Origin: a virus
IMG/VR virus record: IMGVR_UViG_3300028844_003248
Coordinates: 1 to 64,000 of that record
Length of the DNA: 64,000 nt
Direction: 5' to 3' (one strand)
A program made the position numbers and the translations under genes. Numbering within the stretch: position 1 is the stretch's first letter; every line of letters starts with the position of its first letter. The notes under the pieces are model-generated. The model searched no databases. It saw only the letters and a list, made by a program, of their open reading frames with translations, and had not been told where the DNA came from. This document shows positions 1-64,000 of the stretch, piece by piece.

Positions 1-581
1 AAGATGGAAACGTTTCTGTTAAGTGGGATGGTGCTCCTGCTATTTTTGCTGGTACTGACCCTAGTGACGGAAAGTTTTTTGTGGCAAAGAAGGGGATCTT
101 TAACAAGAATCCTAAAGTTTATAAGACTGCTGCGGATGTCGATGCTGATACTTCTGGTGATCTGGCTGATAAGCTTAAACTAGCACTGAAGTATCTGCCA
201 TCCATTGGTATCAAAGGTGTCATCCAAGGAGACTTTCTATTCGGTCCAGGTGACGTCAAAACAAAAAAGATTAAAGGGGAGTCCTATCTTACGTTTCATC
301 CTAATACCATTGTCTACGCTATTCCAAGCGATAGCCCAAATGCGAAAGACATCACATCAGCGAAACTGGGGATTGTCTGGCACACCACATACAAAGGATC
401 AGACTTCGAATCAATGCAAGCATCCTATGGAGTAGATACCTCTAAGTTTAGATCTAAAGCTGTTTGGTCGCAAGACGCTATGCTACGAGACATGACAAAA
501 TATACTATGAATGAAAAAGAATTGGAGAAAGTAAATGGTCACCTTTCAAATGCTGGTAAGATATACTCTGCGCACCATTGA
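1..581 (+). CDS. KxDG-motif phage protein (DUF6267-like), N-terminal part, 5' truncated by window
   Basis: The reading frame is open from nt 3, so the true start lies outside the window. Near its visible start it has VKWDGAP (nt 18-38) followed by FFVAKKG. KxDG is the nucleotide-binding lysine motif of the ligase/nucleotidyltransferase superfamily, and the arrangement resembles the phage family I remember as DUF6267 (name from memory). The frame stops at 579-581, but the sequence that should follow continues in the +1 frame (535-1056), so this is probably half of one protein. Any enzymatic activity is inference. Confidence 0.6.
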   Translation, partial: DGNVSVKWDGAPAIFAGTDPSDGKFFVAKKGIFNKNPKVYKTAADVDADTSGDLADKLKLALKYLPSIGIKGVIQGDFLFGPGDVKTKKIKGESYLTFHPNTIVYAIPSDSPNAKDITSAKLGIVWHTTYKGSDFESMQASYGVDTSKFRSKAVWSQDAMLRDMTKYTMNEKELEKVNGHLSNAGKIYSAHH

Positions 582-1056
582 AAAGAATCAAGATTTGGCG
601 ATCCTCATCGAAACTTATAACAACACCTTCGTCCGAGCAGGAAGTGTTATCGGAAATACAACACGACATGTATCCAATCTTATCAAATGGATTTCAGCAA
701 AGTATCAAAAGGAAATTGATAAAAGAAAAACTGAAAGAGGCAAGGGAACTCAGCAAGCAAAACTAGATGCTATACTTAGTTTTTTCAGCGCCGAGAACAA
801 GAATAGTTTAAAATTTGTATTTGATTTACAAAAAGAGATCGTTTTAGCCAAGCTAATACTTATAAATAGATTAAATAAATTATCTTCTGTTAAGACCTTT
901 GTAAAGACAAACAAGGGTTATGCTACCACTGGACCCGAAGGGTATGTGGCTATTGACAAAATTGGTGGTGATGCGTTAAAGATTGTTGACAGACTAGAGT
1001 TCTCGTACAACAACTTTTCGCCAAATGTTTTAAAGGGCTGGGATAAAGGCCGATAA
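535..1056 (+). CDS. C-terminal part of the KxDG protein in the +1 frame
   Basis: This frame overlaps the end of the preceding one by 47 nt. From about residue 14 (TIEKNQDLAILIE) it reads like a natural helical continuation and ends with GYVAIDKIGGDALKIVDRLEFS, the type of C-terminus I associate with the same family. There is an ATG at 535 with GGAG seven bases upstream, so independent initiation is possible. However, the first 13 residues look like out-of-frame translation of the upstream gene. Most likely one gene interrupted by a frameshift near 562-575. Confidence 0.55.
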   Translation: MVTFQMLVRYTLRTIEKNQDLAILIETYNNTFVRAGSVIGNTTRHVSNLIKWISAKYQKEIDKRKTERGKGTQQAKLDAILSFFSAENKNSLKFVFDLQKEIVLAKLILINRLNKLSSVKTFVKTNKGYATTGPEGYVAIDKIGGDALKIVDRLEFSYNNFSPNVLKGWDKGR

Positions 1057-1069
1057 TGGAGAAAACCGA

Positions 1070-1495
1070 ATGTTAAGATTTAAAGATCTGTATACTGTTG
1101 AGTATCGTCCTGGTGAGGATGAACATATCAACTATCGTGCCAGTAGACGCCATCACATTGGCGAAGAGACTGTGGACGAAAAACGCACTATGCAGACTCG
1201 GCTCAAACTATCTCGTGCTGCCAGACGCAATAAAGCCAAACTAAAAATGGGCAGAGCAAAAGCTGCTCGTAAGTTTGCTGATATGGACACTCTGAAGAAG
1301 AGAGCCAAGAGAAGTGCCTATAAAGCAATGTATAAAAAGTTGACTAAAGGTGCCTCTGATATTACTCCTGGCCGCAAAGCCGAGATCGAAAAGAAATTAG
1401 CAAAACCTACGTTTCAAGGTAAAATCAACAAAGTTGCCAGAAAACTTATCAAAACTGTTCGTCAACGAGAAAAAGATCGTAAGGCAGCAAAATGA
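1070..1495 (+). CDS. Very basic virion-type protein, 141 aa
   Basis: No enzyme motif is visible. The protein is extremely rich in Lys, Arg and Ala across residues 40-141 and probably largely helical. It starts MLRFKDLYTVEY, one of several N-termini in this block with an aromatic-Lys pattern followed by an acidic residue. Its stop overlaps the next ATG (AATGA), so the two are co-translated. Composition and neighbours suggest a nucleic-acid-associated or packaged virion protein; that is inference. Confidence 0.6.
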   Translation: MLRFKDLYTVEYRPGEDEHINYRASRRHHIGEETVDEKRTMQTRLKLSRAARRNKAKLKMGRAKAARKFADMDTLKKRAKRSAYKAMYKKLTKGASDITPGRKAEIEKKLAKPTFQGKINKVARKLIKTVRQREKDRKAAK

Positions 1496-3378
1496 TAGGA
1501 TCTTTTAAACAATATTTGGTAGAAGACAGTAGGATTATTGTATTCTCTTTTGGGCGTATGAATCCGCCTACCATTGGTCATGAGAAATTGTTAGACGCTA
1601 TGGCAAAAACTGCTGGTAGGAATCCTTACCGCATGTACTTGTCTCAGTCTCAAGACCCCAAGAAAAATCCTCTTAGCTACAAAGATAAAGTTAAGATTGC
1701 TCGTAAGATGTTTCCACGTCATGCGAGGAGTATTCTCAAAGCCGACAAGGTTAAGAATCTGTGGCATGTTGTTACCTCTCTATATGACGAAGGTTATCGC
1801 AATGTAGTTATGGTTGTCGGATCAGATAGAGTAACCCAGTTTGATATTCTTCTCAACAAATACAACGGTAAAAAAGGCACCCATGGGTTCTATAACTTCA
1901 TGGATATTAAAGTTGTGTCTGCTGGAGAAAGAGATCCAGATGCCGAAGGTGCCTCTGGCATGTCTGCATCTAAGATGAGAGCCGCTGCATCTGAAAACGA
2001 TTTTTCAAAGTTTTCTCTCGGTATTCCAAAAGCAGTAAGCAACGCAGAATCTAAAAAGATTTTTAACATGGTTCGTAAAGGCATGGGTCTTAAAGAACAG
2101 ACTGATTTTAAGAGACATATTCAGCTAGATCCAGTATCTGATATGCGTGAGGCATACGTGGATGGATCACTATACTCAGTTGGCGATCAAGTTATTATCA
2201 AAGAAAATGAAGAAGTTGGTGTAGTAGCACAATGTGCATCGAACTATCTTATTATCGAACAACAAGACGGAAAGCGTGTCCGTAAATGGCTTGATGCCGT
2301 TGAGCCTGTTGAAGAGAAGGTAAGTCCATCACAAATCACTGGCTTGGAACGATTCGCTGATAAGCTTCTTGGTAAGTATGGTATCGATGTTGAGTTTACA
2401 CGTCACTTTGCAGATAGAATGAATGATGCCAGAAACAACCCAGATATTAAGGTTGCTGAACTGCAGAAGTTTTTCAAGAAGGTCCATAAAGCCAAGGGCA
2501 ATAAGATCAAGTCAATCGAAGATATGCAAGCTGTTTTGAAGGATCTTCCTACTGATTTGAATATGCCTGTTGTGATTAGACCAAAAGGTAATGATGACAT
2601 TCAGATCACACTCAAGACCATCATGCGTAAAAAAGATTTCAAAACTCCTAATACTATCGTCAAATACGAATCGAGAAACGAGGGTCTTTGGGACAACATC
2701 CGTGCCAAGAGAGCACGTGGTGAGAAGATGCGTAAGAAGGGTGAGAAGGGTGCGCCCACTGCTGATCAGATAGCAAGAGCACAAGAGGCTACTGAAGAAA
2801 GAGATTACAAAAAAGAGTACGAGAACTACCAAGGGAAACCAGAACAAATTGAAAGACGTTCTTCTCGTAACAAGGCTCGTAGAGCAATGACCGCTCTGAA
2901 GGGCAGTAAAGCGGTTAAGGGTAAAGATATCGGACATAAGGATAACAATCCTATGAACAATGACCCTAGTAATCTGAGAACCGAAGATCCATCAGAGAAT
3001 CGTAGAGAGCCAAGACTCAGAAACGAAGCTGCACAAGATCCTGATATCAAGGATAAAAAAGGCACACAGCCAGCGAAGTATTACTCTGGTCTGGGTAAGT
3101 CAACTAAGTCGGCACGTGACGCACACTTTAAGAAGTATGGTAAAAAAAGTGATAGTAGCAATTCTTCATATAAACCAGCACCAGGAGATGCCGACGCCAA
3201 GACCAAGCCAAGTAAGCATACTCTTAGGTTCAAGCAAATGTTTGGTGAAAGCGAAGCACAAGATAGAGCAAAAGATCGTATTGAAAGAGAAAAGAAAGCA
3301 GATGCAGTGCGCCATGATCGTATGTTAGATCGTGCTAGATTAAAAGATACTAGAACAAAAAACAAGGAAACAGAATAA
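1492..3378 (+). CDS. Multidomain protein: cytidylyltransferase-like + HNH-like + Lys-rich tail
   Basis: 628 aa. Residues 1-15 (MIGSFKQYLVED) resemble a T4 capsid-targeting peptide. Residues about 15-200 look like a nucleotidyltransferase of the HxGH class: FGRMNPPTIGHEKL near the start and GMSASKMR where an ISST-type motif is expected. A middle region (about 220-390) is a domain seen in other large phage proteins. About residues 460-505 carry an HNH-like signature (IGHKDNNPMNND, then NLRTEDPSENR). The C-terminus repeats a LRFKQMFGESE segment. The combination suggests a packaged multi-enzyme or DNA-associated protein; no substrate can be assigned. Confidence 0.7.
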   Translation: MIGSFKQYLVEDSRIIVFSFGRMNPPTIGHEKLLDAMAKTAGRNPYRMYLSQSQDPKKNPLSYKDKVKIARKMFPRHARSILKADKVKNLWHVVTSLYDEGYRNVVMVVGSDRVTQFDILLNKYNGKKGTHGFYNFMDIKVVSAGERDPDAEGASGMSASKMRAAASENDFSKFSLGIPKAVSNAESKKIFNMVRKGMGLKEQTDFKRHIQLDPVSDMREAYVDGSLYSVGDQVIIKENEEVGVVAQCASNYLIIEQQDGKRVRKWLDAVEPVEEKVSPSQITGLERFADKLLGKYGIDVEFTRHFADRMNDARNNPDIKVAELQKFFKKVHKAKGNKIKSIEDMQAVLKDLPTDLNMPVVIRPKGNDDIQITLKTIMRKKDFKTPNTIVKYESRNEGLWDNIRAKRARGEKMRKKGEKGAPTADQIARAQEATEERDYKKEYENYQGKPEQIERRSSRNKARRAMTALKGSKAVKGKDIGHKDNNPMNNDPSNLRTEDPSENRREPRLRNEAAQDPDIKDKKGTQPAKYYSGLGKSTKSARDAHFKKYGKKSDSSNSSYKPAPGDADAKTKPSKHTLRFKQMFGESEAQDRAKDRIEREKKADAVRHDRMLDRARLKDTRTKNKETE

Positions 3379-3641
3379 TGCAATTTAAACCAATCGGCGC
3401 TGTAATCACTTTAGACAGTGCATCAGGCAATCACATAAACAGTGCTAAATCGGTTTATGTTTCAGCAACCGCTGACGCCACTCTCACCCTAAAAGATTCA
3501 GCAGGACCAAACGGAACAGTTATTGGCAGTCTACAGATGCACGAGAACAGTTCCATCATCATTAATAAAAAACCTATCGAAGGCTTATTCTCAACTGGAA
3601 CTGCTTCTAAGGCGACTAAAATTTCATATCCAAGAGGCTAA
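3378..3641 (+). CDS. Small beta-rich structural-type protein, 87 aa
   Basis: Starts at the ATG overlapping the preceding stop (TAATG). The sequence alternates short hydrophobic and polar stretches with many Ser, Thr and Gly (for example SVYVSATADATLTLKDSAG), typical of a small beta-sandwich such as a head-decoration or fibre-associated protein. No recognisable family. Its place among virion-type genes supports a structural role by inference only. Confidence 0.55.
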   Translation: MQFKPIGAVITLDSASGNHINSAKSVYVSATADATLTLKDSAGPNGTVIGSLQMHENSSIIINKKPIEGLFSTGTASKATKISYPRG

Positions 3642-3642
3642 C

Positions 3643-4026
3643 ATGATTCGTTTTAAGCAGTACATCACAGAAGATCCTTCAAAAGGTCTCAAAGCAAAAG
3701 CTGAGAAATCTGGTATGCCTGTTGGTATTCTGAGAAAAGTTTACAACCGTGGTGTAGCTGCTTGGAAAACTGGTCACCGTCCAGGGACAACTCCTCAACA
3801 GTGGGGCATGGCAAGAGTGAACTCTTTTGTAACCAAGTCTTCTGGGACATGGGGTAAAGCAGACTCAGATCTTGCTTCTAAGGTACGTAAAGAAGATGTA
3901 GAAACAACTTTTGCTGCTAGAAAATCAGAAAAAGTTACTGGACCAGACGGTAAAGTAAAAATAAGAATGGTTCCTGTGGAAAAAGATGTTATTAAAAAAG
4001 ACAATACACCAAAGGGTAGCAAGTAA
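3643..4026 (+). CDS. Conserved phage protein (DUF5824-like), 127 aa
   Basis: The start is ATG 3643, right after the preceding stop; an upstream ATG at 3523 would read through another gene. N-terminus MIRFKQYITEDPSKG resembles a capsid-targeting peptide with an I-x-E cleavage-type site. The core GVAAWKTGHRPGTTPQQWG, RVNSFVTKSSGTWG and KADSDLA is a well-conserved phage signature I recall as DUF5824 (name from memory). Function unknown; the setting suggests a protein packaged with the DNA. Confidence 0.65.
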   Translation: MIRFKQYITEDPSKGLKAKAEKSGMPVGILRKVYNRGVAAWKTGHRPGTTPQQWGMARVNSFVTKSSGTWGKADSDLASKVRKEDVETTFAARKSEKVTGPDGKVKIRMVPVEKDVIKKDNTPKGSK

Positions 4027-5504
4027 TGCCACTTAAACCATCAGACGGTGCGAAAGCATATGTAAAAGATTTTAAAAAATCAAAGGCACCTCAGTTTAAA
4101 GGCAAGTCTGATAAAAAGAAACAACAGATGGCTATAGCAGCATATCTAGACGACAAAGATGATCAAAAGGAAAGCACAATGGAAAAGTTCAAAGCACACA
4201 TGATGTATGACCCTAAAACAGGCAAGGGTTACAAAGCAGAAAAAGAAGCCGATCATCTTCGTATGAAGAAAATGGGCTATAGTCATGATAAACCAGAACC
4301 TGTTGAAGAAGCAAAGAGTGGTACAGGCTATGAACTATACCACAAAGACTTTTCTAGTGCGATGAAGCATGCGTATAAACACGCCAAAGACAAACTCAAG
4401 ATTGAGATTGATCCAGAAGAAATCGACAAAAAAGTAGCATCAGGCCCACGTAAACCATCTAGTGGTAAAACTAACTCCTACCGTCTGACTGACAAGTCTG
4501 GTAAGAAGGGTGTTCAGATCCAAGTTGCAAATCTCGACAACAAGAGATACGAACTCAATATGTACAAAGAAAGTTTGGATGCTGCAGTCGAACTTGATGA
4601 AACAAAGAATACTAAAAAACTTATGAAAAATAAGTCTATTGTAGATTATGTGAGAAAACAACAAGAAAAAAATAGAAAAGCCGTTGCAAAGCCTGGAGGA
4701 CATAAAAAAGTTGGTGCATATGGTAATGAACCAAGATTTAATAGTGGTCCTGATTTCACGGACATGGTAGCAGATGCGATAGGACTGAGTAGTATGAGTC
4801 TTAGTAAAAGGAAAGCATTTGATCCTGAAGCTGAGTATGAAGCGATAGCAAGAAAACTTGGTCTTCATAAGTTTGAACCTAAACTAGAAGAAAACTTGGA
4901 TGAGAGTACACTGTACGAGAACAAATCTCTCAAAACACTCGTATCCATGGGTATGCTATCCAAACCAAATATGGCAAAAGTTGATAGAGCCATGCGTGGC
5001 TTGAAAGACCCTGATGGTAAAGCACTAACATCTCTTGTAGATGATCTTGTCAAGGTTCTTTCTGGTGGAGAAATGAAAGAAGCAGTTGAACTTGATGAAA
5101 AGTTCCGATCAGCAAGACCTTCTAGTAAAGAAGTTAAAATGGCAATCGGTATTGCAAATGACCCTCGTTACAAAGGTGGTAATATGACAGGCGCTGTAAA
5201 GGCGATTGAAAAAATAAGAGATGGGTTATCAAAATATCGAGACGTTGCGGCTGCTTTACAAAAAGCAAATGAAAATCTTGAAGAAGCACCTCGTAGAAAA
5301 CGCCCACCTAAAATGAGTGGTGATTCTATTGCTATTCAACGTGCAAAAGATGCAGAACTCAATAAAGCTTTGGGCCGCACTAAGACTGGACGTAAAAAAC
5401 CTCAACGTACAATGACCTCTACACAACGTTCTCTGGCGTCTATCCAGAGAAGAGAACAGCTAGAATTTATTAGATCAAGAATGAGAGATCGTCATGGTAG
5501 CTAA
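4026..5504 (+). CDS. Lys-rich phage protein with repeated LDE/LEE motifs, 492 aa
   Basis: Starts MPLKPSDGAKAYVKDF and overlaps the previous stop by one base. It is Lys- and Glu-rich without an enzyme motif. Four L-x-E segments of similar context recur: AAVELDETKN, LEENLDEST, EAVELDEKF and NENLEEAP. T4 prohead protease gp21 cuts after L/I-x-E, so the protein could be a processed internal capsid component. An internal segment (STMEKFKAHMMYDP) echoes the FK-type N-termini of its neighbours. Function is otherwise unknown. Confidence 0.6.
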   Translation: MPLKPSDGAKAYVKDFKKSKAPQFKGKSDKKKQQMAIAAYLDDKDDQKESTMEKFKAHMMYDPKTGKGYKAEKEADHLRMKKMGYSHDKPEPVEEAKSGTGYELYHKDFSSAMKHAYKHAKDKLKIEIDPEEIDKKVASGPRKPSSGKTNSYRLTDKSGKKGVQIQVANLDNKRYELNMYKESLDAAVELDETKNTKKLMKNKSIVDYVRKQQEKNRKAVAKPGGHKKVGAYGNEPRFNSGPDFTDMVADAIGLSSMSLSKRKAFDPEAEYEAIARKLGLHKFEPKLEENLDESTLYENKSLKTLVSMGMLSKPNMAKVDRAMRGLKDPDGKALTSLVDDLVKVLSGGEMKEAVELDEKFRSARPSSKEVKMAIGIANDPRYKGGNMTGAVKAIEKIRDGLSKYRDVAAALQKANENLEEAPRRKRPPKMSGDSIAIQRAKDAELNKALGRTKTGRKKPQRTMTSTQRSLASIQRREQLEFIRSRMRDRHGS

Positions 5505-5772
5505 AGATGAAGGACGTTTGGATAGAATAGAACAAAAAATTGACAAGATGTCTGAAGCTATCATTCAGATGGCTCGACTTGAAGCGAAGATAGATAACTA
5601 CGAGATCTATAGAGAAGAATCGTGGAAAAGAATGAACAAGTTTTCCGAGAAGCTAGATAGCATCGAGAAAACAGTAGATGATAACCACAGAACAGTTTCT
5701 ACCATAAATAAACTATTCTGGGTAGTAATAATAGCAGCAGCAGGTGCTATAGCAACAAATTTATGGATGTAA
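5494..5772 (+). CDS. XhlA-like coiled-coil protein with C-terminal membrane anchor
   Basis: 92 aa. Residues 5-68 form a heptad-rich coiled coil (RLDRIEQKIDKM..., KLDSIEKTVDDN), and residues 70-90 are a single hydrophobic helix (LFWVVIIAAAGAIATNLWM). This layout matches holin-associated XhlA/hemolysin-type proteins of phages. It overlaps the previous gene by 11 nt. A membrane or lysis-accessory role is an inference; it could equally be a virion membrane-contact protein. Confidence 0.5.
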   Translation: MVAKDEGRLDRIEQKIDKMSEAIIQMARLEAKIDNYEIYREESWKRMNKFSEKLDSIEKTVDDNHRTVSTINKLFWVVIIAAAGAIATNLWM

Positions 5773-5785
5773 GAGGACAACCAAA

Positions 5786-6559
5786 ATGAAAACACAAGAT
5801 ATTAAAAATATTGCACTTGCTCTGAAAGATATCAGAGAAGGCGCAATGAAACGTGGCAAAGATCTGGATACGTACAGAAAAGAACCCCCAAAAAAAGAAG
5901 ACAACAGCAATGATGTCTCTGATGATGGTGAGGGTCTGGACAAGGTACAGCCGAAAGCTGTAAAGAAGAAGTTCAAGGATCGTAAAGACAAAGATATCGA
6001 CAACGATGGTGATGTTGATTCTTCTGACAAGTTCTTGCACAAACGTCGTAAGGCTGTGAGTAAGGCTATTGCTTCTAAGAAAAAACCGAGTGCAGAAAAA
6101 GATGCAGATGTTGAAGTGCAAGAAGCAAAGTTAATGTCACGTGATGACGTGGCAAAAATGGTTGCTAAGAAATTAGGTAACCCGACAAAACAGGACAGAT
6201 ATGACACAATTGCAGCGATTAAATCTGTTCTGAACAAATCACCAAATCAAAAAAGCCTTGCTACTGATAGAGAATTTATTGATGACGTTCTGGATACTCT
6301 ATTTAAGAAATATAAATTTAGAGAAATGAAAGAAGCTGCAACACAGAAACCAAACAATGGTGCAGATGCAGAAGACGGTCTCTCACCAAATGGTAAAAAG
6401 ATGATGGCTATGAAAACTGATGCTCCAGAAGGCGCTGATATCACAAAGGTTGCACCTAAGACTTTTGCTGCTATGAGAGCATCTGGCAAGAAAGCGGCAA
6501 TGCGTAATAATGACAACCCACAAGGTGATAAAACACCTCCTAAAAATGATGGTAAATAA
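5786..6559 (+). CDS. Lys-rich protein with EF-hand-like calcium loop, 257 aa
   Basis: Residues about 70-90 contain DKDIDNDGDVDSSDKFL, a DxDxDG-type calcium-binding loop like those of EF-hand and dockerin modules, followed by a basic helix (HKRRKAVSKAIASKKK). The rest is Lys/Asp-rich and probably disordered, with a folded helical stretch at about 115-175. Similar loops occur in uncharacterised virion proteins of T4-like marine phages. Calcium binding is plausible from the motif but untested. Confidence 0.6.
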   Translation: MKTQDIKNIALALKDIREGAMKRGKDLDTYRKEPPKKEDNSNDVSDDGEGLDKVQPKAVKKKFKDRKDKDIDNDGDVDSSDKFLHKRRKAVSKAIASKKKPSAEKDADVEVQEAKLMSRDDVAKMVAKKLGNPTKQDRYDTIAAIKSVLNKSPNQKSLATDREFIDDVLDTLFKKYKFREMKEAATQKPNNGADAEDGLSPNGKKMMAMKTDAPEGADITKVAPKTFAAMRASGKKAAMRNNDNPQGDKTPPKNDGK

Positions 6560-6699
6560 TGACAGATAAAACCTTTCTGACAGAAGAAAATCCAGATAAG
6601 TCCATCCCAGATATGATGGACCCAAACTGGTGTGAAGAATGTGGCAAGGTGTGCGAATGTGCTCCAGGTGAATGTGAGTGTAACAAGAAAGAACATTAA
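6559..6699 (+). CDS. Small cysteine-rich protein, 46 aa
   Basis: The start ATG 6559 overlaps the previous stop (TAATG) and the stop overlaps the next ATG, so it is embedded in a translationally coupled string. The C-terminal half holds six cysteines (CEECGKVCECAPGECEC), suggesting metal binding or a zinc-ribbon-like knuckle. No family recognised. Confidence 0.5.
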   Translation: MTDKTFLTEENPDKSIPDMMDPNWCEECGKVCECAPGECECNKKEH

Positions 6700-7061
6700 T
6701 GAATGAAGATTTAGACGGTGATCTAATAATCTTTGCAGCAAAACATTATTATAAACCGTCTGGTCATGTTGATCCAGAAGAATTTTATGATGATATGAAA
6801 AGATTTAAATATGTGAAGCGGTTACTCAATCGCTACTTAGAAACTGGAATAGTGAGTGAGAGACTACTACTCAATCACTTCATTGTATTATTTAATGTGT
6901 TTGGGAACTATGCTGCACTCAAACTAATTGTGAACAAACTGGATAAGAAACATTTACCTGCAGTAAAATCGTTTATGCTATTTCTACATCAACTGGCACC
7001 AAACCAGATGGTAGATATTAAAACAGATGAAAACGTAATAGAGGTATTAAGGAAAATATAA
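6699..7061 (+). CDS. Conserved phage protein, 120 aa
   Basis: The sequence is compact, acidic to neutral and helical, with the pattern EEFYDDMKRFKYVKRLLNRY, then SERLLLNHFIVLFNVFG. Near-identical patterns recur in many T4-like and other tailed phages as a conserved protein of unknown function. Stop-start overlaps on both sides (6699 and 7061) couple it to its neighbours. A virion assembly role would fit the neighbourhood but is inference. Confidence 0.65.
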   Translation: MNEDLDGDLIIFAAKHYYKPSGHVDPEEFYDDMKRFKYVKRLLNRYLETGIVSERLLLNHFIVLFNVFGNYAALKLIVNKLDKKHLPAVKSFMLFLHQLAPNQMVDIKTDENVIEVLRKI

Positions 7062-7642
7062 TGGGCATTCTAAAGACAGCCGCTGATACAGTCTATACGT
7101 TCAGATTTCTGGCGTTGCTAGTCACGCCATTTGAAAAGACTAAAGCATTTGAAGCTGGTATCATTGATGAAAAAGGTAAAAAGAATAAAAACTACCAACT
7201 TAACACTGTTGATAGCAGAGAAGCATATAGAAACTACTACACCAAGTTTCATAGGCTTGTGTTTAATATTAAGAAGTTGATCCCAGCAGGACGACTTGGG
7301 ACATATGCTGCAGCATTATACCTTTTAAAGGACCACTATTCTGTTCCAGAGATTGCTATCAGAAAAGGTTTGAAAAGTGTTGGGGCTACACCAGACGAAT
7401 ATTTGATAGAAGAAAATGAATGGTTTTTGTTAGAAGATGGTGCCATATCTCCAGGTGTATACCGAGTAAAGGGAGAGAAGGCTCTAAACCTCACAGGTGA
7501 TAATGTTGTGAGGTCGAGAGATCAGATCCGAATAGGAGAAGATAGTTTTCCAGTTGGAGATCTTTTTGGTATAAATATATACGAAGCAACGCATATAAAA
7601 ACAAATCAAAAGATTTACGTTACCACTCAGGAGTTAACATGA
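7061..7642 (+). CDS. Conserved T4-like phage virion-type protein, 193 aa
   Basis: Begins with a hydrophobic helix-like stretch (TAADTVYTFRFLALLVTPFEKTKAFEAG), then YTKFHRLVFNIKKLIPAG and TYAAALYLLKDHY, a set I recognise from conserved uncharacterised proteins in marine T4-like phages. The C-terminal third is beta-rich (PGVYRVKGEKALNL, DSFPVGDLFGINIYEA). Always seen next to the preceding gene in the phages I recall. Function unknown, probably structural. Confidence 0.6.
   Translation: MGILKTAADTVYTFRFLALLVTPFEKTKAFEAGIIDEKGKKNKNYQLNTVDSREAYRNYYTKFHRLVFNIKKLIPAGRLGTYAAALYLLKDHYSVPEIAIRKGLKSVGATPDEYLIEENEWFLLEDGAISPGVYRVKGEKALNLTGDNVVRSRDQIRIGEDSFPVGDLFGINIYEATHIKTNQKIYVTTQELT
7570..7577 (+). 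promoter_or_regulatory. Possible T4-type late promoter (TATAAATA)
   Basis: A perfect TATAAATA octamer lies inside the preceding gene, 62 bases before the start at 7639. T4 late promoters need only this -10-like box. Because the region is AT-rich the match could be chance; the conserved boxes at 61 kb are better placed. Confidence 0.3.
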
Positions 7643-8256
7643 AGACCTTTTTTGAAATCCGTGAAAATATGGCGATGAAGATGAAACTCATCAACAAGAT
7701 GAAGAAAGCATCACCAGCGGCTAAGAAGGCATTAGAAGCGCCGTCACGTGTAGACAAGAAAAAAGAATCCGTTGAAGAAAACTTGGATGAGATTACTGTC
7801 AAAGATGTAGCCAACCAAGTTATGATGAAGACCAAAGCAGATGCGGCACGAAAGCGCCGAGGCAGAAACATTGATCAACTTAAAACAGGTCTTGATAGAC
7901 TAAAAAAAGGTCTGAAAAAACAAATGGACCCTATCAAAACACCTATCAAGACACGTCTCAACGCCTACACCGAAGAGAAAGATCCGAGGTTGAAATCTGC
8001 TGGAGTATCAGGCTTTAACAAACCAAAGAGAACTCCAAGTCATCCTAAAAAATCTCATATCGTGGTAGCCAAAGAAGGTGACAAAATCAAAACTATTCGT
8101 TTTGGTGAGCAAGGAGCATCAACCGCTGGAGACCCTAAGAAGGGAGAAAGCGATAAGATGAAAAAGAAAAGAGCATCATTCAAAGCAAGACATGCCAAGA
8201 ATATCGCCAAAGGCAAAATGTCTGCGGCATATTGGGCTAATAAGGAAAAATGGTAA
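7639..8256 (+). CDS. Basic packaged-protein candidate, 205 aa
   Basis: Starts MKTFFEIRENMAMKM, closely resembling the MKTYQEFIAE capsid-targeting peptide of T4 internal proteins. Residues 43-54 contain EENLDEIT, the same L-x-E context as in the 492-aa protein upstream. The C-terminal 70 residues (HIVVAKEGDKIKTIRFGEQG, then ASFKARHAKNIAKG and AAYWANKEKW) form a small basic domain that recurs in phage and large-virus proteins. Strongly basic overall. An internal head protein ejected with DNA is the favoured guess. Confidence 0.6.
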   Translation: MKTFFEIRENMAMKMKLINKMKKASPAAKKALEAPSRVDKKKESVEENLDEITVKDVANQVMMKTKADAARKRRGRNIDQLKTGLDRLKKGLKKQMDPIKTPIKTRLNAYTEEKDPRLKSAGVSGFNKPKRTPSHPKKSHIVVAKEGDKIKTIRFGEQGASTAGDPKKGESDKMKKKRASFKARHAKNIAKGKMSAAYWANKEKW

Positions 8257-8257
8257 A

Positions 8258-9106
8258 ATGACAGATCAAATTCAAGAGGGTCTCAATGATCCAGCAATCT
8301 TCAAGGCAGTATTTCTAGCTGGTGGTCCTGGCTCTGGTAAATCATTTATTGTGGGTAAGACTGCACTGACTTCATTTGGTATGAAGTTGGTCAACTCAGA
8401 CAACGCATTTGAAAAAGGTCTGAGAGATGCTGGTCTCAGCATGAAAGATTTGTTTAATCCAAAAGCACAAGATGTCAGAGCCAAAGCATCTGCACTCACC
8501 AAGAAAAAAATGGGTGGCTTTGTTGAAGGACGCCTTGGTCTTATCATCGATGGTACTGGTAAAGATGCAGAGAAGATTAAAAAGCAGATGGAAGCCTTAG
8601 AAATGATTGGCTATGAGACTGCCATGATTTTTGTCAACACTGATCTAGAAACTGCTCTTAAAAGAAATAAAATGAGAGCACGAAGCTTGCCAGATGCTCA
8701 AGTAGAAAAAATGTGGAAGGGTGTTCAAAACAACCTTGGTGCGTTTCAGCGTATGTTCAGAGGCAATATGTATATCATCGATAACTCAGAAGGTCAGAAC
8801 TTTGAAACTGCGGCTATGAGCACTTATAAAAAGATTGGCGCTTGGTCTAAAAAACTTCCAAACAATAAAGCAACTTCTGCTTGGATGAAAGCAGAGAAAG
8901 CCAAAAGAGGCATCAAAGAAGAGAATGCTGCAGCACCAGCAATGAACACTGGATCTATTCCTAACCCTGCTGTTACGGCAATGGGACCACGTAAGAAGAA
9001 AAAAGGTGATGCATATAATCCTATGCACGTAACGGATCGTAGACACAGGAATGGAAAGACTGTGTTAATTTCACGATTCAGAAACTATATGAAAAAAGAT
9101 GGCTAA
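8258..9106 (+). CDS. P-loop kinase (zeta-toxin/polynucleotide-kinase-like)
   Basis: Starts at ATG 8258; the longer frame from 8192 runs back through the upstream gene. Residues about 17-27 are a Walker A loop (LAGGPGSGKSF). VNSDN follows at about 45-50, and a second strand GLIIDGTGKD fits an Asp-containing Walker B/acceptor site. ALKRNKMRAR resembles the Arg-rich lid of kinases in this class. Residues 205-282 are a basic extension. Similar kinases are common in T4-like marine phages; the substrate is unknown. Confidence 0.7.
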   Translation: MTDQIQEGLNDPAIFKAVFLAGGPGSGKSFIVGKTALTSFGMKLVNSDNAFEKGLRDAGLSMKDLFNPKAQDVRAKASALTKKKMGGFVEGRLGLIIDGTGKDAEKIKKQMEALEMIGYETAMIFVNTDLETALKRNKMRARSLPDAQVEKMWKGVQNNLGAFQRMFRGNMYIIDNSEGQNFETAAMSTYKKIGAWSKKLPNNKATSAWMKAEKAKRGIKEENAAAPAMNTGSIPNPAVTAMGPRKKKKGDAYNPMHVTDRRHRNGKTVLISRFRNYMKKDG

Positions 9107-9614
9107 ACTATACTTGATGATCATTGTCCTAGGTATCCTAGGAAGCGCAGGGTATGGTGCCTATGCATATTATACTAGCACACAAGCTACTATTGCTACG
9201 TTGAGAGAGAACAACGCAAAGCTTGAAGTTGCGCTTGAGACTGCTACAGAGAGTCTCGCTGTTATGGAAGCTACTGTAGAAAAAACAAATAAACTAAACA
9301 AACAACTCCAAACTGATCTGCAAGCAGCGGAGGCTTATAGTGATGAACTACGATCTAAATTTTCAAGATTGAATCTGGTTCAAGAAGCACTCAGAGACAG
9401 TGAGATATTGGAAGGAAAGATGAATGGAGCAACGGCAAACTTATGGCGTGAAATCATGGGGGAAAGTGGTAGCAGTGACGGTAGTAGCAGGCCTCTTCCT
9501 AGCTGGTTGCAGCGGCCTGACGAGGAAACCAGAGACGGAGATCAAAGTAGTAACGAAGATAGTTCCGACGACGATACCGACAGTAGCCCAGCCAAAACCA
9601 ATACAGTTAAATGA
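9099..9614 (+). CDS. Rz: Inner-membrane spanin (Rz-like)
   Basis: 171 aa. Residues 3-25 form one N-terminal membrane helix (LYLMIIVLGILGSAGYGAYAYY). A long periplasmic coiled coil follows (about 30-105), then a Ser/Asp-rich tail. The o-spanin frame begins inside it in +1 register. This layout is diagnostic of Rz/Rz1 pairs that fuse inner and outer membranes during lysis of Gram-negative hosts. The start overlaps the kinase stop by 8 nt. Confidence 0.8.
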   Translation: MAKLYLMIIVLGILGSAGYGAYAYYTSTQATIATLRENNAKLEVALETATESLAVMEATVEKTNKLNKQLQTDLQAAEAYSDELRSKFSRLNLVQEALRDSEILEGKMNGATANLWREIMGESGSSDGSSRPLPSWLQRPDEETRDGDQSSNEDSSDDDTDSSPAKTNTVK

Positions 9615-9843
9615 CACTCGTGTATGGGTAGTCACTGAAGATAACCTAGAAGAGTTCATTGCTGACTTTAAAGAACAATATGGTGAGGTAGCATTCGTTG
9701 CCTTGTCTATGCGTGACTATGAAAACCTAGCGTTGAACATAGGTGACCTAAAAAGATATATAGGTCAACAGAAAGAAATCATTGTATATTACGAGAAAGC
9801 AGTAACGCCAGATCCGAAGGAAGAAGAACCAGCGGAACAGTGA
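9424..9843 (+). CDS. Rz1: Outer-membrane lipoprotein spanin (Rz1-like), overlapping Rz
   Basis: Begins inside the Rz gene in the +1 frame and continues 229 nt beyond it. The N-terminus has a hydrophobic signal (VVAVTVVAGLF) and a lipobox LAGC, so Cys29 should be lipidated and the protein sorted to the outer membrane. A Pro-containing stretch follows (PTTIPTVAQPKP). At 139 aa it is longer than classic Rz1 and carries an extra mixed alpha/beta C-terminal part (WVVTEDNLEEFIADFKEQYG). Role inferred from architecture. Confidence 0.8.
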   Translation: MEQRQTYGVKSWGKVVAVTVVAGLFLAGCSGLTRKPETEIKVVTKIVPTTIPTVAQPKPIQLNDTRVWVVTEDNLEEFIADFKEQYGEVAFVALSMRDYENLALNIGDLKRYIGQQKEIIVYYEKAVTPDPKEEEPAEQ

Positions 9844-9871
9844 CTTAATGTAACATGTAGAAAAATATTTT

Positions 9872-9922
9872 TGTAAAACACCACATTTAGTGCTTTACAA
9901 GAAACTCAAAGTAATATATAAT
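9872..9922 (+). promoter_or_regulatory. nrdJ promoter with an overlapping 10-bp inverted repeat
   Basis: TTTACA (9894-9899), 17-bp spacer and TATAAT (9917-9922) form a sigma70-type promoter ahead of the reductase. TGTAAAACAC (9872-9881) and GTGCTTTACA (9890-9899) are inverted repeats with a single mismatched pair and an 8-bp centre. The right arm covers the -35 box, so a dimeric repressor bound here would block the promoter. Confidence 0.55.
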
Positions 9923-10007
9923 ACTACCAATCAGAAACAACTAAACAAGAATCGTTACGCTTGGTAGCGGTTAACAAATCCTATACACATTTTTTTGGAG
10001 AGAACGT

Positions 10008-12230
10008 ATGCTAAAAGTCGTCCCTAATAACCGTGACACAGATACTCGTAATATCATGTCACAAACTAAATTTTATGAAGCCTACAGTCGATGGGACGAT
10101 GATAAGGAAAGGTATGAGACGTGGGATGAATCCGTAACACGAGTTATGGATATGCATCGAAATTACTATTCAAGCAAAATGACACCTGCCTTGAATCAGT
10201 TGATCAATGAAGCAGAATCATACTACAAGTTACAGTATGTTCTTGGTGCTCAACGTGCATTGCAGTTTGGTGGTGACCAGATTATGAAGCACATGATGCG
10301 TATGTACAACTGTACATCATCCTATGCAGATCGTCCACGGTTTTTCTCTGAGTGCTTCTATGTCTTATTGTGTGGTGCTGGTGCTGGCTTCTCTGTACAG
10401 AAACATCATGTGGATAAAATGCCAAACATTGCTGATCGTAAGAAACAAGCAAAAGGTTGGGTTATCGAGGATTCCATCGAAGGTTGGGCAGATGCGCTGG
10501 GCGTGTTGTTGTCTACATTCTTTGAAGGTGGTGGACAGTTCCCAGATTTTGAAGGCCGTCGTGTATACTTTGACTTGACACAGATCCGCCCAAAGGGTGC
10601 TATGATTTCTGGTGGATTTAAAGCACCAGGTCCAGAACCACTTCGCAAGGCACTCGACAAGATTGAGCATCTCGTACAGTCTCGTATTTTGGCTGGCGCA
10701 GATCGTCTGCGTCCTATCGACGTATACGATATTGCTATGCATGCAGCAGATGCTGTACTTGCTGGTGGCGTTCGTCGTTCTGCTACAATCTGTTTATTCT
10801 CAGCGGATGATGAAGAGATGACCAAAGCCAAAACAGGCAACTGGTTCGTTGATAATCCACAGCGTGGTCGCTCCAACAACAGTGCTGTTATCGTGCGTGA
10901 TGAGATCACACGTGAACAGTTCAAGGATATTATGGTATCAATTAAAGAGTTTGGTGAGCCAGGATTTTACTTCGTAGATGATAAAGATTTTACTACGAAC
11001 CCGTGTGTTGAAATCGGCATGTATCCACAGATTGATGGTAAGTCTGGTTGGCAAGGTTGTAACCTAACAGAGATCAATGGTTCGAAGTGTACATCTCCAG
11101 AAGAGTTCCACAAGGCATGTCGTGCTGGTTCTATTCTTGGTACACTACAAGCTGGCTATACAGATTTTAAATACCTTGATGACACATCCAAGCAGATCTT
11201 TGATCGTGAAGCATTGCTTGGTGTATCGGTTACAGGTTGGATGAATAACCCAGATGTATTGCTCGATGCTGATGTACAGCGTGAAGGTGCCGCTATCGTA
11301 CAGAAGGTAAACAAAGAAGTTGCTAAACTTATCGGTATTAATCCTGCGGCACGTACTACTTGTGTGAAACCAAGTGGCAACGCATCTGTACTCCTACAGA
11401 CTGCTTCTGGTATCCATGCAGAACACTCACCACGTTATATCCGACACATTCAGTTGAATAAAGAATCCGAAGTTGCTCAGTTGATTGCACAGTCTAACCC
11501 ATACATGGTAGATGAATCAGTATGGTCAAACAACGGCACAGACTATTGTGTGGCATTCCCTGTGATTACTCCAGCAAACTCACTATATCGTGAGGAGTTG
11601 ATGGGTACAGATTTGCTTGAGAAAGTAAAGCTGGTACAACAGAACTGGGTAGAAGCTGGTACAAATGAAAAGCAGTGTGCAGATAAACGCATTCGGCATA
11701 ACGTGTCTAATACTATTACAGTGCTACCGCATATGTGGACCGAGGTAGAAGATTATGTGTTTGATAACCGTCACTCATTCTCTGGTATCTCATTCCTTGC
11801 TGGATCTGGTGACAAGGACTTTGCACAGGCTCCTAACACTGAAGTCAAGACCGAAGAAGAGATTGTACGAGAATACGGTGCAGGTGCTCTTTTTGCTAGT
11901 GGCTTAATTGTTGATACATATAAGGCAGGGTTTAGAGATCTATGGGAAGCAACCTCTGCGGCACAGTATGCCGTTGGTGGTGAGGTTTCCGATATGAGAA
12001 AAGAGTGGGTACGTAGGTTCAATAACTTCAGTGAGAACTATTTCATGAACGATATGAAACAGGCAGAGTATTGTTTGAAAGATGTGTTCTTGCTACACAA
12101 GTGGACCAAAATCCAACAGAACTTGAACCCTATTGATTTTGATAATCAGCTAACGCAGAAGACGTTTACTGATATAGATACAATGGGAGCAATAGCATGT
12201 CAAGGTGGAGCATGTGAAATCTCCTTTTAA
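10008..12230 (+). CDS. nrdJ: Adenosylcobalamin-dependent (class II) ribonucleotide reductase
   Basis: 740 aa, one chain, close to the length of the monomeric Lactobacillus-type class II enzyme. It makes deoxyribonucleotides for phage replication using B12. Candidate active-site cysteines are C102 (YNCTSS), C333 (NPCVEI) and C351 (GCNLTE). The C-terminal CQGGACEISF holds the shuttle pair C731 and C736 that thioredoxin-type reductants use. Other family segments are GGVRRSATICLFS and CVKPSGNASVLL. GGAGAG precedes the start, and no beta subunit gene is needed or seen. Confidence 0.93.
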   Translation: MLKVVPNNRDTDTRNIMSQTKFYEAYSRWDDDKERYETWDESVTRVMDMHRNYYSSKMTPALNQLINEAESYYKLQYVLGAQRALQFGGDQIMKHMMRMYNCTSSYADRPRFFSECFYVLLCGAGAGFSVQKHHVDKMPNIADRKKQAKGWVIEDSIEGWADALGVLLSTFFEGGGQFPDFEGRRVYFDLTQIRPKGAMISGGFKAPGPEPLRKALDKIEHLVQSRILAGADRLRPIDVYDIAMHAADAVLAGGVRRSATICLFSADDEEMTKAKTGNWFVDNPQRGRSNNSAVIVRDEITREQFKDIMVSIKEFGEPGFYFVDDKDFTTNPCVEIGMYPQIDGKSGWQGCNLTEINGSKCTSPEEFHKACRAGSILGTLQAGYTDFKYLDDTSKQIFDREALLGVSVTGWMNNPDVLLDADVQREGAAIVQKVNKEVAKLIGINPAARTTCVKPSGNASVLLQTASGIHAEHSPRYIRHIQLNKESEVAQLIAQSNPYMVDESVWSNNGTDYCVAFPVITPANSLYREELMGTDLLEKVKLVQQNWVEAGTNEKQCADKRIRHNVSNTITVLPHMWTEVEDYVFDNRHSFSGISFLAGSGDKDFAQAPNTEVKTEEEIVREYGAGALFASGLIVDTYKAGFRDLWEATSAAQYAVGGEVSDMRKEWVRRFNNFSENYFMNDMKQAEYCLKDVFLLHKWTKIQQNLNPIDFDNQLTQKTFTDIDTMGAIACQGGACEISF

Positions 12231-12246
12231 TAACTGAGGAGAGAGC

Positions 12247-12411
12247 ATGACGATAAGAACTATTTACGAAGTGAACTGCAGTTTTTGCGGTCAAGATAGT
12301 TTTATTCACAAATTCACTGAAGCAGAAGTTGGGGATGCCCCTGACTTCTGCCCTATGTGTGGGGAGCCAACAGTGGCAACACTGGTGGACGATGAGGATT
12401 GGGATGATTGA
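12247..12411 (+). CDS. Small zinc-ribbon protein, 54 aa
   Basis: Two CxxC pairs (CSFCG at 11-15 and CPMCG at 35-39) form a zinc ribbon; the tail is very acidic (VDDEDWDD). GAGGAGAG lies just upstream of the ATG. It sits 16 nt after nrdJ and overlaps the next gene by 8 nt, so it is co-expressed with both. Function unknown. Confidence 0.65.
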   Translation: MTIRTIYEVNCSFCGQDSFIHKFTEAEVGDAPDFCPMCGEPTVATLVDDEDWDD

Positions 12412-12988
12412 ATGTCCTAGTGATTTTAGGTGGCAATATCTACCCAGATTTCCTACGGAAGTTTTAAATAAAGTTACAGAATATTTTTGGTCAAACTATC
12501 CTACCGAAGAAGATATCGCATCAATACCAAATGAAGTTCCTTATATCGGCAATACATCCTTTGCCAATATGTTTACAGAAACAGCGTTAGTCTTGGATCA
12601 TCCTCTTTTAAAAAATGCTGTTCTATTTTTTATATCAGAACCCAACTCAGGGGTGTCTAATGTCCATACGGATAAATCCAGAGATTTTTCTATAAACTTT
12701 CCTATTCAAGTTGACCCTGTAAAGGGTCCATTCTTGTGCGGTCGTCATAAAGAATATAAGCGTTATATATGGAAAGAGACTGTCATTCTAGACGGTCAAG
12801 AAAGCAATCAATTTGGTTATAGAGAAAAAGATTTTGAAAAAGTACTTCTTGATCAACCCATTCTGTTAAGCACCAAGGTTCCTCATACGTGGGCAAACTA
12901 CTCTGACAAGCATAGAGTTATAGCATCCTTCTTTTTAAAAGTTTCAGAGTTAGATGAGGCTATTGCCGTTACAAAGGATTGGATGTGA
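12404..12988 (+). CDS. Putative 2-oxoglutarate/Fe(II)-oxygenase-fold protein, 194 aa
   Basis: Start chosen at ATG 12404, preceded by GAGGA; an earlier in-frame ATG at 12329 overlaps the zinc-ribbon gene. It has SNVHTDKSRDFSINFPI (HxD), then later KVPHTWANYSDKHRVIASFF (distal His and Arg), the order expected for an HxD...H double-stranded beta-helix oxygenase. The 48022-48669 product has the same pattern. Substrate unknown and catalytic activity unproven. Confidence 0.5.
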   Translation: MIECPSDFRWQYLPRFPTEVLNKVTEYFWSNYPTEEDIASIPNEVPYIGNTSFANMFTETALVLDHPLLKNAVLFFISEPNSGVSNVHTDKSRDFSINFPIQVDPVKGPFLCGRHKEYKRYIWKETVILDGQESNQFGYREKDFEKVLLDQPILLSTKVPHTWANYSDKHRVIASFFLKVSELDEAIAVTKDWM

Positions 12989-13413
12989 TGTGGTATTATA
13001 AAAATGAACCTTTCAGTGCCGATGCGCCATCATTACACATATCAGAATATCAAGGGTTTGTGTATGTCATCACGGATCTTACCAATAACAAAAAGTACGT
13101 CGGTAAAAAAGGATTCTGGTCAAAGAAAACACTTCCGCCACTCAAAGGAAAAACCAGAAAGAGGCGTAGTATTGTCGAATCAGATTGGAAAATCTACTAT
13201 GGATCATCTGATCAGGTTAAACAAATTCTACAAGAAAATGGAGAACAAAGCTTTCATCGTGAGATATTACATCTCTGTAAATCAAAAGGTGAGATGTCAT
13301 ACCTTGAAGCAAAGGAACAGTTTGATAGACGTGTATTGCTAGACGATAACTACTACAATGGTATCATAAACTGTAAGATCCATCGGTCTCATGTTAAGGG
13401 TTTACATGACTGA
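12988..13413 (+). CDS. GIY-YIG-like nuclease-fold protein, 141 aa
   Basis: Start at ATG 12988, overlapping the upstream TGA (TGATG); a TTG at 12979 is also possible. Residues about 20-60 (GFVYVITDLTNNKKYVGKKGF, then WKIYYGSS) follow the GIY-YIG pattern of phage-borne nucleases, with YVI and YVG replacing the canonical triplets. Similar stand-alone proteins occur in many T4-like phages. Whether it cuts DNA or is a derived binding protein cannot be told. Confidence 0.55.
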   Translation: MWYYKNEPFSADAPSLHISEYQGFVYVITDLTNNKKYVGKKGFWSKKTLPPLKGKTRKRRSIVESDWKIYYGSSDQVKQILQENGEQSFHREILHLCKSKGEMSYLEAKEQFDRRVLLDDNYYNGIINCKIHRSHVKGLHD

Positions 13414-13429
13414 AAATATATGGTATAAT
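13401..13429 (+). promoter_or_regulatory. Sigma70-type promoter before RNase H
   Basis: TTTACA (13401-13406), exactly 17 bp, then TATAAT (13424-13429). The gene starts 26 bases later after AAAGAGG. The -35 overlaps the end of the GIY-YIG gene. Confidence 0.6.
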
Positions 13430-13454
13430 GATGTGAACAAAAAAGAGGTATATT

Positions 13455-14315
13455 ATGATTATCGTAGACTATAATGCTATCGCAATCGGTGGTGTTGTCG
13501 GTTCAAAGATGGGACTTGATGAGAACTTCATCAGGCATACCATTCTGAACTCACTACGCATGTATAAGAAGAAGTTCAATGACTATGGAGATATGGTCAT
13601 TGTCTCTGATGCTGGTGGTAACTGGCGCAAGGATGTGTTCCCACAATACAAAGCCAAGCGTAAGAGTGGTCGAGACGATTCCAAAATTGATTGGGAAGAG
13701 GTATTTCGTATTACACATATGGTACGTGATGAGATTGCTGAACACTTTCATTGGCGTGTTATTCACCAGTGGGGATGTGAAGCAGATGATGTGATTGCAA
13801 CACTGTGTCAACGGACACAAGAGTTCGGTAACCATGAGCCTGTTATGATTGTATCGGCTGATCATGATTTCAAGCAGTTACAAGTTTATGATAACGTGAA
13901 GCAGTATTCCCCCCTACATAAAAAGTTTGTTGTGGCAGAACCATCTGCTGCTGAGTATCGTTTGGAGCATATCATCAAAGGTTGCTCTGGTGACGGTGTG
14001 CCAAATGTACTATCTGACGATGACACATTCGTCGATGAGAGCAAACGCCAGACACCAATGTCTAAAAAGAAACTACAGATGTTGATGGAAGATCCTAGGT
14101 CTCTTGGTGAACAAGTATATCGTAACTATATTCGTAATGAAAAACTTGTGTCATTGACTGATAAAAAACATGATATTCCAGAATCTGTACGATCTGATAT
14201 TATAAATACATTCGAAGAACAACACACTCGTTGGCATAACAAAGGTAAGATCTTTCCATACCTTGTAGAAAAACGTTGCCGACACTTGATAGAAAGCATT
14301 GAGGACTTTTTTTAA
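13455..14315 (+). CDS. rnh: RNase H / 5'-3' exonuclease, T4 Rnh-like
   Basis: 286 aa, compared with about 305 in T4. It belongs to the FEN-1-type 5' nuclease family that removes RNA primers from lagging-strand fragments. Visible acidic metal-binding positions include IVDYNAIA at the N-terminus, VSDAGGNWRKDVFPQYKAKR, CEADDVIATL, SADHDFKQL and the GDGVPN turn. It is transcribed from its own promoter and overlaps the next ATG by one base. Confidence 0.88.
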   Translation: MIIVDYNAIAIGGVVGSKMGLDENFIRHTILNSLRMYKKKFNDYGDMVIVSDAGGNWRKDVFPQYKAKRKSGRDDSKIDWEEVFRITHMVRDEIAEHFHWRVIHQWGCEADDVIATLCQRTQEFGNHEPVMIVSADHDFKQLQVYDNVKQYSPLHKKFVVAEPSAAEYRLEHIIKGCSGDGVPNVLSDDDTFVDESKRQTPMSKKKLQMLMEDPRSLGEQVYRNYIRNEKLVSLTDKKHDIPESVRSDIINTFEEQHTRWHNKGKIFPYLVEKRCRHLIESIEDFF

Positions 14316-14731
14316 TGAGATACACTTATGAGATATTTGAAGCAGTGACCAAAGCCAAAACAGCGGCTGAGAAGAAAGATATTCTAACACAGAACGAAAA
14401 AGAATGGGCAATGAAGGATCTGATTAAAGGAACCTTTGATGACTCATTGGAGTTTCTCTTGCCAAAAGGTGAAGTGCCATACACAGCATGTCAGGAACAT
14501 AATGCCCCATCCGACTGGAAACGACAGCATAAGCAGTTGCGGTACGTGGTGAAGGGTGGCCCTGGCGAAAAGATGAGTGCTATCAAAAGAGAACACATAT
14601 TCTTGGGTATGTTGGAATCGATACATCCCAAGGATGCAGAACTAGTTGTCAAAATGATTAATAAAGATAAGACACTAGCAAAAGGACTCACTAAAAAACT
14701 AGTAAAGGAGGTATTTCCAAGTCTTATATGA
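14315..14731 (+). CDS. Conserved T4-like phage protein (DUF6433-like)
   Basis: 138 aa. The pattern YEIFEAVTKAKTAAEKKDIL, then LKGTF-like (LIKGTFDDSLEFLLPKG) and KREHIFLGMLESIHPKDAELVVKMI is one I recognise from a conserved T4-superfamily protein, remembered as DUF6433. Function is unknown. It follows rnh with a one-base overlap and ends just before a strong terminator. Confidence 0.65.
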   Translation: MRYTYEIFEAVTKAKTAAEKKDILTQNEKEWAMKDLIKGTFDDSLEFLLPKGEVPYTACQEHNAPSDWKRQHKQLRYVVKGGPGEKMSAIKREHIFLGMLESIHPKDAELVVKMINKDKTLAKGLTKKLVKEVFPSLI

Positions 14732-14770
14732 AATTAAACTCTAGCAAGAAGGATAATACTTTTTAGTTCT

Positions 14771-14804
14771 GGGACGTGTCACTTTTGTGGCTCGTCCCTT
14801 TTTT
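14771..14804 (+). terminator. Rho-independent terminator
   Basis: GGGACG-t-GTCAC pairs with GTGGC-t-CGTCCC around a TTTT loop and is followed by six T. It closes the nrdJ/rnh block. Confidence 0.85.
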
Positions 14805-14837
14805 CATTTCTATCAACCATTAAGGATAAAGAAATTC

Positions 14838-15008
14838 ATGCTTTCAATTCAAATAGATCGTTTAAAAAAAGATTCGAAGAAACTAAGTTACTACGCTGAA
14901 AGATACAAGAAACAAGGAAAGACAGACCGAATGTATAAAATATTAAAAAAGCAGAAGTTCCTAGACGATCAGATATTTGAGATGCAAGAGGCTAAAACAG
15001 CAAGTTAG
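14838..15008 (+). CDS. Small basic helical protein, 56 aa
   Basis: Start at ATG 14838, preceded by AAGGA; the longer frame from 14787 would begin inside the terminator. The protein is nearly all Lys, Glu, Tyr and Leu in helical register (RLKKDSKKLSYYAERYKKQG). No family recognised. Its end overlaps by 4 nt the stop of the convergent minus-strand gene. Confidence 0.5.
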   Translation: MLSIQIDRLKKDSKKLSYYAERYKKQGKTDRMYKILKKQKFLDDQIFEMQEAKTAS

Positions 15009-15445
15009 GGGGTAACCGTAATCTCTTTAATACGGTGGGGCTGATCTAGTACCCATATAATTACATCGTGGACATAATCAAGACTCATCTTTTTAACGTC
15101 TTTATGTGCAGATCTCTCTGTATCAAAATAGCCAAAGTTGATAATGGTTGTGTCCACGTTTTGCCAGAATAAGGCATCGTTGGCATCTCTCAGTTGTTTC
15201 TTTTCAAGACCATATCGGAAGTTGTCTTTATACCCCTTAGTCCAATCAGATCCAGCAGATCCAATGTTAATGATTCTCTTACCTTGCTCTGCTGCTTGAT
15301 ATAGACGATGTACTTGTAGATATCCATCATGTTTATTGTTAATAAATACCTCGCAATCTTCCATGGTAGATACACACTTCTCTGGATATCGATCAATCCA
15401 ATACCTACCCAATCCACGTCTTGTACCATTAATAAAAAATTCCAT
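15005..15445 (-). CDS. SDR-like (NAD-binding) protein, 146 aa
   Basis: Minus-strand gene with its own promoter. Residues 3-13 (FFINGTRRGLG) match the glycine-rich turn of short-chain dehydrogenases. CEVFINNKHDG corresponds to the NNAG strand and IINIGSAGSD to the catalytic-Ser strand; a Y..K pair lies at about YKDNFRYGLEKKQ. It is shorter than typical SDRs. A related but divergent protein is encoded at 48869-49345. Activity unknown; the only minus-strand gene between 1 and 56 kb. Confidence 0.6.
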   Translation of the reverse strand: MEFFINGTRRGLGRYWIDRYPEKCVSTMEDCEVFINNKHDGYLQVHRLYQAAEQGKRIINIGSAGSDWTKGYKDNFRYGLEKKQLRDANDALFWQNVDTTIINFGYFDTERSAHKDVKKMSLDYVHDVIIWVLDQPHRIKEITVTP

Positions 15446-15478
15446 TGTGTTCCCCCTGTGCTTAAAGGCTGATAACCT

Positions 15479-15507
15479 ATTATATACTGATTCGCACGAT
15501 TCGTCAA
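15479..15507 (-). promoter_or_regulatory. Minus-strand promoter with CGAATC spacer motif
   Basis: Reading the minus strand: TTGACG (15507-15502), 17-bp spacer containing GCGAATCA, TATAAT (15484-15479). A leader with AGGGGGAAC as ribosome-binding site leads to the ATG at 15445. Promoter and leader are closely similar to an orphan copy at 52266-52325. Confidence 0.7.
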
Positions 15508-15598
15508 TCCTGCAAAAAGTATCAGAAAAAAGGTGATAACAATTTTAAACTAAATGCTAAGTGCTTGAGTTTGCTTATCTTTTTTCAAAAGTTTTCTC

Positions 15599-15627
15599 TT
15601 GACCATCTGAGCGTATAATGCTATTGT
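15599..15627 (+). promoter_or_regulatory. Sigma70-type promoter, divergent from the SDR promoter
   Basis: TTGACC (15599-15604), 17 bp ending in TGC, TATTGT (15622-15627). A TATAAT inside the spacer is too close to the -35 to pair with it. Start codon 15660 follows. Confidence 0.5.
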
Positions 15628-15630
15628 ATA

Positions 15631-15658
15631 TATGTAATCAAGAGAAAGAGAGAATCAC
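15631..15658 (+). repeat. 28-bp leader repeat, copy 1
   Basis: The 28 bases from TATGTAATCA to AGAATCAC are identical to 45524-45551 and closely similar to about 42544-42567. In each case they form the untranslated leader and purine-rich ribosome-binding site directly before a start codon. Confidence 0.8.
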
Positions 15659-15659
15659 T

Positions 15660-15896
15660 ATGTTTCGCATTCCCCCCTTCAACCAGATGAATGAAATGAC
15701 TTTAGAAGAAGCTAAAGGTATCATCACCAATCTCGGTGGTACCAAAACTCTTCTTGATGGTCTTGAGTACATGGACAACATGTGGAAAGAGCATTGTTTC
15801 AATGAAGATGATGACGATGATTTCTATGACACTTGGATCTATGAGGTAAATGCCTTCAATGTCGTATTCAAAAAAATGCAGCCTCTCTTTGCTTGA
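15660..15896 (+). CDS. Small acidic protein, 78 aa
   Basis: Start ATG 15660, immediately after the shared GAGAAAGAGAGAATCAC leader; the frame from 15618 would begin inside the promoter. Mostly helical with a run of five Asp (EDDDDDFYD). No family recognised. Its last 47 nt overlap the SprT-like gene. Confidence 0.55.
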   Translation: MFRIPPFNQMNEMTLEEAKGIITNLGGTKTLLDGLEYMDNMWKEHCFNEDDDDDFYDTWIYEVNAFNVVFKKMQPLFA

Positions 15897-16341
15897 GTTT
15901 GAGGGATATAAACTGAGCCAAAAGCAGAAAGCCTTGATCAGCAAGGCTACTGCGATTGTGCTGTCCAATCTTGTATCGAAGCGGATGGCTGAGTCTCTGG
16001 AAATCACCATTGAGATAAACCGAAAGCTGTTCAAAGAAACAGGCACCCTTGGTAACTGTGGTCTTGAGGATGATGCACGGTCTCCTAAGTATTTCACGAT
16101 TGAACTGAACTACGGTGGAGCAAGCATGATGGATGAACTCATTCAGACACTGTGTCATGAACTGGTTCACGTTGTTCAATATGCTCAACGGCGGATGCGG
16201 TGTCTTTCTGGTTCTTATGCCGTAGCATGGGGAAAGGATCACTACAATACGCAAGAGATTGCTTATGATGATCGGCCTTGGGAAATCGAAGCATTTGAGT
16301 TAGAAGAGATGCTATATAGTAAGGTAAAGGAAACGCTTTAA
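15850..16341 (+). CDS. SprT-like zinc metalloprotease
   Basis: 163 aa. Residues 99-111 are LIQTLCHELVHVVQYA, a HExxH zinc-protease motif in the SprT/Spartan context (T-x-x-HE-x-x-H-x-x-Q). These proteases act on DNA-bound proteins in hosts; here the target is unknown. ATG 15850 gives a 47-nt overlap with the previous gene; ATG 15862 is an alternative. Confidence 0.75.
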   Translation: MPSMSYSKKCSLSLLEFEGYKLSQKQKALISKATAIVLSNLVSKRMAESLEITIEINRKLFKETGTLGNCGLEDDARSPKYFTIELNYGGASMMDELIQTLCHELVHVVQYAQRRMRCLSGSYAVAWGKDHYNTQEIAYDDRPWEIEAFELEEMLYSKVKETL

Positions 16342-16354
16342 CACGAGGAAACAA

Positions 16355-16585
16355 ATGCCCCAATACACAATGAGAGATATTAAAACCAAGGAAGAGTTTG
16401 AGGTAACTTGCACTTGGACAGAGATGCAAGAGTTACTTAATGAGAACACTAATCTGGTTCAAAAACTATCCACGCCAAAGATTATCTCTGGTAGGAGTGG
16501 TGGCATGAAAGTTCCAGATGGATTTACCGATTTGAAAAAGAATATCAAAAAACACTCTGGTCGAGGCAATACGATTAAAATATGA
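16355..16585 (+). CDS. Conserved small phage protein (FmdB-like N-terminus), 76 aa
   Basis: MPQYTMRDIKTKEEFEVTCTW resembles the start of FmdB-type zinc-ribbon regulators but has a single Cys, so no zinc site. EMQELLNEN and KVPDGFTDLKKNIKKHSGRG follow, a pattern common in T4-like marine phages. Function unknown. It overlaps the PhoH gene by 4 nt (ATGA). Confidence 0.6.
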   Translation: MPQYTMRDIKTKEEFEVTCTWTEMQELLNENTNLVQKLSTPKIISGRSGGMKVPDGFTDLKKNIKKHSGRGNTIKI

Positions 16586-17283
16586 GCAACAAAACTCTCA
16601 ACACTTCTCCTTGTCGGTTAAGTGATATGTATGAATTTGAAGCACTGACAGACAACCAACAGAAAGCAAGGGATGCATGGGAAGAAGACCATCACCTTGT
16701 TTTGAGTGGATCTGCTGGTACAGGCAAGACATATCTTGGAATGTATTTCGCTCTCGAAAAAGTTTTAAGTAAAGAAACCAGCTTCGATAAAGTTATCATC
16801 ATTCGTTCTATCGTGCCTACACGTGAGATTGGATATCTACCTGGAACCAGAGAAGAGAAGGAGTCTCCATACACTATTCCTTATGTGGACATATGCGCTG
16901 ATATTCTGGATACTGGCAATGCCTATCAGAAGTTGGTTTTGCAAGGCAAAGCCGAGTTCATGAGCACATCCTTTATTCGTGGCACCACATTTGATAACTG
17001 CATTGTCCTCGTGGATGAGATGCAGAACTTGAACTTCCACGAACTAGATTCTGTAATCACACGAGTGGGTGAAAACTGCAGAATGATTATGTGTGGAGAC
17101 TACTACCAATCTGATTTTGAAAAAGATAGAGACAAGAACGGTGTTATACAGTTTCTAAACATTCTAGAGCAACTCACCAAGTTTGAGACCATAGAGTTTA
17201 CTTGGAAAGATATCGTCAGATCAGACTTTGTTCGTGATTATATCATGACAAAAGAAATGTTAGGGGTTGACAGAATCTCTTAA
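16582..17283 (+). CDS. phoH: PhoH-like P-loop ATPase
   Basis: 233 aa. Walker A is LSGSAGTGKTYLG (about residues 41-53) and Walker B IVLVDEMQNL (about 141-150), with GDYYQSDF as a following sensor region. This matches PhoH-like ATPases, very common auxiliary genes in marine phages. The cellular role (RNA-linked or phosphate stress) is unsettled. Translationally coupled to the gene upstream. Confidence 0.85.
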   Translation: MSNKTLNTSPCRLSDMYEFEALTDNQQKARDAWEEDHHLVLSGSAGTGKTYLGMYFALEKVLSKETSFDKVIIIRSIVPTREIGYLPGTREEKESPYTIPYVDICADILDTGNAYQKLVLQGKAEFMSTSFIRGTTFDNCIVLVDEMQNLNFHELDSVITRVGENCRMIMCGDYYQSDFEKDRDKNGVIQFLNILEQLTKFETIEFTWKDIVRSDFVRDYIMTKEMLGVDRIS

Positions 17284-17295
17284 AAGACCTATAAT
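17267..17295 (+). promoter_or_regulatory. Sigma70-type promoter
   Basis: TTGACA (17267-17272), 17 bp, TATAAT (17290-17295). It starts inside the end of phoH and leads to the small gene at 17339. AATC follows the -35, and GAATCAT lies downstream of the -10. Confidence 0.65.
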
Positions 17296-17338
17296 AGAAT
17301 CATAAACGAAACAACTGTGAAAAGGCACAACCCCTAGA

Positions 17339-17512
17339 ATGGCAAAATACTCTCGTTACGATCCTCGAAACAAGAACAAAGGTAAGCAGAAAGAACGAAC
17401 GCTGGAGAAAGATAATCGGATCAAAGACTCCACGGTAAAAGGTACTAAACTAAAATTGAAGTCATATCAAGCAGAGAAACTGGCTGAGATTACACAAAAA
17501 GAAGATATATAA
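17339..17512 (+). CDS. Small basic protein, 57 aa
   Basis: MAKYSRYDPRNKNKGKQKE and so on: about a third of residues are Lys or Arg, probably disordered or nucleic-acid binding. It follows its promoter and shares one base with the next ATG (TAATG), supporting translation. No family recognised. Confidence 0.5.
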   Translation: MAKYSRYDPRNKNKGKQKERTLEKDNRIKDSTVKGTKLKLKSYQAEKLAEITQKEDI

Positions 17513-18099
17513 TGAAATATGAATATAGTGACAATCTAATCCTCACTGACTGTGATGGAGTATTAATGAACTGGGAGTATGCATTCATTACATGGATGAC
17601 TCGTAAAGGTTTTGAACAGATAAATAGCACCGACTATGATGTTGGAAAACGTTTTGGTATGGAGAAAGAAGAGAGCCGTAAATATGTTCGTATGTTTAAC
17701 GAATCTGCTGCTATCGGTTTCTTACCACCTTTACGTGATGCTATTCATTACATTGATTTGTTACACCGTAAGTATGGTTATGTATTTCACATGATCACTT
17801 CTTTGAGTAATGATCCTCAAGCACAAGAGTTGCGTATCGCTAACACCAAGAAACTTTTTGGCGAGACTGCGTTTGAGAAGTTTGTATTCCTTGATACTGG
17901 TGCTGACAAAGACGAAGCACTTGAACCATATCGTGACACTGGATTGCCATGGATTGAAGATAAGCCTGAGAATGCCGATTTGGGTTGGCGCATGGGTCTT
18001 AATAGTATGCTTGTTGAGCATGGTCACAACATGAACCATGCACCTCAAACAACACACAAAAACTGGAAATCTATTTTCTACACCTTAACAGGAGAATAA
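17512..18099 (+). CDS. HAD-superfamily hydrolase (5'-nucleotidase-like)
   Basis: 195 aa. Motif I is ILTDCDGVLMNW at residues 9-20 (nucleophile Asp and acid Asp in DxDG). HMITSLS at about 94 fits motif II (Ser/Thr), and PWIEDKPENADLG supplies the C-terminal acidic motif. Phages use HAD phosphatases of this type in nucleotide turnover; the exact substrate is not visible. Confidence 0.7.
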   Translation: MKYEYSDNLILTDCDGVLMNWEYAFITWMTRKGFEQINSTDYDVGKRFGMEKEESRKYVRMFNESAAIGFLPPLRDAIHYIDLLHRKYGYVFHMITSLSNDPQAQELRIANTKKLFGETAFEKFVFLDTGADKDEALEPYRDTGLPWIEDKPENADLGWRMGLNSMLVEHGHNMNHAPQTTHKNWKSIFYTLTGE

Positions 18100-18101
18100 A
18101 T

Positions 18102-18371
18102 ATGGACAATGTTTTTACGGCACTTGCCTTCCGTTCTCGTTGGGAAGACATCACACAATCGTTTCGTTTTTCAGAAAATGAGAGGCATCAAGGTACTATA
18201 GATAACTTGATGTGGTTTCTAAAAGAAGGCAAGAAAAGCAATGCTCGTAGAAAGCACTATAATGAAGCAGTGCATCTAGCGGAAGTGATTCTAGGACTCC
18301 ATGATAAAATTGACAAAGAACCCAAATCTGATAACAAACAAAAGAATCAGGGAGAACTGGTATCCTGTTAA
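18102..18371 (+). CDS. Small helical protein, 89 aa
   Basis: AGGAG precedes the ATG. The sequence is helical with a basic middle (KKSNARRKHYNEAVHLAEVIL). No known family. Its last 71 nt overlap the next gene, whose start is therefore less certain. Confidence 0.5.
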   Translation: MDNVFTALAFRSRWEDITQSFRFSENERHQGTIDNLMWFLKEGKKSNARRKHYNEAVHLAEVILGLHDKIDKEPKSDNKQKNQGELVSC

Positions 18372-19179
18372 CAAACGACAAAGGATCATAGCCAAGGCAA
18401 CAGTAGGCTGTGGTGATATTATGTTTGCCTATAATGTCGCCCATTTAAGATCCCATATAATAGAGAAGCCAGTGTATCTTGAGGTGCACTGGTTTTATCC
18501 AGAAGATTACTACCATCATTTTGAAGATCCAGAGACATTACCAGAGAGAGCCGAATATCTTCTAAAGTTCTACAATAATGATACAACAGATGTCATTATA
18601 GACCACAAATTTAACTCCACGGATTGGTCTCTCTATTATAAAAAGTTTATTGGGTTTGAAGATAAGTATGGAGAGGTTCGTAGAGGAACCAAAAGACCTA
18701 GTAATATTAAAATAAATGAGTGGCAGTTTAGAGATATAGATATCCCTGTTGTCAATAAGAAGATCACTATATGGCATTCTGCTTTAAACAGTGAGTTACC
18801 AAGACCCTTCAAGAGAACGTTTAACTTGAAAGAATGGGACCAAGTAAAGAAGATCTTAGAGATACAAGGTTATAGTGTTACGTTCATTGATTATAGAACA
18901 CCTATTCGAGAAGTTCTTTACCATATTGCTAGTTGCGAATGTGTGATCTGTTATGAAGGAATGTGGCACTACGTAGCCAAGAATCTAAACAAACCTATGA
19001 TTGTTCTCACCAAAGATTTGATTACAGGGTTTCACACACCTGCTGCAGTCAAATACAAGGTCAGAAAAGTCGAACAGCATCAGATCAGTTACTTTTATGA
19101 TATTGATAACAAGATAATCGAAGCCAAATCCATGGCTGAAAAACAAAGAAAAAAGTTGAGTTTACTATATGAAAATTGA
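18301..19179 (+). CDS. GT9/GT-B-like glycosyltransferase
   Basis: 292 aa. The early segment ATVGCGDIMFAYNVA resembles the GxGD(I/V)xxAxP opening of ADP-heptose:LPS heptosyltransferases. The C-terminal segment VICYEGMWHYVAKNLNKPMIVL looks like the nucleotide-binding part of GT-B enzymes. AGGA lies just before ATG 18301. First gene of the glycan island, overlapping the radical SAM gene by 11 nt. Sugar and acceptor unknown. Confidence 0.5.
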   Translation: MIKLTKNPNLITNKRIRENWYPVNKRQRIIAKATVGCGDIMFAYNVAHLRSHIIEKPVYLEVHWFYPEDYYHHFEDPETLPERAEYLLKFYNNDTTDVIIDHKFNSTDWSLYYKKFIGFEDKYGEVRRGTKRPSNIKINEWQFRDIDIPVVNKKITIWHSALNSELPRPFKRTFNLKEWDQVKKILEIQGYSVTFIDYRTPIREVLYHIASCECVICYEGMWHYVAKNLNKPMIVLTKDLITGFHTPAAVKYKVRKVEQHQISYFYDIDNKIIEAKSMAEKQRKKLSLLYEN

Positions 19180-20128
19180 TAGAGCGGTAATCGAGATCAA
19201 TGGTGGGTGTAACTACACTTGTCAGATGTGTCCACAAACAAATCCAGATGGAACACACGGTGCACGTGGTAAGAACTGGCTCAAGAAAATGTCACTCACA
19301 GAGTTTGAAGATAATGTTGCTCAGTGTGCAGAAGCAGGGTTGAATGTGGTAAACTTAGATGGTTCTGGAGAGGTAACACTGAACCGTAATCTGCCAGAAT
19401 ACATCAAGATCGTAAAGAAGTATGGTGCCAAGGCATTCATGTTCTCAAACGGTCTGCGTATGTCATATAACTTTATGAACGAGACTGTTGATGCTGGTTG
19501 TGATTTCTTTCGGTTTTCTATTATAGGATACAATGCTGACCTTTATTGGAAGTGGATGAATAGCCCATACTTTGGAAAGGTGATTAAAAACCTACATGAT
19601 ATGCAAGAGTATGTAACCAAGACAGGATCTGATTGTGTCGTTGCTACCTATCATCTTGTTCTGGATAATGACAATATCGACTATGAGGTTGAGCAATATA
19701 AAAAGATTGTAGAAGGTGCTGGAGTCAGTACAGAGATTTGGAAAATGCACAACTGGTCTGGTGTGTATGAACCAGAGTATGCAAGGAAAGGCAAACTCAA
19801 AACTTGTGGCAGACCGTTCTCACCTGACGTAGTAATCCGAGCAGGTGGTCTCGATGGTAACAAAGGTGCTATCCATCCTTGCTGCCAAGTATTGGGTAGA
19901 GATGATGAAGCCGTTCTGGGTCATATGAGCACGAACACACTTGAAGAGATCTGGTATGGCGAGCCTTATAACCAACTGAGAAAGCAGCACGAGATGGGAG
20001 ATTTTCCAGACTTCTGTAAAGGTTGTGATTTCTTGATTGATGATCCAGAGGTTCTTGTATACACCAATCATGATAGAAAAAACTACAAGATGCACGGTAC
20101 GGAATTTGACCTCAATGACTATCGCTAA
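19169..20128 (+). CDS. Radical SAM enzyme with SPASM-like C-terminus
   Basis: 319 aa. C14, C18 and C21 form the CxxxCxxC (CNYTCQMC) site for the SAM-cleaving iron-sulfur cluster. C-terminal cysteines (KTCGRP, HPCCQV, DFCKGC) fit an auxiliary-cluster SPASM-type domain. Such proteins modify peptides, sugars or cofactors; nothing visible fixes the substrate. It sits among glycosyltransferases and overlaps both neighbours. Confidence 0.78.
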   Translation: MKIDRAVIEINGGCNYTCQMCPQTNPDGTHGARGKNWLKKMSLTEFEDNVAQCAEAGLNVVNLDGSGEVTLNRNLPEYIKIVKKYGAKAFMFSNGLRMSYNFMNETVDAGCDFFRFSIIGYNADLYWKWMNSPYFGKVIKNLHDMQEYVTKTGSDCVVATYHLVLDNDNIDYEVEQYKKIVEGAGVSTEIWKMHNWSGVYEPEYARKGKLKTCGRPFSPDVVIRAGGLDGNKGAIHPCCQVLGRDDEAVLGHMSTNTLEEIWYGEPYNQLRKQHEMGDFPDFCKGCDFLIDDPEVLVYTNHDRKNYKMHGTEFDLNDYR

Positions 20129-20732
20129 AACACTACCGATCTACCAGATTGTAATACCAAACAATCCTATCTCAGAATACTATGCTGAGAAATCCGTGGA
20201 AAGTTTTAACAAGTTTGGGTACACAAACATCATACGTGTACATGCTAGTACCCCTGATGATATGCCAAACTATCTGTTTTTCAGTGACCAGAGAGAGTAC
20301 AGTAAAGAGCGTACACGAGAGTGGTTACCAGAAGAAAAAGCAATATGGTATTCTCATTATAGATGTTGGCATAAAATAGCAAAACAGAATGGCAAGCCAT
20401 TCGTGGGACCATCCCTTGTAATAGAACACGATTGCATTATGACAAAGGAACTGCCAGAACAACTTTTAAAGAAACGTCTTTGGTCGTTTGGTATGACCGA
20501 AGATAAGAGAAATCTAGCTGCTTTGGGTTACCTTATAAAGCCTTCAATGGCGAAAGAACTCTTGTTTATCAATCGAATTAATATGCCTGTTGATGGGTAT
20601 CTACATTCTAAGCAAGATCCTTGGTATCCTAGAGGTACATTTAAAAGCGAATATATAGATACAACCATATGCGCAGAGCATTATATTAATTCTGATATAG
20701 GCACAACAAAACCGACAATAGGTACAACATGA
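20115..20732 (+). CDS. GT25-type glycosyltransferase paralogue 1
   Basis: Start at ATG 20115, overlapping the radical SAM gene by 14 nt; the frame from 20037 runs further into that gene. 205 aa. YSHYRCWHKIA followed by LVIEHDC is the SHxxxW...(E)xD block of LOS/LPS family-25 glycosyltransferases. Two more copies of this block are in the proteins at 25858 and 27226, and in all three the acidic motif is EHD. The donor sugar is unknown. Confidence 0.6.
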   Translation: MTIAKTLPIYQIVIPNNPISEYYAEKSVESFNKFGYTNIIRVHASTPDDMPNYLFFSDQREYSKERTREWLPEEKAIWYSHYRCWHKIAKQNGKPFVGPSLVIEHDCIMTKELPEQLLKKRLWSFGMTEDKRNLAALGYLIKPSMAKELLFINRINMPVDGYLHSKQDPWYPRGTFKSEYIDTTICAEHYINSDIGTTKPTIGTT

Positions 20733-21523
20733 AACGATTGATCTATCAAGTCTACACTGGCAAGCCATCCAAATTATATGATTGGTGCACCCAGAGTGTA
20801 GAAGAATACGCAGAGAAAATAGGCGCAGAATACATTTGCCAGAGGCATCCTATCCTCAAAATAAAACCCGATGTTTTCCAAACCAATAGGAGCAAAGAAA
20901 GCTATGAGAAGTATGGTGGATTCCTTCCGATATATGAAAAAGAGAATGCGTTTGGATACCTCGACAGATTCGATCAAGTGGCAATTGTGGATGCTGATGT
21001 GTATATCAGGAGCAGTGCTTCATCTATCTTTGATGATCTACCTGTTTCTTATGACTTTGGCGCTGTAGTAGAAAGAGACATGCCACTCACTCCAGCATAT
21101 GTAAACAAGATTACAAACTACAGCAATATGCAATATGGACGTCTCAAAGATGTTGATTGGAAATGGAATAAGCGTGGTGGTGAGTTCATGAACATGGGTA
21201 TCATGGTAATGAATAAAAGCTTTGCCAAATACCTCAAAGGTCAAACCCCTAAAGAGTTCCTACAGCGCAGTGAGTTCCAAAGGTTTATCAACGGTGATGG
21301 TGCTTGGAAATGGTCTACTGATCAAACGCTGCTGAACTGGTGGATTCGTAAGGAGAAGATGAACATCAAAAATATGGATTGGAAATGGAATGGATTGTAT
21401 GCAGCAAATACCAAGATTGGATACTGCGATTTCGTGCATTTCTTCCTCAAAGATAAGTTGCCCAATAAGGGTGAGAATGTAAAAGAGTTGATGGAAAGTA
21501 TCGATGAGACTTATATCCCATAG
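20729..21523 (+). CDS. GT-A (GT8-like) glycosyltransferase, 264 aa
   Basis: VAIVDADVYI at about residues 84-93 provides a DxD motif for metal/nucleotide-sugar binding. Later STDQTLLNWW and the terminal aromatic, His-containing segment (CDFVHFFLKDK) match the GT8-like pattern. Overlaps neighbours by 4 and 20 nt. The acceptor is unknown. Confidence 0.6.
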   Translation: MKRLIYQVYTGKPSKLYDWCTQSVEEYAEKIGAEYICQRHPILKIKPDVFQTNRSKESYEKYGGFLPIYEKENAFGYLDRFDQVAIVDADVYIRSSASSIFDDLPVSYDFGAVVERDMPLTPAYVNKITNYSNMQYGRLKDVDWKWNKRGGEFMNMGIMVMNKSFAKYLKGQTPKEFLQRSEFQRFINGDGAWKWSTDQTLLNWWIRKEKMNIKNMDWKWNGLYAANTKIGYCDFVHFFLKDKLPNKGENVKELMESIDETYIP

Positions 21524-21941
21524 AGGCAATATCAACGGCCCAAAGCCCAAATATGAAAACACGACAAGTTATATACTCGAAGCTATTCAAGAAGGTTACG
21601 ATGTAGAGATAGACCTAAGAAGAGAAGATAATGCGTTGTGGTTGGGTCATGATGATAAATCAGAAAAGATCCGCACAAGCTTTCTGTATGACAATTTTGA
21701 CAAACTTTGGATTCATTGCAAAGACATGAGTTCTCTTTCATATCTCAACCGTTCGAGTCTCAACTACTTTTGGCATGAGAATGATGATTACACGATAACC
21801 TCACGTGGATGGATCTGGGCCTATCCTGGTAAACAAGTAGAAATACATACTGTATCAATAGCTGTTTTACCAGAGATAAATAAGACTAATGTAGACAACT
21901 TTTCAGGAGTTTGCAGTGATCAGATAGGACTTTACAAATGA
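21504..21941 (+). CDS. GDPD-like phosphodiesterase fold, short form, 145 aa
   Basis: MRLISHRGNINGPKPKYENT carries the HRG and EN of glycerophosphodiester phosphodiesterases. GYDVEIDLRREDNALWLGHD adds the E.D metal pair and the LxHD turn. The protein is about half the usual length, so it may be a minimal or derived TIM barrel. It is coupled (4-nt overlap) to the RuBisCO-like gene, hinting at a shared phosphorylated substrate; that link is inference. Confidence 0.6.
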   Translation: MRLISHRGNINGPKPKYENTTSYILEAIQEGYDVEIDLRREDNALWLGHDDKSEKIRTSFLYDNFDKLWIHCKDMSSLSYLNRSSLNYFWHENDDYTITSRGWIWAYPGKQVEIHTVSIAVLPEINKTNVDNFSGVCSDQIGLYK

Positions 21942-22996
21942 AATATTATACTGTTATATATGAAGTAGATGGACCAGACATTCAAAAGGCTGCTTGGAAT
22001 ATTGCAATCGGTCAGAGTATTGGTAATCCAAACATTCGATCTGAAATCGAAACAGCACAGAACATCAAAGATTTTGAAGCAACGATTGAATCCATCGAAG
22101 GTAATATTGTAAAGATAAACTTTCCTTTAGATGCATGGGATTGGCCTAATCTAAATCAACTTATGTGTGTTATCCAAGGTGGTCAATCAGACATTGAGTG
22201 TGTGCACCGATGTCGAGTCATTGATATCGAAGGTTTGCCATATATGAATGAACCAGTGCTTGGTCTCAAGAAATGGAAAGAGCGAGTCGGTGCAGAGAAT
22301 CGACCTCTATTTGGTGGTATTATTAAACCAAAATCTGGATTGACCCCAGACCAGATGATGAGTATTGTACAGCAGATGATTGATGGTGGTGCTGATTTTA
22401 TCAAAGAAGATGAGATCATGGCTAATAATAGCTACTATCCATTGAGTGCTAGAGTAGATGATGTAACGAAAGCCATCAAAGATTCTGGATGGAAAGGTGT
22501 ATATGCGTATTGTGTCAATGCAGATCCTTTACAGATAATCGACAATTTGAATACGATTAAAGAACATGGCGGTGAAGCATGTCATATCAACTTCTGGTCT
22601 AGTATGGGTGCATATACAACTTCCAATAAACTAGGTGTTGTAACACATTTTCAAAGATCTGGTATTCGAACATGGACAGATCCAAACAACAGATTTTCTA
22701 TTTCTTGGAACGTAATCGTAAAACTTGCTATTATGGCAGGTGTTGATTCCATGCACGTTGGTATGCTTGGTGGATACTATCCAGAAGGTGAGTCAGAAGA
22801 GGAGACGCATAAAGCAGTTTCTGATCTGATCAACACCGACCGAGTTGCTGCCTTGAGTTGTGGCATGAACCCAGAAATTGCAAGAGAGATCCGTGGTCTG
22901 ATTGGAAACGATTGGATGGCTAACATTGGTGGGTGGCTACATACTGGAGAAACCATCTATGAAAAAGTTTACGAAATGAGAAAGAGCCTTGAATGA
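21938..22996 (+). CDS. RuBisCO-like protein (RuBisCO large-subunit superfamily)
   Basis: 352 aa. K130 and K132 in GGIIKPKSGLTP match the KPKLGL strand of RuBisCO. DFIKEDE gives K156, D158 and E159, matching the carbamylated Lys and two metal ligands. H273 (MHVGM) aligns with the catalytic loop-6 His. SCGMNPE and NIGGWLHTG correspond to the phosphate-binding turns. The loop-6 lysine of true RuBisCO appears as Tyr (GGYYPEG), so carboxylation is unlikely and an enolase, isomerase or decarboxylase role is more probable. It shares 4-nt overlaps with a GDPD-like gene and a sugar nucleotidyltransferase. Confidence 0.82.
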   Translation: MKYYTVIYEVDGPDIQKAAWNIAIGQSIGNPNIRSEIETAQNIKDFEATIESIEGNIVKINFPLDAWDWPNLNQLMCVIQGGQSDIECVHRCRVIDIEGLPYMNEPVLGLKKWKERVGAENRPLFGGIIKPKSGLTPDQMMSIVQQMIDGGADFIKEDEIMANNSYYPLSARVDDVTKAIKDSGWKGVYAYCVNADPLQIIDNLNTIKEHGGEACHINFWSSMGAYTTSNKLGVVTHFQRSGIRTWTDPNNRFSISWNVIVKLAIMAGVDSMHVGMLGGYYPEGESEEETHKAVSDLINTDRVAALSCGMNPEIAREIRGLIGNDWMANIGGWLHTGETIYEKVYEMRKSLE

Positions 22997-23712
22997 AAAT
23001 TATATTACCTATGGCTGGCAATGGTCAGCGATTTTTTGATGCTGGTTATGATCTACCAAAACCCCTAATCGATGTCAAAGGTGCTCCTATGTTTAAAAGA
23101 GTGCTAGACAATATTACTGATGAATATAAAGGTGTAGAGGTTGTTGCAATCGTTAGACCAGACCACGTAGAGAAATATTCGATTGATCAAAAGCTAAAAG
23201 AAGCACTTCCTAACATTGAGATTGTAGTAACAGATGGACCAACCGAGGGTGCAGCTTGTACTGTAATGTTGGCGATTGACCAATATAGTGAAGATGAGGT
23301 TCTTATTGCAAACTGTGATCAGATCGCAGAGTTTAATGCCTCTATATTTCACACATTCAGTACAACATCTGATGGAACTATTCTAACCTTCTTTAGTGAT
23401 AACCCAGAGCCAAAACACTCTTATGTCACAGTTGATTCACAAGGGTTCCTTAAAGAACTCGCAGAAAAAAGAAAGATATCGGATGTAGCTACAGTGGGGG
23501 TTTATCACTTTAGTTCACAGCGAGAGTTTAGTAATGCAGTAAAAGCTATGATGGAAGCAGACGATAGGATCAATGGAGAGTTCTATCTCGCTCCTGTGTA
23601 TAACTATTACAGAGGAAATGTATCTTGTTTTGATTGTACTCAAATGTATGGTATGGGAACTCCAGAAGAACTAGAAGCATTCAAACAGACAGATTATTAT
23701 GAGGCACTATGA
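22993..23712 (+). CDS. Sugar-phosphate nucleotidyltransferase
   Basis: 239 aa. MKIILPMAGNGQRFFDAGYD then PKPLIDVKGAPMFKRVLDNI is the G-x-G-x-R...PKP signature of nucleotidyltransferases such as RmlA/GalU relatives. VLIANCDQI holds the metal-binding Asp. It should activate a sugar- or polyol-phosphate with NTP; which one is not visible. It follows the RuBisCO-like gene with a 4-nt overlap. Confidence 0.8.
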   Translation: MKIILPMAGNGQRFFDAGYDLPKPLIDVKGAPMFKRVLDNITDEYKGVEVVAIVRPDHVEKYSIDQKLKEALPNIEIVVTDGPTEGAACTVMLAIDQYSEDEVLIANCDQIAEFNASIFHTFSTTSDGTILTFFSDNPEPKHSYVTVDSQGFLKELAEKRKISDVATVGVYHFSSQREFSNAVKAMMEADDRINGEFYLAPVYNYYRGNVSCFDCTQMYGMGTPEELEAFKQTDYYEAL

Positions 23713-24431
23713 AACTAGCAGTATGTATGAACGGACTCTTCCGTAATCATGTGAAACCACATGTGGGAGTACTCCACAAAAGATTTCACGAAAAATTTCC
23801 AACAGCAGATTTTTACTACCACACGTGGACAGAGTTTGAAAATACTGTCCCATCGCAGTATAAAATGAATCAAGACTATTTCTTTACTGATCCAGAGCCA
23901 AAACTAAAATACCACCCTATCTCTGATTCTAAAACAAATTGCAAACACGGTAAATGGCATCCCTATAAATCAGGTAACTTAATGCGTCACAAGACCCAAA
24001 ATGGGTCCAAGCAGATCCTTGGATATGCTATGATGCACAAGAATATCCAGAAGGAATATGACGTTGTGATTCGTGCACGATGGGATACTGCACTTGATGA
24101 GCAAGTAGATTTTACTCCATATATAGAAATGGCTTACGAAGAAGGTCCAGTAGGGTTTTCTATAAGAGGAAAAAGAGGTCCATCTGGAAAAGACGGTAAG
24201 GTTAAAATTGTAGAAAAGACTGACTATGATCCAATGGATGATTGGTTTGGTTATCTACAAGATGCTTTGATTATACACAAACAAGAACATTTTGATCCAG
24301 ACTACGTTTTGCAGTTACATAAAGACGAAAACTTATGGCCTGCAGAATGGGGATGGTATCAAGTGATGAGTTTACCGTATGGTGATGATATTCATACGAG
24401 TTGTCATGGTGGTGCTTATATAGCAAGGTGA
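23709..24431 (+). CDS. Putative glycosyltransferase-like protein, 240 aa
   Basis: Begins MKLAVCMNGLFRN, has ADFYYHTWTE and YDVVIRARWDTAL, then WGWYQVMS near the end. This resembles phage and bacterial GT-A-like proteins of capsule loci, but I cannot name a family. Tightly coupled to the nucleotidyltransferase. Assigned mainly from context. Confidence 0.45.
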   Translation: MKLAVCMNGLFRNHVKPHVGVLHKRFHEKFPTADFYYHTWTEFENTVPSQYKMNQDYFFTDPEPKLKYHPISDSKTNCKHGKWHPYKSGNLMRHKTQNGSKQILGYAMMHKNIQKEYDVVIRARWDTALDEQVDFTPYIEMAYEEGPVGFSIRGKRGPSGKDGKVKIVEKTDYDPMDDWFGYLQDALIIHKQEHFDPDYVLQLHKDENLWPAEWGWYQVMSLPYGDDIHTSCHGGAYIAR

Positions 24432-24438
24432 GGTTAAA

Positions 24439-25122
24439 ATGATACCAAAGGTTTTTATACACATTCCCAAAAATGGCGGAATGACTATCAGGCGCAGTCC
24501 ACTACTCAGAGATAAAGTTCGTGTTGCGACCCCTGATATACACAAGTCCAAAGAATATTCAAACGCAGTTCTGACTACAATGAACAAAAACAATGATCAC
24601 CATGGCTATGAACATGCACGATGGCGAGATCTGAAAAGATCTGTGGTGGAAGGTTTTGGATCATTTGCCATTGTAAGAAACCCATGGGATCGTGTCGTTT
24701 CAAGATATTTCTTTGCAAAGAAAGTAATCGAGGTAGAGATGGGACAACCAGCATCGTATGCTGATGTCACTTCTTTTGAAGCATTTATCGAGGAAAGGCA
24801 TAAATGGGGCGATAAAGATTACATGTGGCATCGTGCAGTAAGAGGCTGGTATCCAGCACTTGACCATGTTACTGATGAAAAAGGTAATATCAAATGTGAT
24901 ATACTATCGTTTGAGGATTATAACTCGGATGTAATGGCATACTTTAATCTCAGTGAAATGTCCAGAGCACGTAATGTAACAGCTATGAACAAAGGGATAT
25001 ATACAGATGTATATACACCAGAGACAAGAAACATTATTGGTGATTGGTACAAAGATGATATCGAAACATTTGGATATGATTTTGGAACAGGTCCAACCAA
25101 AAATTTATGGAGAATGAAATGA
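24439..25122 (+). CDS. Sulfotransferase-family protein 1
   Basis: 227 aa. VFIHIPKNGGMTIR is the 5'-phosphosulfate-binding loop of PAPS-dependent carbohydrate sulfotransferases, and AIVRNPWDRVVSRYFF the 3'-phosphate-binding motif with Arg and Ser. It probably adds sulfate to a glycan. A second, divergent copy lies at 26597. Cofactor supply would come from the host. Confidence 0.75.
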   Translation: MIPKVFIHIPKNGGMTIRRSPLLRDKVRVATPDIHKSKEYSNAVLTTMNKNNDHHGYEHARWRDLKRSVVEGFGSFAIVRNPWDRVVSRYFFAKKVIEVEMGQPASYADVTSFEAFIEERHKWGDKDYMWHRAVRGWYPALDHVTDEKGNIKCDILSFEDYNSDVMAYFNLSEMSRARNVTAMNKGIYTDVYTPETRNIIGDWYKDDIETFGYDFGTGPTKNLWRMK

Positions 25123-25808
25123 GTGAACTGTTGAAAATCTTTGATAAACATGACTGCGACAAGGGTAGTCGTAAGCACTTTTATAATGAGGTCTATGAAC
25201 CGCACTTTGAAAAGGTGAGAAACGATCCTATTAATATCTTAGAGATTGGTGTTTTTCTAGGAGAGAGCACTGCTGCTTTTCATGAGTATTTTCCTAATGC
25301 TAACATCTATGGCATCGACATTTTTGTTCGTACAAGTCCAGAAGATTTAGAAATCTTGAAAGAGGAGAGGGTTCATTTTATCAAAGGTGATTCGATGGAC
25401 CCAATGATTAAAACACAGATTGAAGAAGAATGGCCTGGAGTTAAGTTTGATATCATCATTGATGATGGTGCTCATTGGCCTGAAGCAAATCGTCTCACGT
25501 TTAAACACACAGCACCATTTTTGAAAGAAAAGGGTAAATATTTTGTTGAAGATGTTTGGCCTATTGATGAAATGGGTATTGAAGATATCAATCATTATTG
25601 GATTAAAAAGAACCCAGACCGTTACAGCCAGACTAGCTATAAAAAGTTTTTAAATGAGTTTTCCTTTGGATATATCAGTGAATGGTACGATGTGAGACAA
25701 AAGACCAAACTTTCAAGTCTCGTAAAAAGAGGTAAGGGTAATAAACCAGAGTGGATTTCTGACAGCACTATTATGTTGATCGAACATGACCATACCATTA
25801 CCATTTAA
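25119..25808 (+). CDS. SAM-dependent methyltransferase (MycE/CmcI-like)
   Basis: Start at ATG 25119 overlapping the upstream TGA, with GGAG upstream; ATG 25107 is an alternative. NILEIGVFLGESTAAF is the SAM-binding glycine loop, ANIYGIDIF the acidic strand II end, and FDIIIDDGAHWPE the metal-linked Asp pair found in sugar O-methyltransferases of antibiotic pathways. It probably methylates a sugar hydroxyl. 229 aa. Confidence 0.7.
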   Translation: MSELLKIFDKHDCDKGSRKHFYNEVYEPHFEKVRNDPINILEIGVFLGESTAAFHEYFPNANIYGIDIFVRTSPEDLEILKEERVHFIKGDSMDPMIKTQIEEEWPGVKFDIIIDDGAHWPEANRLTFKHTAPFLKEKGKYFVEDVWPIDEMGIEDINHYWIKKNPDRYSQTSYKKFLNEFSFGYISEWYDVRQKTKLSSLVKRGKGNKPEWISDSTIMLIEHDHTITI

Positions 25809-25857
25809 TATTGACAAACCATCATTAGAAAAGGTACTCGAAAGGACAAAGTATAGA

Positions 25858-26619
25858 ATGGACGCTTATATCATATCAATCACCAATAATCATGAGAGCA
25901 CAGTTGCGACTCGTAGACTTATGCTTTCTATCAAAGACAGTAGATCCGATATCAATGCGTTTATCTATGATGCAGTCATTCCAAGAAATCTAAAAGAAAA
26001 CATGAGTAAGGTATTTCCTCAGTCGAATGTCCTACCACCAATCTCGTACACATATCCTATCGAAGGATCTCGCTTTGACATGAAATCTGGAATGCAGTTG
26101 TCTGCATATCCCACAGCACATCTAGACAAGAGGATCTCGTGTTTCATGAGCCACTATAATCTATGGCTCAAGTGTGTGAAAGATGATAAGCCTATCATGA
26201 TTCTAGAGCACGATGCTCAGTTTACTCGTAGGTTTGAATGGGACAAGATAGAAGATAGATTCAATGGAGATATTCTTGCACTCAACTCACCAATGGGAGC
26301 TACGAGAAAAGCTACTCTTTACAATGAAAAAGTAAAGGAACTCGTTGAGAAAAAGGTAAGAATGCAGAAGAAGAAGAGTGACGTCAACGTAGTCCTAGTG
26401 CCGTGGATTGATGACAAGATTATTCCACAAGGATTGCCTGGGAATAGCGCATATATAATCAAACCAGCAGGGGCAAAGAAGCTGATCGAACTTACATCAG
26501 AGCATGGCATATGGCCTAATGATGCTCTGATGTGCAAACAGTTAATGCCAGGGAAACTCCAACAACTCTATCCCTTTGTAACAAAGGTACAGAAAATTGA
26601 TTCGCATACATCCAAATAA
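25858..26619 (+). CDS. GT25-type glycosyltransferase paralogue 2
   Basis: Start taken at ATG 25858 (MDAYIISIT, the usual GT25 opening, preceded by AAGGAC). ATG 25786 would add 24 residues and overlap the methyltransferase gene. SCFMSHYNLWLKCVKDD and IMILEHDA form the family block. LPGNSAYIIKPAGAKKLIE and the later NDALMC fit the nucleotide-sugar end. 253 aa. Confidence 0.65.
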   Translation: MDAYIISITNNHESTVATRRLMLSIKDSRSDINAFIYDAVIPRNLKENMSKVFPQSNVLPPISYTYPIEGSRFDMKSGMQLSAYPTAHLDKRISCFMSHYNLWLKCVKDDKPIMILEHDAQFTRRFEWDKIEDRFNGDILALNSPMGATRKATLYNEKVKELVEKKVRMQKKKSDVNVVLVPWIDDKIIPQGLPGNSAYIIKPAGAKKLIELTSEHGIWPNDALMCKQLMPGKLQQLYPFVTKVQKIDSHTSK

Positions 26620-27229
26620 GTACATTCTAATACACATACCCAAGAATGCTGGTACAAGTATAAGAGAGAATGCGGATGGAAGACTTATACATGCCATTCA
26701 GAAACAGAATGTAACAAAGACGGTTACACCAGATCACCTTAACTTCATGGTGCATCACTGCCCAGCGACCTATTTACATAGGCAGTTGAAATCACATCCA
26801 AAGGTAGCAGTGATTCGTAATCCTTGGTCAAGGCTTGTATCTCTGTATGAGCATGCTGATCATTTAAGAGAACATGGTGTCGGTGATTATTTTCAGAGAG
26901 AAAAGATCTCTTGGGATGAGTTTATAGATCGTATAGATAGTTACATTCAAACATCAGTATTCTACTACAATCATCCCTATGACCATTTCGCATCACAGTC
27001 TGATTGGTTGACGCCTGAGGTTAAGCTTCTCAGATACGAACATCTGTCAGAAGATTATGAAAAACTTTTTAAAACACCTTTGACAACGATTGCAAACAAA
27101 GGGGTTTACAAAGAACACTATACATGTTATTATAGTAAAAACCAAATCGAAAAAGTTCGAGAGTGGTTTAGATATGATATTTACAAGTTTGGGTGTGACT
27201 TTGAAACCACGGCAAGGAACATAAGATGA
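26597..27229 (+). CDS. Sulfotransferase-family protein 2 (TTG start)
   Basis: 210 aa. ILIHIPKNAGTSIREN gives the phosphosulfate loop and VAVIRNPWSRLVSLYE the 3'-phosphate motif. No ATG precedes the P-loop in frame, so TTG 26597 (after AAAGG) is the likely start, overlapping the GT25 gene by 23 nt. Only distantly similar to the first sulfotransferase outside the two motifs. Confidence 0.7.
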   Translation: MIRIHPNKYILIHIPKNAGTSIRENADGRLIHAIQKQNVTKTVTPDHLNFMVHHCPATYLHRQLKSHPKVAVIRNPWSRLVSLYEHADHLREHGVGDYFQREKISWDEFIDRIDSYIQTSVFYYNHPYDHFASQSDWLTPEVKLLRYEHLSEDYEKLFKTPLTTIANKGVYKEHYTCYYSKNQIEKVREWFRYDIYKFGCDFETTARNIR

Positions 27230-27876
27230 GAAAAGCATACGTCATTACTATTCTCGATAATGAGAGATCCGTACAAGTGGCTGAACGGTGTATCAAGTCT
27301 GGTAAAAAACATGGACTTGAAATAGAAAAATGGAAAGCATATACACCAAACCGTGATCTGATAAATCGAGTTGCTTCTTTTGGTATCGACCCACGAGCAT
27401 TTGATGAGGTGTACTCTCGTACAGATAACTGTATGGCGGCATTTTTATCACACTATTCTTTGTGGGCGAAGGCTGTGAGGGAGAAGATCGATGTACTGAT
27501 CTTTGAGCACGATGCCGTGATAGTGAACGAAATCCCAGAAGTCAATGGTTACCAAGGGTGCATTACATTTGGAAAACCGTCATACGGTCAATACAACATC
27601 CCTAGATATCTGGGTGTACAAGAACTACAGCATAAGAGATATTTTGGTGGAGCACATGCCTATCAAGTATCGTGGCAAGCAGCCGAGGTTCTGATTAAGA
27701 AGGCAAAGAGCAAAGCGGCACCTACAGACGTTTTCCTTCACTTAGATAATTTTAGATTCCTACAAGAGTATTATCCATGGCCTGTTGAAGCAAGAGATAA
27801 CTTCAGCACAATCCAAGTTGAAAGAGGATGTTTGTCAAAGCACCAATACAATAAGGAAACCTATGACATTATCTAA
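27226..27876 (+). CDS. GT25-type glycosyltransferase paralogue 3
   Basis: 216 aa. MRKAYVITILDN opening, AAFLSHYSLWAKAVREK and VLIFEHDAVIV match the family-25 block, again with EHD. YQVSWQAAEVLIKKAKS corresponds to the C-terminal nucleotide-sugar pocket. Overlaps neighbours by 4 and 14 nt. Confidence 0.62.
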   Translation: MRKAYVITILDNERSVQVAERCIKSGKKHGLEIEKWKAYTPNRDLINRVASFGIDPRAFDEVYSRTDNCMAAFLSHYSLWAKAVREKIDVLIFEHDAVIVNEIPEVNGYQGCITFGKPSYGQYNIPRYLGVQELQHKRYFGGAHAYQVSWQAAEVLIKKAKSKAAPTDVFLHLDNFRFLQEYYPWPVEARDNFSTIQVERGCLSKHQYNKETYDII

Positions 27877-28504
27877 GCGAACATTTATGACAGGAGTTGA
27901 CAAGACCACTCAGTGGATGCTGCCATGGTTTATGAAAAACTTCAAGAAGCATAACAAAAAAGAAAAGATTGTTGTGTACGATTTTGGTATGACGCCTGAT
28001 ATGGCTGGTCAGTACGGTGCAGTGGAACTGAAAACAGTGGCAAGAGGTTGGTTCAAGAAACCAGCAGCGATGCTACATCAGAGTAAACTCTCAGAGAAAA
28101 CATGTTGGATTGATTCTGACTGTGAGGTGTTGGGTGACGTATCTGGCATATGGGATTGCATTGTACCAAACAAACTACTCATGGTTGAGGATAAACCTTG
28201 GTCAACACGTAAAGGAATTAAGTGGCACAACTCTGGTGTGGTAGGATTTGAAGGCACACCACAGATTCTTAGAGAATGGGAACACCAGTGTGCCGTACCA
28301 GCACAGTCTGGAGACCAAGAGGTGTTGCATCATATGATTGGTGACAACGATATAATGAAAATGGGTCTTATTGAAGATTTGCCTAATAAATACAACGTAC
28401 TCCGATTACAGAAGACAGATAAAACGGAGCCGAAAGAAAAACTCATTTTGCACCACACAGGCAGAAAAGGTAAACTGCATATCGAAAGGTTGATTAATGG
28501 CTAG
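27863..28504 (+). CDS. GT-A-like glycosyltransferase, 213 aa
   Basis: Start ATG 27863 with AAGGAAACCT upstream; the frame from 27785 lies inside the GT25 gene. CWIDSDCEVLGD holds a DxD motif and KWHNSGVVGFEG a later substrate-loop pattern, as in GT8-like enzymes. HHTGRKGKL near the end is a typical C-terminal His. Substrate unknown. Confidence 0.55.
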   Translation: MTLSKRTFMTGVDKTTQWMLPWFMKNFKKHNKKEKIVVYDFGMTPDMAGQYGAVELKTVARGWFKKPAAMLHQSKLSEKTCWIDSDCEVLGDVSGIWDCIVPNKLLMVEDKPWSTRKGIKWHNSGVVGFEGTPQILREWEHQCAVPAQSGDQEVLHHMIGDNDIMKMGLIEDLPNKYNVLRLQKTDKTEPKEKLILHHTGRKGKLHIERLING

Positions 28505-29099
28505 AACAGCACATATTATTGGAAATGGTGATAGAGCAGGAATGTTCAAGCAACCTCAAAAAGGTATCAAGATCACGTGTAACCTTCCTCCATTTAGTGT
28601 CGAAGGAGCATATGCAACGTGCCTTGTAGATTTCAAGATTATGCATGCCATGCATCTACAAGAGATTGCCATTCCTGGAGATTGGATCTTGGGGTTCAGA
28701 CCACACAAATACTTAGAGATGAACCCAGATCTTCGTATTCGATGGGCTTCTCAAATCCGAGATTACTTCACTGATAAACCACCATATGCTCCAACACTCA
28801 CTGATTGGAACTGTGGTCACATGGCTACACGATATGCTTGCCATCCAAATAAGATTGGTGCCGATACCATTCACATGTATGGGTTTGATTCTATCTTTGA
28901 TATGAACCTCAAGAGTTGTTCAGATTTCTACTTGAACAGCGATAGATCTGATATGAACCAAGTAAGGCTGGCTGATAACTGGCGTCCTATCTGGGTAAAG
29001 CTATTCGAAGAGTTTCCAGACAAGCAGTTTGTTCTGCACCACAATCATACTAAAGCTAGAATTAATCTACCAGAGAATGTTGAAATTGTCACAAAATGA
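28497..29099 (+). CDS. GT42/MptE-like Rossmann protein, 200 aa
   Basis: AHIIGNGDRAG at the N-terminus resembles the GNGPS loop of GT42 sialyltransferases and the related MptE-like fold. CLVDFKIMH and ADTIHMYGFDSIFD match later strands of that fold. Given a KDO-type module in the same island, a nonulosonic- or ulosonic-acid transferase is an attractive but unproven idea. Confidence 0.45.
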   Translation: MARTAHIIGNGDRAGMFKQPQKGIKITCNLPPFSVEGAYATCLVDFKIMHAMHLQEIAIPGDWILGFRPHKYLEMNPDLRIRWASQIRDYFTDKPPYAPTLTDWNCGHMATRYACHPNKIGADTIHMYGFDSIFDMNLKSCSDFYLNSDRSDMNQVRLADNWRPIWVKLFEEFPDKQFVLHHNHTKARINLPENVEIVTK

Positions 29100-31039
29100 T
29101 AAGAGTGCTATACTCTAATCCTGCCGCTGAAGAAAGGCAGATATGGTTGCCCTATGCGTGGGGTAGATTTAGAGAGTATTGCGACTACCAAAGTAAACAC
29201 GATCTAACGCAAGTAAACTGGCTACCACCTCTCATCGAAGGTTGGTTTGATGTGGATCGACTTATAGAAGAGCACGACCTAAAAAATGTTGATGTACTAC
29301 TATTATCTTTCTATGTCTGGAACGAAGAGCGACAACTGGAAATCGCCAAGAGAGCAAGAGCGGCAAACCCTAATGTCCTTATTCTTGCTGGTGGACCACA
29401 AGCCCAATACAGACCACACCAGAACACAAAAGCATACGAAGTCTGTGATTGGATCACTCCTTGGGAAGGTGAAGATGTTCTTGCAGAGGTTCTTTATCAA
29501 AAAGTAAATAGGCAGATAGTCAACCATAATCTACTTGTCGATCCTAAAAATCCTGTAGATCAAGTCAAAGCGAAACGGCTCTTTTTAAAAGAGTTTCGAT
29601 CTCCATATAAGCTGTACTGGAATGAATATGTCCAGATAGGTAAAACTATTAAAGAGAGACATGGTAAGATTTTTACGATGTGGGAAACAAATAGAGGTTG
29701 CCCATATAAATGTGCATTCTGTGATTGGGGTTCTGCTACGTCAGATAAGATTCGTAGACTGACTGAAGATACCGTCATGGAAGACCTTGAGGCATTCTCA
29801 AAACTAGGTGTCACCTATGTGTTCAATGCCGATGCTAACTTTGGTATATTCAAGGATGATATCAAGTACATTGAGAGAGCGGTAGAACTGAAGAAGACTA
29901 CAGGCTATCCACAAGAGATTCAATTTTCGGCAGCGAAGAACAAGAAAGAGGTAAGCAACCAAGCACACAAGATTCTGTATGAAGCCAACATGTGTAATGG
30001 TGCTCAGATATCCTATCAACATACAGACGATGCTGTACTTGATGCTATTGACCGTTCTAATATCAAGCAAGACAAGCTGCAAGAAGAACTGAACGAAGCT
30101 TTCAAGAACAATATCCCTCTTGTTGGCGTATCCATCTTAGGGAATCCAGGTGACACAGTAGAGAAGTGGAAACACAATCTTGGCTATATGCTGGAGATTG
30201 GGTTTCATCATGATCTACGTGTCCATGATTTTATGTTATTACCGAATGCTCCAGCAGCAGATCCAGAATATATTGACAAGTATGGTATCAAGACCACTCG
30301 CTTGAGAAATGAGAACTCTACATTCAGAACTCTATATCACTCTGAGTTCGTCACAGAAACCAATACGTATTCTAAGGATGACTATGCTGATATGCAAGCA
30401 TTCACACAGTTCTTGATTGGATTTCACATACTCAATGTGAGTAAGTTTGTGGCACACTTTGCTCGACATTATTACACTATTGATTATGCAACTTTTTATA
30501 GTAAGCTATCTCAGATGCCTACATGCCAGAGGATATATAATGAGGTAAAGGATCATATGAAGAAGTACGTGGCACATGAGGTTGACTCGAAAGCCATGGT
30601 GTTTCGTGGAAGTAAAATACCAGCAGATGTGTATGTGAAATATAGAGCGGTAGAGAACCTTGCTGACATTCTAAATGAGATTGTTGATCTGATGCTAGAA
30701 CTGACTCCTCTGTCCGAAGATAAGATGAGAGATATGGTAAAGGCACAATACATGACAATCGTTTCATGGAGAAAGCCAAAACCTCTCACGATGAAATATA
30801 ACTTCAGTGAGATCTTTAATATGCTCAACAACCTAATCCCAGGCGAACGGAGCAATCTGATGGACATCCAACCAAACGAACGAGAGGTTGAAATAAATAC
30901 ATTTAAAGTGAGCACTCAGTTCGAGGAGAACTTGCTAGAGTTCTTCGACTATGAAAGATTTAAAAACTTATTCGACCTCAAAAATCAACCGAATAAACGT
31001 GAGGGTATGTCTCACTATCCACAGTCACTGGAGTTATAA
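29096..31039 (+). CDS. Cobalamin-binding-type radical SAM enzyme, 647 aa
   Basis: Residues about 50-150 form a B12-binding-like Rossmann domain (VDVLLLSFYVW, VLILAGGPQAQ). C202, C206 and C209 (GCPYKCAFCDWG) bind the 4Fe-4S cluster. The roughly 400 remaining residues hold the barrel and a helical C-terminal domain. Enzymes of this class methylate unactivated carbon or rearrange small molecules. It starts the unit with the aminotransferase and carbamoyltransferase (stop-start overlaps). Confidence 0.78.
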   Translation: MIRVLYSNPAAEERQIWLPYAWGRFREYCDYQSKHDLTQVNWLPPLIEGWFDVDRLIEEHDLKNVDVLLLSFYVWNEERQLEIAKRARAANPNVLILAGGPQAQYRPHQNTKAYEVCDWITPWEGEDVLAEVLYQKVNRQIVNHNLLVDPKNPVDQVKAKRLFLKEFRSPYKLYWNEYVQIGKTIKERHGKIFTMWETNRGCPYKCAFCDWGSATSDKIRRLTEDTVMEDLEAFSKLGVTYVFNADANFGIFKDDIKYIERAVELKKTTGYPQEIQFSAAKNKKEVSNQAHKILYEANMCNGAQISYQHTDDAVLDAIDRSNIKQDKLQEELNEAFKNNIPLVGVSILGNPGDTVEKWKHNLGYMLEIGFHHDLRVHDFMLLPNAPAADPEYIDKYGIKTTRLRNENSTFRTLYHSEFVTETNTYSKDDYADMQAFTQFLIGFHILNVSKFVAHFARHYYTIDYATFYSKLSQMPTCQRIYNEVKDHMKKYVAHEVDSKAMVFRGSKIPADVYVKYRAVENLADILNEIVDLMLELTPLSEDKMRDMVKAQYMTIVSWRKPKPLTMKYNFSEIFNMLNNLIPGERSNLMDIQPNEREVEINTFKVSTQFEENLLEFFDYERFKNLFDLKNQPNKREGMSHYPQSLEL

Positions 31040-32214
31040 TGAAAAAAGAGATGACATTCTGGAGAGACTCCATTGAGAAACAGAATGACCACACTCATAT
31101 AAAGCACATGCACAAGTGGACCTTCACCACTGAGGGGGGTAAAGAATACCTCGATCTGGCATGGGGAAATACTGCACCTTTGGGATCACAGAATAGTAGA
31201 ATGGCACAAGCCGTTCATGAAGCTGTTTATCACTATACAAGACTTCCATCTACACGTGGTCTCACGAACCACATGCAAGAAGAGTTGAGTACATTCTTGT
31301 GCAAAGACGATTGGGCAGGCTATACTTGGGCTTTGTCTGGATCTGATGCTGTAGATCAAGCAATCATTATTGCCGATGAGTATTGGAAGACATTGAATAA
31401 AGTAAAGCCAAGCATCGTGTCTATGAGTCCTAGCTACCATGGAAACACATATCTTTCTAGATCCATGGGTGATATGAATGTTCCTTTGGGAAGAATGTCT
31501 CGTACAAGATTACTCAAACCTATCGAAGGTATGGGAGTAGAAGAAGAGAAGAAAATGTTGTTCAGATTGGAACGAGAGTTCAAGTCTGGCGATGTTGGTT
31601 CCTTCATTATCGAACCAGTAATGGTGCATGCTGGGGTTCTGTACCTATCAAACTTCGCTTGGATTAACATCCGCAGATTGTGCAACGAATACAAGGTTAT
31701 TCTCATTACTGACGATATATCTTCTGGCTGTGGAAAACTTGGATCTTGGCATTCTACACACACCGCACAGCATGGAGTGCAGAGTGACATAAACATCTTA
31801 GGCAAAGCTTTGACAGGGGGATACGCTCCACTTGCCATGACCTTCTCAAGAGACTTCATTTGGGAGAGGGTTGGAACGAGGTGCATGTTTGGAAACAGCC
31901 ACTATCCGTTTATGGGTGGAGTAGCTGCTGCCCTAGAGTACATAAAGATCGTCGAAGAGCAGTTTTTGTTCTACAAGGTAGTGAAGGATAAGAAGCGTAT
32001 GGTAACACATATGTTACCAAGTAACACCAACTCCATAGGACTACTCAATCATATATATTTTGATGAGCCGAAACACTACAAAGAAATACTGGAAGCTGGT
32101 ATATTCACACCAGTAAGAGAAGACAAAGTAAGTGGTCTGAGATTTGTAATACCTATCGGTGCTGACGAAGAATACTGGAATAAACTACTTCCTAGATTAG
32201 AAAGATTGCTATGA
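31039..32214 (+). CDS. Class III PLP-dependent aminotransferase
   Basis: 391 aa. LSGSDAVDQAI and SYHGNTYLSRS fit the phosphate-binding and substrate loops. LITDDISSG includes the pyridine-binding Asp225, and K256 in LGKALTGGYAPL is the PLP lysine. It is closest in layout to glutamate-1-semialdehyde/ornithine-type enzymes. It may install an amino group on a sugar or polyketide-like intermediate; the substrate is unknown. Confidence 0.82.
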   Translation: MKKEMTFWRDSIEKQNDHTHIKHMHKWTFTTEGGKEYLDLAWGNTAPLGSQNSRMAQAVHEAVYHYTRLPSTRGLTNHMQEELSTFLCKDDWAGYTWALSGSDAVDQAIIIADEYWKTLNKVKPSIVSMSPSYHGNTYLSRSMGDMNVPLGRMSRTRLLKPIEGMGVEEEKKMLFRLEREFKSGDVGSFIIEPVMVHAGVLYLSNFAWINIRRLCNEYKVILITDDISSGCGKLGSWHSTHTAQHGVQSDINILGKALTGGYAPLAMTFSRDFIWERVGTRCMFGNSHYPFMGGVAAALEYIKIVEEQFLFYKVVKDKKRMVTHMLPSNTNSIGLLNHIYFDEPKHYKEILEAGIFTPVREDKVSGLRFVIPIGADEEYWNKLLPRLERLL

Positions 32215-33722
32215 GATACTGTGGATATTCGGAACTCTTTCATGACGCTGGACTTGCGTTCGTAGAAGATGGTGAGATAGAACTGGCTGTTCATGCAGAA
32301 AGGTTTTCTGGCATGAAATTTGATCACAGTCTGACACAAGAGATGTTTGACATGATTCGTTGGATGGATCATGTTACGTTCTATGAAGATCATGATCTAA
32401 GAAACAAGTCAATATATCATAAAGGTGCCATATCAAGCTTTAGTCATGATGTTTGGATTGATGCTATGTTCCGACCTGTAAGCAATGGTAATCTACAAAA
32501 TCAAAACAACATATCGAGTAGTCTTGTCTATGATGATTGTATTACCCACCACCAAAGTCATGCAGCAATGGCATACTATACCAGACCTTGGGAATCATCT
32601 GAGGACACCGTAATACTTACCATTGATGGTATGGGAGAAGCACAATCAGTTTGCATTTATGACCATAACTTGAAACTACTGGACCACTGGAACAACCCAA
32701 AAAGTATTGGAGTTTACTATACACAAACAGTCAAATCTACTGGCTATAGAACGATGGAAGATGAGTATGTGATTATGGGACTTTCTGCTTACGGCAACAA
32801 TGAGTGGGGAGATGAGTTCATAAAGAAGTTTGATGCGCTACCACCGTATGACCCAGATGAGCCTGATATTACTACACGGATGATGTACGAGTCCATGCGT
32901 CAACATTGTAGGTGGATTCATAACCGAATCAAAAAATCCAGCCACGAAAATTCTGCTGCATCAATACAGAAGTTTGCCGAACACTTTATCATTGATCGAG
33001 TGATCGAGGCACGAAAATATGGTAAGAAGTTATGCTATGGGGGCGGCGTTGCTCAAAACGTTATTGCCAACTCTATGATAAAAGAACTGGGTATTTTTGA
33101 CGATATCTGGATTGCGCCTTCTCCTACTGATGCTGGATCTGCACTTGGTGCAGCAGCACACTCATACTGCACTGCAACAGGGAATACTAGGATCAACTGG
33201 AAAAACTCCTTCCTTGGCACAGAGATAGAGGGAGATCCGAATCCCAAAGCCATAGTCGAATACATACTCGAACACAAGGTATGTGGACTTGCTACAGGTA
33301 AGGCAGAGTATGGTCCAAGAGCACTTGGTAACAGAAGCTTGATTGCAGATGTGAGGTATGACGTCAAGGATACGGTCAATGAAATCAAACGCAGACAGAA
33401 GTTCAGACCGTTTGCCCCTGCAATCATGGAAGAGTTTGTTGATGACTATTTTGATGGTCCAACGAATGAATACATGCAGTACCAAGCAAAGGCTTTACAC
33501 GACTATAAGTCAGTGACACACGTTGATGGCACAGCAAGAGTTCAAGTCGTCAAGAAGGATTGCGGCACAGTTCTCAGATCCGTTCTAGAAGAGTACTACG
33601 AAAAGACAGGAGTACCAATGCTGTTGAATACCTCATTGAATATTAGAGGGAAGCCTATGGTCAACACAATGAAGGATGCTCGACGTTGGCAAGCCAAGTA
33701 TGGCGTCAAAGTCTTCTCTTGA
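32211..33722 (+). CDS. NodU/CmcH-family carbamoyltransferase
   Basis: 503 aa. HHQSHAAMAYYTRPW, ILTIDGMGE, LCYGGGVAQNVIAN and EYGPRALGNRSLIADV are hallmark segments of O-carbamoyltransferases (NodU, TobZ), which use carbamoyl phosphate and ATP to carbamoylate sugars or antibiotics. The C-terminal TsaD-like half appears complete (KFRPFAPAIMEE). Overlaps the aminotransferase by 4 nt and is last in its unit. Confidence 0.85.
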   Translation: MRYCGYSELFHDAGLAFVEDGEIELAVHAERFSGMKFDHSLTQEMFDMIRWMDHVTFYEDHDLRNKSIYHKGAISSFSHDVWIDAMFRPVSNGNLQNQNNISSSLVYDDCITHHQSHAAMAYYTRPWESSEDTVILTIDGMGEAQSVCIYDHNLKLLDHWNNPKSIGVYYTQTVKSTGYRTMEDEYVIMGLSAYGNNEWGDEFIKKFDALPPYDPDEPDITTRMMYESMRQHCRWIHNRIKKSSHENSAASIQKFAEHFIIDRVIEARKYGKKLCYGGGVAQNVIANSMIKELGIFDDIWIAPSPTDAGSALGAAAHSYCTATGNTRINWKNSFLGTEIEGDPNPKAIVEYILEHKVCGLATGKAEYGPRALGNRSLIADVRYDVKDTVNEIKRRQKFRPFAPAIMEEFVDDYFDGPTNEYMQYQAKALHDYKSVTHVDGTARVQVVKKDCGTVLRSVLEEYYEKTGVPMLLNTSLNIRGKPMVNTMKDARRWQAKYGVKVFS

Positions 33723-33747
33723 CAGTAAGTAGAATTTACGCTATACT
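33719..33747 (+). promoter_or_regulatory. Sigma70-type promoter
   Basis: TTGACA (33719-33724) overlaps the carbamoyltransferase stop; 17 bp ending in CGC, then TATACT (33742-33747). It drives the small genes from 33781. Confidence 0.65.
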
Positions 33748-33780
33748 GTAAAAACTAGAAAATTACTATGGAGCGTAAAA

Positions 33781-33933
33781 ATGACTGAACCATTTAGTAT
33801 AGATAAGCTTATGAATGATGTAGCAGAATGGCACGGCATCACATATAAGGAACTACGACGTCGGATGACTGAAGACTGTGAGCCATTGGTACATCAATAC
33901 TATATCGGAAAGTATGGACCCGATCCCTTCTAA
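33781..33933 (+). CDS. Small protein, 50 aa
   Basis: Follows the promoter, with a GGAG ribosome-binding site. MTEPFSIDKLMNDVAEWHGI then YKELRRRMTEDCEP: mixed helical, no motif. Placement and signals support expression; function unknown. Confidence 0.5.
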   Translation: MTEPFSIDKLMNDVAEWHGITYKELRRRMTEDCEPLVHQYYIGKYGPDPF

Positions 33934-33947
33934 TGATTGGACAATAG

Positions 33948-34184
33948 ATGATCACTAACGAGATGGAGTATGACGAAACCATTATTACTGTTATGGATGA
34001 TGATGGCTTGTATGAAGATGTACAAGTCTTCTTAGATGACAATGAGGTTTATATCAGGCAATATAATGAGGTTGACGATAAACATGATCTAGTGGTCATG
34101 AGTTGTGAAATGTACTTGCAGATGTTGAGTGCAATGAAGCTACCAGAGGGTATGTTTAAGTTTGAGTTTAAAGATAAACCTTGA
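33948..34184 (+). CDS. Small acidic protein, 78 aa
   Basis: Acidic, beta-alternating sequence (ETIITVMDDDGLYEDVQVFLDD). No recognised family. Its stop overlaps the -35 of the next promoter. Confidence 0.5.
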   Translation: MITNEMEYDETIITVMDDDGLYEDVQVFLDDNEVYIRQYNEVDDKHDLVVMSCEMYLQMLSAMKLPEGMFKFEFKDKP

Positions 34185-34209
34185 CAAGCAGCGAATCGTT
34201 TGCTATAAT
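34181..34209 (+). promoter_or_regulatory. CGAATC-class promoter
   Basis: TTGACA (34181-34186), 17-bp spacer with GCGAATCG and TGC before TATAAT (34204-34209). One of the best examples of the spacer motif. Confidence 0.75.
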
Positions 34210-34234
34210 GGTATTATAGCAAAGGAGTTTTATA

Positions 34235-34435
34235 ATGCTTACACTGAAACTGTTCAACAAGAACATCACTAACATTGAGGTTGATGGTATCGATATGAGT
34301 GACTATCCTAAATTTTGTGATGCCTATATCGAGTCTGCTTTGGTCGATGGTGTAGAAGCCACTGAAGCAGAACTTGAGGATATGAATGAATGTGGTGAGT
34401 TCCTATACGAAGCAATCCATCACGCAATCCATTAA
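34235..34435 (+). CDS. Small acidic protein, 66 aa
   Basis: AAAGGAG precedes the ATG. It has the N-terminal LKLFNKNITNIEVDGID then an acidic helical half ending in HHAIH. Similar short proteins occur widely in phages with no known role. Confidence 0.5.
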   Translation: MLTLKLFNKNITNIEVDGIDMSDYPKFCDAYIESALVDGVEATEAELEDMNECGEFLYEAIHHAIH

Positions 34436-34444
34436 AGGTGAACC

Positions 34445-35383
34445 GTGAAGAAATCACTCACCTTATTCAAGTCTCAGTTTGACAACAAGACACACAAACG
34501 TATCGACTTCGCATCTTTTGATGAGTTGGAGATGCTTTTGCGTAACCTAAGTAAACAGACTAAGAAGGGTAAAAAAGATGCTGAACTTATTTCGCCAGCT
34601 ATATACAAGGCTGACTCTACTAGAGCCAATGCAAATGTTCTTGCTTGGGCAGGCTGGTGTGCTCTTGATGTTGATGATTTTACTTTTGACGGGGAGTTAG
34701 AGGATGTCCTCCGCAATAAGTTTGGTCAGTATCGGTATGTATGTTATAGCACTGCCAGCAGTACTGATGATCATCCGAAGTTTCGCCTTGTCTTCGACAT
34801 TGAGAGCGAGGTTAGCGCAGATGTCATTAGGCATTTCTGGTTCGCACTCAATAAAGAGTTTGGAGACCTTGGAGATGCGCAGACTAAAGACCTATCTCGC
34901 ATGTATTACATCCCTGCAGATTATGCTAACGCTAGTAACTTTTTCTTTACTAATAGCGGCGATAGTCTTGACGCTCACTCCATTATGGCTCGACATCCCT
35001 ACAGTGACAGAAGTACTGCTAGAACCTTCTTAGAAAGAATTCCAGAAGAGTTAGCCAAACAAGTAATAGAGTATCGAAAATCTCAGTTACAGAATACACA
35101 CTTCTCTTGGTCATCCTATCTAAACTGCCCATTTGTGAATAAGAGTTTGATATCTGAATATAGAAGTATTGCTCACATTGACAACTCTGGCAGATATGCC
35201 ATGATATATAAGATCATGTGTTCGATAGCATCCAACGCTGTCAAGAGGGGATATCCAATACAGACATCAGAGATTGTTGATCTGATTAAACAACTTGATG
35301 GTGATACATCACGCAGATATGAAAAGAGACCACTGGATATCGAAGCAGATAGAGCAGTGGAATATGCATATAGGAATCTATAA
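34445..35383 (+). CDS. Archaeo-eukaryotic primase-like protein (GTG start)
   Basis: 312 aa from GTG 34445, preceded by AAAGGTG. GWCALDVDDFTFDG offers a DxD-type metal motif, and CYSTASSTDDHPKFRLVFDI the following H-x-(K/R)-x-R strand seen in prim-pol and replication-protein AEP domains. The C-terminal helical part (residues about 215-312) resembles a PriCT-like region. This is a low-similarity assignment; a second, non-T4 priming activity would be notable. Confidence 0.5.
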   Translation: MKKSLTLFKSQFDNKTHKRIDFASFDELEMLLRNLSKQTKKGKKDAELISPAIYKADSTRANANVLAWAGWCALDVDDFTFDGELEDVLRNKFGQYRYVCYSTASSTDDHPKFRLVFDIESEVSADVIRHFWFALNKEFGDLGDAQTKDLSRMYYIPADYANASNFFFTNSGDSLDAHSIMARHPYSDRSTARTFLERIPEELAKQVIEYRKSQLQNTHFSWSSYLNCPFVNKSLISEYRSIAHIDNSGRYAMIYKIMCSIASNAVKRGYPIQTSEIVDLIKQLDGDTSRRYEKRPLDIEADRAVEYAYRNL

Positions 35384-36159
35384 TGAGAATTATTGCTGGA
35401 CCTTGCCAACACGAAACACTTGAAAAGTCAATGGAGATTGCAGAGCACTGTGATCTTGTGTGTAGCAAATATGAAATGGATTATTACTTCAAAGCGAGTT
35501 ACGACAAAGCAAATCGGACACATGTAAAAGGGTACCGAGGTGTTGGTATCAATAAAACCATGCACGATTTTTTACAGATCAAGAAGAAAGGCATCAAAAT
35601 TCTTACCGATGTACACAGTGTGCAAGATGCTTACATGGTCAAGTATTGGGGTGCGGTTGATGTAATACAGATCCCTGCATTCTTGTCTCGGCAAACAGAT
35701 ATTCTTCAAGCAGCACGTGATACTGGCTTGATCGTCAATGTTAAAAAAGGTCAGTTTATGGCACCTTGGGATTTGGACGGTGTTTTATCTAAGCTTGATG
35801 GTGCAAGAGAAGTCTGGTTAACAGAGAGAGGAACGAGTTTTGGGTACAATAATCTTGTGGTTGATTTTAATGGGCTTCAGTATATGCTGGGTGCTTACGG
35901 TGATGATGCTGTTGTTTTTGATGGAACCCACTCCGTCCAACAACCGTCTGCGAACGGCACTAGTAGTGGTGGCAATAGGGAGTACGTTCCTGGTCTTTTG
36001 CGTTCTGCCGCTGCTTTGGGTGTTCGTAACTTTTTCTTAGAGGTTCATGCGAATCCAGATGATGCACCAAGTGATGGACCAAACATGGTTCGACTAGATG
36101 ATTTTGAGGAGATAATCAATGAGATCGACCGCTATTCTTATTCCCGCACGGATTGGTAG
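35383..36159 (+). CDS. kdsA: 3-deoxy-D-manno-octulosonate 8-phosphate synthase
   Basis: 258 aa. IIAGPCQHET, FKASYDKANRTH, ILTDVH, VIQIPAFLSRQTD, NVKKGQFMAPWD, TERGTSFGYNNLVVD, FDGTHSVQQP and FLEVHANPDDAPSDGPN follow the KdsA active-site order. It condenses PEP with arabinose 5-phosphate to KDO-8-P. The start overlaps the primase-like stop by one base. Confidence 0.92.
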   Translation: MRIIAGPCQHETLEKSMEIAEHCDLVCSKYEMDYYFKASYDKANRTHVKGYRGVGINKTMHDFLQIKKKGIKILTDVHSVQDAYMVKYWGAVDVIQIPAFLSRQTDILQAARDTGLIVNVKKGQFMAPWDLDGVLSKLDGAREVWLTERGTSFGYNNLVVDFNGLQYMLGAYGDDAVVFDGTHSVQQPSANGTSSGGNREYVPGLLRSAAALGVRNFFLEVHANPDDAPSDGPNMVRLDDFEEIINEIDRYSYSRTDW

Positions 36160-36811
36160 TACACGGTTTCCAGAGAAACCACTCTGTAATCTAGGTGGAA
36201 TGCCTATGATTAAAAGAGTTTACAATGCTTGTAAAGAGTATGGATTACCTACATATATACTTACTGACTCTCTCAAAGTAGCAAGCCTATTTCAAAACAC
36301 CAGTGTCATTATTGATGATGAGGATTACAAGAATGGAACAGAAAGGTGTTCAGGCGCAGTAGGTAAAACAGATTATCTGGATAAGTACAACTACTTTATT
36401 AATGTACAAGGCGATATGCCAGACATCACTCCAGATATCATTAAAAAAGTACATGAAAAGGTGTATCAAGGATCAATTTCAACAGCATTCTGTGATATAG
36501 AAGAACCAGAAGTTATGAAGGATCTCAACTCAGTGAAGGCTGTTGTCACTGGAGATCCTGATTTCCACGGCAATATCAAATGGTTTGGTCGTGGATTTAT
36601 GTACGGTTATCATCACCTAGGAATATATGGGTATGATAGGCGGTGCCTACTCAAATATAGAAACCTTGGTAGTAGGTATGAAGATCACGAAGGTCTAGAG
36701 CAACTGAGATGGATCGAAAATGATTACAAGATCATTGGCTCTAGAGTAAAATTTAACGGTATTGAAATCAATACTCCAGAAGATATGGAGAAATGGAATG
36801 CAAGCAGGTAA
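36119..36811 (+). CDS. kdsB: CMP-KDO synthetase
   Basis: 230 aa. STAILIPARIGSTRFPEKPL is the CTP-binding signature of KdsB. NGTERC, FINVQGDMP, HHLGIYGYDR and EQLRWIENDYKI complete the family pattern. It couples KDO to CMP for transfer. The ATG lies 41 nt inside kdsA, after GAGGAG. The phosphatase KdsC and isomerase KdsD are not evident nearby. Confidence 0.9.
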   Translation: MRSTAILIPARIGSTRFPEKPLCNLGGMPMIKRVYNACKEYGLPTYILTDSLKVASLFQNTSVIIDDEDYKNGTERCSGAVGKTDYLDKYNYFINVQGDMPDITPDIIKKVHEKVYQGSISTAFCDIEEPEVMKDLNSVKAVVTGDPDFHGNIKWFGRGFMYGYHHLGIYGYDRRCLLKYRNLGSRYEDHEGLEQLRWIENDYKIIGSRVKFNGIEINTPEDMEKWNASR

Positions 36812-37154
36812 AGTGTGGGGTACGACTGAATTGATTGAGGCAAATGGTGCCTTGGAGTTTCATCGTATCGAAATGGATCGTGGCGGCGTTTGCTCAAAGC
36901 ATCTCCACGAGTTCAAGTGGAATGGATTCTATGTCGAGTCTGGTACTATGCTTGTTCGTGTATGGCAGAAAGACTATGACCTAGTGGATGAGACTATCCT
37001 CCATGCTGGCGATTACACTAAAGTAAAACCTGGCGTATATCATCAGTTTGAATGCATAGCCGATGGGGTAGCGTATGAACTGTATTGGGCAGAGTTTAAT
37101 CACAATGACATTAAAAGAGAATCAGTTGGTGAACTGAAAGATGTGGAAATCTAA
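36798..37154 (+). CDS. Cupin protein 1
   Basis: Start ATG 36798 with GGAG upstream, overlapping kdsB by 14 nt. 118 aa. CSKHLHEFKWNGFYVESGTM (H-x-H...E) and KPGVYHQFECIA (distal His) make a single cupin metal site. Nucleotide-sugar or sugar-phosphate isomerases and small mannose-6-P isomerase-like cupins look like this. Paired with a second cupin next door. Confidence 0.65.
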   Translation: MQAGKVWGTTELIEANGALEFHRIEMDRGGVCSKHLHEFKWNGFYVESGTMLVRVWQKDYDLVDETILHAGDYTKVKPGVYHQFECIADGVAYELYWAEFNHNDIKRESVGELKDVEI

Positions 37155-37517
37155 ATGAAGAACAACTTGAGAGTTAACATCAACGATGTTGGTGGTGAGA
37201 TTGCAAAAGAAGATGAGCGATATATCGTTAAAGATAATACACGACTCAAAGACGTTGTACTTTCATCTACTCGACTTAACCCTAACTGTGCCACAAATGG
37301 GCATAAACACGAGGGTCAAGAAGAGGTTTATATCTTCCAAAGCGGAAGCGGTATCATGGAACTTGACGGTGTAGAACATACGTTTGCGGATGGTGATATT
37401 TTTCTCATCGAAGATAATGTGTTTCATAAGGTGACCGCTGGACCAGACGGTGCTTATTTCATCTGCGTATTTAATGGAGCACGGTACGATCATGTGGCAG
37501 TGTTAGGCTACAACTAA
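37155..37517 (+). CDS. Cupin protein 2
   Basis: 120 aa. GHKHEGQEEVYIFQSGSGIMELDG supplies H-x-H...E, and EDNVFHKVTAG the distal His. The start follows the previous stop directly. Likely a sugar-modifying or binding cupin; substrate unknown. Confidence 0.65.
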   Translation: MKNNLRVNINDVGGEIAKEDERYIVKDNTRLKDVVLSSTRLNPNCATNGHKHEGQEEVYIFQSGSGIMELDGVEHTFADGDIFLIEDNVFHKVTAGPDGAYFICVFNGARYDHVAVLGYN

Positions 37518-38209
37518 TGCACTATATTTTTGATGTCGATGGAACGCTCACACCTAGCCGTGGTAAAATGGATCAGAAGTTTTCTAACTGGTTTGAGCAT
37601 TTCCAGACACATCACGCTACGTATATGGTAACTGGATCTGATAAAGAAAAGACCATCGAACAAGTGGGGTGGAATCACTATAAGTCTTGCATTCGAGTCT
37701 ACAACTGTAGTGGTAATGATGTATGGGAATCTGGTAGTCATGTCAGAACTAACAAGATGACGATGCCTGATAAATGGGAAAGCATTTTAGGTAGAATTCT
37801 AGAGAATAGTAAATCGCCAGTTAAGAAAGGCAATCATTTTGACTTGAGGCCAGGGTTGTTTAACTTCAGCACTTTGGGTAGAAACGCTACACTTGAAGAT
37901 AGAGCAATCTACAAAAAGTTTGATAAGGTATACGATGAGAGACTAGTATTGACAGAACAACTGCAGAACATTTGGCCTGATTATGAAATCACTATTGCTG
38001 GAGAAACTGGCATCGATATTGTACCAAAAGGATACGACAAAAGCCAGATCATACACGACTTTGGACCAAAGGATCAGATAATATTCTTTGGTGATAAGAT
38101 GGAACCAACAGGCAATGACTATACGCTTGCTTTAGAAGTAGCGCATTCTGGTGGTACAGTCCATCAAGTTAAATCATGGAAAGATACATGGCGAATATTA
38201 CAGGAATAA
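37517..38209 (+). CDS. Phosphomannomutase-type HAD enzyme (eukaryotic PMM-like)
   Basis: 230 aa. FDVDGTLTPS is the phosphate-accepting motif; MVTGSD is motif II. RPGLFNFSTLGRNATLEDR, GIDIVPKGYDK and IFFGDKMEPTGNDY match the alpha-phosphomannomutase arrangement rather than bacterial PMM. It would interconvert hexose 6- and 1-phosphates to feed nucleotide-sugar synthesis. Confidence 0.75.
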   Translation: MHYIFDVDGTLTPSRGKMDQKFSNWFEHFQTHHATYMVTGSDKEKTIEQVGWNHYKSCIRVYNCSGNDVWESGSHVRTNKMTMPDKWESILGRILENSKSPVKKGNHFDLRPGLFNFSTLGRNATLEDRAIYKKFDKVYDERLVLTEQLQNIWPDYEITIAGETGIDIVPKGYDKSQIIHDFGPKDQIIFFGDKMEPTGNDYTLALEVAHSGGTVHQVKSWKDTWRILQE

Positions 38210-38604
38210 CATTTTCAACATTTGACCTACTACACGCTGGTCACGTGGCAATGTTACGAGAAGCAAAAACCCAATGCGATTATCTCATTTGTGGACTACA
38301 AGTAGATCCAAGCGTAGATAGACCAGAGAAAAATGCACCAGTACAGACATTGGTTGAACGATGGATGCAGCTACAAGGTGTATCGTATGTGGATGAGATC
38401 ATCCCATACCAGACCGAGACTGATGTAGAAGACATTTTAAAACTTTTAAAACTAGATCTTAGGATTATTGGCGAAGAGTATAAAGACGGTAAATTTACTG
38501 GACGTGCCACTTGCGCTGCAAGAGGAATTGAGTTATACTACAACAAACGAGATCACCGATTTAGCACCACTGATTTGAGAAAGAGAGTTATAGAAAATGG
38601 CTAA
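38188..38604 (+). CDS. Glycerol-3-phosphate cytidylyltransferase-like enzyme
   Basis: Start ATG 38188, preceded by GGAAAG; ATG 38176 is in the same frame. GITFSTFDLLHAGHVAMLREA holds the HxGH nucleotide site and RFSTTDLRKRV the STT motif. The layout (about 138 aa) fits TagD/HldE-C-like cytidylyl- or adenylyltransferases activating a polyol- or sugar-phosphate. Overlaps the HAD gene. Confidence 0.75.
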   Translation: MANITGITFSTFDLLHAGHVAMLREAKTQCDYLICGLQVDPSVDRPEKNAPVQTLVERWMQLQGVSYVDEIIPYQTETDVEDILKLLKLDLRIIGEEYKDGKFTGRATCAARGIELYYNKRDHRFSTTDLRKRVIENG

Positions 38605-39553
38605 AATAGCTATCACTGGTGGCGCTGGCTTCATTGGATATCATTTAGCAAAGCACTATGTTGCTCTCGGTCATGATGTGGTTTGTTGCGATAGCTTCAA
38701 TGACTACTATGATCCACAGCTAAAATATGCAAGAGAGAACCAGTTAGAGGGTATAGATGGATGCGAAATCCTAGATCTAACGTGGAGAGAAAGTGTTGCC
38801 AAATGGATATATGAAACTGAGCCTGATCTAGTCATTCACCTTGCTGCTTATGCTGGCGTCAGATATTCTGTGGAATATCCACAAAAATACATTGACAATA
38901 ACATCATAGGAACCCAAAACCTCATTGAGGCTTGTGAGAGTTATGGGGTCCACAAAGTTGTGTATGCCTCTACATCATCTGTCATGTCAGGCAACCCACT
39001 GCCCTACAATGAGGCTGATAATCTACCGCACCAGAAGCATCCTTATGGTATGACAAAGGTTGCCAATGAGAGCCAGTTCATGGGAAGTAGTATCGACACT
39101 ACGATAGGATTACGGTTCTTCACTGTATATGGACCATGGGGTAGACCTGATATGGCACTGTTCGACTTCACGAAAAAGATCATTGCTGGAGAGCCAATCA
39201 CACTATTCAATAATGGAGATATGATTCGAGACTTTACCTATATCGACGATATCGTACAAGGTGTGGATCTTGTAGTGAAGAATGCTCTGAATACGACATT
39301 GCCCAAAAAGAAAGATATATACAATATAGGTTATGGAGAACAAGTGCAGTTGATGGACTTCGTTGACCATATTGAAAAGAACCTTGGTAGGACTGCTATC
39401 AAAGAATACGCACCAATGCACCCAGCAGATGCTCATGCGACTTGGAGCGATACAACTAAACTACAGAAACTAGGATACAAACCAACCACTTCGATTGCTG
39501 AAGGGGTAGAGGCATTCGTGGCTTGGTATAAAGGATATTATAATGTCAACTAA
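38597..39553 (+). CDS. NAD-dependent sugar epimerase (UDP-glucuronate epimerase-like)
   Basis: 318 aa. ITGGAGFIGYHLAKHY binds NAD, CCDSFNDYYDPQLKYAR is typical of UDP-glucuronate 4-epimerases, and YASTSSV with HPYGMTK gives the catalytic Ser and Tyr-x-x-x-Lys. It acts with the dehydrogenase directly downstream (11-nt overlap) in a uronic-acid pathway. Confidence 0.85.
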   Translation: MAKIAITGGAGFIGYHLAKHYVALGHDVVCCDSFNDYYDPQLKYARENQLEGIDGCEILDLTWRESVAKWIYETEPDLVIHLAAYAGVRYSVEYPQKYIDNNIIGTQNLIEACESYGVHKVVYASTSSVMSGNPLPYNEADNLPHQKHPYGMTKVANESQFMGSSIDTTIGLRFFTVYGPWGRPDMALFDFTKKIIAGEPITLFNNGDMIRDFTYIDDIVQGVDLVVKNALNTTLPKKKDIYNIGYGEQVQLMDFVDHIEKNLGRTAIKEYAPMHPADAHATWSDTTKLQKLGYKPTTSIAEGVEAFVAWYKGYYNVN

Positions 39554-40418
39554 AATCGCTATCGTGGGACATGGTTTTGTCGGTAAGGCAGTGGACTATG
39601 GGTTCAACTCACCAGACATAGAGAAGATCATCATTGATCCAATCTTGGGAACAAGTATTGAGGATCTTGATGGTGAAGATCTCACAGCAACTTTCGTGTG
39701 CCTACCAACACCTATGGGACAAAATGGGCATATTGATTGTCAGCTAGTGGCTGAGACTGTAGAATATCTGAAAGAGAATACCTACGGGTTGATCATTGTA
39801 AAATCCACGATTACCCCTGATATTGTAAGACGCCTTACCCTAGCAAAGAATGCTGCGATGCCAACAGACAAACTTTTTAAACCTGCACCTGGTAAACACA
39901 CTGATAGAGTTGTCTACAATCCAGAGTTCCTAGCAGAAAGAACAGCAAACGAAGACTTTGCCAATCCACAACTGCATGTGTTTGGTGGACATCCAAACAA
40001 GACCAAGGAAGCCGAAGAGTTGTACAAGCAGTACAGCATCTGTAAGCCTTGCCAGTCTTTTCATATGAGTGCAGTGGACGCAAGCTTTGTCAAGTACGGT
40101 ATTAATTCTTACCTTGCTACCAAGGTTGCTTGGTTCAATCAATACTATGATATGGTGAACAACCACGGTGGCAACTTCTACAAAGTTCTCAACGCCATTA
40201 CCCATGATGACCGAGTAGGAACCAGCCATACTGCTGTTCCAGGTTATGATGGCAAAAGAGGTTTCGGTGGAGCATGTTTTCCCAAAGACACATCTGCCCT
40301 ACTTGGATTTGACCCATCTCTTACAATCTTACGAGAGGCATGTACCATCAACAATGCCATGCGCTCTATGTATGAGAAGGATGACCGTGAGAAAGAACAG
40401 AATATTTCTTTCGATTGA
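39543..40418 (+). CDS. UDP-sugar 6-dehydrogenase
   Basis: 291 aa, shorter than the usual 390-440. IAIVGHGFVGKAV binds NAD, TFVCLPTPMG, VYNPEFLAERTA and FVKYGINSYLATKVAWFNQ follow, and RGFGGACFPKD contains the catalytic Cys. The C-terminal UDP-binding domain seems reduced. It oxidises a UDP-hexose to the uronic acid; the exact sugar is not determined. Confidence 0.82.
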   Translation: MSTKIAIVGHGFVGKAVDYGFNSPDIEKIIIDPILGTSIEDLDGEDLTATFVCLPTPMGQNGHIDCQLVAETVEYLKENTYGLIIVKSTITPDIVRRLTLAKNAAMPTDKLFKPAPGKHTDRVVYNPEFLAERTANEDFANPQLHVFGGHPNKTKEAEELYKQYSICKPCQSFHMSAVDASFVKYGINSYLATKVAWFNQYYDMVNNHGGNFYKVLNAITHDDRVGTSHTAVPGYDGKRGFGGACFPKDTSALLGFDPSLTILREACTINNAMRSMYEKDDREKEQNISFD

Positions 40419-40421
40419 CAC

Positions 40422-40450
40422 TTTACATTTTACACCGAATCGTGTATAAT
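40422..40450 (+). promoter_or_regulatory. Sliding-clamp promoter, CGAATC class
   Basis: TTTACA (40422-40427), 17-bp spacer with CCGAATCGTG, TATAAT (40445-40450). The GGAG ribosome-binding site at 40471 precedes ATG 40481. Confidence 0.7.
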
Positions 40451-40480
40451 AATCTTAATATTATGAAAACGGAGCAAGAT

Positions 40481-41161
40481 ATGCAACTAAATCAAACGAC
40501 TATGAATGTACTCAAAAACTTCTCGACGATCAACGATAACCTTGTGGTATCGGCTGGTAATGTTGTTAAGTCTATGGGAGAATCTCGAAACATTATGGCG
40601 AAGGCAACTCTCGATCAAGAGTTTCCATCTGGCTTTGGCATCTATGATTTGGGCGAGTTTCTCAATGTAGTATCACTTGTCGATTCACCTACTCTTGGAT
40701 TCACAGAAGACTTTGCCACAATCAGTGATGGGTCTGGTCGATCAAGGGTAAAGTATTTCTTCTCTGATCCAGATATTCTGACAAGCCCAACATCTGATGT
40801 AAAAGTATCTGACTGTGAGGTTAGTTTTACTTTGAATAATGATACGCTCAATCAGTTGAAACGTGCTGGTGCTGCACTTGGTCATAACTCTCTTTCTATT
40901 CGACCTGATGGTAAGAGTTTGAAACTCAGCATTTTTGCTGAAGACAATCCTACTGGTAACACATACGATACTGTTATCGCTGGTACATTTCCAGAAGGTG
41001 CACAGTTCGATTTGATTCTCAATATCCAACACCTCAAAATGATTGCTGGTGACTATGAGGTAGAGGTATCTTCTAAGGGTGTTGCTCATCTGACGCATGA
41101 TGCAGAATGCAAGATGGAATATTGGATTGCACTCGAAAAATCTTCAAAGTGGGAGGGATAA
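40481..41161 (+). CDS. 45: Sliding clamp (T4 gp45-like)
   Basis: 226 aa, matching T4 gp45 (228). Start ATG 40481; the longer frame from 40415 would begin inside the promoter. MQLNQTTMNVLKNFSTINDN, EFPSGFGIYDLGEFLNVVSLV and PEGAQFDLILNIQHLKMIAGDYEVEV follow the gp45 order of two clamp domains. It acts as processivity factor and, with gp33, in late transcription. Confidence 0.9.
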   Translation: MQLNQTTMNVLKNFSTINDNLVVSAGNVVKSMGESRNIMAKATLDQEFPSGFGIYDLGEFLNVVSLVDSPTLGFTEDFATISDGSGRSRVKYFFSDPDILTSPTSDVKVSDCEVSFTLNNDTLNQLKRAGAALGHNSLSIRPDGKSLKLSIFAEDNPTGNTYDTVIAGTFPEGAQFDLILNIQHLKMIAGDYEVEVSSKGVAHLTHDAECKMEYWIALEKSSKWEG

Positions 41162-41165
41162 ACTC

Positions 41166-41194
41166 TTGACAGCGAGGCTATGATTCGCTATACT
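41166..41194 (+). promoter_or_regulatory. Sigma70-type promoter with inverted spacer motif
   Basis: TTGACA (41166-41171), 17 bp ending GATTCGC, TATACT (41189-41194). GATTCG is the reverse complement of CGAATC seen in the other spacers. Confidence 0.65.
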
Positions 41195-41279
41195 ATACTT
41201 ACTAACCGCCAATGAAAACTCCCCGATTCAGCTTTGTGTAAGCCAAACAATCGGATTTCTAAGGAAATGGAGAACTACT

Positions 41280-42500
41280 ATGAAAATGAACCAAGAGCAC
41301 TTACTTGTCTGGGACAACAAAGTACACACTTGTGCCGCACTCAAGCAAACAATTGATCTAGATGAATATTGTGAAAACAACCGCCGCCGAGGTAAGTTTG
41401 TCGGATTTGCCTTTCTCAATCTTGATGGTCTAAACACGAACACTGCCAACTGGTACAATGACCTAATTCGTCAAAAATCTGTGGACAAGGAAGACCATTT
41501 GAAGTTGATGCACTCCATTCGTGCCCGAGGTTGGCTGAAGTCAGAAAAGCTGCCTTGTGTGAATCGAAACGGAGAAATTATAGACGGACGTAGCCGTATA
41601 CGAGCAGCGATAGCGCTTGGTATGACACACGTGGCTGTTGCAGTGTATGATGATGGAGAACTCAGTGAATGCGAGAAAGCGGCACGTGGTACTCTAGCAA
41701 ACACTGACGCTCTTCCACGAGTCTCTGCAGACTATAAAGATTATGTATCCCAATTGACCAAACTTGTTATTTCTGGTGAATTGGAGCAGACAGAAAAGGC
41801 GATGAAGGCGCAACTTGTGGATGCTGGATTCGGCTCTCCAAGTATGTATGATCTAGATTCCAAGTATGGTAAGGAAAAGATGAATAAGTGTATCAAGGAA
41901 GCGAACACTGACATTGCCCTACACTTTAATATTAAAAATAACGTAGCTGGAGAGTACCTCATCCCCATGGAAAAAGGTCAAGTGATTGAACTAATCAATG
42001 ATCGGTGGCTTGGGTATGACGTTGAGGGTTCGGTGAATGAAAGCGCAGAGAAATACAACACAGTGCTTATGGGTATGCATTATTATCAGGACATGCAAAA
42101 AGTCATTCATAGCGCTATTCCTGCTGCTGCAGAAAAGGGTTGGAAAACTCCTCTGAAAATCATCTTCTATGCTTCAAAGGACACAAAACTGAATGATGCT
42201 CGATATGGGTATAAAACGTCTATATTGCGCATGCAAGAATTTACTTGGCGCTACTGGGCGCAGCAGTTTGTACATGTGCAAAATGTAATCGATTCGGTCT
42301 ATGATGGTCTGCCCAAGCCAATGCAAGACATACAGCGGCCCGACGTGATGGGCTATAAAACCGTAAATGCACCATTCACATTTGCTGGTGTTGTTCCACA
42401 AGTACGAAACCGAAAATCCCATGAAAAGCCCATGAATGGTGGTTTTTTGGACAACGTAGTTCCGCTTGAGAAAGGGTACATCTACGACCCAAATGCGTAA
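41280..42500 (+). CDS. ParB-like nuclease-domain protein, 406 aa
   Basis: Residues about 75-125 contain LPCVNRNGEIIDGRSRIRAAIALGM, the box of ParB/Srx-type domains. The rest (about 280 aa) is unrecognised, with a hydrophobic helix-rich middle. It has its own promoter and an 85-nt leader. Phage ParB-like proteins can be nucleases or regulators; which is unknown. Confidence 0.6.
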   Translation: MKMNQEHLLVWDNKVHTCAALKQTIDLDEYCENNRRRGKFVGFAFLNLDGLNTNTANWYNDLIRQKSVDKEDHLKLMHSIRARGWLKSEKLPCVNRNGEIIDGRSRIRAAIALGMTHVAVAVYDDGELSECEKAARGTLANTDALPRVSADYKDYVSQLTKLVISGELEQTEKAMKAQLVDAGFGSPSMYDLDSKYGKEKMNKCIKEANTDIALHFNIKNNVAGEYLIPMEKGQVIELINDRWLGYDVEGSVNESAEKYNTVLMGMHYYQDMQKVIHSAIPAAAEKGWKTPLKIIFYASKDTKLNDARYGYKTSILRMQEFTWRYWAQQFVHVQNVIDSVYDGLPKPMQDIQRPDVMGYKTVNAPFTFAGVVPQVRNRKSHEKPMNGGFLDNVVPLEKGYIYDPNA

Positions 42501-42508
42501 TAAAATCC

Positions 42509-42537
42509 TTGACTACGTTGGCGAATCATGCTAATGT
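42509..42537 (+). promoter_or_regulatory. CGAATC-class promoter
   Basis: TTGACT (42509-42514), spacer with GCGAATCATGC, TAATGT (42532-42537). Followed by the GAGAGAGAGAATCAC-type leader before ATG 42569. Confidence 0.65.
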
Positions 42538-42568
42538 AGTCAAGTAATCAAAAGAGAGAGAGAATCAC

Positions 42569-42811
42569 ATGAGCACGATGAACAAAGAACTGGCTCAATT
42601 CGTAGAATATGTAGAAAACTTTTATGGTGCTGCTAGTACCCTTTACCCAATGGGTGCAACTACAAAGATGATCGTTGCTGCCACTGAAAAGTACATCAAC
42701 AAAGTTGGCACAGATCCAGAGGTGTCTAACTCATTTTGTGGTGACAGCCTTGATCGTGAAAATGTTCGTGACATCATGATGGATGACTATGGTTTGGTCT
42801 GGCCTTCATGA
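42569..42811 (+). CDS. Small phage protein, 80 aa
   Basis: Helical, with MNKELAQFVEYVENFYG and a Cys near residue 57. Promoter, leader and ribosome-binding site support it. Overlaps the next gene by 4 nt. No family recognised. Confidence 0.55.
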   Translation: MSTMNKELAQFVEYVENFYGAASTLYPMGATTKMIVAATEKYINKVGTDPEVSNSFCGDSLDRENVRDIMMDDYGLVWPS

Positions 42812-43143
42812 GCATGCACATGATCCGTGGTGTTCAAGTTCACGGCAAATCAAAGCGTAAGAGGAAAGCTGGCTGGAAGAAAGCCTTGGCTGACCACGAG
42901 AAGTTTTTAAAAGAGATGGGTGTCACTGGTAAAGGTGGTGACGCCCATCTTTCTATACCAGACTATAATACTGGTCCACGTGTAACGTCTGACAAGGTTG
43001 CTGGCAATGGTACAGCAAAGCCACAGAATAAATACACAGGTAATGAGATTGCTGGTATCGTAACCACACACAAATCCAACCTTATGCCTGTGCGTAAGGA
43101 TAACAAGCAGTCATTCAAAGATGCTGCTAACATGCGGAGATAA
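42808..43143 (+). CDS. Basic phage protein, 111 aa
   Basis: Starts MSMHMIRGVQVHGKSKRKRKAGWKK's predecessor stretch and stays Lys-rich; the middle (HLSIPDYNTGPRVTSDKV) and GIVTTHKSNLMPVRK are patterns seen in T4-like phage proteins of unknown role. Coupled to the gene before it. Confidence 0.55.
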   Translation: MSMHMIRGVQVHGKSKRKRKAGWKKALADHEKFLKEMGVTGKGGDAHLSIPDYNTGPRVTSDKVAGNGTAKPQNKYTGNEIAGIVTTHKSNLMPVRKDNKQSFKDAANMRR

Positions 43144-43146
43144 GTA

Positions 43147-43314
43147 ATGGGTAAGTCGAGTGTCGAGTGGCAAGAACTTCATGGTCTGCGTACTTATGTG
43201 CAGCATCTAAAAAGTATTAAGGTCAAGGCAACTGGGGATAAATTAATAGATACTAATGTTGCTATGAGTATGGCAGATGAGCGAATCAGAGAACTTGAGG
43301 ATCTTGGTGTATAG
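43147..43314 (+). CDS. Small helical protein, 55 aa
   Basis: Begins three bases after the previous stop, and its end overlaps the next gene by 38 nt. MGKSSVEWQELHGLRTYVQH and the acidic ERIRELEDLGV tail suggest a short helical hairpin. No known family. Confidence 0.5.
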   Translation: MGKSSVEWQELHGLRTYVQHLKSIKVKATGDKLIDTNVAMSMADERIRELEDLGV

Positions 43315-43570
43315 TTCTGAGATCAGAAACAGAATCAAGCTATCAGTAGCAGCCTATGCATACGAGTATAGAGATGACTCTATTATGTCAGATGCCGATT
43401 TTGATGCACTCTCATTAGAGATAAATCCGAAGGAAAAAACTGGTAACAAGAAAATGGACAACTTTTTTGAAAAGCATTTCCAGCCAGACACTGGCATGTG
43501 GATCAGAAATCATCCACAAAAACCACAGTTAGATTACCTCTACGAAACCTATTATAGAAAGAAGGTATAA
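43277..43570 (+). CDS. Conserved small protein resembling a DNA-ligase Ia region, 97 aa
   Basis: SVAAYAYEYRDDSIMSDADFDAL recalls the YYxxDxPxxxDxEYD strand-helix of NAD ligase subdomain Ia, followed by DNFFEKHFQPDTGMWIRNHP. Stand-alone versions are found in several phages; function unknown. The start could be later than ATG 43277, given the 38-nt overlap. Confidence 0.5.
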   Translation: MSESENLRILVYSSEIRNRIKLSVAAYAYEYRDDSIMSDADFDALSLEINPKEKTGNKKMDNFFEKHFQPDTGMWIRNHPQKPQLDYLYETYYRKKV

Positions 43571-43571
43571 G

Positions 43572-44030
43572 ATGTTCAAACTAGCAATCGCTCTCGTTCT
43601 ACTTGGAACGACAGCAGCAACAGCAAGTAACGTGAACGCCACAGTTAGCCACAAATATAAGACTGTATGGCGAGACGTTCCTGTTAAATCGAAACAATGT
43701 TACAACAAAGAAGTTCCAATTTATGGTACTGTCAGACGTCAAGGTGATGCTGCGGCAGGTGCTTTGTTTGGTATGATTCTTGGTGGAGTAACAGGTAAGG
43801 TCATCTCTGGTAGTGATAAAGGTGCTGCTGGTGGTGCTGTTATTGGTGGATTGATTGGCGCTGATCAAGGATCGAAGTCACACAATGAAACTGTTATCAC
43901 TGGCTATAGGAATGAACGTGTATGTGAAGAAGTGGTCACATGGAAAAGCAAAAAAGATCGTGTGTATTCACACTCAATCATTCGCTGGACCGAAGACGGT
44001 GTTACAAACGTTCTAGAGTTCCAGCGATGA
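43572..44030 (+). CDS. Secreted/outer-membrane glycine-zipper protein
   Basis: 152 aa. Residues 1-19 form a signal peptide (FKLAIALVLLGTTAATAS). AGALFGMILGGVTGKVISG and GAAGGAVIGGLIGAD are glycine-zipper repeats like those of the 17-kDa surface-antigen and TMEM-type proteins. It should reach the periplasm or outer membrane. A superinfection or lysis role is speculation. Confidence 0.65.
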   Translation: MFKLAIALVLLGTTAATASNVNATVSHKYKTVWRDVPVKSKQCYNKEVPIYGTVRRQGDAAAGALFGMILGGVTGKVISGSDKGAAGGAVIGGLIGADQGSKSHNETVITGYRNERVCEEVVTWKSKKDRVYSHSIIRWTEDGVTNVLEFQR

Positions 44031-45094
44031 AGGTTACCGTAAATCGTGATAGTATTACTGATGAAATCAGTCGTATCATGGATTACGAGTTTAATGGTAC
44101 ATCTGAGTTTATGCCACATAAGTTTAGTCAACTGGATTTTGAGACTACTCTCAAAGATTTTGGTATTGGTCTTATTGTGGGTCCATCTGGATCTGGTAAG
44201 ACCACACTGCTTGCCGAGTTTGGATCTGAGGTAGAGCCAGAGTGGAATCCAGACAAAGCCATTGCTTCCCACTTCAAGGATATCGATGACGTACAGAACA
44301 GACTTGGTGCTGTTGGTTTCAACAGTGTGCCATCTTGGATGCGTCCATATCACGTCCTATCAAATGGCGAACAGTTTCGTGCCAGACTTGCACGGCAACT
44401 CGATAGCAATATCGTGGTTGATGAGTTCACGTCAGTTATTGATAGAGATGTGGCTAAGAGTTGCTCACATGCAATCTCACGATATGTTAAGAAAAATGGT
44501 TTAAAGAACATTGTATTTTCCTCATGTCACTATGACATTATTGAGTGGTTGCAGCCAGATTGGGTATTCGATACCCAAACAGGTAAGCTAACCACAAGGG
44601 GGTATCAAAGGCCAGAGATCGTATTGGAAATTCTACCTGCTACCAGCGAGTCGTGGAAAGACTTCAGCGACCATCACTATCTCGACGGAAATGTCAATAA
44701 AGGTGCAGTGTGTTGGGTCGTCATCTGGAACGGTAGACTTGTCGGATTTCTTTCAAGCATAGCCATGCCTAGTGGCACACTCAAAAATGCTTGGCGAGGT
44801 CATCGTACTGTAGTACTGCCAGAGTTCCAAGGATTAGGCATCGGAGCCAGAATGACCGAGGCACTTGGTGAGATCCACTTGTCAGAAGGCAAGCGATTCT
44901 TTACAAAGACGGCTCACCCTAGGTTAGGTGAATATCGTAACAGTTCTCCCAGATGGAGAGGCACAGCCTACAATGGTCAAAGCCGTCCAGACATGGGTGA
45001 GGAATATACACACAATAAAAAATACAGCCAAGAACTGATGGCGAAACACGCAAACAGAGTCTGCTATGCCCACGAATATGTGGGTGTGACATAA
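44027..45094 (+). CDS. ABC-type ATPase fused to a GNAT acetyltransferase domain
   Basis: 355 aa from ATG 44027. Residues about 44-55 are the Walker A GPSGSGKTTLL, LSNGEQFRARLAR is an ABC signature, and NIVVDEFTSVIDRD is Walker B with a D-loop. The C-terminal half has LPEFQGLGIGARMTEALGEIH, the acetyl-CoA pyrophosphate loop of GNATs. The ATPase lacks a partner membrane domain. The N-terminal half may act as a switch for acetylation of a nucleic acid or protein. Confidence 0.78.
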   Translation: MKVTVNRDSITDEISRIMDYEFNGTSEFMPHKFSQLDFETTLKDFGIGLIVGPSGSGKTTLLAEFGSEVEPEWNPDKAIASHFKDIDDVQNRLGAVGFNSVPSWMRPYHVLSNGEQFRARLARQLDSNIVVDEFTSVIDRDVAKSCSHAISRYVKKNGLKNIVFSSCHYDIIEWLQPDWVFDTQTGKLTTRGYQRPEIVLEILPATSESWKDFSDHHYLDGNVNKGAVCWVVIWNGRLVGFLSSIAMPSGTLKNAWRGHRTVVLPEFQGLGIGARMTEALGEIHLSEGKRFFTKTAHPRLGEYRNSSPRWRGTAYNGQSRPDMGEEYTHNKKYSQELMAKHANRVCYAHEYVGVT

Positions 45095-45130
45095 ACCACA
45101 CAGTAATAAAAAAGATTTAAAAAGTTTGTA

Positions 45131-45157
45131 ATAGGGGTTGTTGCCCCTATTTTTTTA
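45131..45157 (+). terminator. Rho-independent terminator
   Basis: ATAGGGG (45131-45137), loop TTGTTG, CCCCTAT (45144-45150), then seven T. It ends the clamp-to-GNAT block and overlaps the next promoter. Confidence 0.88.
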
Positions 45158-45166
45158 TGCTATACA
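45138..45166 (+). promoter_or_regulatory. Promoter whose -35 is the terminator loop
   Basis: TTGTTG (45138-45143) is the hairpin loop and lies exactly 17 bp before TATACA (45161-45166), which has ATGC before it and AGTATATG after it like the neighbouring promoters. Confidence 0.45.
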
Positions 45167-45197
45167 GTATATGTAATCAACGGAGAAAGGCTCCACC

Positions 45198-45485
45198 ATG
45201 AATGTTGAAATTCTTAAAGACTTGATCCATGATCTTGCCAATGTCAAAGTTTCTTTGAAGGAAGGCAAGCGTGATACCGAGCGTGGTATGAAAAATGCCC
45301 TGTCAGGTGATTTCGATTGGAATAAGGATAAGGTTATTGAGGAACTCGGTGGTGCTGCCAGCGATGCTTGTTTTGAGATCGACAAAGCTTCTGACATGAT
45401 CTACGATATCTTGGAAGGTCTGGAAAACATGGTCTACATGGTAGAGTTCGATGAGGCGGCTCAGAAAGCTGTAAAAAACTTTTAA
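45198..45485 (+). CDS. Small acidic helical protein, 95 aa
   Basis: GGAGAAAGG lies upstream. Mostly helical and acidic (ILEGLENMVYMVEFDEAAQ). No recognised family. First of the small early-type genes behind individual promoters. Confidence 0.55.
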   Translation: MNVEILKDLIHDLANVKVSLKEGKRDTERGMKNALSGDFDWNKDKVIEELGGAASDACFEIDKASDMIYDILEGLENMVYMVEFDEAAQKAVKNF

Positions 45486-45491
45486 AAAGAG

Positions 45492-45520
45492 TTGACACCG
45501 CTTCCGAATCATGCTATAAA
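45492..45520 (+). promoter_or_regulatory. CGAATC-class promoter
   Basis: TTGACA (45492-45497), spacer with CCGAATCATGC, TATAAA (45515-45520). Confidence 0.75.
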
Positions 45521-45523
45521 GTA

Positions 45524-45551
45524 TATGTAATCAAGAGAAAGAGAGAATCAC
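45524..45551 (+). repeat. 28-bp leader repeat, copy 2
   Basis: Identical to 15631-15658; serves as the leader and ribosome-binding region of the gene at 45552. Confidence 0.8.
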
Positions 45552-45965
45552 ATGGCTTATGTTTCCCAAGATCAGAAGAAAAAACTAGCACCTGGCATCA
45601 AAGCGGTGCTTGCCAAGTATGGTGTCAAAGGCACTATCGGTGTCAACCATCATTCTACTTTGGTGGTCAACATCAAAGAAGGCGTTCTTGACTTCATCGG
45701 CAATGCTAACAAGAAAAATAAAGAATATGCCGAACGTACTGGTAGCCAGTTCTATGAGGTCAAAGACAACTACCAAGCCAATCCTTACCATGCTCAAGAT
45801 GATGAGGGTGTCTTTGGTGAGTTCTTTGGTGAACTGATCGCTGCAATGAAAGGTACCGATTGGTTCGATGAGTCGGACATCATGACTGACTACTTCCACA
45901 CTGCTTGGTACTTGAATATCAATGTCGGCAAATGGAACAAACCTTACAACTACACAGGAGTGTAA
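45552..45965 (+). CDS. Conserved phage protein, 137 aa
   Basis: MAYVSQDQKKKLAPGIKAVLAK then YGVKGTIGVNHHSTLVVNIK is a pattern seen in many phage and plasmid early proteins of unknown function. The C-terminal part is aromatic-rich (DYFHTAWYLNINVGKWNKPY). Expressed from its own promoter, with the next gene 2 nt downstream. Confidence 0.65.
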   Translation: MAYVSQDQKKKLAPGIKAVLAKYGVKGTIGVNHHSTLVVNIKEGVLDFIGNANKKNKEYAERTGSQFYEVKDNYQANPYHAQDDEGVFGEFFGELIAAMKGTDWFDESDIMTDYFHTAWYLNINVGKWNKPYNYTGV

Positions 45966-45967
45966 TC

Positions 45968-46150
45968 ATGGAATACTTCACATTCAAAGCATACGGCAAC
46001 ATCTACAGCAAAAAAGGTGAGAACGGTGTTGCATGTATGGAAGATGCCAATCGTGAACTACTCTGGACGAATACAGAGACAAAGGATGGTGCTTGGTTCG
46101 AAGATGGTCCAAACGCATATCAGTGGATTGAAGGAAACTTTTTCGACTAA
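45968..46150 (+). CDS. Small protein, 60 aa
   Basis: Start ATG 45968 after AGGAG; the frame from 45905 lies inside the previous gene. Beta-rich, aromatic (MEYFTFKAYGNIYSKKGENG). Function unknown. Confidence 0.55.
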   Translation: MEYFTFKAYGNIYSKKGENGVACMEDANRELLWTNTETKDGAWFEDGPNAYQWIEGNFFD

Positions 46151-46155
46151 AGGGC

Positions 46156-46184
46156 TTGACACGAATCGAATCATGTGCTATACA
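46156..46184 (+). promoter_or_regulatory. CGAATC-class promoter, identical twin 1
   Basis: TTGACA (46156-46161), spacer CGAATCGAATCATGTGC with the motif twice, TATACA (46179-46184). The 33 bp from the -35 onward are identical to 46506-46538. Confidence 0.75.
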
Positions 46185-46220
46185 GTATGTATAAGTTAGT
46201 TAAACAGAAAGAGAACCATT

Positions 46221-46496
46221 ATGTCTATTAAGAAACTTATCGATCAAACTAACCAAGCAATTCGTAAGGTGGAACAGCATCACGCCCCGATAGATACAGA
46301 ACTTGCCGATCTATATAAAGATGATCTATCTGATTTTGAATCAGTACAACGGATGATCAATGCACACGATACTGATGGTGCATCAGTAAAGATCAACGGA
46401 ATGTGGCATGAACCACGGGAACAGATCGTAATGGCTATTGCTGATGAGTATGGTAATGGATATGTAGAAACTGTACTAGGTTATGAGGTATCATAA
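46221..46496 (+). CDS. Small acidic protein, 91 aa
   Basis: Helical N-terminus (IKKLIDQTNQAIRKVEQH) and a C-terminal GNGYVETVLGYEV beta strand. No family recognised. Driven by the promoter just upstream. Confidence 0.55.
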   Translation: MSIKKLIDQTNQAIRKVEQHHAPIDTELADLYKDDLSDFESVQRMINAHDTDGASVKINGMWHEPREQIVMAIADEYGNGYVETVLGYEVS

Positions 46497-46505
46497 AAAA
46501 GAGGG

Positions 46506-46534
46506 TTGACACGAATCGAATCATGTGCTATACA
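46506..46534 (+). promoter_or_regulatory. CGAATC-class promoter, identical twin 2
   Basis: TTGACA (46506-46511), same 17-bp spacer as twin 1, TATACA (46529-46534), 350 bp further on. Confidence 0.75.
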
Positions 46535-46566
46535 GTATATGTAGACAGAAAAAGAAAGGTCTCACA

Positions 46567-46803
46567 ATGCAAAATCAAATCGACTATATCAATGCTCATA
46601 ACGGTGGCATCCAGTGTTGTTCTGATGCTGGTGGTCTTGTTGGCTGGTCCAACACTGCCGAAGGTATCGCATATATCTTGAATACCAAGGGTATTGCGCC
46701 TGTCGTCATGGGCAGTTCGTCCATGGATTTTGCTTCTGAGTACGGTTTCGAAGATGATGAAGGTGCTCAGTGGCTGTGGAAAAAAGCTTTGGAATTGGTC
46801 TAA
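46567..46803 (+). CDS. Small protein, 78 aa
   Basis: Start ATG 46567; the frame from 46525 begins in the promoter. MQNQIDYINAHNGGIQCCSDAGG has a vicinal Cys pair, and the C-terminus is helical (EGAQWLWKKALELV). Function unknown. Confidence 0.55.
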   Translation: MQNQIDYINAHNGGIQCCSDAGGLVGWSNTAEGIAYILNTKGIAPVVMGSSSMDFASEYGFEDDEGAQWLWKKALELV

Positions 46804-46816
46804 GGAGGATCGCACT

Positions 46817-47053
46817 ATGTTTGAAGTTGGTATGGGATTTGTTCGTGTGTACGGTGATCGCACCGAGTCTGGTAAAATCGATCTGGTCATGGATGGTGAG
46901 ATCGGAGTGACCTTTGACAACGGCGTCCAGAAAGTATACACGATGGAATGCGTCTTGAACACTCTGGGTCGCCGCATCTTGGTTACTCGTGATTGGACCG
47001 AGGAAGAACGGAAAGAACTGGAGTCAGCACGGAAAGAACTGGAGTCAGCATAA
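46817..47053 (+). CDS. Small protein with duplicated C-terminal heptapeptide, 78 aa
   Basis: Start ATG 46817 after a perfect AAGGAGG. Beta-rich core (GFVRVYGDRTESGKIDLVMD), then RKELESA twice in a row at the end, encoded by a 21-bp tandem repeat (47009-47050). Shares one base with the next ATG. Confidence 0.55.
   Translation: MFEVGMGFVRVYGDRTESGKIDLVMDGEIGVTFDNGVQKVYTMECVLNTLGRRILVTRDWTEEERKELESARKELESA
47009..47050 (+). repeat. Tandem 21-bp duplication
   Basis: Two perfect 21-bp units starting CGGAAAGAAC encode (RKELESA)x2 at the very C-terminus of the 46817 product; recent slippage duplication that keeps frame. Confidence 0.85.
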
Positions 47054-47283
47054 TGGACAAGAAAACATTCATGGAAGCTGTATATGGCGCTGTCGGTACT
47101 GAGGTATCTGGCTGGTGCCGTGGTACTGAGTTTCTTGGTGAAATCATCGATACTCGTGTGAAGTACGGTGAAGGTGAGGTACAAGTGACCGTTAAAGACG
47201 GTGACGAATATCATTTCATTGATGCATCGTCTATCCTTGAGGGTGGCGATTCAACCTTTTCTAACTTGCATATATACTTGTAG
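47053..47283 (+). CDS. Small acidic protein, 76 aa
   Basis: Start ATG 47053, overlapping the preceding stop. VKYGEGEVQVTVKDGDEYHFID suggests a small beta domain. No known family. Last gene before the tRNA cluster. Confidence 0.55.
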   Translation: MDKKTFMEAVYGAVGTEVSGWCRGTEFLGEIIDTRVKYGEGEVQVTVKDGDEYHFIDASSILEGGDSTFSNLHIYL

Positions 47284-47291
47284 TCTTTAAA

Positions 47292-47368
47292 GGTCTCTTG
47301 GCTCAACTGGAGAGAGCAACGGCCTTCTAAGCCGTAGGTTGCAGGTTCGAGTCCTGCAGAGACCGCCA
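47292..47368 (+). tRNA. tRNA-Arg (anticodon TCT)
   Basis: Full cloverleaf: acceptor GGTCTCT/AGAGACC, anticodon loop CTTCTAA, T loop TTCGAGT, encoded CCA. It reads AGA. Confidence 0.95.
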
Positions 47369-47375
47369 AAACACA

Positions 47376-47452
47376 GCGCCTTTAGCTTAGTTGGTTAAAG
47401 CTATCCGCTCATAACGGATTGATCGTAGGTTCGAGTCCTACAGGGCGCACCA
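47376..47452 (+). tRNA. tRNA with CAT anticodon (Ile2 or elongator Met)
   Basis: Acceptor GCGCCTT/AGGGCGC, anticodon loop CTCATAA, encoded CCA. The first pair G-C and the lack of a GGG anticodon stem exclude an initiator. The acceptor-D junction resembles tRNA-Ile2, and the three neighbours all read A-ending codons, so AUA decoding after lysidine modification is favoured. Confidence 0.85.
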
Positions 47453-47456
47453 AAGG

Positions 47457-47542
47457 GTGAGCATGGCGGAATAGGTAGACGCAACGGACTTAAAATTCGT
47501 TATCTTTATGGTGTGTGGGTTCGAGTCCCTCTGCTCACACCA
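47457..47542 (+). tRNA. tRNA-Leu (anticodon TAA)
   Basis: 86 nt with a long variable arm; acceptor GTGAGCA/TGCTCAC, anticodon loop CTTAAAA, encoded CCA. It reads UUA. Confidence 0.95.
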
Positions 47543-47548
47543 AATAAT

Positions 47549-47624
47549 GCACTCATGGCTCAAATGGTAGAGCAACTGATTTGTAATCAGTAGGTTGTAG
47601 GTTCGAGTCCTACTGAGTGCACCA
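47549..47624 (+). tRNA. tRNA-Thr (anticodon TGT)
   Basis: Acceptor GCACTCA/TGAGTGC, anticodon loop TTTGTAA with stem ACTGA/TCAGT, encoded CCA. It reads ACA. Confidence 0.95.
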
Positions 47625-47644
47625 ATATAAAAAGGAGAATATTT

Positions 47645-48022
47645 ATGGACCCATTTTTTGGATTCCTAATGATTGTGAGTGCACTTGTCACCTTTGATAA
47701 GGTGGAGACACTCAAAACAGAAAACGCAGTATTAGAAGAAAAAGTTGAAACACTCAAGTATGCTACAGAAGAACTCTACACAAGGCATGAGAATGTAGCA
47801 GAATATGTTGATGAGCAGTCAATCAAACAAGAAGAAGATTTTATTCGGCTTGCGGCATCTCATGCTGCTGCGACTGCTCGTAGAAAACATGATATTGATG
47901 AAAATACATCCGATATTGGACAGATTGATATTGCTGTTGAATTGCTTGAACTTGAAGTAGAATATTTAATGGAAATGCTAAAAACTCAACAGCAGTCACA
48001 GCCAGAGCCAATTGATAAGTAA
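47645..48022 (+). CDS. Coiled-coil protein with N-terminal hydrophobic segment, 125 aa
   Basis: Residues 3-16 (PFFGFLMIVSALVT) are hydrophobic; residues 18-55 and 88-118 are heptad-rich (KVETLKTENAVLEEKVETL). Could be a membrane-anchored coiled coil. AAAGGAG precedes the ATG. No known family. Confidence 0.55.
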   Translation: MDPFFGFLMIVSALVTFDKVETLKTENAVLEEKVETLKYATEELYTRHENVAEYVDEQSIKQEEDFIRLAASHAAATARRKHDIDENTSDIGQIDIAVELLELEVEYLMEMLKTQQQSQPEPIDK

Positions 48023-48669
48023 TGCTACGCTATCAGAAACTGGATTTGTTTCCTCAAGGTAAGTTTGATGAACTGGTCAAGGTTTACCACCACACGGTAC
48101 CAGATCCTAATACCTTTGTAGATAACATGAAGAGCCATAGTTATCAATGGCCTCGTACAGGCATCAAGGTAGCACAGACTGAGTTTGATCTTGGACCACA
48201 GTTTCAGCCAACAGCATTCTTTATGATGAGCAAGCCATTTGGTCAGATGTCTCATATACATTTGGACCCGACATTGCAGTTCACTTTGAATATTCCGATA
48301 GCGGCACATCCATCAAAGGGTGCATATCTGGCACCTCGGTTTGACAGTCTTGATAACTATCCCAAACCATATCATATTAAGAGTCCTAGAATCGATGATC
48401 CTACATACAAGGGACCAAAGCAATGGGATGTTTGGGATTATGATGCTAACCTTTTTGAGTATGTCAAGATGGATAGTCCGATACTCATCAACAACTGGTT
48501 ACCCCATGCTTGGATGAACTACCACAGTGAGTGGCGAGTCGTCTGTAGCATATTTTTTAAAACAACCAACATCAACGAAGCACAGGAGATAGTAAGCAAA
48601 TGGCAAAGTGGTCAACAGGTCAGACATCAACATGGGGAGAAGATCCCAGAAAGAAAGAAAGCGCAATGA
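48022..48669 (+). CDS. 2OG-oxygenase-fold protein, paralogue of 12404 product
   Basis: 215 aa. SHIHLDPTLQFTLNIPI gives HxD, and later ILINNWLPHAWMNYHSEWRVVCSIFFK the distal His and Arg, in the same order as the protein at 12404-12988. The C-terminus is basic. Coupled by one-base and 4-nt overlaps to its neighbours. Substrate unknown. Confidence 0.5.
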   Translation: MLRYQKLDLFPQGKFDELVKVYHHTVPDPNTFVDNMKSHSYQWPRTGIKVAQTEFDLGPQFQPTAFFMMSKPFGQMSHIHLDPTLQFTLNIPIAAHPSKGAYLAPRFDSLDNYPKPYHIKSPRIDDPTYKGPKQWDVWDYDANLFEYVKMDSPILINNWLPHAWMNYHSEWRVVCSIFFKTTNINEAQEIVSKWQSGQQVRHQHGEKIPERKKAQ

Positions 48670-48872
48670 AAGAACAACTGATCAAAGCATCATACATGCA
48701 TGCAGAAGGTGATCTAGAACGTGCCAAGACAAACATCATGGTCTATATGAATCAGTCAGTAGGCATTGGTGAGCACTCTGATGTAGTCGAGGCTATTCAA
48801 GAAGAACTGGATAAGATGGCTGCGGCACAAGATCGTATCGAAATGCTAGAACGCTACTTCATGGACAAATGA
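48666..48872 (+). CDS. Small helical protein, 68 aa
   Basis: Start ATG 48666 overlapping the previous TGA (ATGA). Acidic amphipathic helices (DVVEAIQEELDKMAAAQDRI). It ends overlapping the SDR start by 4 nt. Function unknown. Confidence 0.55.
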   Translation: MKEQLIKASYMHAEGDLERAKTNIMVYMNQSVGIGEHSDVVEAIQEELDKMAAAQDRIEMLERYFMDK

Positions 48873-49345
48873 AAAAAGTAGCTATCACTGGACATCTAAA
48901 TGGTCTTGGTAAAGCGTTGTTTCAGCGTTTGCCAAATGCTATTGGTTTTGACATTGTTGGTGGCTGGGATAGTTACGATATTACAAAAGACTACAATCGA
49001 ATAGCCCAAAAAGCCCACGACTGTGATGTGTTTATTAATAACGCATACGATGGTCGTGGGCAAATTCTTATGCATCACGCCATTGAAGAACAATACCAAC
49101 ATACCGATAAACTGATCATCAATATATCTTCACTCACGACTGATCTATATCCAGATCGCAATGACGAGTATGCCCAAGTAAAGCGAGAGTTAGAAAAGAT
49201 AAGTAGACATGCAAGGTGTCCATGTGAATGCATTCAAGTACCTCTCATGAACACTCAACTCGCAAACGGAAAGAAGCATGCTAAAACTTACAAGATTAAT
49301 GCTGACATTGTAGCAAAGGCAATCATTGAATGGCATATCTCCTAG
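48869..49345 (+). CDS. Short-chain dehydrogenase-like protein, 158 aa
   Basis: VAITGHLNGLGKALF is the SDR cofactor loop (TGxxxGxG). CDVFINNAYDGRG is the NNAG-type strand, LIINISSLTTD carries the catalytic Ser, and YAQVKRE the Tyr-x-x-x-Lys. Shorter than usual SDRs (about 250), so a minimal form. Related to the minus-strand protein at 15005. Confidence 0.7.
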   Translation: MKKVAITGHLNGLGKALFQRLPNAIGFDIVGGWDSYDITKDYNRIAQKAHDCDVFINNAYDGRGQILMHHAIEEQYQHTDKLIINISSLTTDLYPDRNDEYAQVKRELEKISRHARCPCECIQVPLMNTQLANGKKHAKTYKINADIVAKAIIEWHIS

Positions 49346-49968
49346 TCTCATTTGCATGGTGGATATTTCTATCCTCGGCAATCGTATCGGCAGGGTACCA
49401 TCGGTACTTTGCCCATCGTGCTTTTAAGGCACCTATTTGGTATGAGTATATGGTCTTATTGCTTGGACCGCTTTCTGGTTCTGGTCCAGCACTTGGTTGG
49501 GTCGGTGTTCATAGACTGCACCACAACCACTCTGACACAGAACAAGATCCACACTCACCTAAATTTGTTCCAAAATGGAAGGTACTCACATCTATGTTTG
49601 ATGTACCACCAATACCAAGAAAAGCAGTGAAGGATCTACTGAGAAACAAAAGAGTGGTTTGGTTCTATAAGAAACACAAGCCAATACGTCTTCTCGTTTT
49701 CATTTTATTTCTTTTAATCACTGGTCCGATCTGGACCTTTTGGTTATTCATCATGCCTATGGTGTATGGTTATGTTGGTTATGGTTTACTTAATACATAT
49801 TGTCATAGCAAGGAAACTGTAAGAAACTTGTGGTGGGCAAACATACTTACTGGTGGAGAGGGTTGGCATGCAAATCACCATGAAAATCCAAGAGACTGGA
49901 AAATAGGCAAAGAATGGTATGAATGGGATTGGGGAGCATGGTGGATACGTTTGATCAAAAAATCTTGA
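49330..49968 (+). CDS. Membrane fatty-acid desaturase (delta-9/stearoyl-CoA type)
   Basis: 212 aa with several membrane helices. The three histidine boxes HRYFAHR, HRLHHNHSD and HANHHENP bind the di-iron centre of acyl desaturases, with the spacing of the delta-9 class. It introduces a double bond in membrane acyl chains. Overlaps the SDR gene by 16 nt. Phage desaturases are known as auxiliary metabolic genes. Confidence 0.88.
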   Translation: MAYLLVSFAWWIFLSSAIVSAGYHRYFAHRAFKAPIWYEYMVLLLGPLSGSGPALGWVGVHRLHHNHSDTEQDPHSPKFVPKWKVLTSMFDVPPIPRKAVKDLLRNKRVVWFYKKHKPIRLLVFILFLLITGPIWTFWLFIMPMVYGYVGYGLLNTYCHSKETVRNLWWANILTGGEGWHANHHENPRDWKIGKEWYEWDWGAWWIRLIKKS

Positions 49969-50525
49969 CTCTTGAAGAATATGGTACACTTAGTTTTGAA
50001 AAAGAGTTGAAAAGACTCGGTGCCGAAGCTAATGTGTATGATAAGAAAAATTCAGAGTGGTTTGATATATTACCAACCACCTACAAAAAATACATTGATT
50101 GGTTCTTCTTGTTTGATGGAGACAATCCTGTAGCGTTCTCTACCGTACAAAAGTATTACAGTGGCTGCTATAGGGTACTGACACGCACCTACATCTATCG
50201 AGACTATCGACGGTTCACTAACCCAAAGCTGGACACGTACCTTAGTCCTACCATGAGACTACTGCCATATCAGCTAGAGTATCTGACAGGCTACGACACA
50301 GTGTTCGTTTCGATGCAAGGAACCAACAGACGAAACGCCCTCAAAAGATTTCAAAACAAAATAGAGCACCACACCAGAGACAAATGGCATCTATCGAGCC
50401 GTATGCTACAGACCTGCGGTGGTGGTGCAGACTGCTGGCAGAATGTGATATATAAAGGTATGCCACCACAACTTAACGATATGAGTATAGAAGAATATGA
50501 CCGAATGTTTAATCGCACAGACTAA
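49938..50525 (+). CDS. Putative GNAT-like protein, 195 aa
   Basis: Start ATG 49938 after GGGGAG; ATG 49923 is also in frame. It has FLFDGDNPVAFSTVQKYY, a beta hairpin typical of small-molecule acetyltransferase folds, and CYRVLTRTYIYRDYRRF next. No clear acetyl-CoA loop, so the assignment is weak. Overlaps the desaturase gene. Confidence 0.4.
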   Translation: MVDTFDQKILTLEEYGTLSFEKELKRLGAEANVYDKKNSEWFDILPTTYKKYIDWFFLFDGDNPVAFSTVQKYYSGCYRVLTRTYIYRDYRRFTNPKLDTYLSPTMRLLPYQLEYLTGYDTVFVSMQGTNRRNALKRFQNKIEHHTRDKWHLSSRMLQTCGGGADCWQNVIYKGMPPQLNDMSIEEYDRMFNRTD

Positions 50526-51144
50526 GAGAAAAAGGGTCGGGGGTACTGGTCCACGACGCAACAAACTGCTTACTATGTGTAAGCTGGGAGACGCTCCGAC
50601 ACGAGTTGTGGACGAACTGAACTACATCCTTGACACTCATAGTGGTAATGACATAGGGGGAGATGACTACGGGATCTCTCAGAACTGCGACTATGAGGAA
50701 GTATTCAACGTACAAGACAAGTATAGACAAGTACTACTACAGAAGAAGGCGCTGGGCAACAGTGATGATGTAGACGAATACTTGTATACAGAGTGGGACG
50801 GTAACTATGTGGTACGGTATACACATCCGTATATACAGACGTTATTTAATAATGTTTATCGGTTTCGCTTGAGCGAAATGCAAGGGGATCACGAGTTAAA
50901 CTGGCACATCGATGCCGATACAAGTGTGATTTGTAGAGCACAGATATGCTTGACTGATAGCGAATCGCTGCTGGAGTTTCGTGATAAGAGTGGTGTACAC
51001 AAGCTACAGATGAAGAAAGGGGAGGTGTGGTTCATCAATACAGGGTGGAATCATAGGGTCGTCAATGGCAGCAATCTGAGACGAAGTGCCATATTGGGGT
51101 TTCATTATGAGGATCTCAAGAACAAGAGTTTGATCGATGTCTGA
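50497..51144 (+). CDS. Aspartyl/asparaginyl-hydroxylase-like 2OG oxygenase
   Basis: 215 aa. LNWHIDADTSVICRAQICL contains HxD and KGEVWFINTGWNHRVVNGS the distal His, the usual iron ligands, with RRSAILGFH beyond. Similar folds hydroxylate Asp or Asn side chains. The start at 50497 overlaps the previous gene by 29 nt; ATG 50576 is a shorter option. Confidence 0.6.
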   Translation: MTECLIAQTKRKRVGGTGPRRNKLLTMCKLGDAPTRVVDELNYILDTHSGNDIGGDDYGISQNCDYEEVFNVQDKYRQVLLQKKALGNSDDVDEYLYTEWDGNYVVRYTHPYIQTLFNNVYRFRLSEMQGDHELNWHIDADTSVICRAQICLTDSESLLEFRDKSGVHKLQMKKGEVWFINTGWNHRVVNGSNLRRSAILGFHYEDLKNKSLIDV

Positions 51145-51742
51145 GGCGTTCATGATAAACTTGCTTGATCGAGTCGCCACGTATGCATGGGCAGGTCGTG
51201 TAGACAATTTAGAGTGCTTTCGTAAGGGGCAGATCCAGAGCAAGAAATGGCTGGTATACGAGATCACCAAGTTTCAAAAACATTTTAAAAGAGTAGCGGT
51301 ATTGGGTAGTTGGGATGCTATCCTTCTCTATGAACTGATGAATAAGGACGCCACGGTCGAGCATTGGGACTTCTATGATATCGATGGGGGATGCCACAAG
51401 AGACGTGATATATATTTTGATGTGAACGGAATGGCACCTAACTATACCTCTATTCACGAGGACGTAGAGACGTTGTTTGATTCTCCTAGTATTTGTTCAC
51501 AGTATGACCTCATTATCAATCCATCGTGTGAGCATATGAAAGATATCCCTGCATGCGCTGGGCCTCTGTATGCACTGACTTCGAACAACTATGACAAGCT
51601 AGAAGAGCATATAAACACCATTCAAGACTACCGTGATTTGGCTATAAAGAATCATATAAATAAAGTACTATATGAAGGTGAGTTAAGACTGCCTTTATAC
51701 ACAAGATATTGCACAGTAGGATACCACGAAGATGACAGATGA
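51137..51742 (+). CDS. SAM-methyltransferase-like protein, 201 aa
   Basis: RVAVLGSWDAILLYELM replaces the glycine loop, VEHWDFYDID ends strand II with Asp and YDLIINPSCEHMKDIP is the post-strand IV motif. This altered glycine loop is found in a phage family of methyltransferase-like proteins. Binding to SAM is plausible but not certain. Confidence 0.5.
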   Translation: MSEAFMINLLDRVATYAWAGRVDNLECFRKGQIQSKKWLVYEITKFQKHFKRVAVLGSWDAILLYELMNKDATVEHWDFYDIDGGCHKRRDIYFDVNGMAPNYTSIHEDVETLFDSPSICSQYDLIINPSCEHMKDIPACAGPLYALTSNNYDKLEEHINTIQDYRDLAIKNHINKVLYEGELRLPLYTRYCTVGYHEDDR

Positions 51743-51995
51743 TATATTCGATTTTGGCTTTACAGCCGTCACAGAAGATGAACTCACTACTGTACAAGAA
51801 GCAAATAAAACTGCAATAGCACTTAGTGAACAGACTGATAATAAACAGAACCAACTGGATTCCCTCTATAATGCTATTATGCCCCTTCTGAATAACCTCA
51901 AAATGAATCCAGAAAAAGACTATATTCTATGGCCCAATCGTTTGGCAAAGGTAGAAGAGTTTGAAGATCATTTACAGAAGATATACAAAGGATGA
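51732..51995 (+). CDS. Conserved T4-like phage protein, 87 aa
   Basis: DDIFDFGFTAVTEDEL at the start and LYNAIMPLLNNLKMNPEKDYILWPNR are strongly conserved in T4-superfamily phages. Helical, probably coiled coil. The role is not known to me. Confidence 0.65.
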   Translation: MTDDIFDFGFTAVTEDELTTVQEANKTAIALSEQTDNKQNQLDSLYNAIMPLLNNLKMNPEKDYILWPNRLAKVEEFEDHLQKIYKG

Positions 51996-52001
51996 ATAGT
52001 T

Positions 52002-52265
52002 ATGGTAAATACAATGTGGTCGGCATTGCTGCTTATATGCGCAATCGATTCCGATGGTGAATTCAAAGAAGAACGTCAGTGTACAGCAATTGTGAGCCAG
52101 CAGGTCTGGCGTAATGAAGAATCTTGTATGAATGGTATTGCTCAAGGGTTTAACTCTCAGTTACAAATGCCAACTTCAAGAGCGTTCTCTATACGAGATT
52201 TTGCTTGCTTTGAATGGGAACGGCAGAGGCATGTAACTCCTGACGGTGATGATTCCAAGCTATAG
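52002..52265 (+). CDS. Small Cys-containing, possibly secreted protein, 87 aa
   Basis: The hydrophobic start (MWSALLLICAIDSD) could be a weak signal. Four Cys (C13, C27, C42, C69) and SQQVWRNEESCMNG follow. Related short proteins occur in other phages. Stop overlaps the end of the orphan antisense leader. Confidence 0.5.
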   Translation: MVNTMWSALLLICAIDSDGEFKEERQCTAIVSQQVWRNEESCMNGIAQGFNSQLQMPTSRAFSIRDFACFEWERQRHVTPDGDDSKL

Positions 52266-52296
52266 TGTTCCCCCCTGTTCTGAAGGCTGACACCTT

Positions 52297-52325
52297 ATTA
52301 TACACTGATTCGGCAACATTGTCAA
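52297..52325 (-). promoter_or_regulatory. Orphan minus-strand promoter, CGAATC class
   Basis: On the minus strand: TTGACA (52325-52320), spacer with CCGAATCAGTG, TATAAT (52302-52297). A leader with AGGGGGGAAC follows, but no ATG: the position matching the 15445 start reads CTATAG. Downstream lies only the 3' end of the opposite-strand gene. Confidence 0.6.
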
Positions 52326-52338
52326 GCAATCTTTTTAT

Positions 52339-52367
52339 TTGACAGAGTGCGAATCATATGCTATAGT
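52339..52367 (+). promoter_or_regulatory. CGAATC-class promoter
   Basis: TTGACA (52339-52344), spacer with GCGAATCAT and TGC, TATAGT (52362-52367). Back-to-back with the orphan minus promoter, the -35 boxes 13 bp apart. Confidence 0.75.
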
Positions 52368-52399
52368 ACTGAAAGAAATGATCAGTTAAGGAGAATCAT

Positions 52400-52525
52400 A
52401 TGACTGACTTCGAATGGGAAGTGATCGAAGATATGTACACTTGGGCAGATGCCACAAACTTCGATATTGAAGCGGATCGGAAAATGATGATCGATGCGTA
52501 TTGGAAAGATTACTTTTGGGCTTGA
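52400..52525 (+). CDS. Small acidic protein, 41 aa
   Basis: AAGGAG then ATG 52400. MTDFEWEVIEDMYTWADATN is acidic and aromatic, a type often found in early phage anti-host proteins, though nothing proves that here. Its stop overlaps the next -35. Confidence 0.55.
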   Translation: MTDFEWEVIEDMYTWADATNFDIEADRKMMIDAYWKDYFWA

Positions 52526-52550
52526 CACCCTAAGCGAATCAGTGTATAAT
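52522..52550 (+). promoter_or_regulatory. CGAATC-class promoter
   Basis: TTGACA (52522-52527), spacer with GCGAATCAGTG, TATAAT (52545-52550). A further GCGAATCATGAG lies in the leader. Confidence 0.78.
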
Positions 52551-52577
52551 AATAGCGAATCATGAGAAAGGAATCAC

Positions 52578-52868
52578 ATGCTCACTGAAACTCAAATGGC
52601 TGACCGTCTTGCGATGATCAAAGAAGGTGCTGAGAAGCATAATCGTCAGAGTGTTTTGAAGGCAAGTCTTGCAAAGAAAGCATCTGCTGTAAAGGGCTGG
52701 ATGGATGAGGTTGAGAAACCTGCCAAAGCGCCTACTCAGAACCTTACTGAGAAGTACGATGGTTACAATGAGAACCATTATACGGATGCTTCAAAGTATG
52801 CCAAAGAGCACTATGGTGAACGCTATAATCAGACCACTCGGTTTGATAATGATTGGGGAGATTACTAA
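52578..52868 (+). CDS. Small protein, 96 aa
   Basis: AAAGGAATCAC leader. The helical N-terminal half is Lys/Ala-rich (SVLKASLAKKASAVKGWMDEV), the C-terminal half Tyr/Asn-rich. Shares one base with the next ATG. No known family. Confidence 0.55.
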   Translation: MLTETQMADRLAMIKEGAEKHNRQSVLKASLAKKASAVKGWMDEVEKPAKAPTQNLTEKYDGYNENHYTDASKYAKEHYGERYNQTTRFDNDWGDY

Positions 52869-53074
52869 TGTCTGATACCTATTTCGGTAAAGGGTCATCG
52901 GATACTGCACAGCTTGAAATGCGGATTCACCGCTCGAATGACAAGATCAGTGATCTTAAACATCAGCTTAAAGAAGTACGAAAAGATGTACTCAAGCTGA
53001 ATAAAAAGGTAAATGACTTGTTGGTAACATTAACCGATGAAACCTTGGTAACATTAACCGATGAAACCGAATGA
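52868..53074 (+). CDS. Coiled-coil protein with duplicated C-terminal octapeptide, 68 aa
   Basis: Start ATG 52868; 52853 is in frame upstream. Heptad-rich (RIHRSNDKISDLKHQLKEV). The end is LVTLTDET twice, from a 24-bp tandem repeat (53021-53068). The next gene starts inside the second repeat. Confidence 0.55.
   Translation: MSDTYFGKGSSDTAQLEMRIHRSNDKISDLKHQLKEVRKDVLKLNKKVNDLLVTLTDETLVTLTDETE
53021..53068 (+). repeat. Tandem 24-bp duplication
   Basis: Two perfect units beginning TTGGTAACAT encode (LVTLTDET)x2. The second unit supplies the ATG of the gene at 53061; the first unit has the same ATG out of its frame. Confidence 0.85.
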
Positions 53075-53234
53075 ATCGTTCAAATTAACTGTCGATGATA
53101 TTGACCTTATTGAGCATGCTCTCAGAAAGGCGATGATTGACAATGAGGAGCAAGCGAGTCTTATTGTGGACTTGCTTGCTCGTATTCACCACCAGAAGAA
53201 CTGGTACAGACCTAAAGAATATATCGGAGGATAA
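53061..53234 (+). CDS. Small helical protein, 57 aa
   Basis: Begins within the second 24-bp repeat in another frame. MKPNESFKLTVDDIDLIEHA then ASLIVDLLARIHHQKNWYRP; two helices. Found just upstream of a GGAGG site for the next gene. No family recognised. Confidence 0.5.
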   Translation: MKPNESFKLTVDDIDLIEHALRKAMIDNEEQASLIVDLLARIHHQKNWYRPKEYIGG

Positions 53235-53238
53235 CTAT

Positions 53239-53505
53239 ATGATGACACGTAATGAAATGATGGAAATGCTTCAAGCAAGCACTTGCCAGGTTGATTTCAC
53301 AAAAGTAAATGGAGACACACGCAACATGACGTGCACACTTCGTGAGGATATCATTCCAGCACCAACTAAATCAGAACCCATTACACAGAAGGCAGTACGT
53401 GCGGTAAATGAAGAAGTGATTCCAGTATGGGACGTAAAAGCCGAAGGATGGCGCTCTTTTCGTGTGAACTCTGTTACTGGGTTTAATGCGGTATCGGGCG
53501 CATGA
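53239..53505 (+). CDS. WYL_2/DUF2693-like SH3-fold protein, 88 aa
   Basis: Start ATG 53239 after GGAGG; the 53137 frame runs back through the preceding gene. FTKVNGDTRNMTCTLREDI, then IPVWDVKAEGWRSFRVNSV match the small phage family of Sm/SH3-like barrels that I know as DUF2693. Possibly RNA- or DNA-binding. Overlaps the next gene by 4 nt. Confidence 0.6.
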   Translation: MMTRNEMMEMLQASTCQVDFTKVNGDTRNMTCTLREDIIPAPTKSEPITQKAVRAVNEEVIPVWDVKAEGWRSFRVNSVTGFNAVSGA

Positions 53506-53756
53506 TCATGGATTGGTTTCTAGTCGCATATACAGTCGGCATTTTTGGATGCGCTTTTATGATGGGTAGAAACACCATTAACTTTTCAAAACAGTTAGAG
53601 GATTCGGTTGAGGTTACAATCGATCTTCTAGCCTCGAAGGGTTATCTACGTAAACGATATGAAGACGGTGAATGGCATCTAGTCGAACTCAAAGAAGTTT
53701 ATAAAGAAGGATATGATGCTGCTACAAAAGGGAGTTGTCGTGAAAAACTACGTTAA
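53502..53756 (+). CDS. Small membrane-anchored protein, 84 aa
   Basis: Residues 4-22 (DWFLVAYTVGIFGCAFMMG) form one membrane helix; the rest is soluble and charged (LRKRYEDGEWHLVELKEV). No known family; inner-membrane location inferred. Confidence 0.55.
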   Translation: MIMDWFLVAYTVGIFGCAFMMGRNTINFSKQLEDSVEVTIDLLASKGYLRKRYEDGEWHLVELKEVYKEGYDAATKGSCREKLR

Positions 53757-54024
53757 AGAGCATTTCGAAAAACACCCTAGGGCGGATAGTGAACCAAGGC
53801 CCGCAATAGTTTGTGCAGATGGTACTAGGTATTCTGTGCAAGCGTCTCGGGGCCACTATTGTACACCTAGGGAGGACAACGCCCCCGAATATTCCAGTGT
53901 TGAAGTATTTGGACCATTTACTGTTGAGCCCGAAGGTTGGGTGTCTGTTAGACTCGTCAACCAAAGAATCAAAAGACACGGGGGGTTGACATATAACGCA
54001 GGAAATGCTAGAATCGAATCATAA
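53740..54024 (+). CDS. Small protein, GTG start, 94 aa
   Basis: GTG 53740 is preceded by GGGAG at good spacing; the earlier ATG 53713 lies deep in the previous gene. KNYVKEHFEKHPRADSE then DGTRYSVQASRGHYCTPRED and GPFTVEPEGWVSVRL suggest a small beta-rich domain. Function unknown. Confidence 0.5.
   Translation: MKNYVKEHFEKHPRADSEPRPAIVCADGTRYSVQASRGHYCTPREDNAPEYSSVEVFGPFTVEPEGWVSVRLVNQRIKRHGGLTYNAGNARIES
53986..54014 (+). promoter_or_regulatory. Sigma70-type promoter
   Basis: TTGACA (53986-53991), 17 bp ending in TGC, TAGAAT (54009-54014). CGAATC follows just downstream of the -10 instead of in the spacer. Confidence 0.6.
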
Positions 54025-54041
54025 CTTGAGGAGAAATGCAC

Positions 54042-55157
54042 ATGGCATTACGTCGTAAGAAAAAAGTTCCTGTAGTACGTCGCACTGGTTTAGCCGCAGC
54101 ACCAACGGATTCGTATCGTTGGTTTGCGTCTTATGTTCGACTTGAAGTAGATAAGAAAGATATCGCTGGTATCCTTCGTAACTACATTCGTAATAACTTT
54201 GATGGTGAGTTACGCAAGTTTCTTTTGAGTGGTCCTGATTGGATCTATACCAGCAAGTATGATACCGCTGCTATGATTGAGTGGGTCATTAATCGTGGTA
54301 ATAAAGAACCGAAAGGCTACTCAGTCGAAGAGGTTACAAAACGCTATGTCTCTGAAGTCAGTGATTGGTGTAAGAGGAAACTCGAAGAGCGTAGTGCTTC
54401 TGAAGAGGTAGAGGAGAAACCAAAGGTTCCTCAGTTGACTCCTCTCGAACGTACTCAGCGTGTTGGTCGTCATCTGATTGCTGACATCGAAGGTATGATC
54501 GATACGTGGGAGAAGCATCGAGACGCTAACATCTATGACAAGCTTGTGAGTGAACAAGTCTCATTGGTCGGTGCTCAGATGGTGATGAAATATTACCAGC
54601 CTCTGAAGGTGGAACTCGAAGAGTTGGTGAATACCAAGACACCTGATCTGGTGGAAGGCTATAAGAATATGACCGTGAAGCAACAGAAAGGGTTGCTCGA
54701 ATGGATCACTATGGTGATTGAAGATACCGAGAAGTATATTCTTTCCAAGAAAGCAACTCGTGCTGTTCGTAAGCCTCGTGTGAAATCTGCAGATAAACAA
54801 GTAGTGAAATTGAACTATCTGAAGGCTTCGAAAGAATACAAACTCAACTCAATCAATCCTATGTCGATTGTGGGAGCGATGCGCTTGTATGTATTCAATG
54901 CAAAGTACAAGACCATCACTGAGTACGTATCAAACAGTCGTAAAGGCTTTGAGGTGAAAGGATCAACCCTGCAGAAGGTGGATCTTGGACAGTCTCGAAT
55001 GACTACACTGCGTAAGCCAGAAACAAGTCTGAGTGTATTCCAAAAGAAAACGATCAATCAGATCAACAAGCATTGGAGTTCGCTCACTACTAAAACCAAA
55101 GTGCCAACGGCACGTATTAATAAGGAGACAATACTCTTGAGGGTCAGCGATAAATGA
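54042..55157 (+). CDS. Conserved basic protein upstream of gp33/gp32, 371 aa
   Basis: Start ATG 54042, eight bases after AGGAG (ATG 54036 is too close). RRKKKVPVVRRTGLAAAPTD, then helical domains, and a Lys-rich region (ATRAVRKPRVKSADKQVVK). Similar proteins lie in the gp33-gp32 region of T4-like marine phages without a known role. Coupled to gp33 by a 4-nt overlap. Confidence 0.55.
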   Translation: MALRRKKKVPVVRRTGLAAAPTDSYRWFASYVRLEVDKKDIAGILRNYIRNNFDGELRKFLLSGPDWIYTSKYDTAAMIEWVINRGNKEPKGYSVEEVTKRYVSEVSDWCKRKLEERSASEEVEEKPKVPQLTPLERTQRVGRHLIADIEGMIDTWEKHRDANIYDKLVSEQVSLVGAQMVMKYYQPLKVELEELVNTKTPDLVEGYKNMTVKQQKGLLEWITMVIEDTEKYILSKKATRAVRKPRVKSADKQVVKLNYLKASKEYKLNSINPMSIVGAMRLYVFNAKYKTITEYVSNSRKGFEVKGSTLQKVDLGQSRMTTLRKPETSLSVFQKKTINQINKHWSSLTTKTKVPTARINKETILLRVSDK

Positions 55158-55378
55158 CAGAATTTTTAACAAAAGCAGTTTTTACCAGCATGGTTGAGAA
55201 AGCCGTGCTGGACACGAAGATGTCCTACATGGATGCCATCTTATCTATTTGTGATAAGAATGATATCGATCCAGAGGGTGTAAGAAAGTTTATTTCGGCC
55301 CCGATCCGAAGTAAAATCGAAGCAGAAGCAAAACGATTAAACCTTCTACCAAAAGAAAGTGAGTTGGAGTTCGAATAA
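55154..55378 (+). CDS. 33: Late-transcription coactivator (T4 gp33-like)
   Basis: 74 aa. MSYMDAILSICDKNDIDPEGVRKF then ISAPIRSKIEAEAKRLNLLP matches the short gp33 family, which binds the RNA polymerase flap and links it to the sliding clamp at late promoters. Its presence with TATAAATA boxes implies T4-style late transcription. Confidence 0.72.
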   Translation: MTEFLTKAVFTSMVEKAVLDTKMSYMDAILSICDKNDIDPEGVRKFISAPIRSKIEAEAKRLNLLPKESELEFE

Positions 55379-55382
55379 AGTA

Positions 55383-55411
55383 TGGACGAATCAAATATAC
55401 TATGTTATACT
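55383..55411 (+). promoter_or_regulatory. Possible gp32 promoter
   Basis: TGGACG (55383-55388), 17 bp beginning AATCA, TATACT (55406-55411). The -35 is imperfect. The leader to ATG 55449 carries AAGGGAAAA. Confidence 0.4.
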
Positions 55412-55448
55412 TCAGTAATATTACAGCACATATAAGGGAAAATAAAAT

Positions 55449-56376
55449 ATGTCTTTTTCAAATCTAAAACGCAACCGTGGTGGTATCGAAAAACTAATCA
55501 ATGCCGCTGAAAAAGTAGGTGGTGGTACCACCAAATCATATACAGATGAGCGTATCTGGAAACCAACCGTGGACAAGGTGGGAAATGGCTATGCCGTTCT
55601 ACGCTTCTTGCCAGCAGGTGAGGGTCAAGAACTTCCATGGGTTCGCTATTGGGATCATGGGTTCAAGGGACCAACTGGTAAATGGTATATCGAACGGTCT
55701 TTGACATCCATTGGAAAAGACGATCCAGTAGGAGAATTCAATTCAAAACTTTGGAACTCTGGTATCGATGCCGACAAAGAAGAAGCACGTAGGCAGAAGC
55801 GACGTCTTCACTATGTGTCGAATGTTCTTGTGGTATCTGATCCAGCCAATCCTCATAATGAGGGTAAGGTATTCATGTATCAGTATGGTGCAAAGATCTT
55901 TGAAAAGTTGAACGATTTGATGAACCCACAGTTCGACGATGAAACAGCAATCAATCCTTTTGATTTCTGGGAAGGTGCAAACTTCAAACTGAAGATCCGT
56001 CAGGTCGAAGGCTATCGTAACTATGATAAGTCTGAGTTTGATGGTCCGACTGAACTAGGAGCGGATGACTATTGTGAAGGTATCTACAACTCAATGCATG
56101 ATCTGTCTGAATACACAGACGAAAACAACTACAAGACTTATGCAGAACTCAAGGCAAAGCTTGAGAGTGTTCTGGGTACAACTGGTATGATGAGTATGAG
56201 CGATGAGATGAAACTCGGTAACGAGACATCTGCTGCTCCAATGCGTGAGATGCCAGCGCAGTCGATCACAGAAGTATCAAGTGATCCAGAGACTATTACT
56301 GTCTCTCTCTGTCGAAGAAACTTCAAAGGATGATGATCCAATGTCGTACTTTGCAAAGTTAGCCGCTGAAGGCTAA
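55449..56376 (+). CDS. 32: ssDNA-binding protein (T4 gp32-like) with apparent frameshift
   Basis: 294 residues are read in the first frame (stop 56331-56333). MSFSNLKRNRGGIEKL is the cooperativity N-terminus; the OB-fold with HYVSNVLVVSDPANPHNEGK and a long binding domain follow. The acidic C-terminal tail required for protein contacts is in the +1 frame: VEETSKDDDPMSYFAKLAAEG, stop 56374-56376. The switch falls in a TCTCTCTCT tract (56302-56310). Adding one TC unit joins the frames. Otherwise a typical, complete gp32. Confidence 0.85.
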
Positions 56377-56423
56377 CTTACACGTTTTCTTTCTTTGATC
56401 GGGTTGTGCCGTAATACACACGT

Positions 56424-56450
56424 GAGGGGCCACGGTTAGCCCCTCTTTTT
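56424..56450. terminator. Bidirectional hairpin terminator
   Basis: GAGGGGC (56424-56430), 8-nt loop, GCCCCTC (56439-56445), then TTTTTATT. It lies between the convergent gp32 and tape-measure genes; the minus strand has no long T run, so termination is strongest for gp32. Confidence 0.8.
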
Positions 56451-56451
56451 A

Positions 56452-58452
56452 TTAGAAACCTGCTGGTAAATATGTTGGATCTACATTATCAAAGCCAGAA
56501 CTACCGCCCATATTATAAGTATCTCCACCTCGATTATTACTTTGGTCTATATTGGTTGAAGACGAGGTTTCTGGCGCTGGCTGAAGGTATAGAGACACTG
56601 CTGCAAATTCTTCCGCTTCTCTGAACGCTTTTGTGGATTGCCTTTGCTTGAAAGCAAACTCTGCAGAGGCACGTCTGTCATCGAAAGCATCAGCCGTGTA
56701 TTTACCTGTGCTGGTGTCAAAGAAAGATCCTTGTGGTCTGCTTGCTGACCCCATATATGATAATTGCGCTCCAGTTAGAGCACGTCCACCGCTGATTTTT
56801 CCAGTTTTATTATCAATATTCATAGTTGGACCAAGCATGGCGTCTAGTTTTAGTGCTTGAGCGAGTTGTATTAACTCTGGTTTTTTCATATGCATAACAT
56901 CCAACATCATTGCCATTTCTGAACCAGGCGGTCCATAGCGACCACTTAACATGGGTAAAATATCTTTTTGTATTTTAAAAACATCATCCATAGGTGCGCC
57001 ACCTTGCATCAAGGCTACCATGGCTCTGAAACCTTTTTGAATTATAGGAAAATTATCTTGCATTGCTATCATTGTAGGCATTAGAGCCATTTCAGCAACA
57101 AGTAGTGGCATACTTCCAAGAACTCTAGCAGCGCCACCAGCCACTTTAGCGAGAGCTTGTCCTCCGCCAACTTTAGCGCCCTTCTGAACACCTTGCGCTG
57201 TTAACTGTAGTGCAGCCAAAGGATCTCCAGCCGCAGCAGAACCAAAGTTTACCGCCCCACCGAATCTACTTGGCATTTGATTTCTTCCACGTGGATCTTT
57301 AGCATCACTAGCAGAAGCATTTGTTTTTTGCATTGCTTCAACATTAGCTAAAACCTCCGCTTTCTTTGCAAAAATCTCCATGCCACCGGGGCGTGGCATT
57401 TTATAAGTCACTCGTCCAGTTTTATCAATAACTCTTCTATATCCAGCATCACTCAGGTCAGCATCGGATATTTTTCCTAACCTTAGATCCAAAGGATTAG
57501 CTTTTGGTGTAGCCAACGGCCTTGGAGCCGTTGTCTGCACATTTGGGCCGTCTGGAAGAACTCTAGGTGCCCTGTCTGCATCGAGATTTGTCCCACGTGG
57601 ATCTCCAGCATCAGCAGCAGCGTTTAACGCTATTCTTGCATTTGCGGCTTCAATGGCCTTTGTGCGCTGCAGCCTCTTGGCTGCTTTTGCTTCTTGAATA
57701 ATTCTATTTTGATTTGCAATGCGTTCCGCTCTATTGAATCTTTCTGTTTCTACCGCTACTTTTGATCTTCGTACTTCTTCTGCTTGCTTGAACTTTTCAT
57801 CCGCTTGTTGCATTTTTTGACGAGCCTCTTGAAATTTTTTATCTCTTTCTGCTCTAATAGATTCAGCACGTAGGCGTTTTGCCTCTCGTGCAGTTCGTGC
57901 TTCTATTTGTTTAAATTCTTTTAGTTGTGCTCTTTCAATACGTTTCCGTGCCTTTGTTTCTTCTACTAATCGTTTCTTTTCTATCTGTGCTTTTCTTTTA
58001 AATTCATCGGCTTCTAATCTAGCAATACCACGTTGTGTTTTAACTCTATCGTCAAACTGATTTTTTAAACCTCTTACTGATTCTGCTAAACCTTTAAGTG
58101 CTAATCGAATAGACCCAATCAACAAACGAAACGTCACTCTTGCAGCACCTAATCCCAATGCTCCTAGAAGTCCTGCTGCTGTAATCGTTTTTAAACTTGG
58201 AAACCCTCCTGATTTAGTAGATTTTCTAGTAGCCGAAGCCTTTGCCAGACCACCAGCCATAAATGATCCAACACCTTTTTTTCTTTCACGACGATCCTCA
58301 AGGTCATCCAATCTTCTTCTTGACATTTCAAGAAGAAACTTCTTTAAATTATTATCAATAGAAGTTAACTTTTGGTTACCTTCTTCTTGATTGTCAATGA
58401 TAACAGAGTCGTTACCTTTAATCAGCGCACCGATTTCTTTTAAACTGGACAT
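56452..58452 (-). CDS. 29: Tail tape measure / length determinator (T4 gp29-like)
   Basis: 666 aa. The N-terminus has amphipathic helices and a hydrophobic segment (TITAAGLLGALGLGAARVTF). Residues about 140-275 are a very long charged coiled coil. Hydrophobic helical segments follow at about 440-480 and Gly/Ser/Asn-rich turns at the end. It lies directly after the gp26/gp51 chaperones, where tape-measure genes belong. The ATG overlaps the gp51 stop. Confidence 0.7.
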   Translation of the reverse strand: MSSLKEIGALIKGNDSVIIDNQEEGNQKLTSIDNNLKKFLLEMSRRRLDDLEDRRERKKGVGSFMAGGLAKASATRKSTKSGGFPSLKTITAAGLLGALGLGAARVTFRLLIGSIRLALKGLAESVRGLKNQFDDRVKTQRGIARLEADEFKRKAQIEKKRLVEETKARKRIERAQLKEFKQIEARTAREAKRLRAESIRAERDKKFQEARQKMQQADEKFKQAEEVRRSKVAVETERFNRAERIANQNRIIQEAKAAKRLQRTKAIEAANARIALNAAADAGDPRGTNLDADRAPRVLPDGPNVQTTAPRPLATPKANPLDLRLGKISDADLSDAGYRRVIDKTGRVTYKMPRPGGMEIFAKKAEVLANVEAMQKTNASASDAKDPRGRNQMPSRFGGAVNFGSAAAGDPLAALQLTAQGVQKGAKVGGGQALAKVAGGAARVLGSMPLLVAEMALMPTMIAMQDNFPIIQKGFRAMVALMQGGAPMDDVFKIQKDILPMLSGRYGPPGSEMAMMLDVMHMKKPELIQLAQALKLDAMLGPTMNIDNKTGKISGGRALTGAQLSYMGSASRPQGSFFDTSTGKYTADAFDDRRASAEFAFKQRQSTKAFREAEEFAAVSLYLQPAPETSSSTNIDQSNNRGGDTYNMGGSSGFDNVDPTYLPAGF

Positions 58453-58640
58453 TATTGTGTGGCCTTTAGTTGTTGTTGTTCTTGCTTCAATTGATTAACC
58501 AATAGTGTCAAATAAATCTCCCTTTCCCATGGTATCATACTACAAATATTATCAAGCGAGTAGTTATGTTTTTCCATCAATAAAAAATTCGTTTCAAAAT
58601 GGCTTACCAATGTTTCATGAGAAAGGGCTATTCGAAAAAA
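58452..58640 (-). CDS. 51: gp51-like tail chaperone segment, -1 frame of gp26
   Basis: In the -1 frame after a T TTT TTC heptamer, the sequence reads FFRIALSHETLVSHFETNF, then LMEKHNYSLDN and MIPWEREIYLTLLVNQ, the conserved gp51 segment of T4-like phages. No ATG with a ribosome-binding site exists near its beginning, so it is best produced as a gp26-gp51 fusion (about 296 aa) by ribosomal slippage. Its TAA overlaps the tape-measure ATG. Confidence 0.65.
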   Translation of the reverse strand, partial: FFRIALSHETLVSHFETNFLLMEKHNYSLDNICSMIPWEREIYLTLLVNQLKQEQQQLKATQ

Positions 58641-59341
58641 TTCTGCATTCCCATTATCATAGTTTCGTTTTCATGAGCGCACTCATCACATTTAAATTTT
58701 ATATCGAGTTTCAACTGAGGCATATTCAAAACAAAGTTGCTTAGTTTTTCATATTGTTTCTGTGTCATGCCATTGACAAACTCTTCTAGTTCTTCTCTTG
58801 TTTCATCTTTTACAATAACTCTTTCATCTTCTGTCAACACTGCTTCAATGCTACTCAAAATTAAATCGTAAAGCCTTGTTACATCACTTTCAGGTTCTTC
58901 ATCACTGCTGTTCAGTGTATCAAAGTATGATATGTACCTCATTTGCAGAGAAACATCCTTAGTTAAGTCAATGATATAAGATTTTTTCTCAGGGGTATCA
59001 ACACTTACCTCATTTAAGTTTACATTGACTTCTTGTTCATGCTCACAATTAGAACATAGCATAATCAAATCTACCGTTTCACCAACAGATTTGGATCTAA
59101 TGTTGAGAAACAAATATTCAGCATCAAATGATGGTAAATTTCTTACATCTATATCATCATCTATACAACTTTCGATTATATCTAATGTTGCGCTTATGAT
59201 CTGCTTTTCTTCTTTAGTTTCAGAAGCAATCATTAAAACCTTTTCTTCTCCAACAAGATAAGGTCTGAATCTTGTTTTCTTGCCAGTTGACGGTATGGTG
59301 ATATCATACATTGGCGTATTGTTTAATTTAGGCAGTGCCAT
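58628..59341 (-). CDS. 26: Baseplate hub chaperone (T4 gp26-like)
   Basis: 237 aa. MALPKLNNTPMYDITIPSTG and RFRPYLVGEEKVLMIASET match gp26. Two CxxC pairs (CSNCEH and CDECAH) far apart form a split zinc site. It stops two codons after the slippery heptamer at 58640-58634, as the short product of G/GT-type tail chaperone pairs does. Confidence 0.8.
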   Translation of the reverse strand: MALPKLNNTPMYDITIPSTGKKTRFRPYLVGEEKVLMIASETKEEKQIISATLDIIESCIDDDIDVRNLPSFDAEYLFLNIRSKSVGETVDLIMLCSNCEHEQEVNVNLNEVSVDTPEKKSYIIDLTKDVSLQMRYISYFDTLNSSDEEPESDVTRLYDLILSSIEAVLTEDERVIVKDETREELEEFVNGMTQKQYEKLSNFVLNMPQLKLDIKFKCDECAHENETMIMGMQNFFE

Positions 59342-59370
59342 TTCATGTTTTCCTTATAATATAGCTATTA

Positions 59371-60178
59371 TTAATATGGTCCAGACGTTCCAGTACGACG
59401 AACACTAGGGGGTGGATTGTTTGGATATGTTGTTGTAACTGGTTTTGTTACATTGGTTGGTCTTGATTTCGGTCTCACTGATGTTGCTGGTGCACCACTT
59501 GCACTTGGAATAAGATTATTGGTAACTGTCGGTTTCGATGGAGTAAAGTTAGATCTCCAGTTTTTATACGAAAGCTGGATCTGTAACTGCATCACATCTC
59601 CCATTGCGTTTCCAAGTTCAACTGCACTCATAGTAGTACAAAATGCTTTTTCTAATGTACACTCATAGACAACTGCCTCTCTAAAGATTGGTAGATCGAT
59701 ATCTAACTCACCTTGTGCAAGATCAAGAGATCCTATCTTTGGTAGTCTGTTTTGTATTTCTGCTGGTAGTATAGGCAATCCTAAAGGTGTATATCGGTAA
59801 TGTAAACCCTCTTTTTAGCTGTTGGATTTTAACATCAAATGTATACTCACTGTGGTAGTTTGGTTCTAGAGTGTTTGGATCGAGTGCAAGTGCTTGCCAT
59901 GATTCAAAATAGTTTTTAATACCGTAATCATTGAGAAGCAAGAACGTCATGTTTACATCGTCATATGCTTGGTCATATGCGACCTTCTGCATTATCGTAC
60001 CAATTTTTCTTTCTTGTGTCATGATCTGACGACCTGGCAGGTTTACATTAGAACACAATAGATTTATTTCTCTGCTTGTGGCACCTGGCATAGACGGTAA
60101 AAATACTCTGTAGATATTACCTTTTGCTATACCACTACTCTTTGATACCAAACCTTTGAGATCTTCAATTCTAGCCAT
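59371..60178 (-). CDS. Tail-tube paralogue (T4 gp19/gp54-like) with apparent frameshift
   Basis: The first frame (60178-59723) gives NIYRVFLPSMPG, NLLCSNVNLPGRQIMTQER and FLLLNDYGIKNYFESWQ, diagnostic of the T4 tail-tube/tube-initiator family. It should continue with the C-terminal strand YECTLEKAFCTTMSAVEL plus LQIQLSYKNWRS, but that lies in another frame (59371-59778, no proper start). The break is near 59786-59794 at TATACACC (minus strand); one more AC unit restores the frame. The joined protein ends in a Pro/Ser/Thr-rich tail. Confidence 0.72.
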
Positions 60179-60761
60179 TGATCTTCATCCTTGAATCTTT
60201 GTAGATATTTGATTTGGAACTCTTCTCAAAATCTGCGGTTGGTAGAAATGTTGCTATTTCCCATTCGGGTGCTTCGACATTAGCAAAACGTGATCTCACA
60301 TGATCGTTAAGATAGTGTTTGTAGCAAGCCTTAAAATATTTCAACTTAGCTGCTCTTTGCAACATGCTATAGTTGACTTGAAACTTTGTCGTCTCGTCGT
60401 ATCTCTTATTGTTCATGGTGTCCATAAGACCATCGAGAAACTTGGCTCTCAGTGTTGGGGGCAGATAGTGCAAGTTCAGCCCATAGAATCCACCCTCGGC
60501 TGGACCGACCATAATGATGAGTGGAAACCTATCATAGTATGGCAAAGTCTTCTTGTGCTTTGGATCATAGTAGAACATGTACATCTTACCTGCACCTACT
60601 CGGTTTTTCAAGTTAACTTGCTCATCTCTCATGAGTGATGCTCTGTTGATAGATCTCATATTAGCCACACGCCTACGAAACCACGCTTGAGACTCTTTAG
60701 TTCTCGGTGTGATTCCCTTGCGGAATGCTTCCATTTCTAGTTTATTAAAGAGATTACTCAT
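60171..60761 (-). CDS. T4-like head/DNA-end protein (possible gp2)
   Basis: 196 aa. GAGKMYMFYYDPKHKKTLPY then YDRFPLIIMVGPAEGGFYG and LNLHYLPPTLRAKFLDGL is a strongly conserved block in T4-superfamily phages; I recall it annotated as the DNA end protector gp2, but this naming is uncertain. A late-promoter box lies 26 bases upstream. Overlaps the tail-tube gene by 8 nt. Confidence 0.55.
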   Translation of the reverse strand: MSNLFNKLEMEAFRKGITPRTKESQAWFRRRVANMRSINRASLMRDEQVNLKNRVGAGKMYMFYYDPKHKKTLPYYDRFPLIIMVGPAEGGFYGLNLHYLPPTLRAKFLDGLMDTMNNKRYDETTKFQVNYSMLQRAAKLKYFKACYKHYLNDHVRSRFANVEAPEWEIATFLPTADFEKSSKSNIYKDSRMKING

Positions 60762-60786
60762 CTATGGTTCCTATTTTTCATAATGT

Positions 60787-60794
60787 TATTTATA
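60787..60794 (-). promoter_or_regulatory. T4-type late promoter (minus strand)
   Basis: TATAAATA on the minus strand, 26 bases before ATG 60761. Confidence 0.6.
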
Positions 60795-61280
60795 TCATTT
60801 TTTCACCTTTTTTCTTTTAAAAGGCTTCAAAGGCTTAGTAGACTTTGGTTTGATACCCATACTCTCAAGAGTATTCTCAGTCCATATCACAAACTCCCAG
60901 TTACGATCTTTTGCGTACCTCTTGGCTGCTTTCCATTTATTGACATTTTTTACGTAGGTTAAACCTTCGTTGATGTATCTCTTGGTCTTCTTGCCAGGAT
61001 TTACAGGGGGCTTGGTTTCTTTGTCTGGCTTTATCTCAATAAGTACAGTCTTTCCTGAGATAAAGGTTACCTTTAAATCAACAAAGTATCTATGGTATTT
61101 TTTATCGACTTCGTAATAGTATGGAACTACTACTTCCTCGGAACTCCATGCTTTGATTTCAGAATTTTCGTCGCACCACTTGAAGCACCACTTCTCCCAC
61201 ATAGATCGGTACACTACCTTGGTATGATCTCCTTGATACTTCTTGGGGTTCTTAACAGTATATTTTCCAGAATAAGCCAT
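60795..61280 (-). CDS. 4: Head-completion nuclease (T4 gp4-like)
   Basis: 161 aa. Start taken at ATG 61280 (MAYSGKY); the listed frame from 61304 adds 8 unlikely residues. VKNPKKYQGDHTKVVYRSMW, AWSSEEVVVPYYYEVDKKYH and RYFVDLKVTFISGKTVLIEIKP match the gp4/gp50 family with its E...D...ExK nuclease core. It completes DNA-filled heads before tail joining. Confidence 0.82.
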   Translation of the reverse strand: MAYSGKYTVKNPKKYQGDHTKVVYRSMWEKWCFKWCDENSEIKAWSSEEVVVPYYYEVDKKYHRYFVDLKVTFISGKTVLIEIKPDKETKPPVNPGKKTKRYINEGLTYVKNVNKWKAAKRYAKDRNWEFVIWTENTLESMGIKPKSTKPLKPFKRKKVKK

Positions 61281-61289
61281 GATTTCCAA

Positions 61290-61297
61290 TATAAATA
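61290..61297 (+). promoter_or_regulatory. T4-type late promoter for gp48
   Basis: TATAAATA on the plus strand, 33 bases before ATG 61331; divergent from the gp4 box. Confidence 0.65.
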
Positions 61298-61313
61298 ACA
61301 ACAACAGATCACA

Positions 61314-61321
61314 TATTTATA
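61314..61321 (-). promoter_or_regulatory. T4-type late promoter for gp4
   Basis: TATAAATA on the minus strand, 33 bases before ATG 61280. The two boxes overlap each other's leader, so the -10 regions face away with crossing transcripts. Confidence 0.65.
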
Positions 61322-61330
61322 AGGTAAGAC

Positions 61331-62392
61331 ATGGCAAATACATTGAGATATCCCTATGAAGACCCAGATGATTACAAGGGAACAATTGTTTTTAAGGTTG
61401 TGAATGAAGATGCTATACGTCAAGCGGCTGTGTCTGCAATAGAAGCATCTGCCTCTGCTGTTTATAATATAGGAAGTGGCGAATATGATGCGGCTGTAGA
61501 ATTGCTAGAGAATGTTCAACGTAGTGCAGTATTAGCAGATCGTATAGATCCAAAAAAATTGAAAGAAGCGCAAGATACAGTGGCGGGTTTCAGAGACATA
61601 AGAAACCCATCCAGAGATGTTGGCGTAACCTCTATTGAGAATGATTTAAATCTACCGACTAAAAACACTGCTGAATGCCCATATGTACAACTATATTTAC
61701 CTACGGCGTTTCAGCTTCAAGATGCAGTTGAATTCGAAAACTTTGAGTTAGGAAGAGTAGGGGCTGTAGCAGAAAAACTAATCACAGACGGTGTAGGATT
61801 AGGTAGTGCTGCCTTTAATGCCGCTGCCGCAGGTCTAGAAGCGTTTAAGAATGCTCCATCCGCTCTAACAAAACAAATAGATTTATCAGATCCAGCAGCA
61901 GGTCTTATAGGACAAAGTGTAGCAAAAAAAGTCGGTCTCGGTAAGCTTGGTTACGGAGAAGAACTTAGTGGTGCAGTTAGGAGTGTTACAGGCACTCAGT
62001 TCAATCCTAATACAAGAGCATTGTTTAAGTCTGTGCCTTTGAGAAGTTTTAACTTCAACTTCGTGATGGTTCCTACTAGTAAGGCAGAAGCAGAACAAGC
62101 AAAACGTATAGTAAGGCATTTTAGAGAGGAGTTATATCCGACAGGACTAGATATGGCTGGTATCAACTATGGGTACAAGTTTCCTAACAGATTCGTTATT
62201 GAGACCAAGTACAACGATGTCACAATAGCTGGACTTAAATTTTTGCCAGCATATTTAACTGGAGTTTCCACTACATATAACACACAAGGTATGTCTTTCC
62301 ATTCGGATGGTAACTTTTCGTCAACTTCGATTACCCTTAACTTCACAGAGTCTAAAGCACTCATGAAACAACACATACAGGCGGATTTCTAA
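61331..62392 (+). CDS. 48: Baseplate tail-tube cap (T4 gp48-like)
   Basis: 353 aa. LRYPYEDPDDYKGTIVFKV opening and the conserved C-terminal half QFNPNTRALFKSVPLRSF, NFNFVMVPTS, IVRHFREELYPTG and SSTSITLNFTE fit gp48, which caps the baseplate and starts tube assembly. The middle (ASASAVYNIGSGEYDAA region, helices) is variable. Shares one base with gp53. Confidence 0.75.
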   Translation: MANTLRYPYEDPDDYKGTIVFKVVNEDAIRQAAVSAIEASASAVYNIGSGEYDAAVELLENVQRSAVLADRIDPKKLKEAQDTVAGFRDIRNPSRDVGVTSIENDLNLPTKNTAECPYVQLYLPTAFQLQDAVEFENFELGRVGAVAEKLITDGVGLGSAAFNAAAAGLEAFKNAPSALTKQIDLSDPAAGLIGQSVAKKVGLGKLGYGEELSGAVRSVTGTQFNPNTRALFKSVPLRSFNFNFVMVPTSKAEAEQAKRIVRHFREELYPTGLDMAGINYGYKFPNRFVIETKYNDVTIAGLKFLPAYLTGVSTTYNTQGMSFHSDGNFSSTSITLNFTESKALMKQHIQADF

Positions 62393-63114
62393 TGTCAAAC
62401 TTTTTTAGAAACTTCCCAATTATAACATATACCTTTGGTAATGAAACAGATAGGGTTTTATTTGAAAATATTTCTGTCTATATCAAGATCATTGATAAAC
62501 TAAAAGATAATATTGCTTTCTATGAAACCGAGTTTATTAATGATTTTGAAAGACCAGATACGCTATCAAATAAGTTGTATGGCACAACTGATTATTATTG
62601 GACATTTTATTACTTGAATAATGATGTAAGAGAATCTGGATGGCCTCTTGCTGAACTGGAAATACAAGAGAAACTCAAAGCAGACTATCCACACAGAACC
62701 ATTGTTACTCAGACTCCTATAGCATCTGCAATCAAAGTAGGCGATACTGTGGTAGGGCAGACATCTGGCTCTACAGGAACAGTCATAAAAAAGTTTATTG
62801 ATCTTGGTCAAGTAGTGGTAAAATGTCCAGATAACTTTGCAGTGGGTGAACTCGTTGTGCCAAACAATCGGATTGCCGATACTATCACGGTTTCCAGTGA
62901 GGGGGTTCAGTACGACTCTGTTCACCATTATGAGAACTCTTCTGGAGAATATGTGGACATAGATCCATTGAGTCCTTCTCTTGGTGGGCTTACACCTATC
63001 ACATACTCGAACAGAGTGTATGCCAAGAATGATGCTTTGAGAGAACTAAAGGTTATGAAACCAAACGTAGCTACTCAAGTCCAAGCTGAATATAATAGAC
63101 TATTGAAAGGTTAA
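62392..63114 (+). CDS. 53: Baseplate wedge protein (T4 gp53-like)
   Basis: 240 aa. FFRNFPIITYTFGNE, FERPDTLSNKLYGTTDYYWT and FYYLNNDVRESGWPL are the conserved gp53 core that clamps baseplate wedges together. The C-terminal part has a small beta domain (AIKVGDTVVGQTSGSTGTVIKK). It precedes another baseplate gene by 3 nt. Confidence 0.85.
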   Translation: MSNFFRNFPIITYTFGNETDRVLFENISVYIKIIDKLKDNIAFYETEFINDFERPDTLSNKLYGTTDYYWTFYYLNNDVRESGWPLAELEIQEKLKADYPHRTIVTQTPIASAIKVGDTVVGQTSGSTGTVIKKFIDLGQVVVKCPDNFAVGELVVPNNRIADTITVSSEGVQYDSVHHYENSSGEYVDIDPLSPSLGGLTPITYSNRVYAKNDALRELKVMKPNVATQVQAEYNRLLKG

Positions 63115-63117
63115 CAT

Positions 63118-64000
63118 ATGTCGCTTCGACCATCCCCTGCGATTCAATCGGCATCTGATTATAATCTCGATCAACTAGTCTACATGCCTAACGGTAGAGA
63201 GAGTGACAGATCTAATGTAAAACTTGGCAAGTCTGTGTTTCAAGTTGATATATATGAACACTTGGACAGACCTTTTCTATCAGGTCAGATTATTATTAAA
63301 GATGATATCAAGCTATATGATACTCTTTTTAATGTGAATGGCACCGAAAGACTTTTACTCATATTTTCTGATGCTGAAAATAATAGCTCTATTAGCAAAA
63401 GGTTTGTACTCCGTAAAATATCAGCTACAAAAAAGACAGATGAAACATCCGAAGTTATTATTTTCGGTATTATTGATGAGACATATTTTTTAGATACTGT
63501 TTCTAGATTTAGTAAAGCCTACAAAGGAACACCTGATCAGATTATTAAAAATATTTTAAAGGACAAGTTACAGAGAGATCTGATTCTTCCAAACGAACTT
63601 CCTTTTCAAGAACCTATGAAGGTTGTAGTTCCATATTTGACTCCGTTCCAAGCAGCACAATGGGTTACAAATAGAGCATCTACAGAGCATGGATTTCCTT
63701 ATTACTTGTATGCAACCCTTTTTGATGATGATCTTGTACTAAAATCATTAGAGGATATGTTCAAAGAGGATGCATGGAACCTAAAACTTCATAAAGGAAA
63801 ATCTTTTGAATACTCTCAGGCTAGAAATGCACAAAATACTTCTTTGGTGACCGAATCTCAGTTATATAATATTATAAATTTTAAACAAGGCAATAATGAA
63901 GATACGTTACATCTTTTAGAAAGAGGTGCAGTAGGAGCCTCTTACAATGTGCTTGATGCAACTACTGGGGTAAAAGAATCATTTAGATTTAATGCAGAGC
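63118..64000 (+). CDS. Baseplate-hub-type structural protein, 3' truncated by window
   Basis: 294 codons visible and open to the window end. MSLRPSPAIQSASDYNLDQL, then FQVDIYEHLDRPFLSGQIII, GTPDQIIKNILKDKLQRDL, VPYLTPFQAAQWVTNRAST and FPYYLYATLFDDDL match the large hub/spike-type proteins found after gp53 in T4-like marine phages (gp27-like fold). The full length is not known. Confidence 0.65.
   Translation, partial: MSLRPSPAIQSASDYNLDQLVYMPNGRESDRSNVKLGKSVFQVDIYEHLDRPFLSGQIIIKDDIKLYDTLFNVNGTERLLLIFSDAENNSSISKRFVLRKISATKKTDETSEVIIFGIIDETYFLDTVSRFSKAYKGTPDQIIKNILKDKLQRDLILPNELPFQEPMKVVVPYLTPFQAAQWVTNRASTEHGFPYYLYATLFDDDLVLKSLEDMFKEDAWNLKLHKGKSFEYSQARNAQNTSLVTESQLYNIINFKQGNNEDTLHLLERGAVGASYNVLDATTGVKESFRFNAE

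What the first reader, a model, noticed from the sequence alone, without database searches (positions are those of the whole stretch)
18301..40418. About 20-kb glycan and small-molecule island of overlapping genes
About 26 genes, many overlapping by 4-20 nt: at least eight glycosyltransferase-like proteins, two sulfotransferases, methyltransferase, two radical SAM enzymes, aminotransferase, carbamoyltransferase, three nucleotidyltransferase-type enzymes, KDO enzymes, epimerase and UDP-sugar dehydrogenase. This is close to a full antibiotic- or LPS-like decoration pathway and much more than usual T4-like sugar genes. It may alter the host surface, decorate virions or hypermodify DNA.
Basis: partly seen in the sequence, partly recalled or inferred. 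Interest (0 to 1): 0.75.

Follow-up and report, generated by a model that had tools for sequence, protein, structure and literature searches.

The report
Phage glycan island with RuBisCO-like enzyme
A T4-like phage carries a dense set of sugar-building genes, and at its core sits a non-carbon-fixing cousin of the plant enzyme RuBisCO that, across phages, bacteria and archaea, travels with the same few partner genes, pointing to an unknown way of making a cell-surface building block.

Summary
In detail: 27 same-strand genes, 23 of 26 junctions overlapping, in a T4-like phage fragment with flat GC and collinear relatives, so no chimera. It is two blocks: A (18301-33722, probably one transcription unit) and B (35383-40418, Kdo/heptose/uronate enzymes), separated by promoters and a primase-like gene. 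Active-site changes invariant in 51 of 51 family members argue against carbon fixation; the metal-carbamate centre is kept, under strong purifying selection. It belongs to a clade found in phages, SAR11, Legionella, other bacteria and archaea, mostly beside a sugar-type nucleotidyltransferase (45 of 56 loci within 1.5 kb; 0 of 45 other RuBisCO-superfamily loci), often with a compact GDPD-like phosphodiesterase and a cupin. Most likely the cassette makes a nucleotide-activated phosphorylated unit that the island's transferases add to a surface glycan; the substrate is unknown. Virus-encoded RbcL is in print; this clade and cassette were not found in ten paper searches.

The parts
17267..17295 (+). 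perfect TTGACA-N17-TATAAT promoter-like site upstream of block A
   Evidence: 12 of 12; no plus-strand site with 11 or more of 12 matches from here to 33719
18301..19179 (+). unassigned protein, conserved in 3 viral relatives and the 142-kb contig (family f44)
   Evidence: no family above cut-off
19169..20128 (+). radical SAM/SPASM enzyme
   Evidence: Pfam PF04055 1.1e-11, PF13186 1.2e-07
20106..20732 (+). GT25 glycosyltransferase
   Evidence: Pfam PF01755 2e-07
20729..21523 (+). putative GT8-like glycosyltransferase upstream of the cassette
   Evidence: relative L003 GT8 0.0046, below cut-off; family f14 in 12 loci
21504..21941 (+). compact GDPD-like phosphodiesterase (cassette)
   Evidence: profile hits PDB GDPD 7e0v 7.4e-05, 3i10 3e-04; H6, G8, E18, N19, E35, D37, H49, D50 invariant in 26 of 26
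21938..22996 (+). RuBisCO-like protein (cassette core)
   Evidence: Pfam PF00016 2.7e-27; PDB 8vgs 2.8e-21; model pLDDT 91.7, TM up to 0.87 to RuBisCO structures; active-site table
22993..23712 (+). sugar-type nucleotidyltransferase (cassette)
   Evidence: Pfam PF12804 8.4e-08; profile hits PDB 4evw 2e-35
23709..24431 (+). putative GT-A-fold transferase next to the cassette
   Evidence: model pLDDT 88.7; Foldseek TM about 0.5 to NTP transferase/GnTI; VIA Z 12-13
24439..25122 (+). sulfotransferase
   Evidence: Pfam PF03567 2.2e-10
25107..25808 (+). methyltransferase
   Evidence: Pfam PF13578 2.8e-07
25786..26619 (+). GT25 glycosyltransferase
   Evidence: Pfam PF01755 5.5e-17
26597..27229 (+). 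sulfotransferase
   Evidence: Pfam PF03567 4.5e-06
27226..27876 (+). GT25 glycosyltransferase
   Evidence: Pfam PF01755 4.2e-08
27863..28504 (+). putative nucleotide-diphospho-sugar transferase
   Evidence: relative L003 PF03407 0.0012, below cut-off
28497..29099 (+). unassigned, conserved in relatives
   Evidence: no family; homologs in 4 of the 5 loci (L004 ends before it)
29096..31039 (+). B12-binding radical SAM enzyme
   Evidence: Pfam PF04055 7.9e-11, PF02310 9.6e-09; nearest NCBIfam KedN5 1.4e-47, below cut-off
31039..32214 (+). class-III aminotransferase
   Evidence: Pfam PF00202 2e-31
32211..33722 (+). NodU-type carbamoyltransferase
   Evidence: Pfam PF16861 1.2e-45, PF02543 4.9e-36
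34181..34209 (+). perfect promoter-like site between the blocks (another, 11 of 12, at 33719-33747)
34445..35383 (+). primase-like replication gene separating the blocks
   Evidence: phrog_9765 3.2e-51
35383..36159 (+). KdsA, Kdo-8-phosphate synthase (block B)
   Evidence: NCBIfam PRK05198 311.8 bits, cut-off 242
36119..36811 (+). KdsB-like cytidylyltransferase (block B)
   Evidence: Pfam PF02348 1.9e-22; KdsB models below cut-off
36798..37154 (+). cupin
   Evidence: Pfam PF07883 4.6e-08 (from the TTG at 36762)
37155..37517 (+). cupin
   Evidence: Pfam PF07883 2.2e-09
37517..38209 (+). HAD/PMM-like phosphatase or mutase
   Evidence: Pfam PF03332 2.3e-24
38176..38604 (+). RfaE domain II-like nucleotidyltransferase
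   Evidence: Pfam PF01467 4.4e-13; TIGR02199 8e-20, below cut-off
38597..39553 (+). NAD-dependent sugar epimerase
   Evidence: Pfam PF01370 1.1e-48
39543..40418 (+). UDP-sugar dehydrogenase
   Evidence: Pfam PF03721 1.3e-14, PF00984 2.2e-13

Best explanation
A T4-like phage carries a glycan-decoration operon (block A) whose conserved core is a small pathway: RuBisCO-like protein (RLP), sugar-type nucleotidyltransferase, GDPD-like phosphodiesterase and, in many relatives, a cupin. Shown: fold and family of the RLP, loss of carboxylase residues with the metal-carbamate centre kept, purifying selection, and the conserved neighbourhood. Inferred: the RLP enolises or isomerises (or decarboxylates) a phosphorylated ketose-like compound; the nucleotidyltransferase activates the product; GT25/GT-A and related transferases (LicD in Legionella) attach it; sulfotransferases, the methyltransferase and the carbamoyltransferase finish a surface glycan; the GDPD-like enzyme makes or trims a phosphodiester in the same route. 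During infection this would alter the host envelope glycan (for example against superinfection), less likely the virion.
For: RLP identity. Active site, 51 of 51: E60G, T65N, W66P, N123G, H294Q, K334Y, G380C, with K175, K177, K201, D203, E204, S379, G381, G403 kept. One clade, support 100/100. dN 0.016-0.023 against dS 0.30-0.72 among three close phages. Nucleotidyltransferase within 1.5 kb in 45 of 56 family loci and 18 of 20 cellular loci, GDPD 30 of 56, cupin 22 of 56; 0 of 45 other RuBisCO-superfamily loci have any of the three. GDPD-RLP-nucleotidyltransferase order in Elusimicrobia, Azospirillum and Verrucomicrobia. LicD beside the pair in Legionella: f114 in 3 of 3 species, Pfam 1e-42 for L. 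nautarum. Nucleotidyltransferase plus GDPD-like pair, without RLP, inside cyanophage glycan clusters: 17 and 16 records. Island enzymes.
Against: No substrate, product or acceptor is known; no assay was run. The GDPD-like gene is absent in the flanks held of many loci (26 of 56 within 1.5 kb), and Pfam gives the window copy no hit. The cupin next to the RLP in many relatives is not next to it in the window. Some loci lack a nearby nucleotidyltransferase (11 of 56 within 1.5 kb), partly because contigs end. A glycan acceptor is inferred from neighbours only.
Confidence: 0.6

Rival explanations
1. A carbon-fixing RuBisCO carried as an auxiliary metabolic gene.
For: RuBisCO_large domain hit; virus-encoded rbcL genes are in print (PMC12615777, PMC12607003, PMC8506154; passages seen).
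Against: Residues needed for carboxylation or substrate binding are replaced in 51 of 51 members; the clade is apart from the form I and archaeal sequences in the tree; the protein is only 352 aa; no Calvin-cycle partner was seen among the island proteins scanned.
Confidence: 0.02
2. The island decorates the virion (tail fibres, capsid) rather than the host surface.
For: Phage-borne glycosyltransferases can act on virion proteins (recalled); nothing here separates the two targets.
Against: The RLP-nucleotidyltransferase pair also stands in SAR11, Legionella and other cellular genomes, where a cell-envelope product is more natural.
Confidence: 0.25
3. The cassette makes a soluble small molecule (osmolyte, phosphonate- or antibiotic-like) instead of a glycan unit.
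For: B12 radical SAM, aminotransferase and NodU-type carbamoyltransferase resemble natural-product enzymes; phage contig L012 has PEP mutase and TPP-decarboxylase genes just after the RLP.
Against: Cassette neighbours in the window are mostly transferases of glycan type; PEP mutase found in 0 of 5 viral records tested, and only a below-cut-off hit on another contig of the MAG; LicD in Legionella.
Confidence: 0.12
4. DNA hypermodification.
For: T4-like phages glucosylate DNA (recalled); many transferases.
Against: No thymidylate synthase/hydroxymethylase-family gene in the window's record and in 3 of 4 other viral records tested, though all may be fragments; Kdo enzymes, sulfotransferases and the cassette's presence in cellular genomes do not fit.
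Confidence: 0.04
5. Assembly chimera with host DNA.
For: None found.
Against: Flat GC; independent contigs collinear over the RLP region and the phage genes on both sides.
Confidence: 0.01

Closest known systems
Glycan/LPS gene clusters of T4-like cyanophages (S-CAM9, Bellamy, S-SM2, SynMITS9220M01, B23)
   Same: Same-strand runs of glycosyltransferases and sugar-nucleotide genes in T4-like phages; homologous nucleotidyltransferase and GDPD-like genes.
   Different: No RLP: tblastn against 50,697 phage records found none; the S-CAM9 nucleotidyltransferase is fused behind an HAD domain.
RuBisCO-like proteins: MtnW enolase, OiaX decarboxylase, R. rubrum RLP isomerase (chemistry from passages of PMC6302742, and NCBIfam names)
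   Same: RuBisCO fold; metal-carbamate lysine and acidic ligands kept.
   Different: Below every NCBIfam cut-off (window protein; 7 of 7 other members); own set of invariant substitutions; operon with a nucleotidyltransferase and a GDPD.
Virus-encoded RbcL reported from soil, landfill and Great Salt Lake viromes
   Same: RuBisCO-superfamily gene on a viral contig.
   Different: Soil rbcL1 is reported active with rbcS (PMC12615777, passages); the clade here should not carboxylate by its residues. The sequences of those papers were not compared.
LicC/LicD-type phospho-alcohol decoration of glycans (LicC recalled)
   Same: A nucleotidyltransferase beside a LicD-family transferase in Legionella.
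   Different: The upstream enzyme is an RLP; no LicD was seen in the window island.

Membership tests
Bona fide RuBisCO (carboxylase) | Catalytic set incl. K334, N123, H294, E60, T65 (spinach numbering, recalled) | tested here: not met
   All five replaced in 51 of 51
RuBisCO superfamily / RuBisCO-like protein (form IV in the broad sense) | RuBisCO fold and homology over both domains with a non-carboxylase active site | tested here: met
   the N-domain PF02788 in the window protein is just below cut-off (20.2 against 20.7 bits)
MtnW (DK-MTP-1-P enolase) | Score above NCBIfam TIGR03332/PRK09549 cut-off | tested here: not met
   36.8 of 513.6 and 49.9 of 409 bits
OiaX (3-oxo-isoapionate-4-phosphate decarboxylase) | Score above NCBIfam NF042437 cut-off | tested here: not met
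   95.5 of 700 bits
RLP clade IV-GOS | Branching with the published IV-GOS sequences | not tested
   No reference sequences at hand; clade names from a passage of PMC10173188; the source review is not held
GDPD family (window 21504-21941) | HRG, E-x-D and second catalytic His | tested here: met
   H6, G8, E35, D37, H49 invariant in 26 of 26; R7 in 90% or more (L031 differs)
GDPD family (window 21504-21941) | Pfam PF03009 match | tested here: not met
   0 families; homology rests on profile hits to PDB GDPDs
Sugar-type nucleotidyltransferase (window 22993-23712) | NTP-transferase domain above cut-off | tested here: met
   PF12804 33 bits, cut-off 27; PDB 4evw 2e-35; substrate not testable here
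KdsA | NCBIfam equivalog above cut-off | tested here: met
   PRK05198 311.8, cut-off 242; TIGR01362 304.1, just below its 314
T4-like myovirus | gp32, gp45, baseplate and tube-cap homologs | tested here: met

The most novel reading that the evidence does not exclude
A separate class of RuBisCO-superfamily enzyme that works in anabolism: it makes the precursor of a nucleotide-activated glycan or phosphodiester building block, in a mobile RLP-nucleotidyltransferase-GDPD-cupin cassette shared by phages, bacteria and archaea, and phages carry it to rewrite the host surface.
Probability: 0.5. Interest if true: 0.87.

Novelty: new variant of a known kind. Interest (0 to 1): 0.72.

Why it matters
RuBisCO-like proteins with a known job act mainly in catabolism or salvage (methionine salvage, apiose use; passages of PMC6302742). 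A clade fixed next to a nucleotidyltransferase would extend the superfamily into glycan biosynthesis, give a direct genetic handle on what orphan marine RLPs do, and warn against reading RuBisCO hits in viromes as carbon fixation. For phage biology it adds an unknown surface modification and tells which genes to test.

Tried and rejected
Carbon fixation: rejected on residues. Chimera: rejected. DNA modification: no support. Megablast of the island against phages: no match. Viral structure library for the RLP: 8 matches at E <= 0.001, best TM 0.44, i.e. partial or barrel-like matches only. PHROGs: no family for the RLP. Replacement of phosphoheptose isomerase by the RLP in cyanophage-type clusters: considered and dropped, because the S-SM2 protein so annotated (103 aa) looks HAD-like. 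SAR11 prevalence: 2 of 147 genomes of one family, one being the source of a known locus. VIA-align and Foldseek on 23709 give only a general GT-A/NTP-transferase fold; its sequence profile against PDB gave nothing useful.

Rows dropped: L014, L031, L032, L034, L035 and L057 (split or cut RLP frames) were left out of the tree and residue table; L058 and L059 were left out of the neighbour counts, L058 falling outside the clade. The greedy gene caller missed nucleotidyltransferases and GDPDs in GC-rich loci; correct this. In one search the 'cellular' set includes L037, which one search shows to be phage. L088-L090 gave odd residues at RuBisCO sites and were not used for any conclusion.

Papers: passages only of PMC1821046, PMC9875498, PMC12607003, PMC11421388, PMC13059738, PMC12615777, PMC10173188, PMC6302742, PMC8506154; others as search listings. 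The statement that no paper with this cassette was found rests on these ten searches of CC-licensed PMC only. Recalled, from no call: spinach residue numbering, T4 DNA glucosylation, LicC, phage glycosyltransferases acting on virions.
Full report
WHAT IS THERE. The window is part of a 65,539-base IMG/VR record of a T4-like phage: PhoH-like, exonuclease and ribonucleotide reductase genes to the left; sliding clamp, gp32-type SSB, baseplate hub, tail-tube cap and baseplate wedge to the right. Between 18301 and 40418 lie 27 plus-strand genes, with 23 of 26 junctions overlapping. Three glycosyltransferases pass cut-off; three more have weaker support.

TWO BLOCKS, NOT ONE. Strong promoter-like sites (TTGACA-N17-TATAAT, at most one mismatch) number 13 in the window against 0.98 expected, and 0 of 100 shuffles reach 13. 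One perfect site stands at 17267; the next plus-strand ones are at 33719 and 34181. So block A (17512-33722) is probably one unit, and a primase-like gene opens the unit that holds block B. In the 142-kb contig G001:C58 and in G450 the epimerase and dehydrogenase homologs lie near the primase-like homolog, away from block A, while in G449 the KdsA, KdsB and cupin homologs lie just before block A. The island is thus modular. G001:C58 is binned in a Sphingobacteriales MAG but is collinear with the window through phage genes on both sides and has a clamp homolog, so it is a phage contig.

THE RUBISCO-LIKE PROTEIN. Window 21938-22996 (352 aa) matches RuBisCO_large at 2.7e-27; a profile of 41 members matches RuBisCO structures down to 4.5e-57; the predicted structure (pLDDT 91.7) superposes on RuBisCO structures at query TM 0.80-0.87 among the 50 best. 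It scores far below every NCBIfam cut-off, best 104 of 497 bits; so do 7 of 7 other members tested. No match exists in 50,697 phage records by tblastn, in PHROGs, or, beyond partial barrel-like matches, in the viral structure library. IMG/VR gives 35 loci and GTDB genomes 23; two of the latter (L058, L059) are not used as members.

Fifty-one complete members form one clade with support 100/100, apart from the form I, archaeal and other RLP sequences fetched. The tree tool warns of long branches, so the place of the clade among the forms is not claimed. In 51 of 51, seven RuBisCO active-site positions are changed in the same way (E60G, T65N, W66P, N123G, H294Q, K334Y, G380C) and the carbamate lysine K201, the ligands D203 and E204, K175 and K177 are kept (numbering recalled, mapped through a form I sequence). 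H327 is kept in 35 of 51; 16 of the 20 distant phage rows have Q. This is a protein that should bind Mg2+ and enolise a substrate but should not carboxylate. Close phage copies differ by dN 0.016-0.023 against dS 0.30-0.72: the enzyme is under strong constraint.

THE CASSETTE. A nucleotidyltransferase of the RmlA/GlmU type lies within 1.5 kb of the RLP in 45 of 56 family loci, a GDPD-like protein in 30 and a small cupin in 22; for cellular loci alone 18, 12 and 4 of 20. Of 45 loci with other RuBisCO-superfamily genes none has any of the three. The 45 control loci come from three searches, mostly two taxon samples, and hold about 1.5 kb on each side. De-replicated at 90% identity, 18 of 20 viral and 12 of 16 'cellular' clusters (one of them the L037 phage) have the nucleotidyltransferase within 2.5 kb on the same strand, by a gene caller that misses some. 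In the Elusimicrobia, Azospirillum and Verrucomicrobia loci the GDPD stands before and the nucleotidyltransferase after the RLP. In three Legionella species a homologous gene (f114) stands divergently beside the pair; in L. nautarum it is LicD (PF04991, 1e-42). The GDPD-like protein is short (about 150 aa) but keeps the GDPD residues and matches solved GDPDs by profile. Cyanophages have the nucleotidyltransferase (17 records, 16 of them Synechococcus phages) and the GDPD-like gene (16 records) without the RLP.

MECHANISM. Shown: family, fold, residues, selection, neighbourhood. Inferred: RLP turnover of a phosphorylated ketose-like substrate, activation by the nucleotidyltransferase, transfer by GT25/GT-A enzymes (LicD in Legionella), phosphodiester chemistry by the GDPD-like enzyme, then sulfation, methylation and carbamoylation by block A enzymes. 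The acceptor is most likely a surface glycan. The substrate is unknown.

AGAINST AND LIMITS. No biochemistry. Viral contigs are fragments. The cupin is not beside the RLP in the window. The published IV-GOS and viral RbcL sequences were not at hand. Virus-encoded RbcL is in print: soil (active with rbcS), landfill ('RbcL-like') and Great Salt Lake (passages), and unplaced GOS RuBisCO homologs were noted in 2007 (passages); these may include this clade. So a viral RuBisCO homolog as such is not new; the clade with its invariant residues and its cassette was not found in ten full-text searches.

VERDICT. The island is an elaborate member of a known kind, phage glycan clusters. Its core cassette is a new variant with a strong, testable lead on an orphan enzyme clade.

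Noticed in passing
window 9894, 13401, 15479(-), 17267, 33719, 34181, 40422, 41166, 45492, 52297(-), 52339, 52522, 53986: 13 strong sigma-70-like promoters against 0.98 expected; 8 of 13 carry GAATC inside the 17-nt spacer, against 1.5% of random 17-mers of the window, which suggests a phage-specific promoter element. GANTC overall is below expectation (207 against 276).
   Followed up: partly
L012 11101-14349: A viral contig with the RLP cassette followed by PEP mutase (6.7e-38), split TPP decarboxylase domains and an aminotransferase-like gene: looks like a phosphonate biosynthesis operon in a phage.
   Followed up: partly
L037 / G001:C58 (142 kb): Contig binned in a Sphingobacteriales MAG is a T4-like phage contig collinear with the window.
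   Followed up: yes
L014 909-1980 and L031 9962-11128: RLP reading frame split in two in viral contigs: frameshift, sequencing error or decay.
   Followed up: no
L088, L089, L090: RuBisCO_large hits of 147-210 bits in genomes of the class of Azospirillum whose aligned residues lack the usual catalytic set; alignment not checked.
   Followed up: no
window 1492-3378: Cytidyltransferase-like protein with matches to HNH endonuclease families in its C-terminal part, possibly a homing-endonuclease fusion.
   Followed up: no
L131 5341-6726 (phage S-CAM9): HAD phosphatase fused in front of the homologous nucleotidyltransferase.
   Followed up: no

What the first reader, a model, noticed from the sequence alone, without database searches (positions are those of the whole stretch)
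21938..22996. Phage-encoded RuBisCO-superfamily protein inside a glycan operon
The 352-aa product retains the RuBisCO KPK strand (K130, K132), the K156/D158/E159 metal triad and the loop-6 His273, but has Tyr where catalytic Lys of loop 6 belongs. Known relatives without that Lys (RuBisCO-like proteins) are enolases, isomerases or decarboxylases of sugar-phosphate-type compounds. Here the gene shares 4-nt overlaps with a GDPD-like gene upstream and a sugar nucleotidyltransferase downstream. This suggests a new biosynthetic use: making an unusual phosphorylated sugar/polyol that is then activated and transferred. I know of no characterised phage example.
Basis: partly seen in the sequence, partly recalled or inferred. 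Interest (0 to 1): 0.88.

Follow-up and report, generated by a model that had tools for sequence, protein, structure and literature searches.

The report
RuBisCO relative in phage sugar-activation operons
A phage gene that looks like the carbon-fixing enzyme RuBisCO belongs to a large, so far unnamed family found in hundreds of viral contigs; it has lost the parts needed to fix CO2 and nearly always sits beside a gene that activates sugars for building surface glycans, so it probably makes or rearranges an unusual sugar phosphate.

Summary
Window 21938-22996 (+) encodes a 352-aa RuBisCO-superfamily protein (Pfam PF00016, E 2.7e-27; AlphaFold2 pLDDT 94.5; best PDB match an archaeal form III RuBisCO, TM 0.87) in an 18-gene glycan operon of a T4-type phage. 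It is not a carboxylase. Across 72 family members, RuBisCO K175, K177, K201, D203, E204, S379, G381 and G403 are invariant, while E60->G, T65->N, N123->G, H294->Q, K334->Y and G380->C are equally invariant. The family is a supported clade outside forms I, II, III, MtnW and OiaX-type RuBisCO-like proteins (RLPs).

It is not unique to this phage. IMG/VR holds 352 contigs with relatives, and scattered SAR11, Legionella, Azospirillum, Elusimicrobia, Verrucomicrobia and DPANN genomes also carry it. A single nucleotidyltransferase family accompanies it in 90 of 99 viral loci, often with a mini-GDPD and a small cupin. In other phages the same core instead carries a ribose-5-phosphate-isomerase-B domain fused to the nucleotidyltransferase. 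RLP and RpiB never co-occur in 292 loci.

Best explanation: an enolising sugar-phosphate isomerase or epimerase that feeds nucleotide-sugar synthesis. Membership and linkage are shown; the reaction and substrate are inferred.

The parts
21938..22996 (+). RuBisCO-like protein (RLP), 352 aa; K130/K132 (=K175/K177), K156/D158/E159 (=K201/D203/E204 metal site), R240 (=R295), H273 (=H327), Y280 (replaces K334), S307-C308-G309 (=S379-G380-G381), G331-G332 (=G403-G404)
22993..23712 (+). Nucleotidyltransferase of the NDP-sugar pyrophosphorylase type (PF12804/PF00483-like; GxGxRF...KP, nearest solved relative 4evw); the conserved partner of the RLP
   Evidence: overlaps the RLP gene by 4 nt
21504..21941 (+). 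Mini-GDPD-like protein, 145 aa (phrog_34507; HRG, EN, ExD, GHD motifs; GDPD relation weak by sequence), found near the RLP in 45 of 99 viral loci and near the same nucleotidyltransferase in cyanophages
   Evidence: overlaps the RLP gene by 4 nt
20729..21523 (+). Putative glycosyltransferase (cluster 'GTa4'), upstream of the RLP in most loci of the window's subclade
   Evidence: no Pfam match, so the function is inferred from context
23709..24431 (+). Putative glycosyltransferase-like protein (cluster 'GT5'), directly downstream of the nucleotidyltransferase in the window's subclade
   Evidence: no Pfam match, function inferred
18301..33722 (+). 18-gene glycan operon, genes overlapping or at most 7 nt apart: radical SAM/SPASM, GT25, putative GTs, mini-GDPD, RLP, nucleotidyltransferase, sulfotransferase, methyltransferase, aminotransferase-like, Nol-like carbamoyltransferase

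Best explanation
The gene belongs to a distinct RuBisCO-like clade that works inside nucleotide-sugar pathways. SHOWN: RuBisCO fold and superfamily membership; an intact carbamate/Mg2+ site (K201/D203/E204) plus K175, K177 and the S379/G381/G403/G404 phosphate-site positions; invariant loss of K334, H294, N123, E60 and T65; conserved coupling to one nucleotidyltransferase family, commonly with a cupin and a mini-GDPD; in another phage lineage the RpiB-domain fusion of the same nucleotidyltransferase occurs only where the RLP is absent. INFERRED: the enzyme performs only the enolisation half of RuBisCO chemistry, making an Mg-bound enediolate from a keto-sugar phosphate and re-protonating it. 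It would then be an aldose-ketose or keto-shift isomerase, or an epimerase. The product, or a phosphomutase or phosphatase derivative of it, would be activated by the adjacent nucleotidyltransferase to NDP-X and transferred by the operon's glycosyltransferases to a glycan on the host surface or virion. The exact sugar and nucleotide are unknown; a C4-C7 sugar phosphate is the most likely class.
For: Fold and homology. Clade: 39 sequences on one side of a branch with SH-aLRT 100, apart from forms I, II, III, MtnW and OiaX-type RLPs. Active site: 72 of 72 invariant pattern, compared with OiaX and MtnW rows. Linkage: nucleotidyltransferase in 90 of 99 viral loci, and near the RLP in SAR11, Legionella, Elusimicrobia, Verrucomicrobia, Nanoarchaeia and Azospirillum, with gene order varying. 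Context of epimerases, GTs, methyltransferases and, in three Legionella, LicD. RpiB-nucleotidyltransferase fusions (PF02502, E 4e-32) with the same cupin and mini-GDPD; 141 RLP loci, 71 RpiB loci, 0 with both among 292; all 72 near-full-length RpiB domains keep the HNxxN motif and 59 keep CxTGxG. HAD-nucleotidyltransferase fusions fit a phosphate-handling step.
Against: No biochemistry, ligand or transcript data. The RpiB-for-RLP exchange is a single clade in the nucleotidyltransferase tree, so it is one evolutionary event. The exclusion is significant in the cupin-anchored set (p 6e-5), which was seeded from an RpiB-type cupin, and not in the GDPD-anchored set (p 0.38). RpiB and the RLP could supply different sugars rather than substitute for each other. 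The K177 retention and the R295->K and H327->Q variation inside the family would also fit another enolate reaction such as a decarboxylation. GDPD and cupin roles are unexplained, and both are absent from some loci.
Confidence: 0.5

Rival explanations
1. The RLP is a decarboxylase (or decarboxylating lyase) of a beta-keto acid sugar phosphate, like OiaX, yielding a shortened or branched sugar that the nucleotidyltransferase activates.
For: OiaX-type RLPs are among the nearest characterised relatives by profile (NCBIfam NF042437 E 3e-27; plasmid OiaX about 29% identity), and OiaX also has G at the N123 position. Decarboxylation also proceeds through an enolate.
Against: OiaX keeps K334 and H294 and has lost K177, the opposite of this family. 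OiaX-type loci held here sit beside oxidoreductases, or four-carbon-acid sugar kinases, not nucleotidyltransferases. No uronate-forming step is consistently conserved next to the RLP.
Confidence: 0.17
2. The RLP catalyses a carbon-carbon bond step (aldol or retro-aldol, or hydrolytic cleavage) rather than an isomerisation, making a branched or unusual-length sugar phosphate for activation.
For: An Mg-enediolate in a TIM barrel can do aldol chemistry; cyanophage clusters with the same nucleotidyltransferase and mini-GDPD carry class II aldolase and transketolase genes.
Against: No RuBisCO-superfamily member known to me is a classical aldolase. The domain found in the related RLP-less module is an RpiB isomerase.
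Confidence: 0.12
3. It is a true viral RuBisCO that fixes CO2 onto RuBP, as such viral genes have been read in some metagenome studies.
For: Automated homology: Pfam and NCBIfam rubisco models match; viral rbcL is reported as a CO2-fixation gene (PMC8506154, PMC12615777).
Against: K334, H294, E60, N123 and T65, essential or RuBP/CO2-handling residues, are all replaced in 72 of 72 members. NCBIfam equivalog cut-offs are missed by hundreds of bits.
Confidence: 0.02
4. It is a methionine-salvage enolase (MtnW) or another MTA-pathway RLP.
For: Same superfamily; profile match to MtnW models; MtnW has also lost K334.
Against: MtnW has K at the N123 position and lacks K177, R295 and H327 equivalents, which the window protein has as G, K, R and H. 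No methionine-salvage neighbours were recognised in the clustered loci; separate branch in the tree.
Confidence: 0.02
5. The RLP is a non-catalytic scaffold, or a regulator of the nucleotidyltransferase.
For: Constant pairing with the nucleotidyltransferase; a degenerate nucleotidyltransferase paralogue exists in SAR11 loci.
Against: The metal and catalytic lysines are 100% conserved while overall identity falls to about 33%, and purifying selection is strong.
Confidence: 0.05

Closest known systems
Form III RuBisCO (e.g. Pyrococcus horikoshii 2cwx/2d69, Thermococcus kodakarensis 1geh)
   Same: Same two-domain fold (TM 0.87 by query, 23% identity), KPK motif, carbamate/Mg site, SxG and GG phosphate loops
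   Different: 352 aa instead of about 420-445; lacks E60, T65, N123, H294, K334 and G380; glycan operon context
OiaX-type RuBisCO-like proteins (3-oxo-isoapionate-4-phosphate decarboxylase, NF042437)
   Same: RuBisCO-superfamily RLP; intact K175 and K201/D203/E204; OiaX also has G at the N123 position
   Different: OiaX keeps K334 and H294 and has lost K177; different gene neighbourhood; separate clade
MtnW / YkrW 2,3-diketo-5-methylthiopentyl-1-phosphate enolase
   Same: Non-carboxylating RLP without K334; enolisation only
   Different: MtnW has K at N123 and lacks K177, R295 and H327; separate branch; methionine-salvage operon
Unplaced RuBisCO homologues of the Global Ocean Sampling data (PMC1821046)
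   Same: Marine RuBisCO homologues forming new groups outside known forms, with N123 and H327 among the non-conserved sites
Virally encoded 'rbcL' auxiliary metabolic genes (PMC12607003, PMC8506154, PMC12615777)
   Same: Viral contigs carrying a RuBisCO large-subunit homologue; one study places its gene among 'RbcL-like' proteins
   Different: Interpreted there as CO2 fixation; sequences not compared here. The soil rbcL1 was reported active with rbcS, so it is probably a different, true RuBisCO
RpiB/LacAB-nucleotidyltransferase fusions in Synechococcus phages Bellamy and SynMITS9220M01
   Same: Same nucleotidyltransferase family, same cupin, same mini-GDPD
   Different: An RpiB isomerase domain is present and the RLP is absent

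Membership tests
RuBisCO superfamily (large-subunit fold) | Two-domain RuBisCO large-subunit fold | tested here: met
   AlphaFold2 pLDDT 94.5, Foldseek E 5.8e-27, TMq 0.87 to 2d69
RuBisCO superfamily (large-subunit fold) | Carbamylatable Lys plus Asp and Glu metal ligands (K201/D203/E204) | tested here: met
   K156/D158/E159, invariant in 72 of 72; carbamylation itself not testable
Bona fide RuBisCO (forms I-III) | Loop-6 Lys334 | tested here: not met
   Tyr in 72 of 72
Bona fide RuBisCO (forms I-III) | H294, E60, N123, T65 active-site residues | tested here: not met
   Q, G, G, N in 72 of 72
RuBisCO-like proteins (form IV, broad sense) | RuBisCO homologue with catalytic residues substituted, not in forms I-III | tested here: met
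MtnW/YkrW enolase | MtnW active-site pattern (Lys at N123 position) and methionine-salvage neighbours | tested here: not met
   NCBIfam cut-off missed
OiaX (NF042437) | NCBIfam equivalog score of 700 bits and OiaX active-site pattern | tested here: not met
   95.5 bits; K334Y, H294Q and K177 kept
IV-GOS RLP clade | Grouping with the published IV-GOS sequences | not testable with these tools
   Reference sequences not held; only the description in PMC1821046 was read
RpiB-type sugar-phosphate isomerase (as a functional class) | Catalyses aldose-ketose isomerisation of a sugar phosphate | not tested
   Only the gene-module exchange supports it

The most novel reading that the evidence does not exclude
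A new enzymatic use of the RuBisCO fold: a sugar-phosphate isomerase or epimerase, devoid of carboxylation, that supplies a dedicated nucleotidyltransferase for NDP-sugar synthesis. It is carried by hundreds of viral contigs and a thin scatter of bacteria and archaea, and one phage lineage replaced it with an RpiB isomerase fused to the same nucleotidyltransferase.
Probability: 0.4. Interest if true: 0.88.

Novelty: new variant of a known kind. Interest (0 to 1): 0.74.

Why it matters
The characterised members of the RuBisCO superfamily I know of are carboxylases or enzymes of methionine salvage and sugar-acid catabolism. A biosynthetic role in nucleotide-sugar formation, spread mainly by viruses, would be a new branch of that chemistry. 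The invariant six-residue signature and the nucleotidyltransferase partner make the question directly testable with two small proteins. It also matters for viral ecology: automatic annotation may call these genes rbcL and count them as viral CO2 fixation. The substitutions E60G, T65N, N123G, H294Q, K334Y and G380C give a simple filter against that error.

Tried and rejected
Six-sequence AlphaFold2 run: pLDDT 52, unusable; repeated with 93 rows. tblastn of the RLP against INPHARED phages and blastn of a distant relative found nothing, so no phage record in that collection carries a detectable copy. BFVD holds no RuBisCO-like viral fold (best TMq 0.45). The idea that the RLP was exchanged for RpiB many times was tested on a nucleotidyltransferase tree and not supported: RpiB fusions are one clade. 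The idea that the family is common in a host group was tested: 1 of 385 genomes in the class of Azospirillum, 2 of 297 in the SAR11 order; in the phyla of Legionella and of the Sphingobacteriales MAG only the seed genome scored as a family member, other hits being outgroup RLPs. True RuBisCO, MtnW and OiaX membership were considered and rejected on tested residues and tree position. GDPD by sequence: only 7e-4 to a solved GDPD over the first 53 positions, so the label 'mini-GDPD' rests on motif pattern.

Full report
Observation. The ORF at 21938-22996 (+) encodes 352 aa and overlaps its neighbours by 4 nt on each side. It matches PF00016 at E = 2.7e-27 and, more weakly, the N-terminal domain PF02788. 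PDB chains of RuBisCO match directly, and a profile of 30 relatives matches form III RuBisCO over the whole length at 1.6e-55. With a 93-row alignment AlphaFold2 gives pLDDT 94.5 and pTM 0.92. Foldseek's best hits are form III RuBisCO of Pyrococcus horikoshii (E 5.8e-27, TMq 0.87, 23% identity), then other RuBisCOs and RLPs. The alignment included true RuBisCO rows, which could lean the model towards that fold, but the sequence homology stands on its own.

The genome. The window is 64,000 of a 65,539-bp IMG/VR virus record. It carries T4-type genes: gp32-like SSB, DNA end protector, baseplate hub, tube cap and wedge, plus PhoH and ribonucleotide reductase. The RLP is inside an 18-gene, tightly packed + strand block at 18301-33722 holding radical SAM, GT25 and other putative glycosyltransferases, sulfotransferase, methyltransferase and Nol-like carbamoyltransferase genes.

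The family. Scans of IMG/VR found 5, then 35, then 352 contigs with relatives as the query profile was widened (at most 80 loci are kept per call). They reach contigs of 518 and 306 kb. 'Viral' here is IMG/VR's classification; for the window it is backed by structural genes. Genome contigs gave 23 hits, 21 of them close to the family: SAR11, other Alphaproteobacteria, Crocinitomicaceae, Elusimicrobia, Azospirillum, Legionella, Verrucomicrobia and DPANN archaea. A 70%-identical copy in a Sphingobacteriales MAG has phage-like neighbours and may be a phage contig. In cells the family is rare. In a maximum-likelihood tree the 39 sampled members form one side of a branch with SH-aLRT 100, separate from forms I, II, II/III and III, MtnW and the OiaX/four-carbon-acid RLPs (quick search, midpoint root). 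Selection is strong: dN 0.017, dS 0.72 between L003 and L004.

Active site. In all 72 members of the alignment K175, K177, K201, D203, E204, S379, G381 and G403 are conserved, and G404 in 71. E60 is G, T65 is N, N123 is G, H294 is Q, K334 is Y and G380 is C in every one. R295 is K, R or S, and H327 is H or Q. RuBisCO rows in the same alignment keep the canonical residues at these sites, and OiaX-like rows keep most of them. MtnW and OiaX itself have different patterns. So the metal-carbamate machinery for making an enediolate is intact, but residues that handle CO2 and the carboxylated intermediate are gone. That the retained set supports enolisation is inference from the established RuBisCO mechanism.

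Gene linkage. Of 99 viral loci, 90 carry the same nucleotidyltransferase family in the locus, within five genes of the RLP; the exceptions are mostly contig ends. A small cupin occurs in 49 and a mini-GDPD in 45. Gene order varies (nucleotidyltransferase before or after, cupin often between), so the association has survived rearrangement. The pair also stands without the cupin or mini-GDPD in Legionella, Elusimicrobia and Verrucomicrobia, and in Azospirillum oleiclasticum the order is RLP, cupin, nucleotidyltransferase. Three Legionella loci have the same gene family next door, a LicD in the one tested (L058), which hints at a phospho-sugar or polyol donor, but only there. The nucleotidyltransferase is nearest to an uncharacterised NDP-sugar pyrophosphorylase (4evw, 3.8e-35), then to mannose-1-P, heptose-pathway and glucose-1-P enzymes.

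Partner exchange. Cultured Synechococcus phages have the nucleotidyltransferase and mini-GDPD without the RLP. In Bellamy and SynMITS9220M01 the nucleotidyltransferase is fused to an RpiB domain (PF02502, E 4e-32) with the family cupin beside it. In B23, S-CAM9 and a few RLP loci it has an N-terminal HAD domain. Over 292 loci, 141 have the RLP, 71 have RpiB, none has both; 70 nucleotidyltransferase-RpiB and 61 nucleotidyltransferase-HAD fusions were seen. Typical orders are nucleotidyltransferase > cupin > RLP and nucleotidyltransferase-RpiB > cupin > mini-GDPD. Caution: on the nucleotidyltransferase tree the RpiB fusions are a single clade nested among RLP-linked ones, so this is one exchange, and the statistical exclusion is strong only in the cupin-anchored set, which was seeded with an RpiB-type cupin. 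It is a lead to the reaction class, not proof.

Mechanism. The most economical reading is an enolising sugar-phosphate isomerase or epimerase supplying the nucleotidyltransferase, with HAD domains acting on phosphate position or removal and glycosyltransferases using the NDP-sugar. Substrate, nucleotide and the final glycan are not known. Decarboxylation is the main rival.

Known work. Viral rbcL homologues have been reported as CO2-fixation auxiliary genes (PMC8506154, PMC12615777, PMC12607003), and one study noted its gene clustered with 'RbcL-like' proteins. The Global Ocean Sampling paper described 65 RuBisCO homologues that fit no known form (PMC1821046). I found no paper in the held library linking a RuBisCO-like protein to a nucleotidyltransferase or to glycan synthesis; subscription papers and preprints are mostly not covered.

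Noticed in passing
L229:2172-3329, L230:3775-4932 (Synechococcus phages Bellamy, SynMITS9220M01) and about 70 IMG/VR loci: Nucleotidyltransferase fused to a C-terminal RpiB/LacAB sugar-phosphate isomerase domain; annotated only as 'phosphatase' in the two phage records.
   Followed up: partly
L226:5631-7004, L227:4299-5684, L121:3084-4466, L135, L143, L144: Same nucleotidyltransferase with an N-terminal beta-PGM-like HAD domain; sometimes together with the RLP, sometimes without.
   Followed up: partly
window 21504-21941 and relatives in alignment A4: A 145-aa GDPD-like protein that may span a whole but minimal barrel (HRG, EN, ExD, GHD, HxK, FWHExD motifs); no meaningful Pfam match, only phrog_34507.
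   Followed up: partly
L049-L052, L055, L056, L159 (SAR11): Two nucleotidyltransferase paralogues flank the RLP; the upstream one lacks the GxGxRF/KP motif and may be inactive or repurposed.
   Followed up: no
L036 near 5950-7128 and L019:909-1980: RLP gene split by stop codons or a frameshift in two viral contigs; could be decay or assembly error.
   Followed up: no
L042 (JAAXIF010000028.1, Sphingobacteriales MAG): 70% identical RLP with neighbours like those of phage loci; the 142-kb contig may be a phage binned into the MAG.
   Followed up: no
L058, L060, L061 (three Legionella species): A LicD-like gene lies divergently beside the RLP-nucleotidyltransferase pair (PF04991 tested in L058, E 1e-42).
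   Followed up: partly
L001:8076-8777, L004:8075-8776: A dihydroorotate-dehydrogenase-like protein inside the phage glycan operon, judged from the sequence only.
   Followed up: no
L063 (Acetivibrio alkalicellulosi), L222 (DPANN): Very divergent RuBisCO-like proteins on long branches that fit none of the sampled groups well.
   Followed up: no

What the first reader, a model, noticed from the sequence alone, without database searches (positions are those of the whole stretch)
58452..58660. Candidate -1 programmed frameshift joining gp26 and gp51
Minus strand 58640-58634 is T TTT TTC in the gp26 frame, two codons before its stop. In the -1 frame the conserved gp51 segment follows for 60 codons and ends at the tape-measure ATG. 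That segment lacks a start codon near its beginning. This is the exact layout of tail-assembly chaperone frameshifts (lambda G/GT type), placed right before the tape measure.
Basis: partly seen in the sequence, partly recalled or inferred. Interest (0 to 1): 0.7.

Follow-up and report, generated by a model that had tools for sequence, protein, structure and literature searches.

The report
Frameshift makes phage tail chaperone
A marine T4-like phage very probably makes a long form of its tail-assembly chaperone by letting ribosomes slip back one base on a run of six T's, a trick known from phage lambda and already proposed for T4-like phages, so this is a well-supported new example and not a new kind of system.

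Summary
On the minus strand, gp26 (59341-58628; PF12322) carries an in-frame T TTT TTC heptamer (58640-58634) just before its stop, and the gp51 segment follows in the -1 frame down to 58452, overlapping the next gene's ATG. In 316 of 316 related loci where both parts were found, gp51 lies in the -1 frame, and 111 of 113 independent clusters have T_TTT_TTN at the site, against 5.9% of other Phe-Phe dipeptides. The stretch between heptamer and first possible start codon evolves as -1-frame coding sequence (P = 2.5e-32). The fusion is collinear with T4 gp51, which is one uninterrupted protein, and the gp26 model best matches solved tail assembly chaperones (HK97 2OB9). I conclude a -1 programmed frameshift makes TAC-N (gp26) and TAC-NC (gp26-gp51); no protein evidence was available. 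This kind is known: tail assembly chaperones of T4-like phages, frameshifting and two-gene versions, were described by Vladimirov, Gautam and Davidson (Virology 2022). Apparently unreported: nucleotide-level selection for a Shine-Dalgarno-like GAGG 10-15 nt upstream of the site, and lineage-specific downstream stems. The window's own site has only weak versions of both. Low to moderate interest.

The parts
58628..59341 (-). gp26, short form TAC-N (237 aa, PF12322 T4_baseplate); N-terminal ~96 residues with tail assembly chaperone fold
   Evidence: AlphaFold2 pLDDT 92.4; best PDB matches 2OB9 Z 7.7 and 3FGX Z 7.4
58634..58640 (-). slippery heptamer T TTT TTC in the gp26 frame (proposed -1 shift site)
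   Evidence: heptamer T_TTT_TTN in 111 of 113 independent clusters
58628..58630 (-). gp26 stop codon TAG (ends the unshifted product)
58452..58640 (-). -1-frame segment gp51 = TAC-C (60 aa after FF), no start codon near its beginning; ends TAATG
   Evidence: -1 frame in 316 of 316 loci; coding signature upstream of any start codon
58649..58655 (-). weak Shine-Dalgarno-like stretch around GGG (58652-58650) at the position where relatives carry GAGG
   Evidence: duplex energy -4.2 against family median -5.8 kcal/mol; family-level selection for G at -15 and -12
56452..58452 (-). 666-aa gene that starts in the gp51 stop codon; candidate tape measure protein by position and length only
   Evidence: no family match and no match in public phages

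Best explanation
gp26 and gp51 are one frameshifted tail-assembly-chaperone gene. Most ribosomes translate gp26 to its TAG and make the short form TAC-N (237 aa). A minority slip back one base on U UUU UUC (tRNA-Phe in both P and A sites re-pairs with UUU UUU), read CGA next, and make the long form TAC-NC of 296 aa (about 34 kDa). By analogy with lambda gpG/gpGT, many TAC-N and few TAC-NC coat the tape measure protein, the C-terminal part recruits tail tube subunits, and both leave the finished tail. Shown here: the sequence layout, its conservation, coding evolution of the -1 segment, collinearity with T4 gp51, and fold similarity of gp26 to known chaperones. Inferred: that slippage occurs on the ribosome, its rate, and the assembly role.
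For: (1) In 316 of 316 loci with both parts, gp51 is in the -1 frame; none are in frame or +1. (2) T_TTT_TTN in 269 of 271 unique junctions and 111 of 113 clusters at 60% identity, against 18 of 307 other FF dipeptides. (3) Between the heptamer and the first possible start codon, substitutions fall at -1-frame codon positions 197/126/379 (P = 2.5e-32); over codons 2-19, 544 synonymous codon changes in the -1 frame against 151 and 86 in the other two frames. (4) In 20 of 111 clusters a -1-frame stop directly precedes the heptamer, and no cluster has its first start codon in the last codons before it. (5) The fusion matches phrog_150 end to end (1-286 to 5-281 of 282, E 3.2e-77), as does T4 gp51; T4 gp51 aligns across the junction, T4 gp26 ends at FF. 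(6) gp26 model: top matches are the chaperones 2OB9 and 3FGX (identified as chaperones in PMC9603447). (7) Nucleotide-level selection for a Shine-Dalgarno-like element 10-15 nt upstream and for downstream structure.
Against: No protein or reporter data. At the window's own site the Shine-Dalgarno-like element is weak (-4.2 kcal/mol, weaker than 88 of 111 clusters) and the downstream RNA fold is unremarkable (z -0.02), so efficiency may be low. U_UUU_UUU and U_UUU_UUA are reported as much less shift-prone than A_AAA_AAG in E. coli constructs (PMC5009743); the host here is unknown. The fold match is moderate (Foldseek E 0.37; Z below 8).
Confidence: 0.93

Rival explanations
1. gp51 is a separate small protein started internally (for example at TTG 58610), with translation coupled to the gp26 stop.
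For: Public annotations of relatives place a short gp51 gene at an internal start; a TTG start exists in the window.
Against: Such a start drops about ten conserved residues, and the -1 frame shows coding constraint before any start codon. First starts are at scattered codons (3 to 28) across clusters and 121 of 271 junctions have none up to 60 nt beyond the start of the gp51 profile match. No canonical start lies at the right spacing from the conserved Shine-Dalgarno-like element.
Confidence: 0.03
2. Transcriptional slippage: RNA polymerase adds or drops U's on the T-run and the fusion is read from edited mRNA.
For: 42 of 111 clusters have T8 and one has T9, lengths at which polymerase slippage is plausible from general knowledge.
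Against: 59 of 111 clusters, including the window, have only T6. The codon-phased heptamer, the Shine-Dalgarno-like element at fixed spacing and downstream structure are features of ribosomal -1 sites.
Confidence: 0.04
3. Sequencing or assembly error, or a pseudogene, splitting a single gp26-gp51 gene.
For: The same contig has another frame break nearby (tail tube gene around 59791) and a 4-base indel near 56302.
Against: The junction is identical in the second contig L001, and the same -1 arrangement is present in every relative, including cultured phages.
Confidence: 0.005

Closest known systems
Tail assembly chaperones of T4-like phages (Vladimirov, Gautam and Davidson 2022, Virology 566:9-15; seen here only through citing papers PMC10885494 and PMC12846349)
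   Same: Same gene family, same poly-T slippery signal near the end of TAC-N reported for T4-like phages, same TAC-N / TAC-NC logic.
   Different: This window is an uncultured phage about 42% identical at best to a gp26 in the public phage records; the Shine-Dalgarno-like element and downstream stems quantified here are not mentioned in the citing texts I could read.
T4 genes 26 and 51
   Same: T4 gp51 is collinear with the whole fusion, T4 gp26 with the short form.
   Different: T4 encodes short and long forms as two separate, oppositely oriented genes with no frameshift needed; the 65.5-kb record of this phage has only one copy.
Lambda gpG / gpGT
   Different: Slippery site differs (lambda GGGAAAG, from memory); no sequence similarity tested; T4-like contractile-tail relatives here.
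E. coli dnaX frameshift signal
   Same: Shine-Dalgarno-like element upstream of a homopolymer heptamer with a downstream hairpin (PMC5600365).
   Different: U-run instead of A-run; the shifted frame here adds a domain, not an early stop; elements weak at this site.

Membership tests
[quoted passage not shown]
   T TTT TTC 58640-58634; 111 of 113 clusters
Frameshifted tail assembly chaperone (lambda G/GT kind) | C-terminal domain in the -1 frame, overlapping, without its own start codon | tested here: met
   316 of 316 loci in -1 frame; start-codon survey; coding signature
Frameshifted tail assembly chaperone (lambda G/GT kind) | TAC-N fold | tested here: met
   2OB9 Z 7.7 over 85 residues and 3FGX Z 7.4, next row Z 4.5; moderate strength, Foldseek E 0.37
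Frameshifted tail assembly chaperone (lambda G/GT kind) | Position between tail tube and tape measure genes | tested here: inconclusive
   Tail tube-like gene just upstream (phrog_45); the downstream 666-aa gene has no family match, tape measure by position only
Frameshifted tail assembly chaperone (lambda G/GT kind) | Both products made in a fixed ratio and required for tail assembly | not testable with these tools
   Needs protein or genetic data
T4-like gp26/gp51 family (PF12322 / phrog_150 / phrog_634) | Profile match of both parts | tested here: met
   PF12322 E 1.2e-59; fusion against phrog_150 E 3.2e-77; phrog_634 E 1.6e-22
T4 two-gene arrangement (separate short and long genes) | Second, full-length PF12322 gene in the genome | tested here: not met
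   Only one match in the 65.5-kb record, which may be an incomplete genome
dnaX-type stimulated -1 site | Upstream Shine-Dalgarno-like element and downstream structure | tested here: inconclusive
   Family level: selected. Window: weak (-4.2 kcal/mol; fold z -0.02)

The most novel reading that the evidence does not exclude
The tail-chaperone frameshift of marine T4-like phages uses a dnaX-like internal Shine-Dalgarno stimulator at fixed spacing (G at -15 and -12, GG at -11/-10), combined in some lineages with alternative downstream stems; lineages such as the window's have largely lost both and would set the chaperone ratio by the nearly bare T-run.
Probability: 0.5. Interest if true: 0.45.

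Novelty: new member of a known kind. Interest (0 to 1): 0.35.

Why it matters
It corrects an annotation fault: the C-terminal chaperone domain is truncated or left out in the public marine T4-like records examined here. It shows that one abundant group of ocean phages keeps the frameshift solution where T4 uses two separate genes, a clean natural comparison of two ways to set a protein ratio. The synonymous-site signal upstream gives a directly testable stimulator.

Tried and rejected
Sequencing error: rejected by an identical junction in L001 and by family conservation. Internal start: no canonical start at the right place. Downstream structure at the window's own site: not significant, and no Rfam match. 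Trade-off between strength of the Shine-Dalgarno-like element and downstream structure: no correlation (Spearman 0.09, P 0.36). PDB sequence search with the gp26 profile: nothing. Tape-measure identity of 56452-58452: no family or phage match. The key paper (Vladimirov 2022) is not in the library and was used only through citing papers. Structure prediction of the fusion itself was not attempted: a -1-shifted protein cannot be read letter for letter from the DNA, as the tool requires.

Full report
What is there. The minus-strand gp26 ORF (59341-58628, 237 aa) ends ATG CAG AAT TTT TTC GAA TAG; T TTT TTC (58640-58634) is a canonical X XXY YYZ -1 heptamer in the gp26 frame. The -1 frame is open from ten codons upstream of the heptamer to TAA 58454-58452, which overlaps the ATG of the next gene (TAATG). 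gp26 is PF12322 / phrog_150 and the -1 segment is phrog_634, annotated as gp51 baseplate hub assembly catalyst. The only start codon near the segment's beginning is TTG 58610, ten codons into conserved sequence.

Conservation. Four further scans of viral contigs plus public phages gave 327 loci with a gp26 ORF. In all 316 where a gp51 match was found it lies in the -1 frame, never in frame or +1. Of 271 unique junctions, 269 carry T_TTT_TTN in the gp26 frame within the overlap; the exceptions are two Ackermannviridae phages, where gp51 is also in the -1 frame but the site reads ATTTTC or GTTTTC. After clustering at 60% protein identity, 111 of 113 clusters have the heptamer, against 18 of 307 (5.9%) of other Phe-Phe dipeptides in the same loci, so the site is not a by-product of the conserved Phe-Phe.

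The -1 segment is translated from the heptamer on. In 126 independent pairs, the part before any ATG/GTG/TTG has differences at -1-frame codon positions 1/2/3 of 197/126/379 (P = 2.5e-32); over codons 2-19, synonymous codon changes number 544 in the -1 frame against 151 and 86 in the other two. In 20 of 111 clusters a -1-frame stop directly precedes the heptamer, so nothing upstream could start that frame. Internal initiation does not explain these facts.

The fusion as a real protein. A fusion query aligns in two pieces in cyanophages, but in a single piece over roughly residues 24-292 in several Straboviridae. T4 gp51 is one uninterrupted 249-aa protein collinear with the fusion across the junction (hhalign E 3.8e-8, columns 20-281), while T4 gp26 matches only the part up to FF (E 1.3e-14). 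Both T4 proteins are PF12322, and the window fusion and T4 gp51 each match phrog_150 nearly end to end. In T4 the two genes are separate and oppositely oriented. The window's 65.5-kb record has one copy only.

Function. AlphaFold2 gives gp26 a confident model (pLDDT 92.4). Its first ~96 residues best match the HK97 tail assembly chaperone 2OB9 (Z 7.7) and 3FGX (Z 7.4), the next row being Z 4.5; both are tail assembly chaperones according to PMC9603447. Z under 8 is only moderate on its own, but the two best rows of 666 being chaperones fits the layout. The tail tube-like gene lies just upstream. The 666-aa gene downstream has relatives in L002, L029 and L021 but no family match; I treat it as the tape measure by position and length only.

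How it probably works. As in lambda (PMC5009743): the short form coats the tape measure, a minority long form made by -1 slippage brings in tail tube subunits, and neither stays in the virion. The slip, its rate and the assembly role are inferred.

Stimulators. Across clusters, pairing to the anti-Shine-Dalgarno is stronger than synonymous resampling predicts for a site ending about 10 nt before the heptamer (t about -8). Third-base G is in excess at -15 (z 6.2) and -12 (z 4.7), not at three codons further upstream, and other Glu-Gly dipeptides show no GAG excess (16 against 19.3 expected; 37 of 55 at the site). RNA downstream is more stable than synonymous resampling (mean z -0.8 to -1.0, t -6 to -8.5), with about a third of clusters individually notable; two alternative stems are enriched, each in roughly a tenth of clusters. 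The window has a weak form of the upstream element (-4.2 against a median of -5.8 kcal/mol) and no notable downstream fold. T-run length is 6 in 59 of 111 clusters and 8 in 42, so transcriptional slippage may contribute in some relatives but is unlikely here.

Known or new. The tail assembly chaperones of T4-like phages, including the two-gene version, were described by Vladimirov, Gautam and Davidson (Virology 2022); I could read this only through papers that cite it, one of which says that poly-T sequences are known -1 signals in TAC-N genes of T4-like phages. That the abstract also names frameshifting T4-like groups is from memory. A comparable case was published for Vandenendeviridae (PMC12846349). 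This is therefore a new member of a known kind. Public records of relatives still annotate gp51 as a truncated gene or not at all, so the practical gain is an annotation correction and a testable stimulator.

Noticed in passing
window 59371-60178 (-): The tail tube-like gene (phrog_45) is split into two frames by a +1 shift near 59791, whereas L002 has one uninterrupted ORF there; contig L001, otherwise 99.9% identical, starts exactly at 59791. Probably an assembly or sequence error at that point.
   Followed up: partly
window about 56302-56305: The window has 4 extra bases relative to L001 inside the plus-strand gene 55449-56333 (probably the ssDNA-binding protein, by analogy with L004; not tested), which would change its C-terminus.
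   Followed up: partly
L012 1777 and L018 1600 (Ackermannviridae); L019 1528 (Vibrio phage K475): Distant relatives keep gp51 in the -1 frame but without T6: GTTTTC, ATTTTC and CTTTTTG. Possible divergent slip sites.
   Followed up: partly
L015, L016, L020 (cyanophages); L004, L005, L014, L017: Public annotation omits the -1 segment or starts gp51 at an internal codon, cutting conserved residues.
   Followed up: yes
L006 2708-2760 (P-SSM2) and similar loci: A 9-bp stem-loop (GUAUGGCUC...GAGUCAUAC, one G-U pair) starting a few bases after the heptamer, with GGAGGG upstream: a good candidate for a strong -1 signal.
   Followed up: partly
window 56452-58452 (-): The 666-aa candidate tape measure has no match in public phages or profile libraries, only in metagenomic relatives L002, L029 and L021.
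   Followed up: partly
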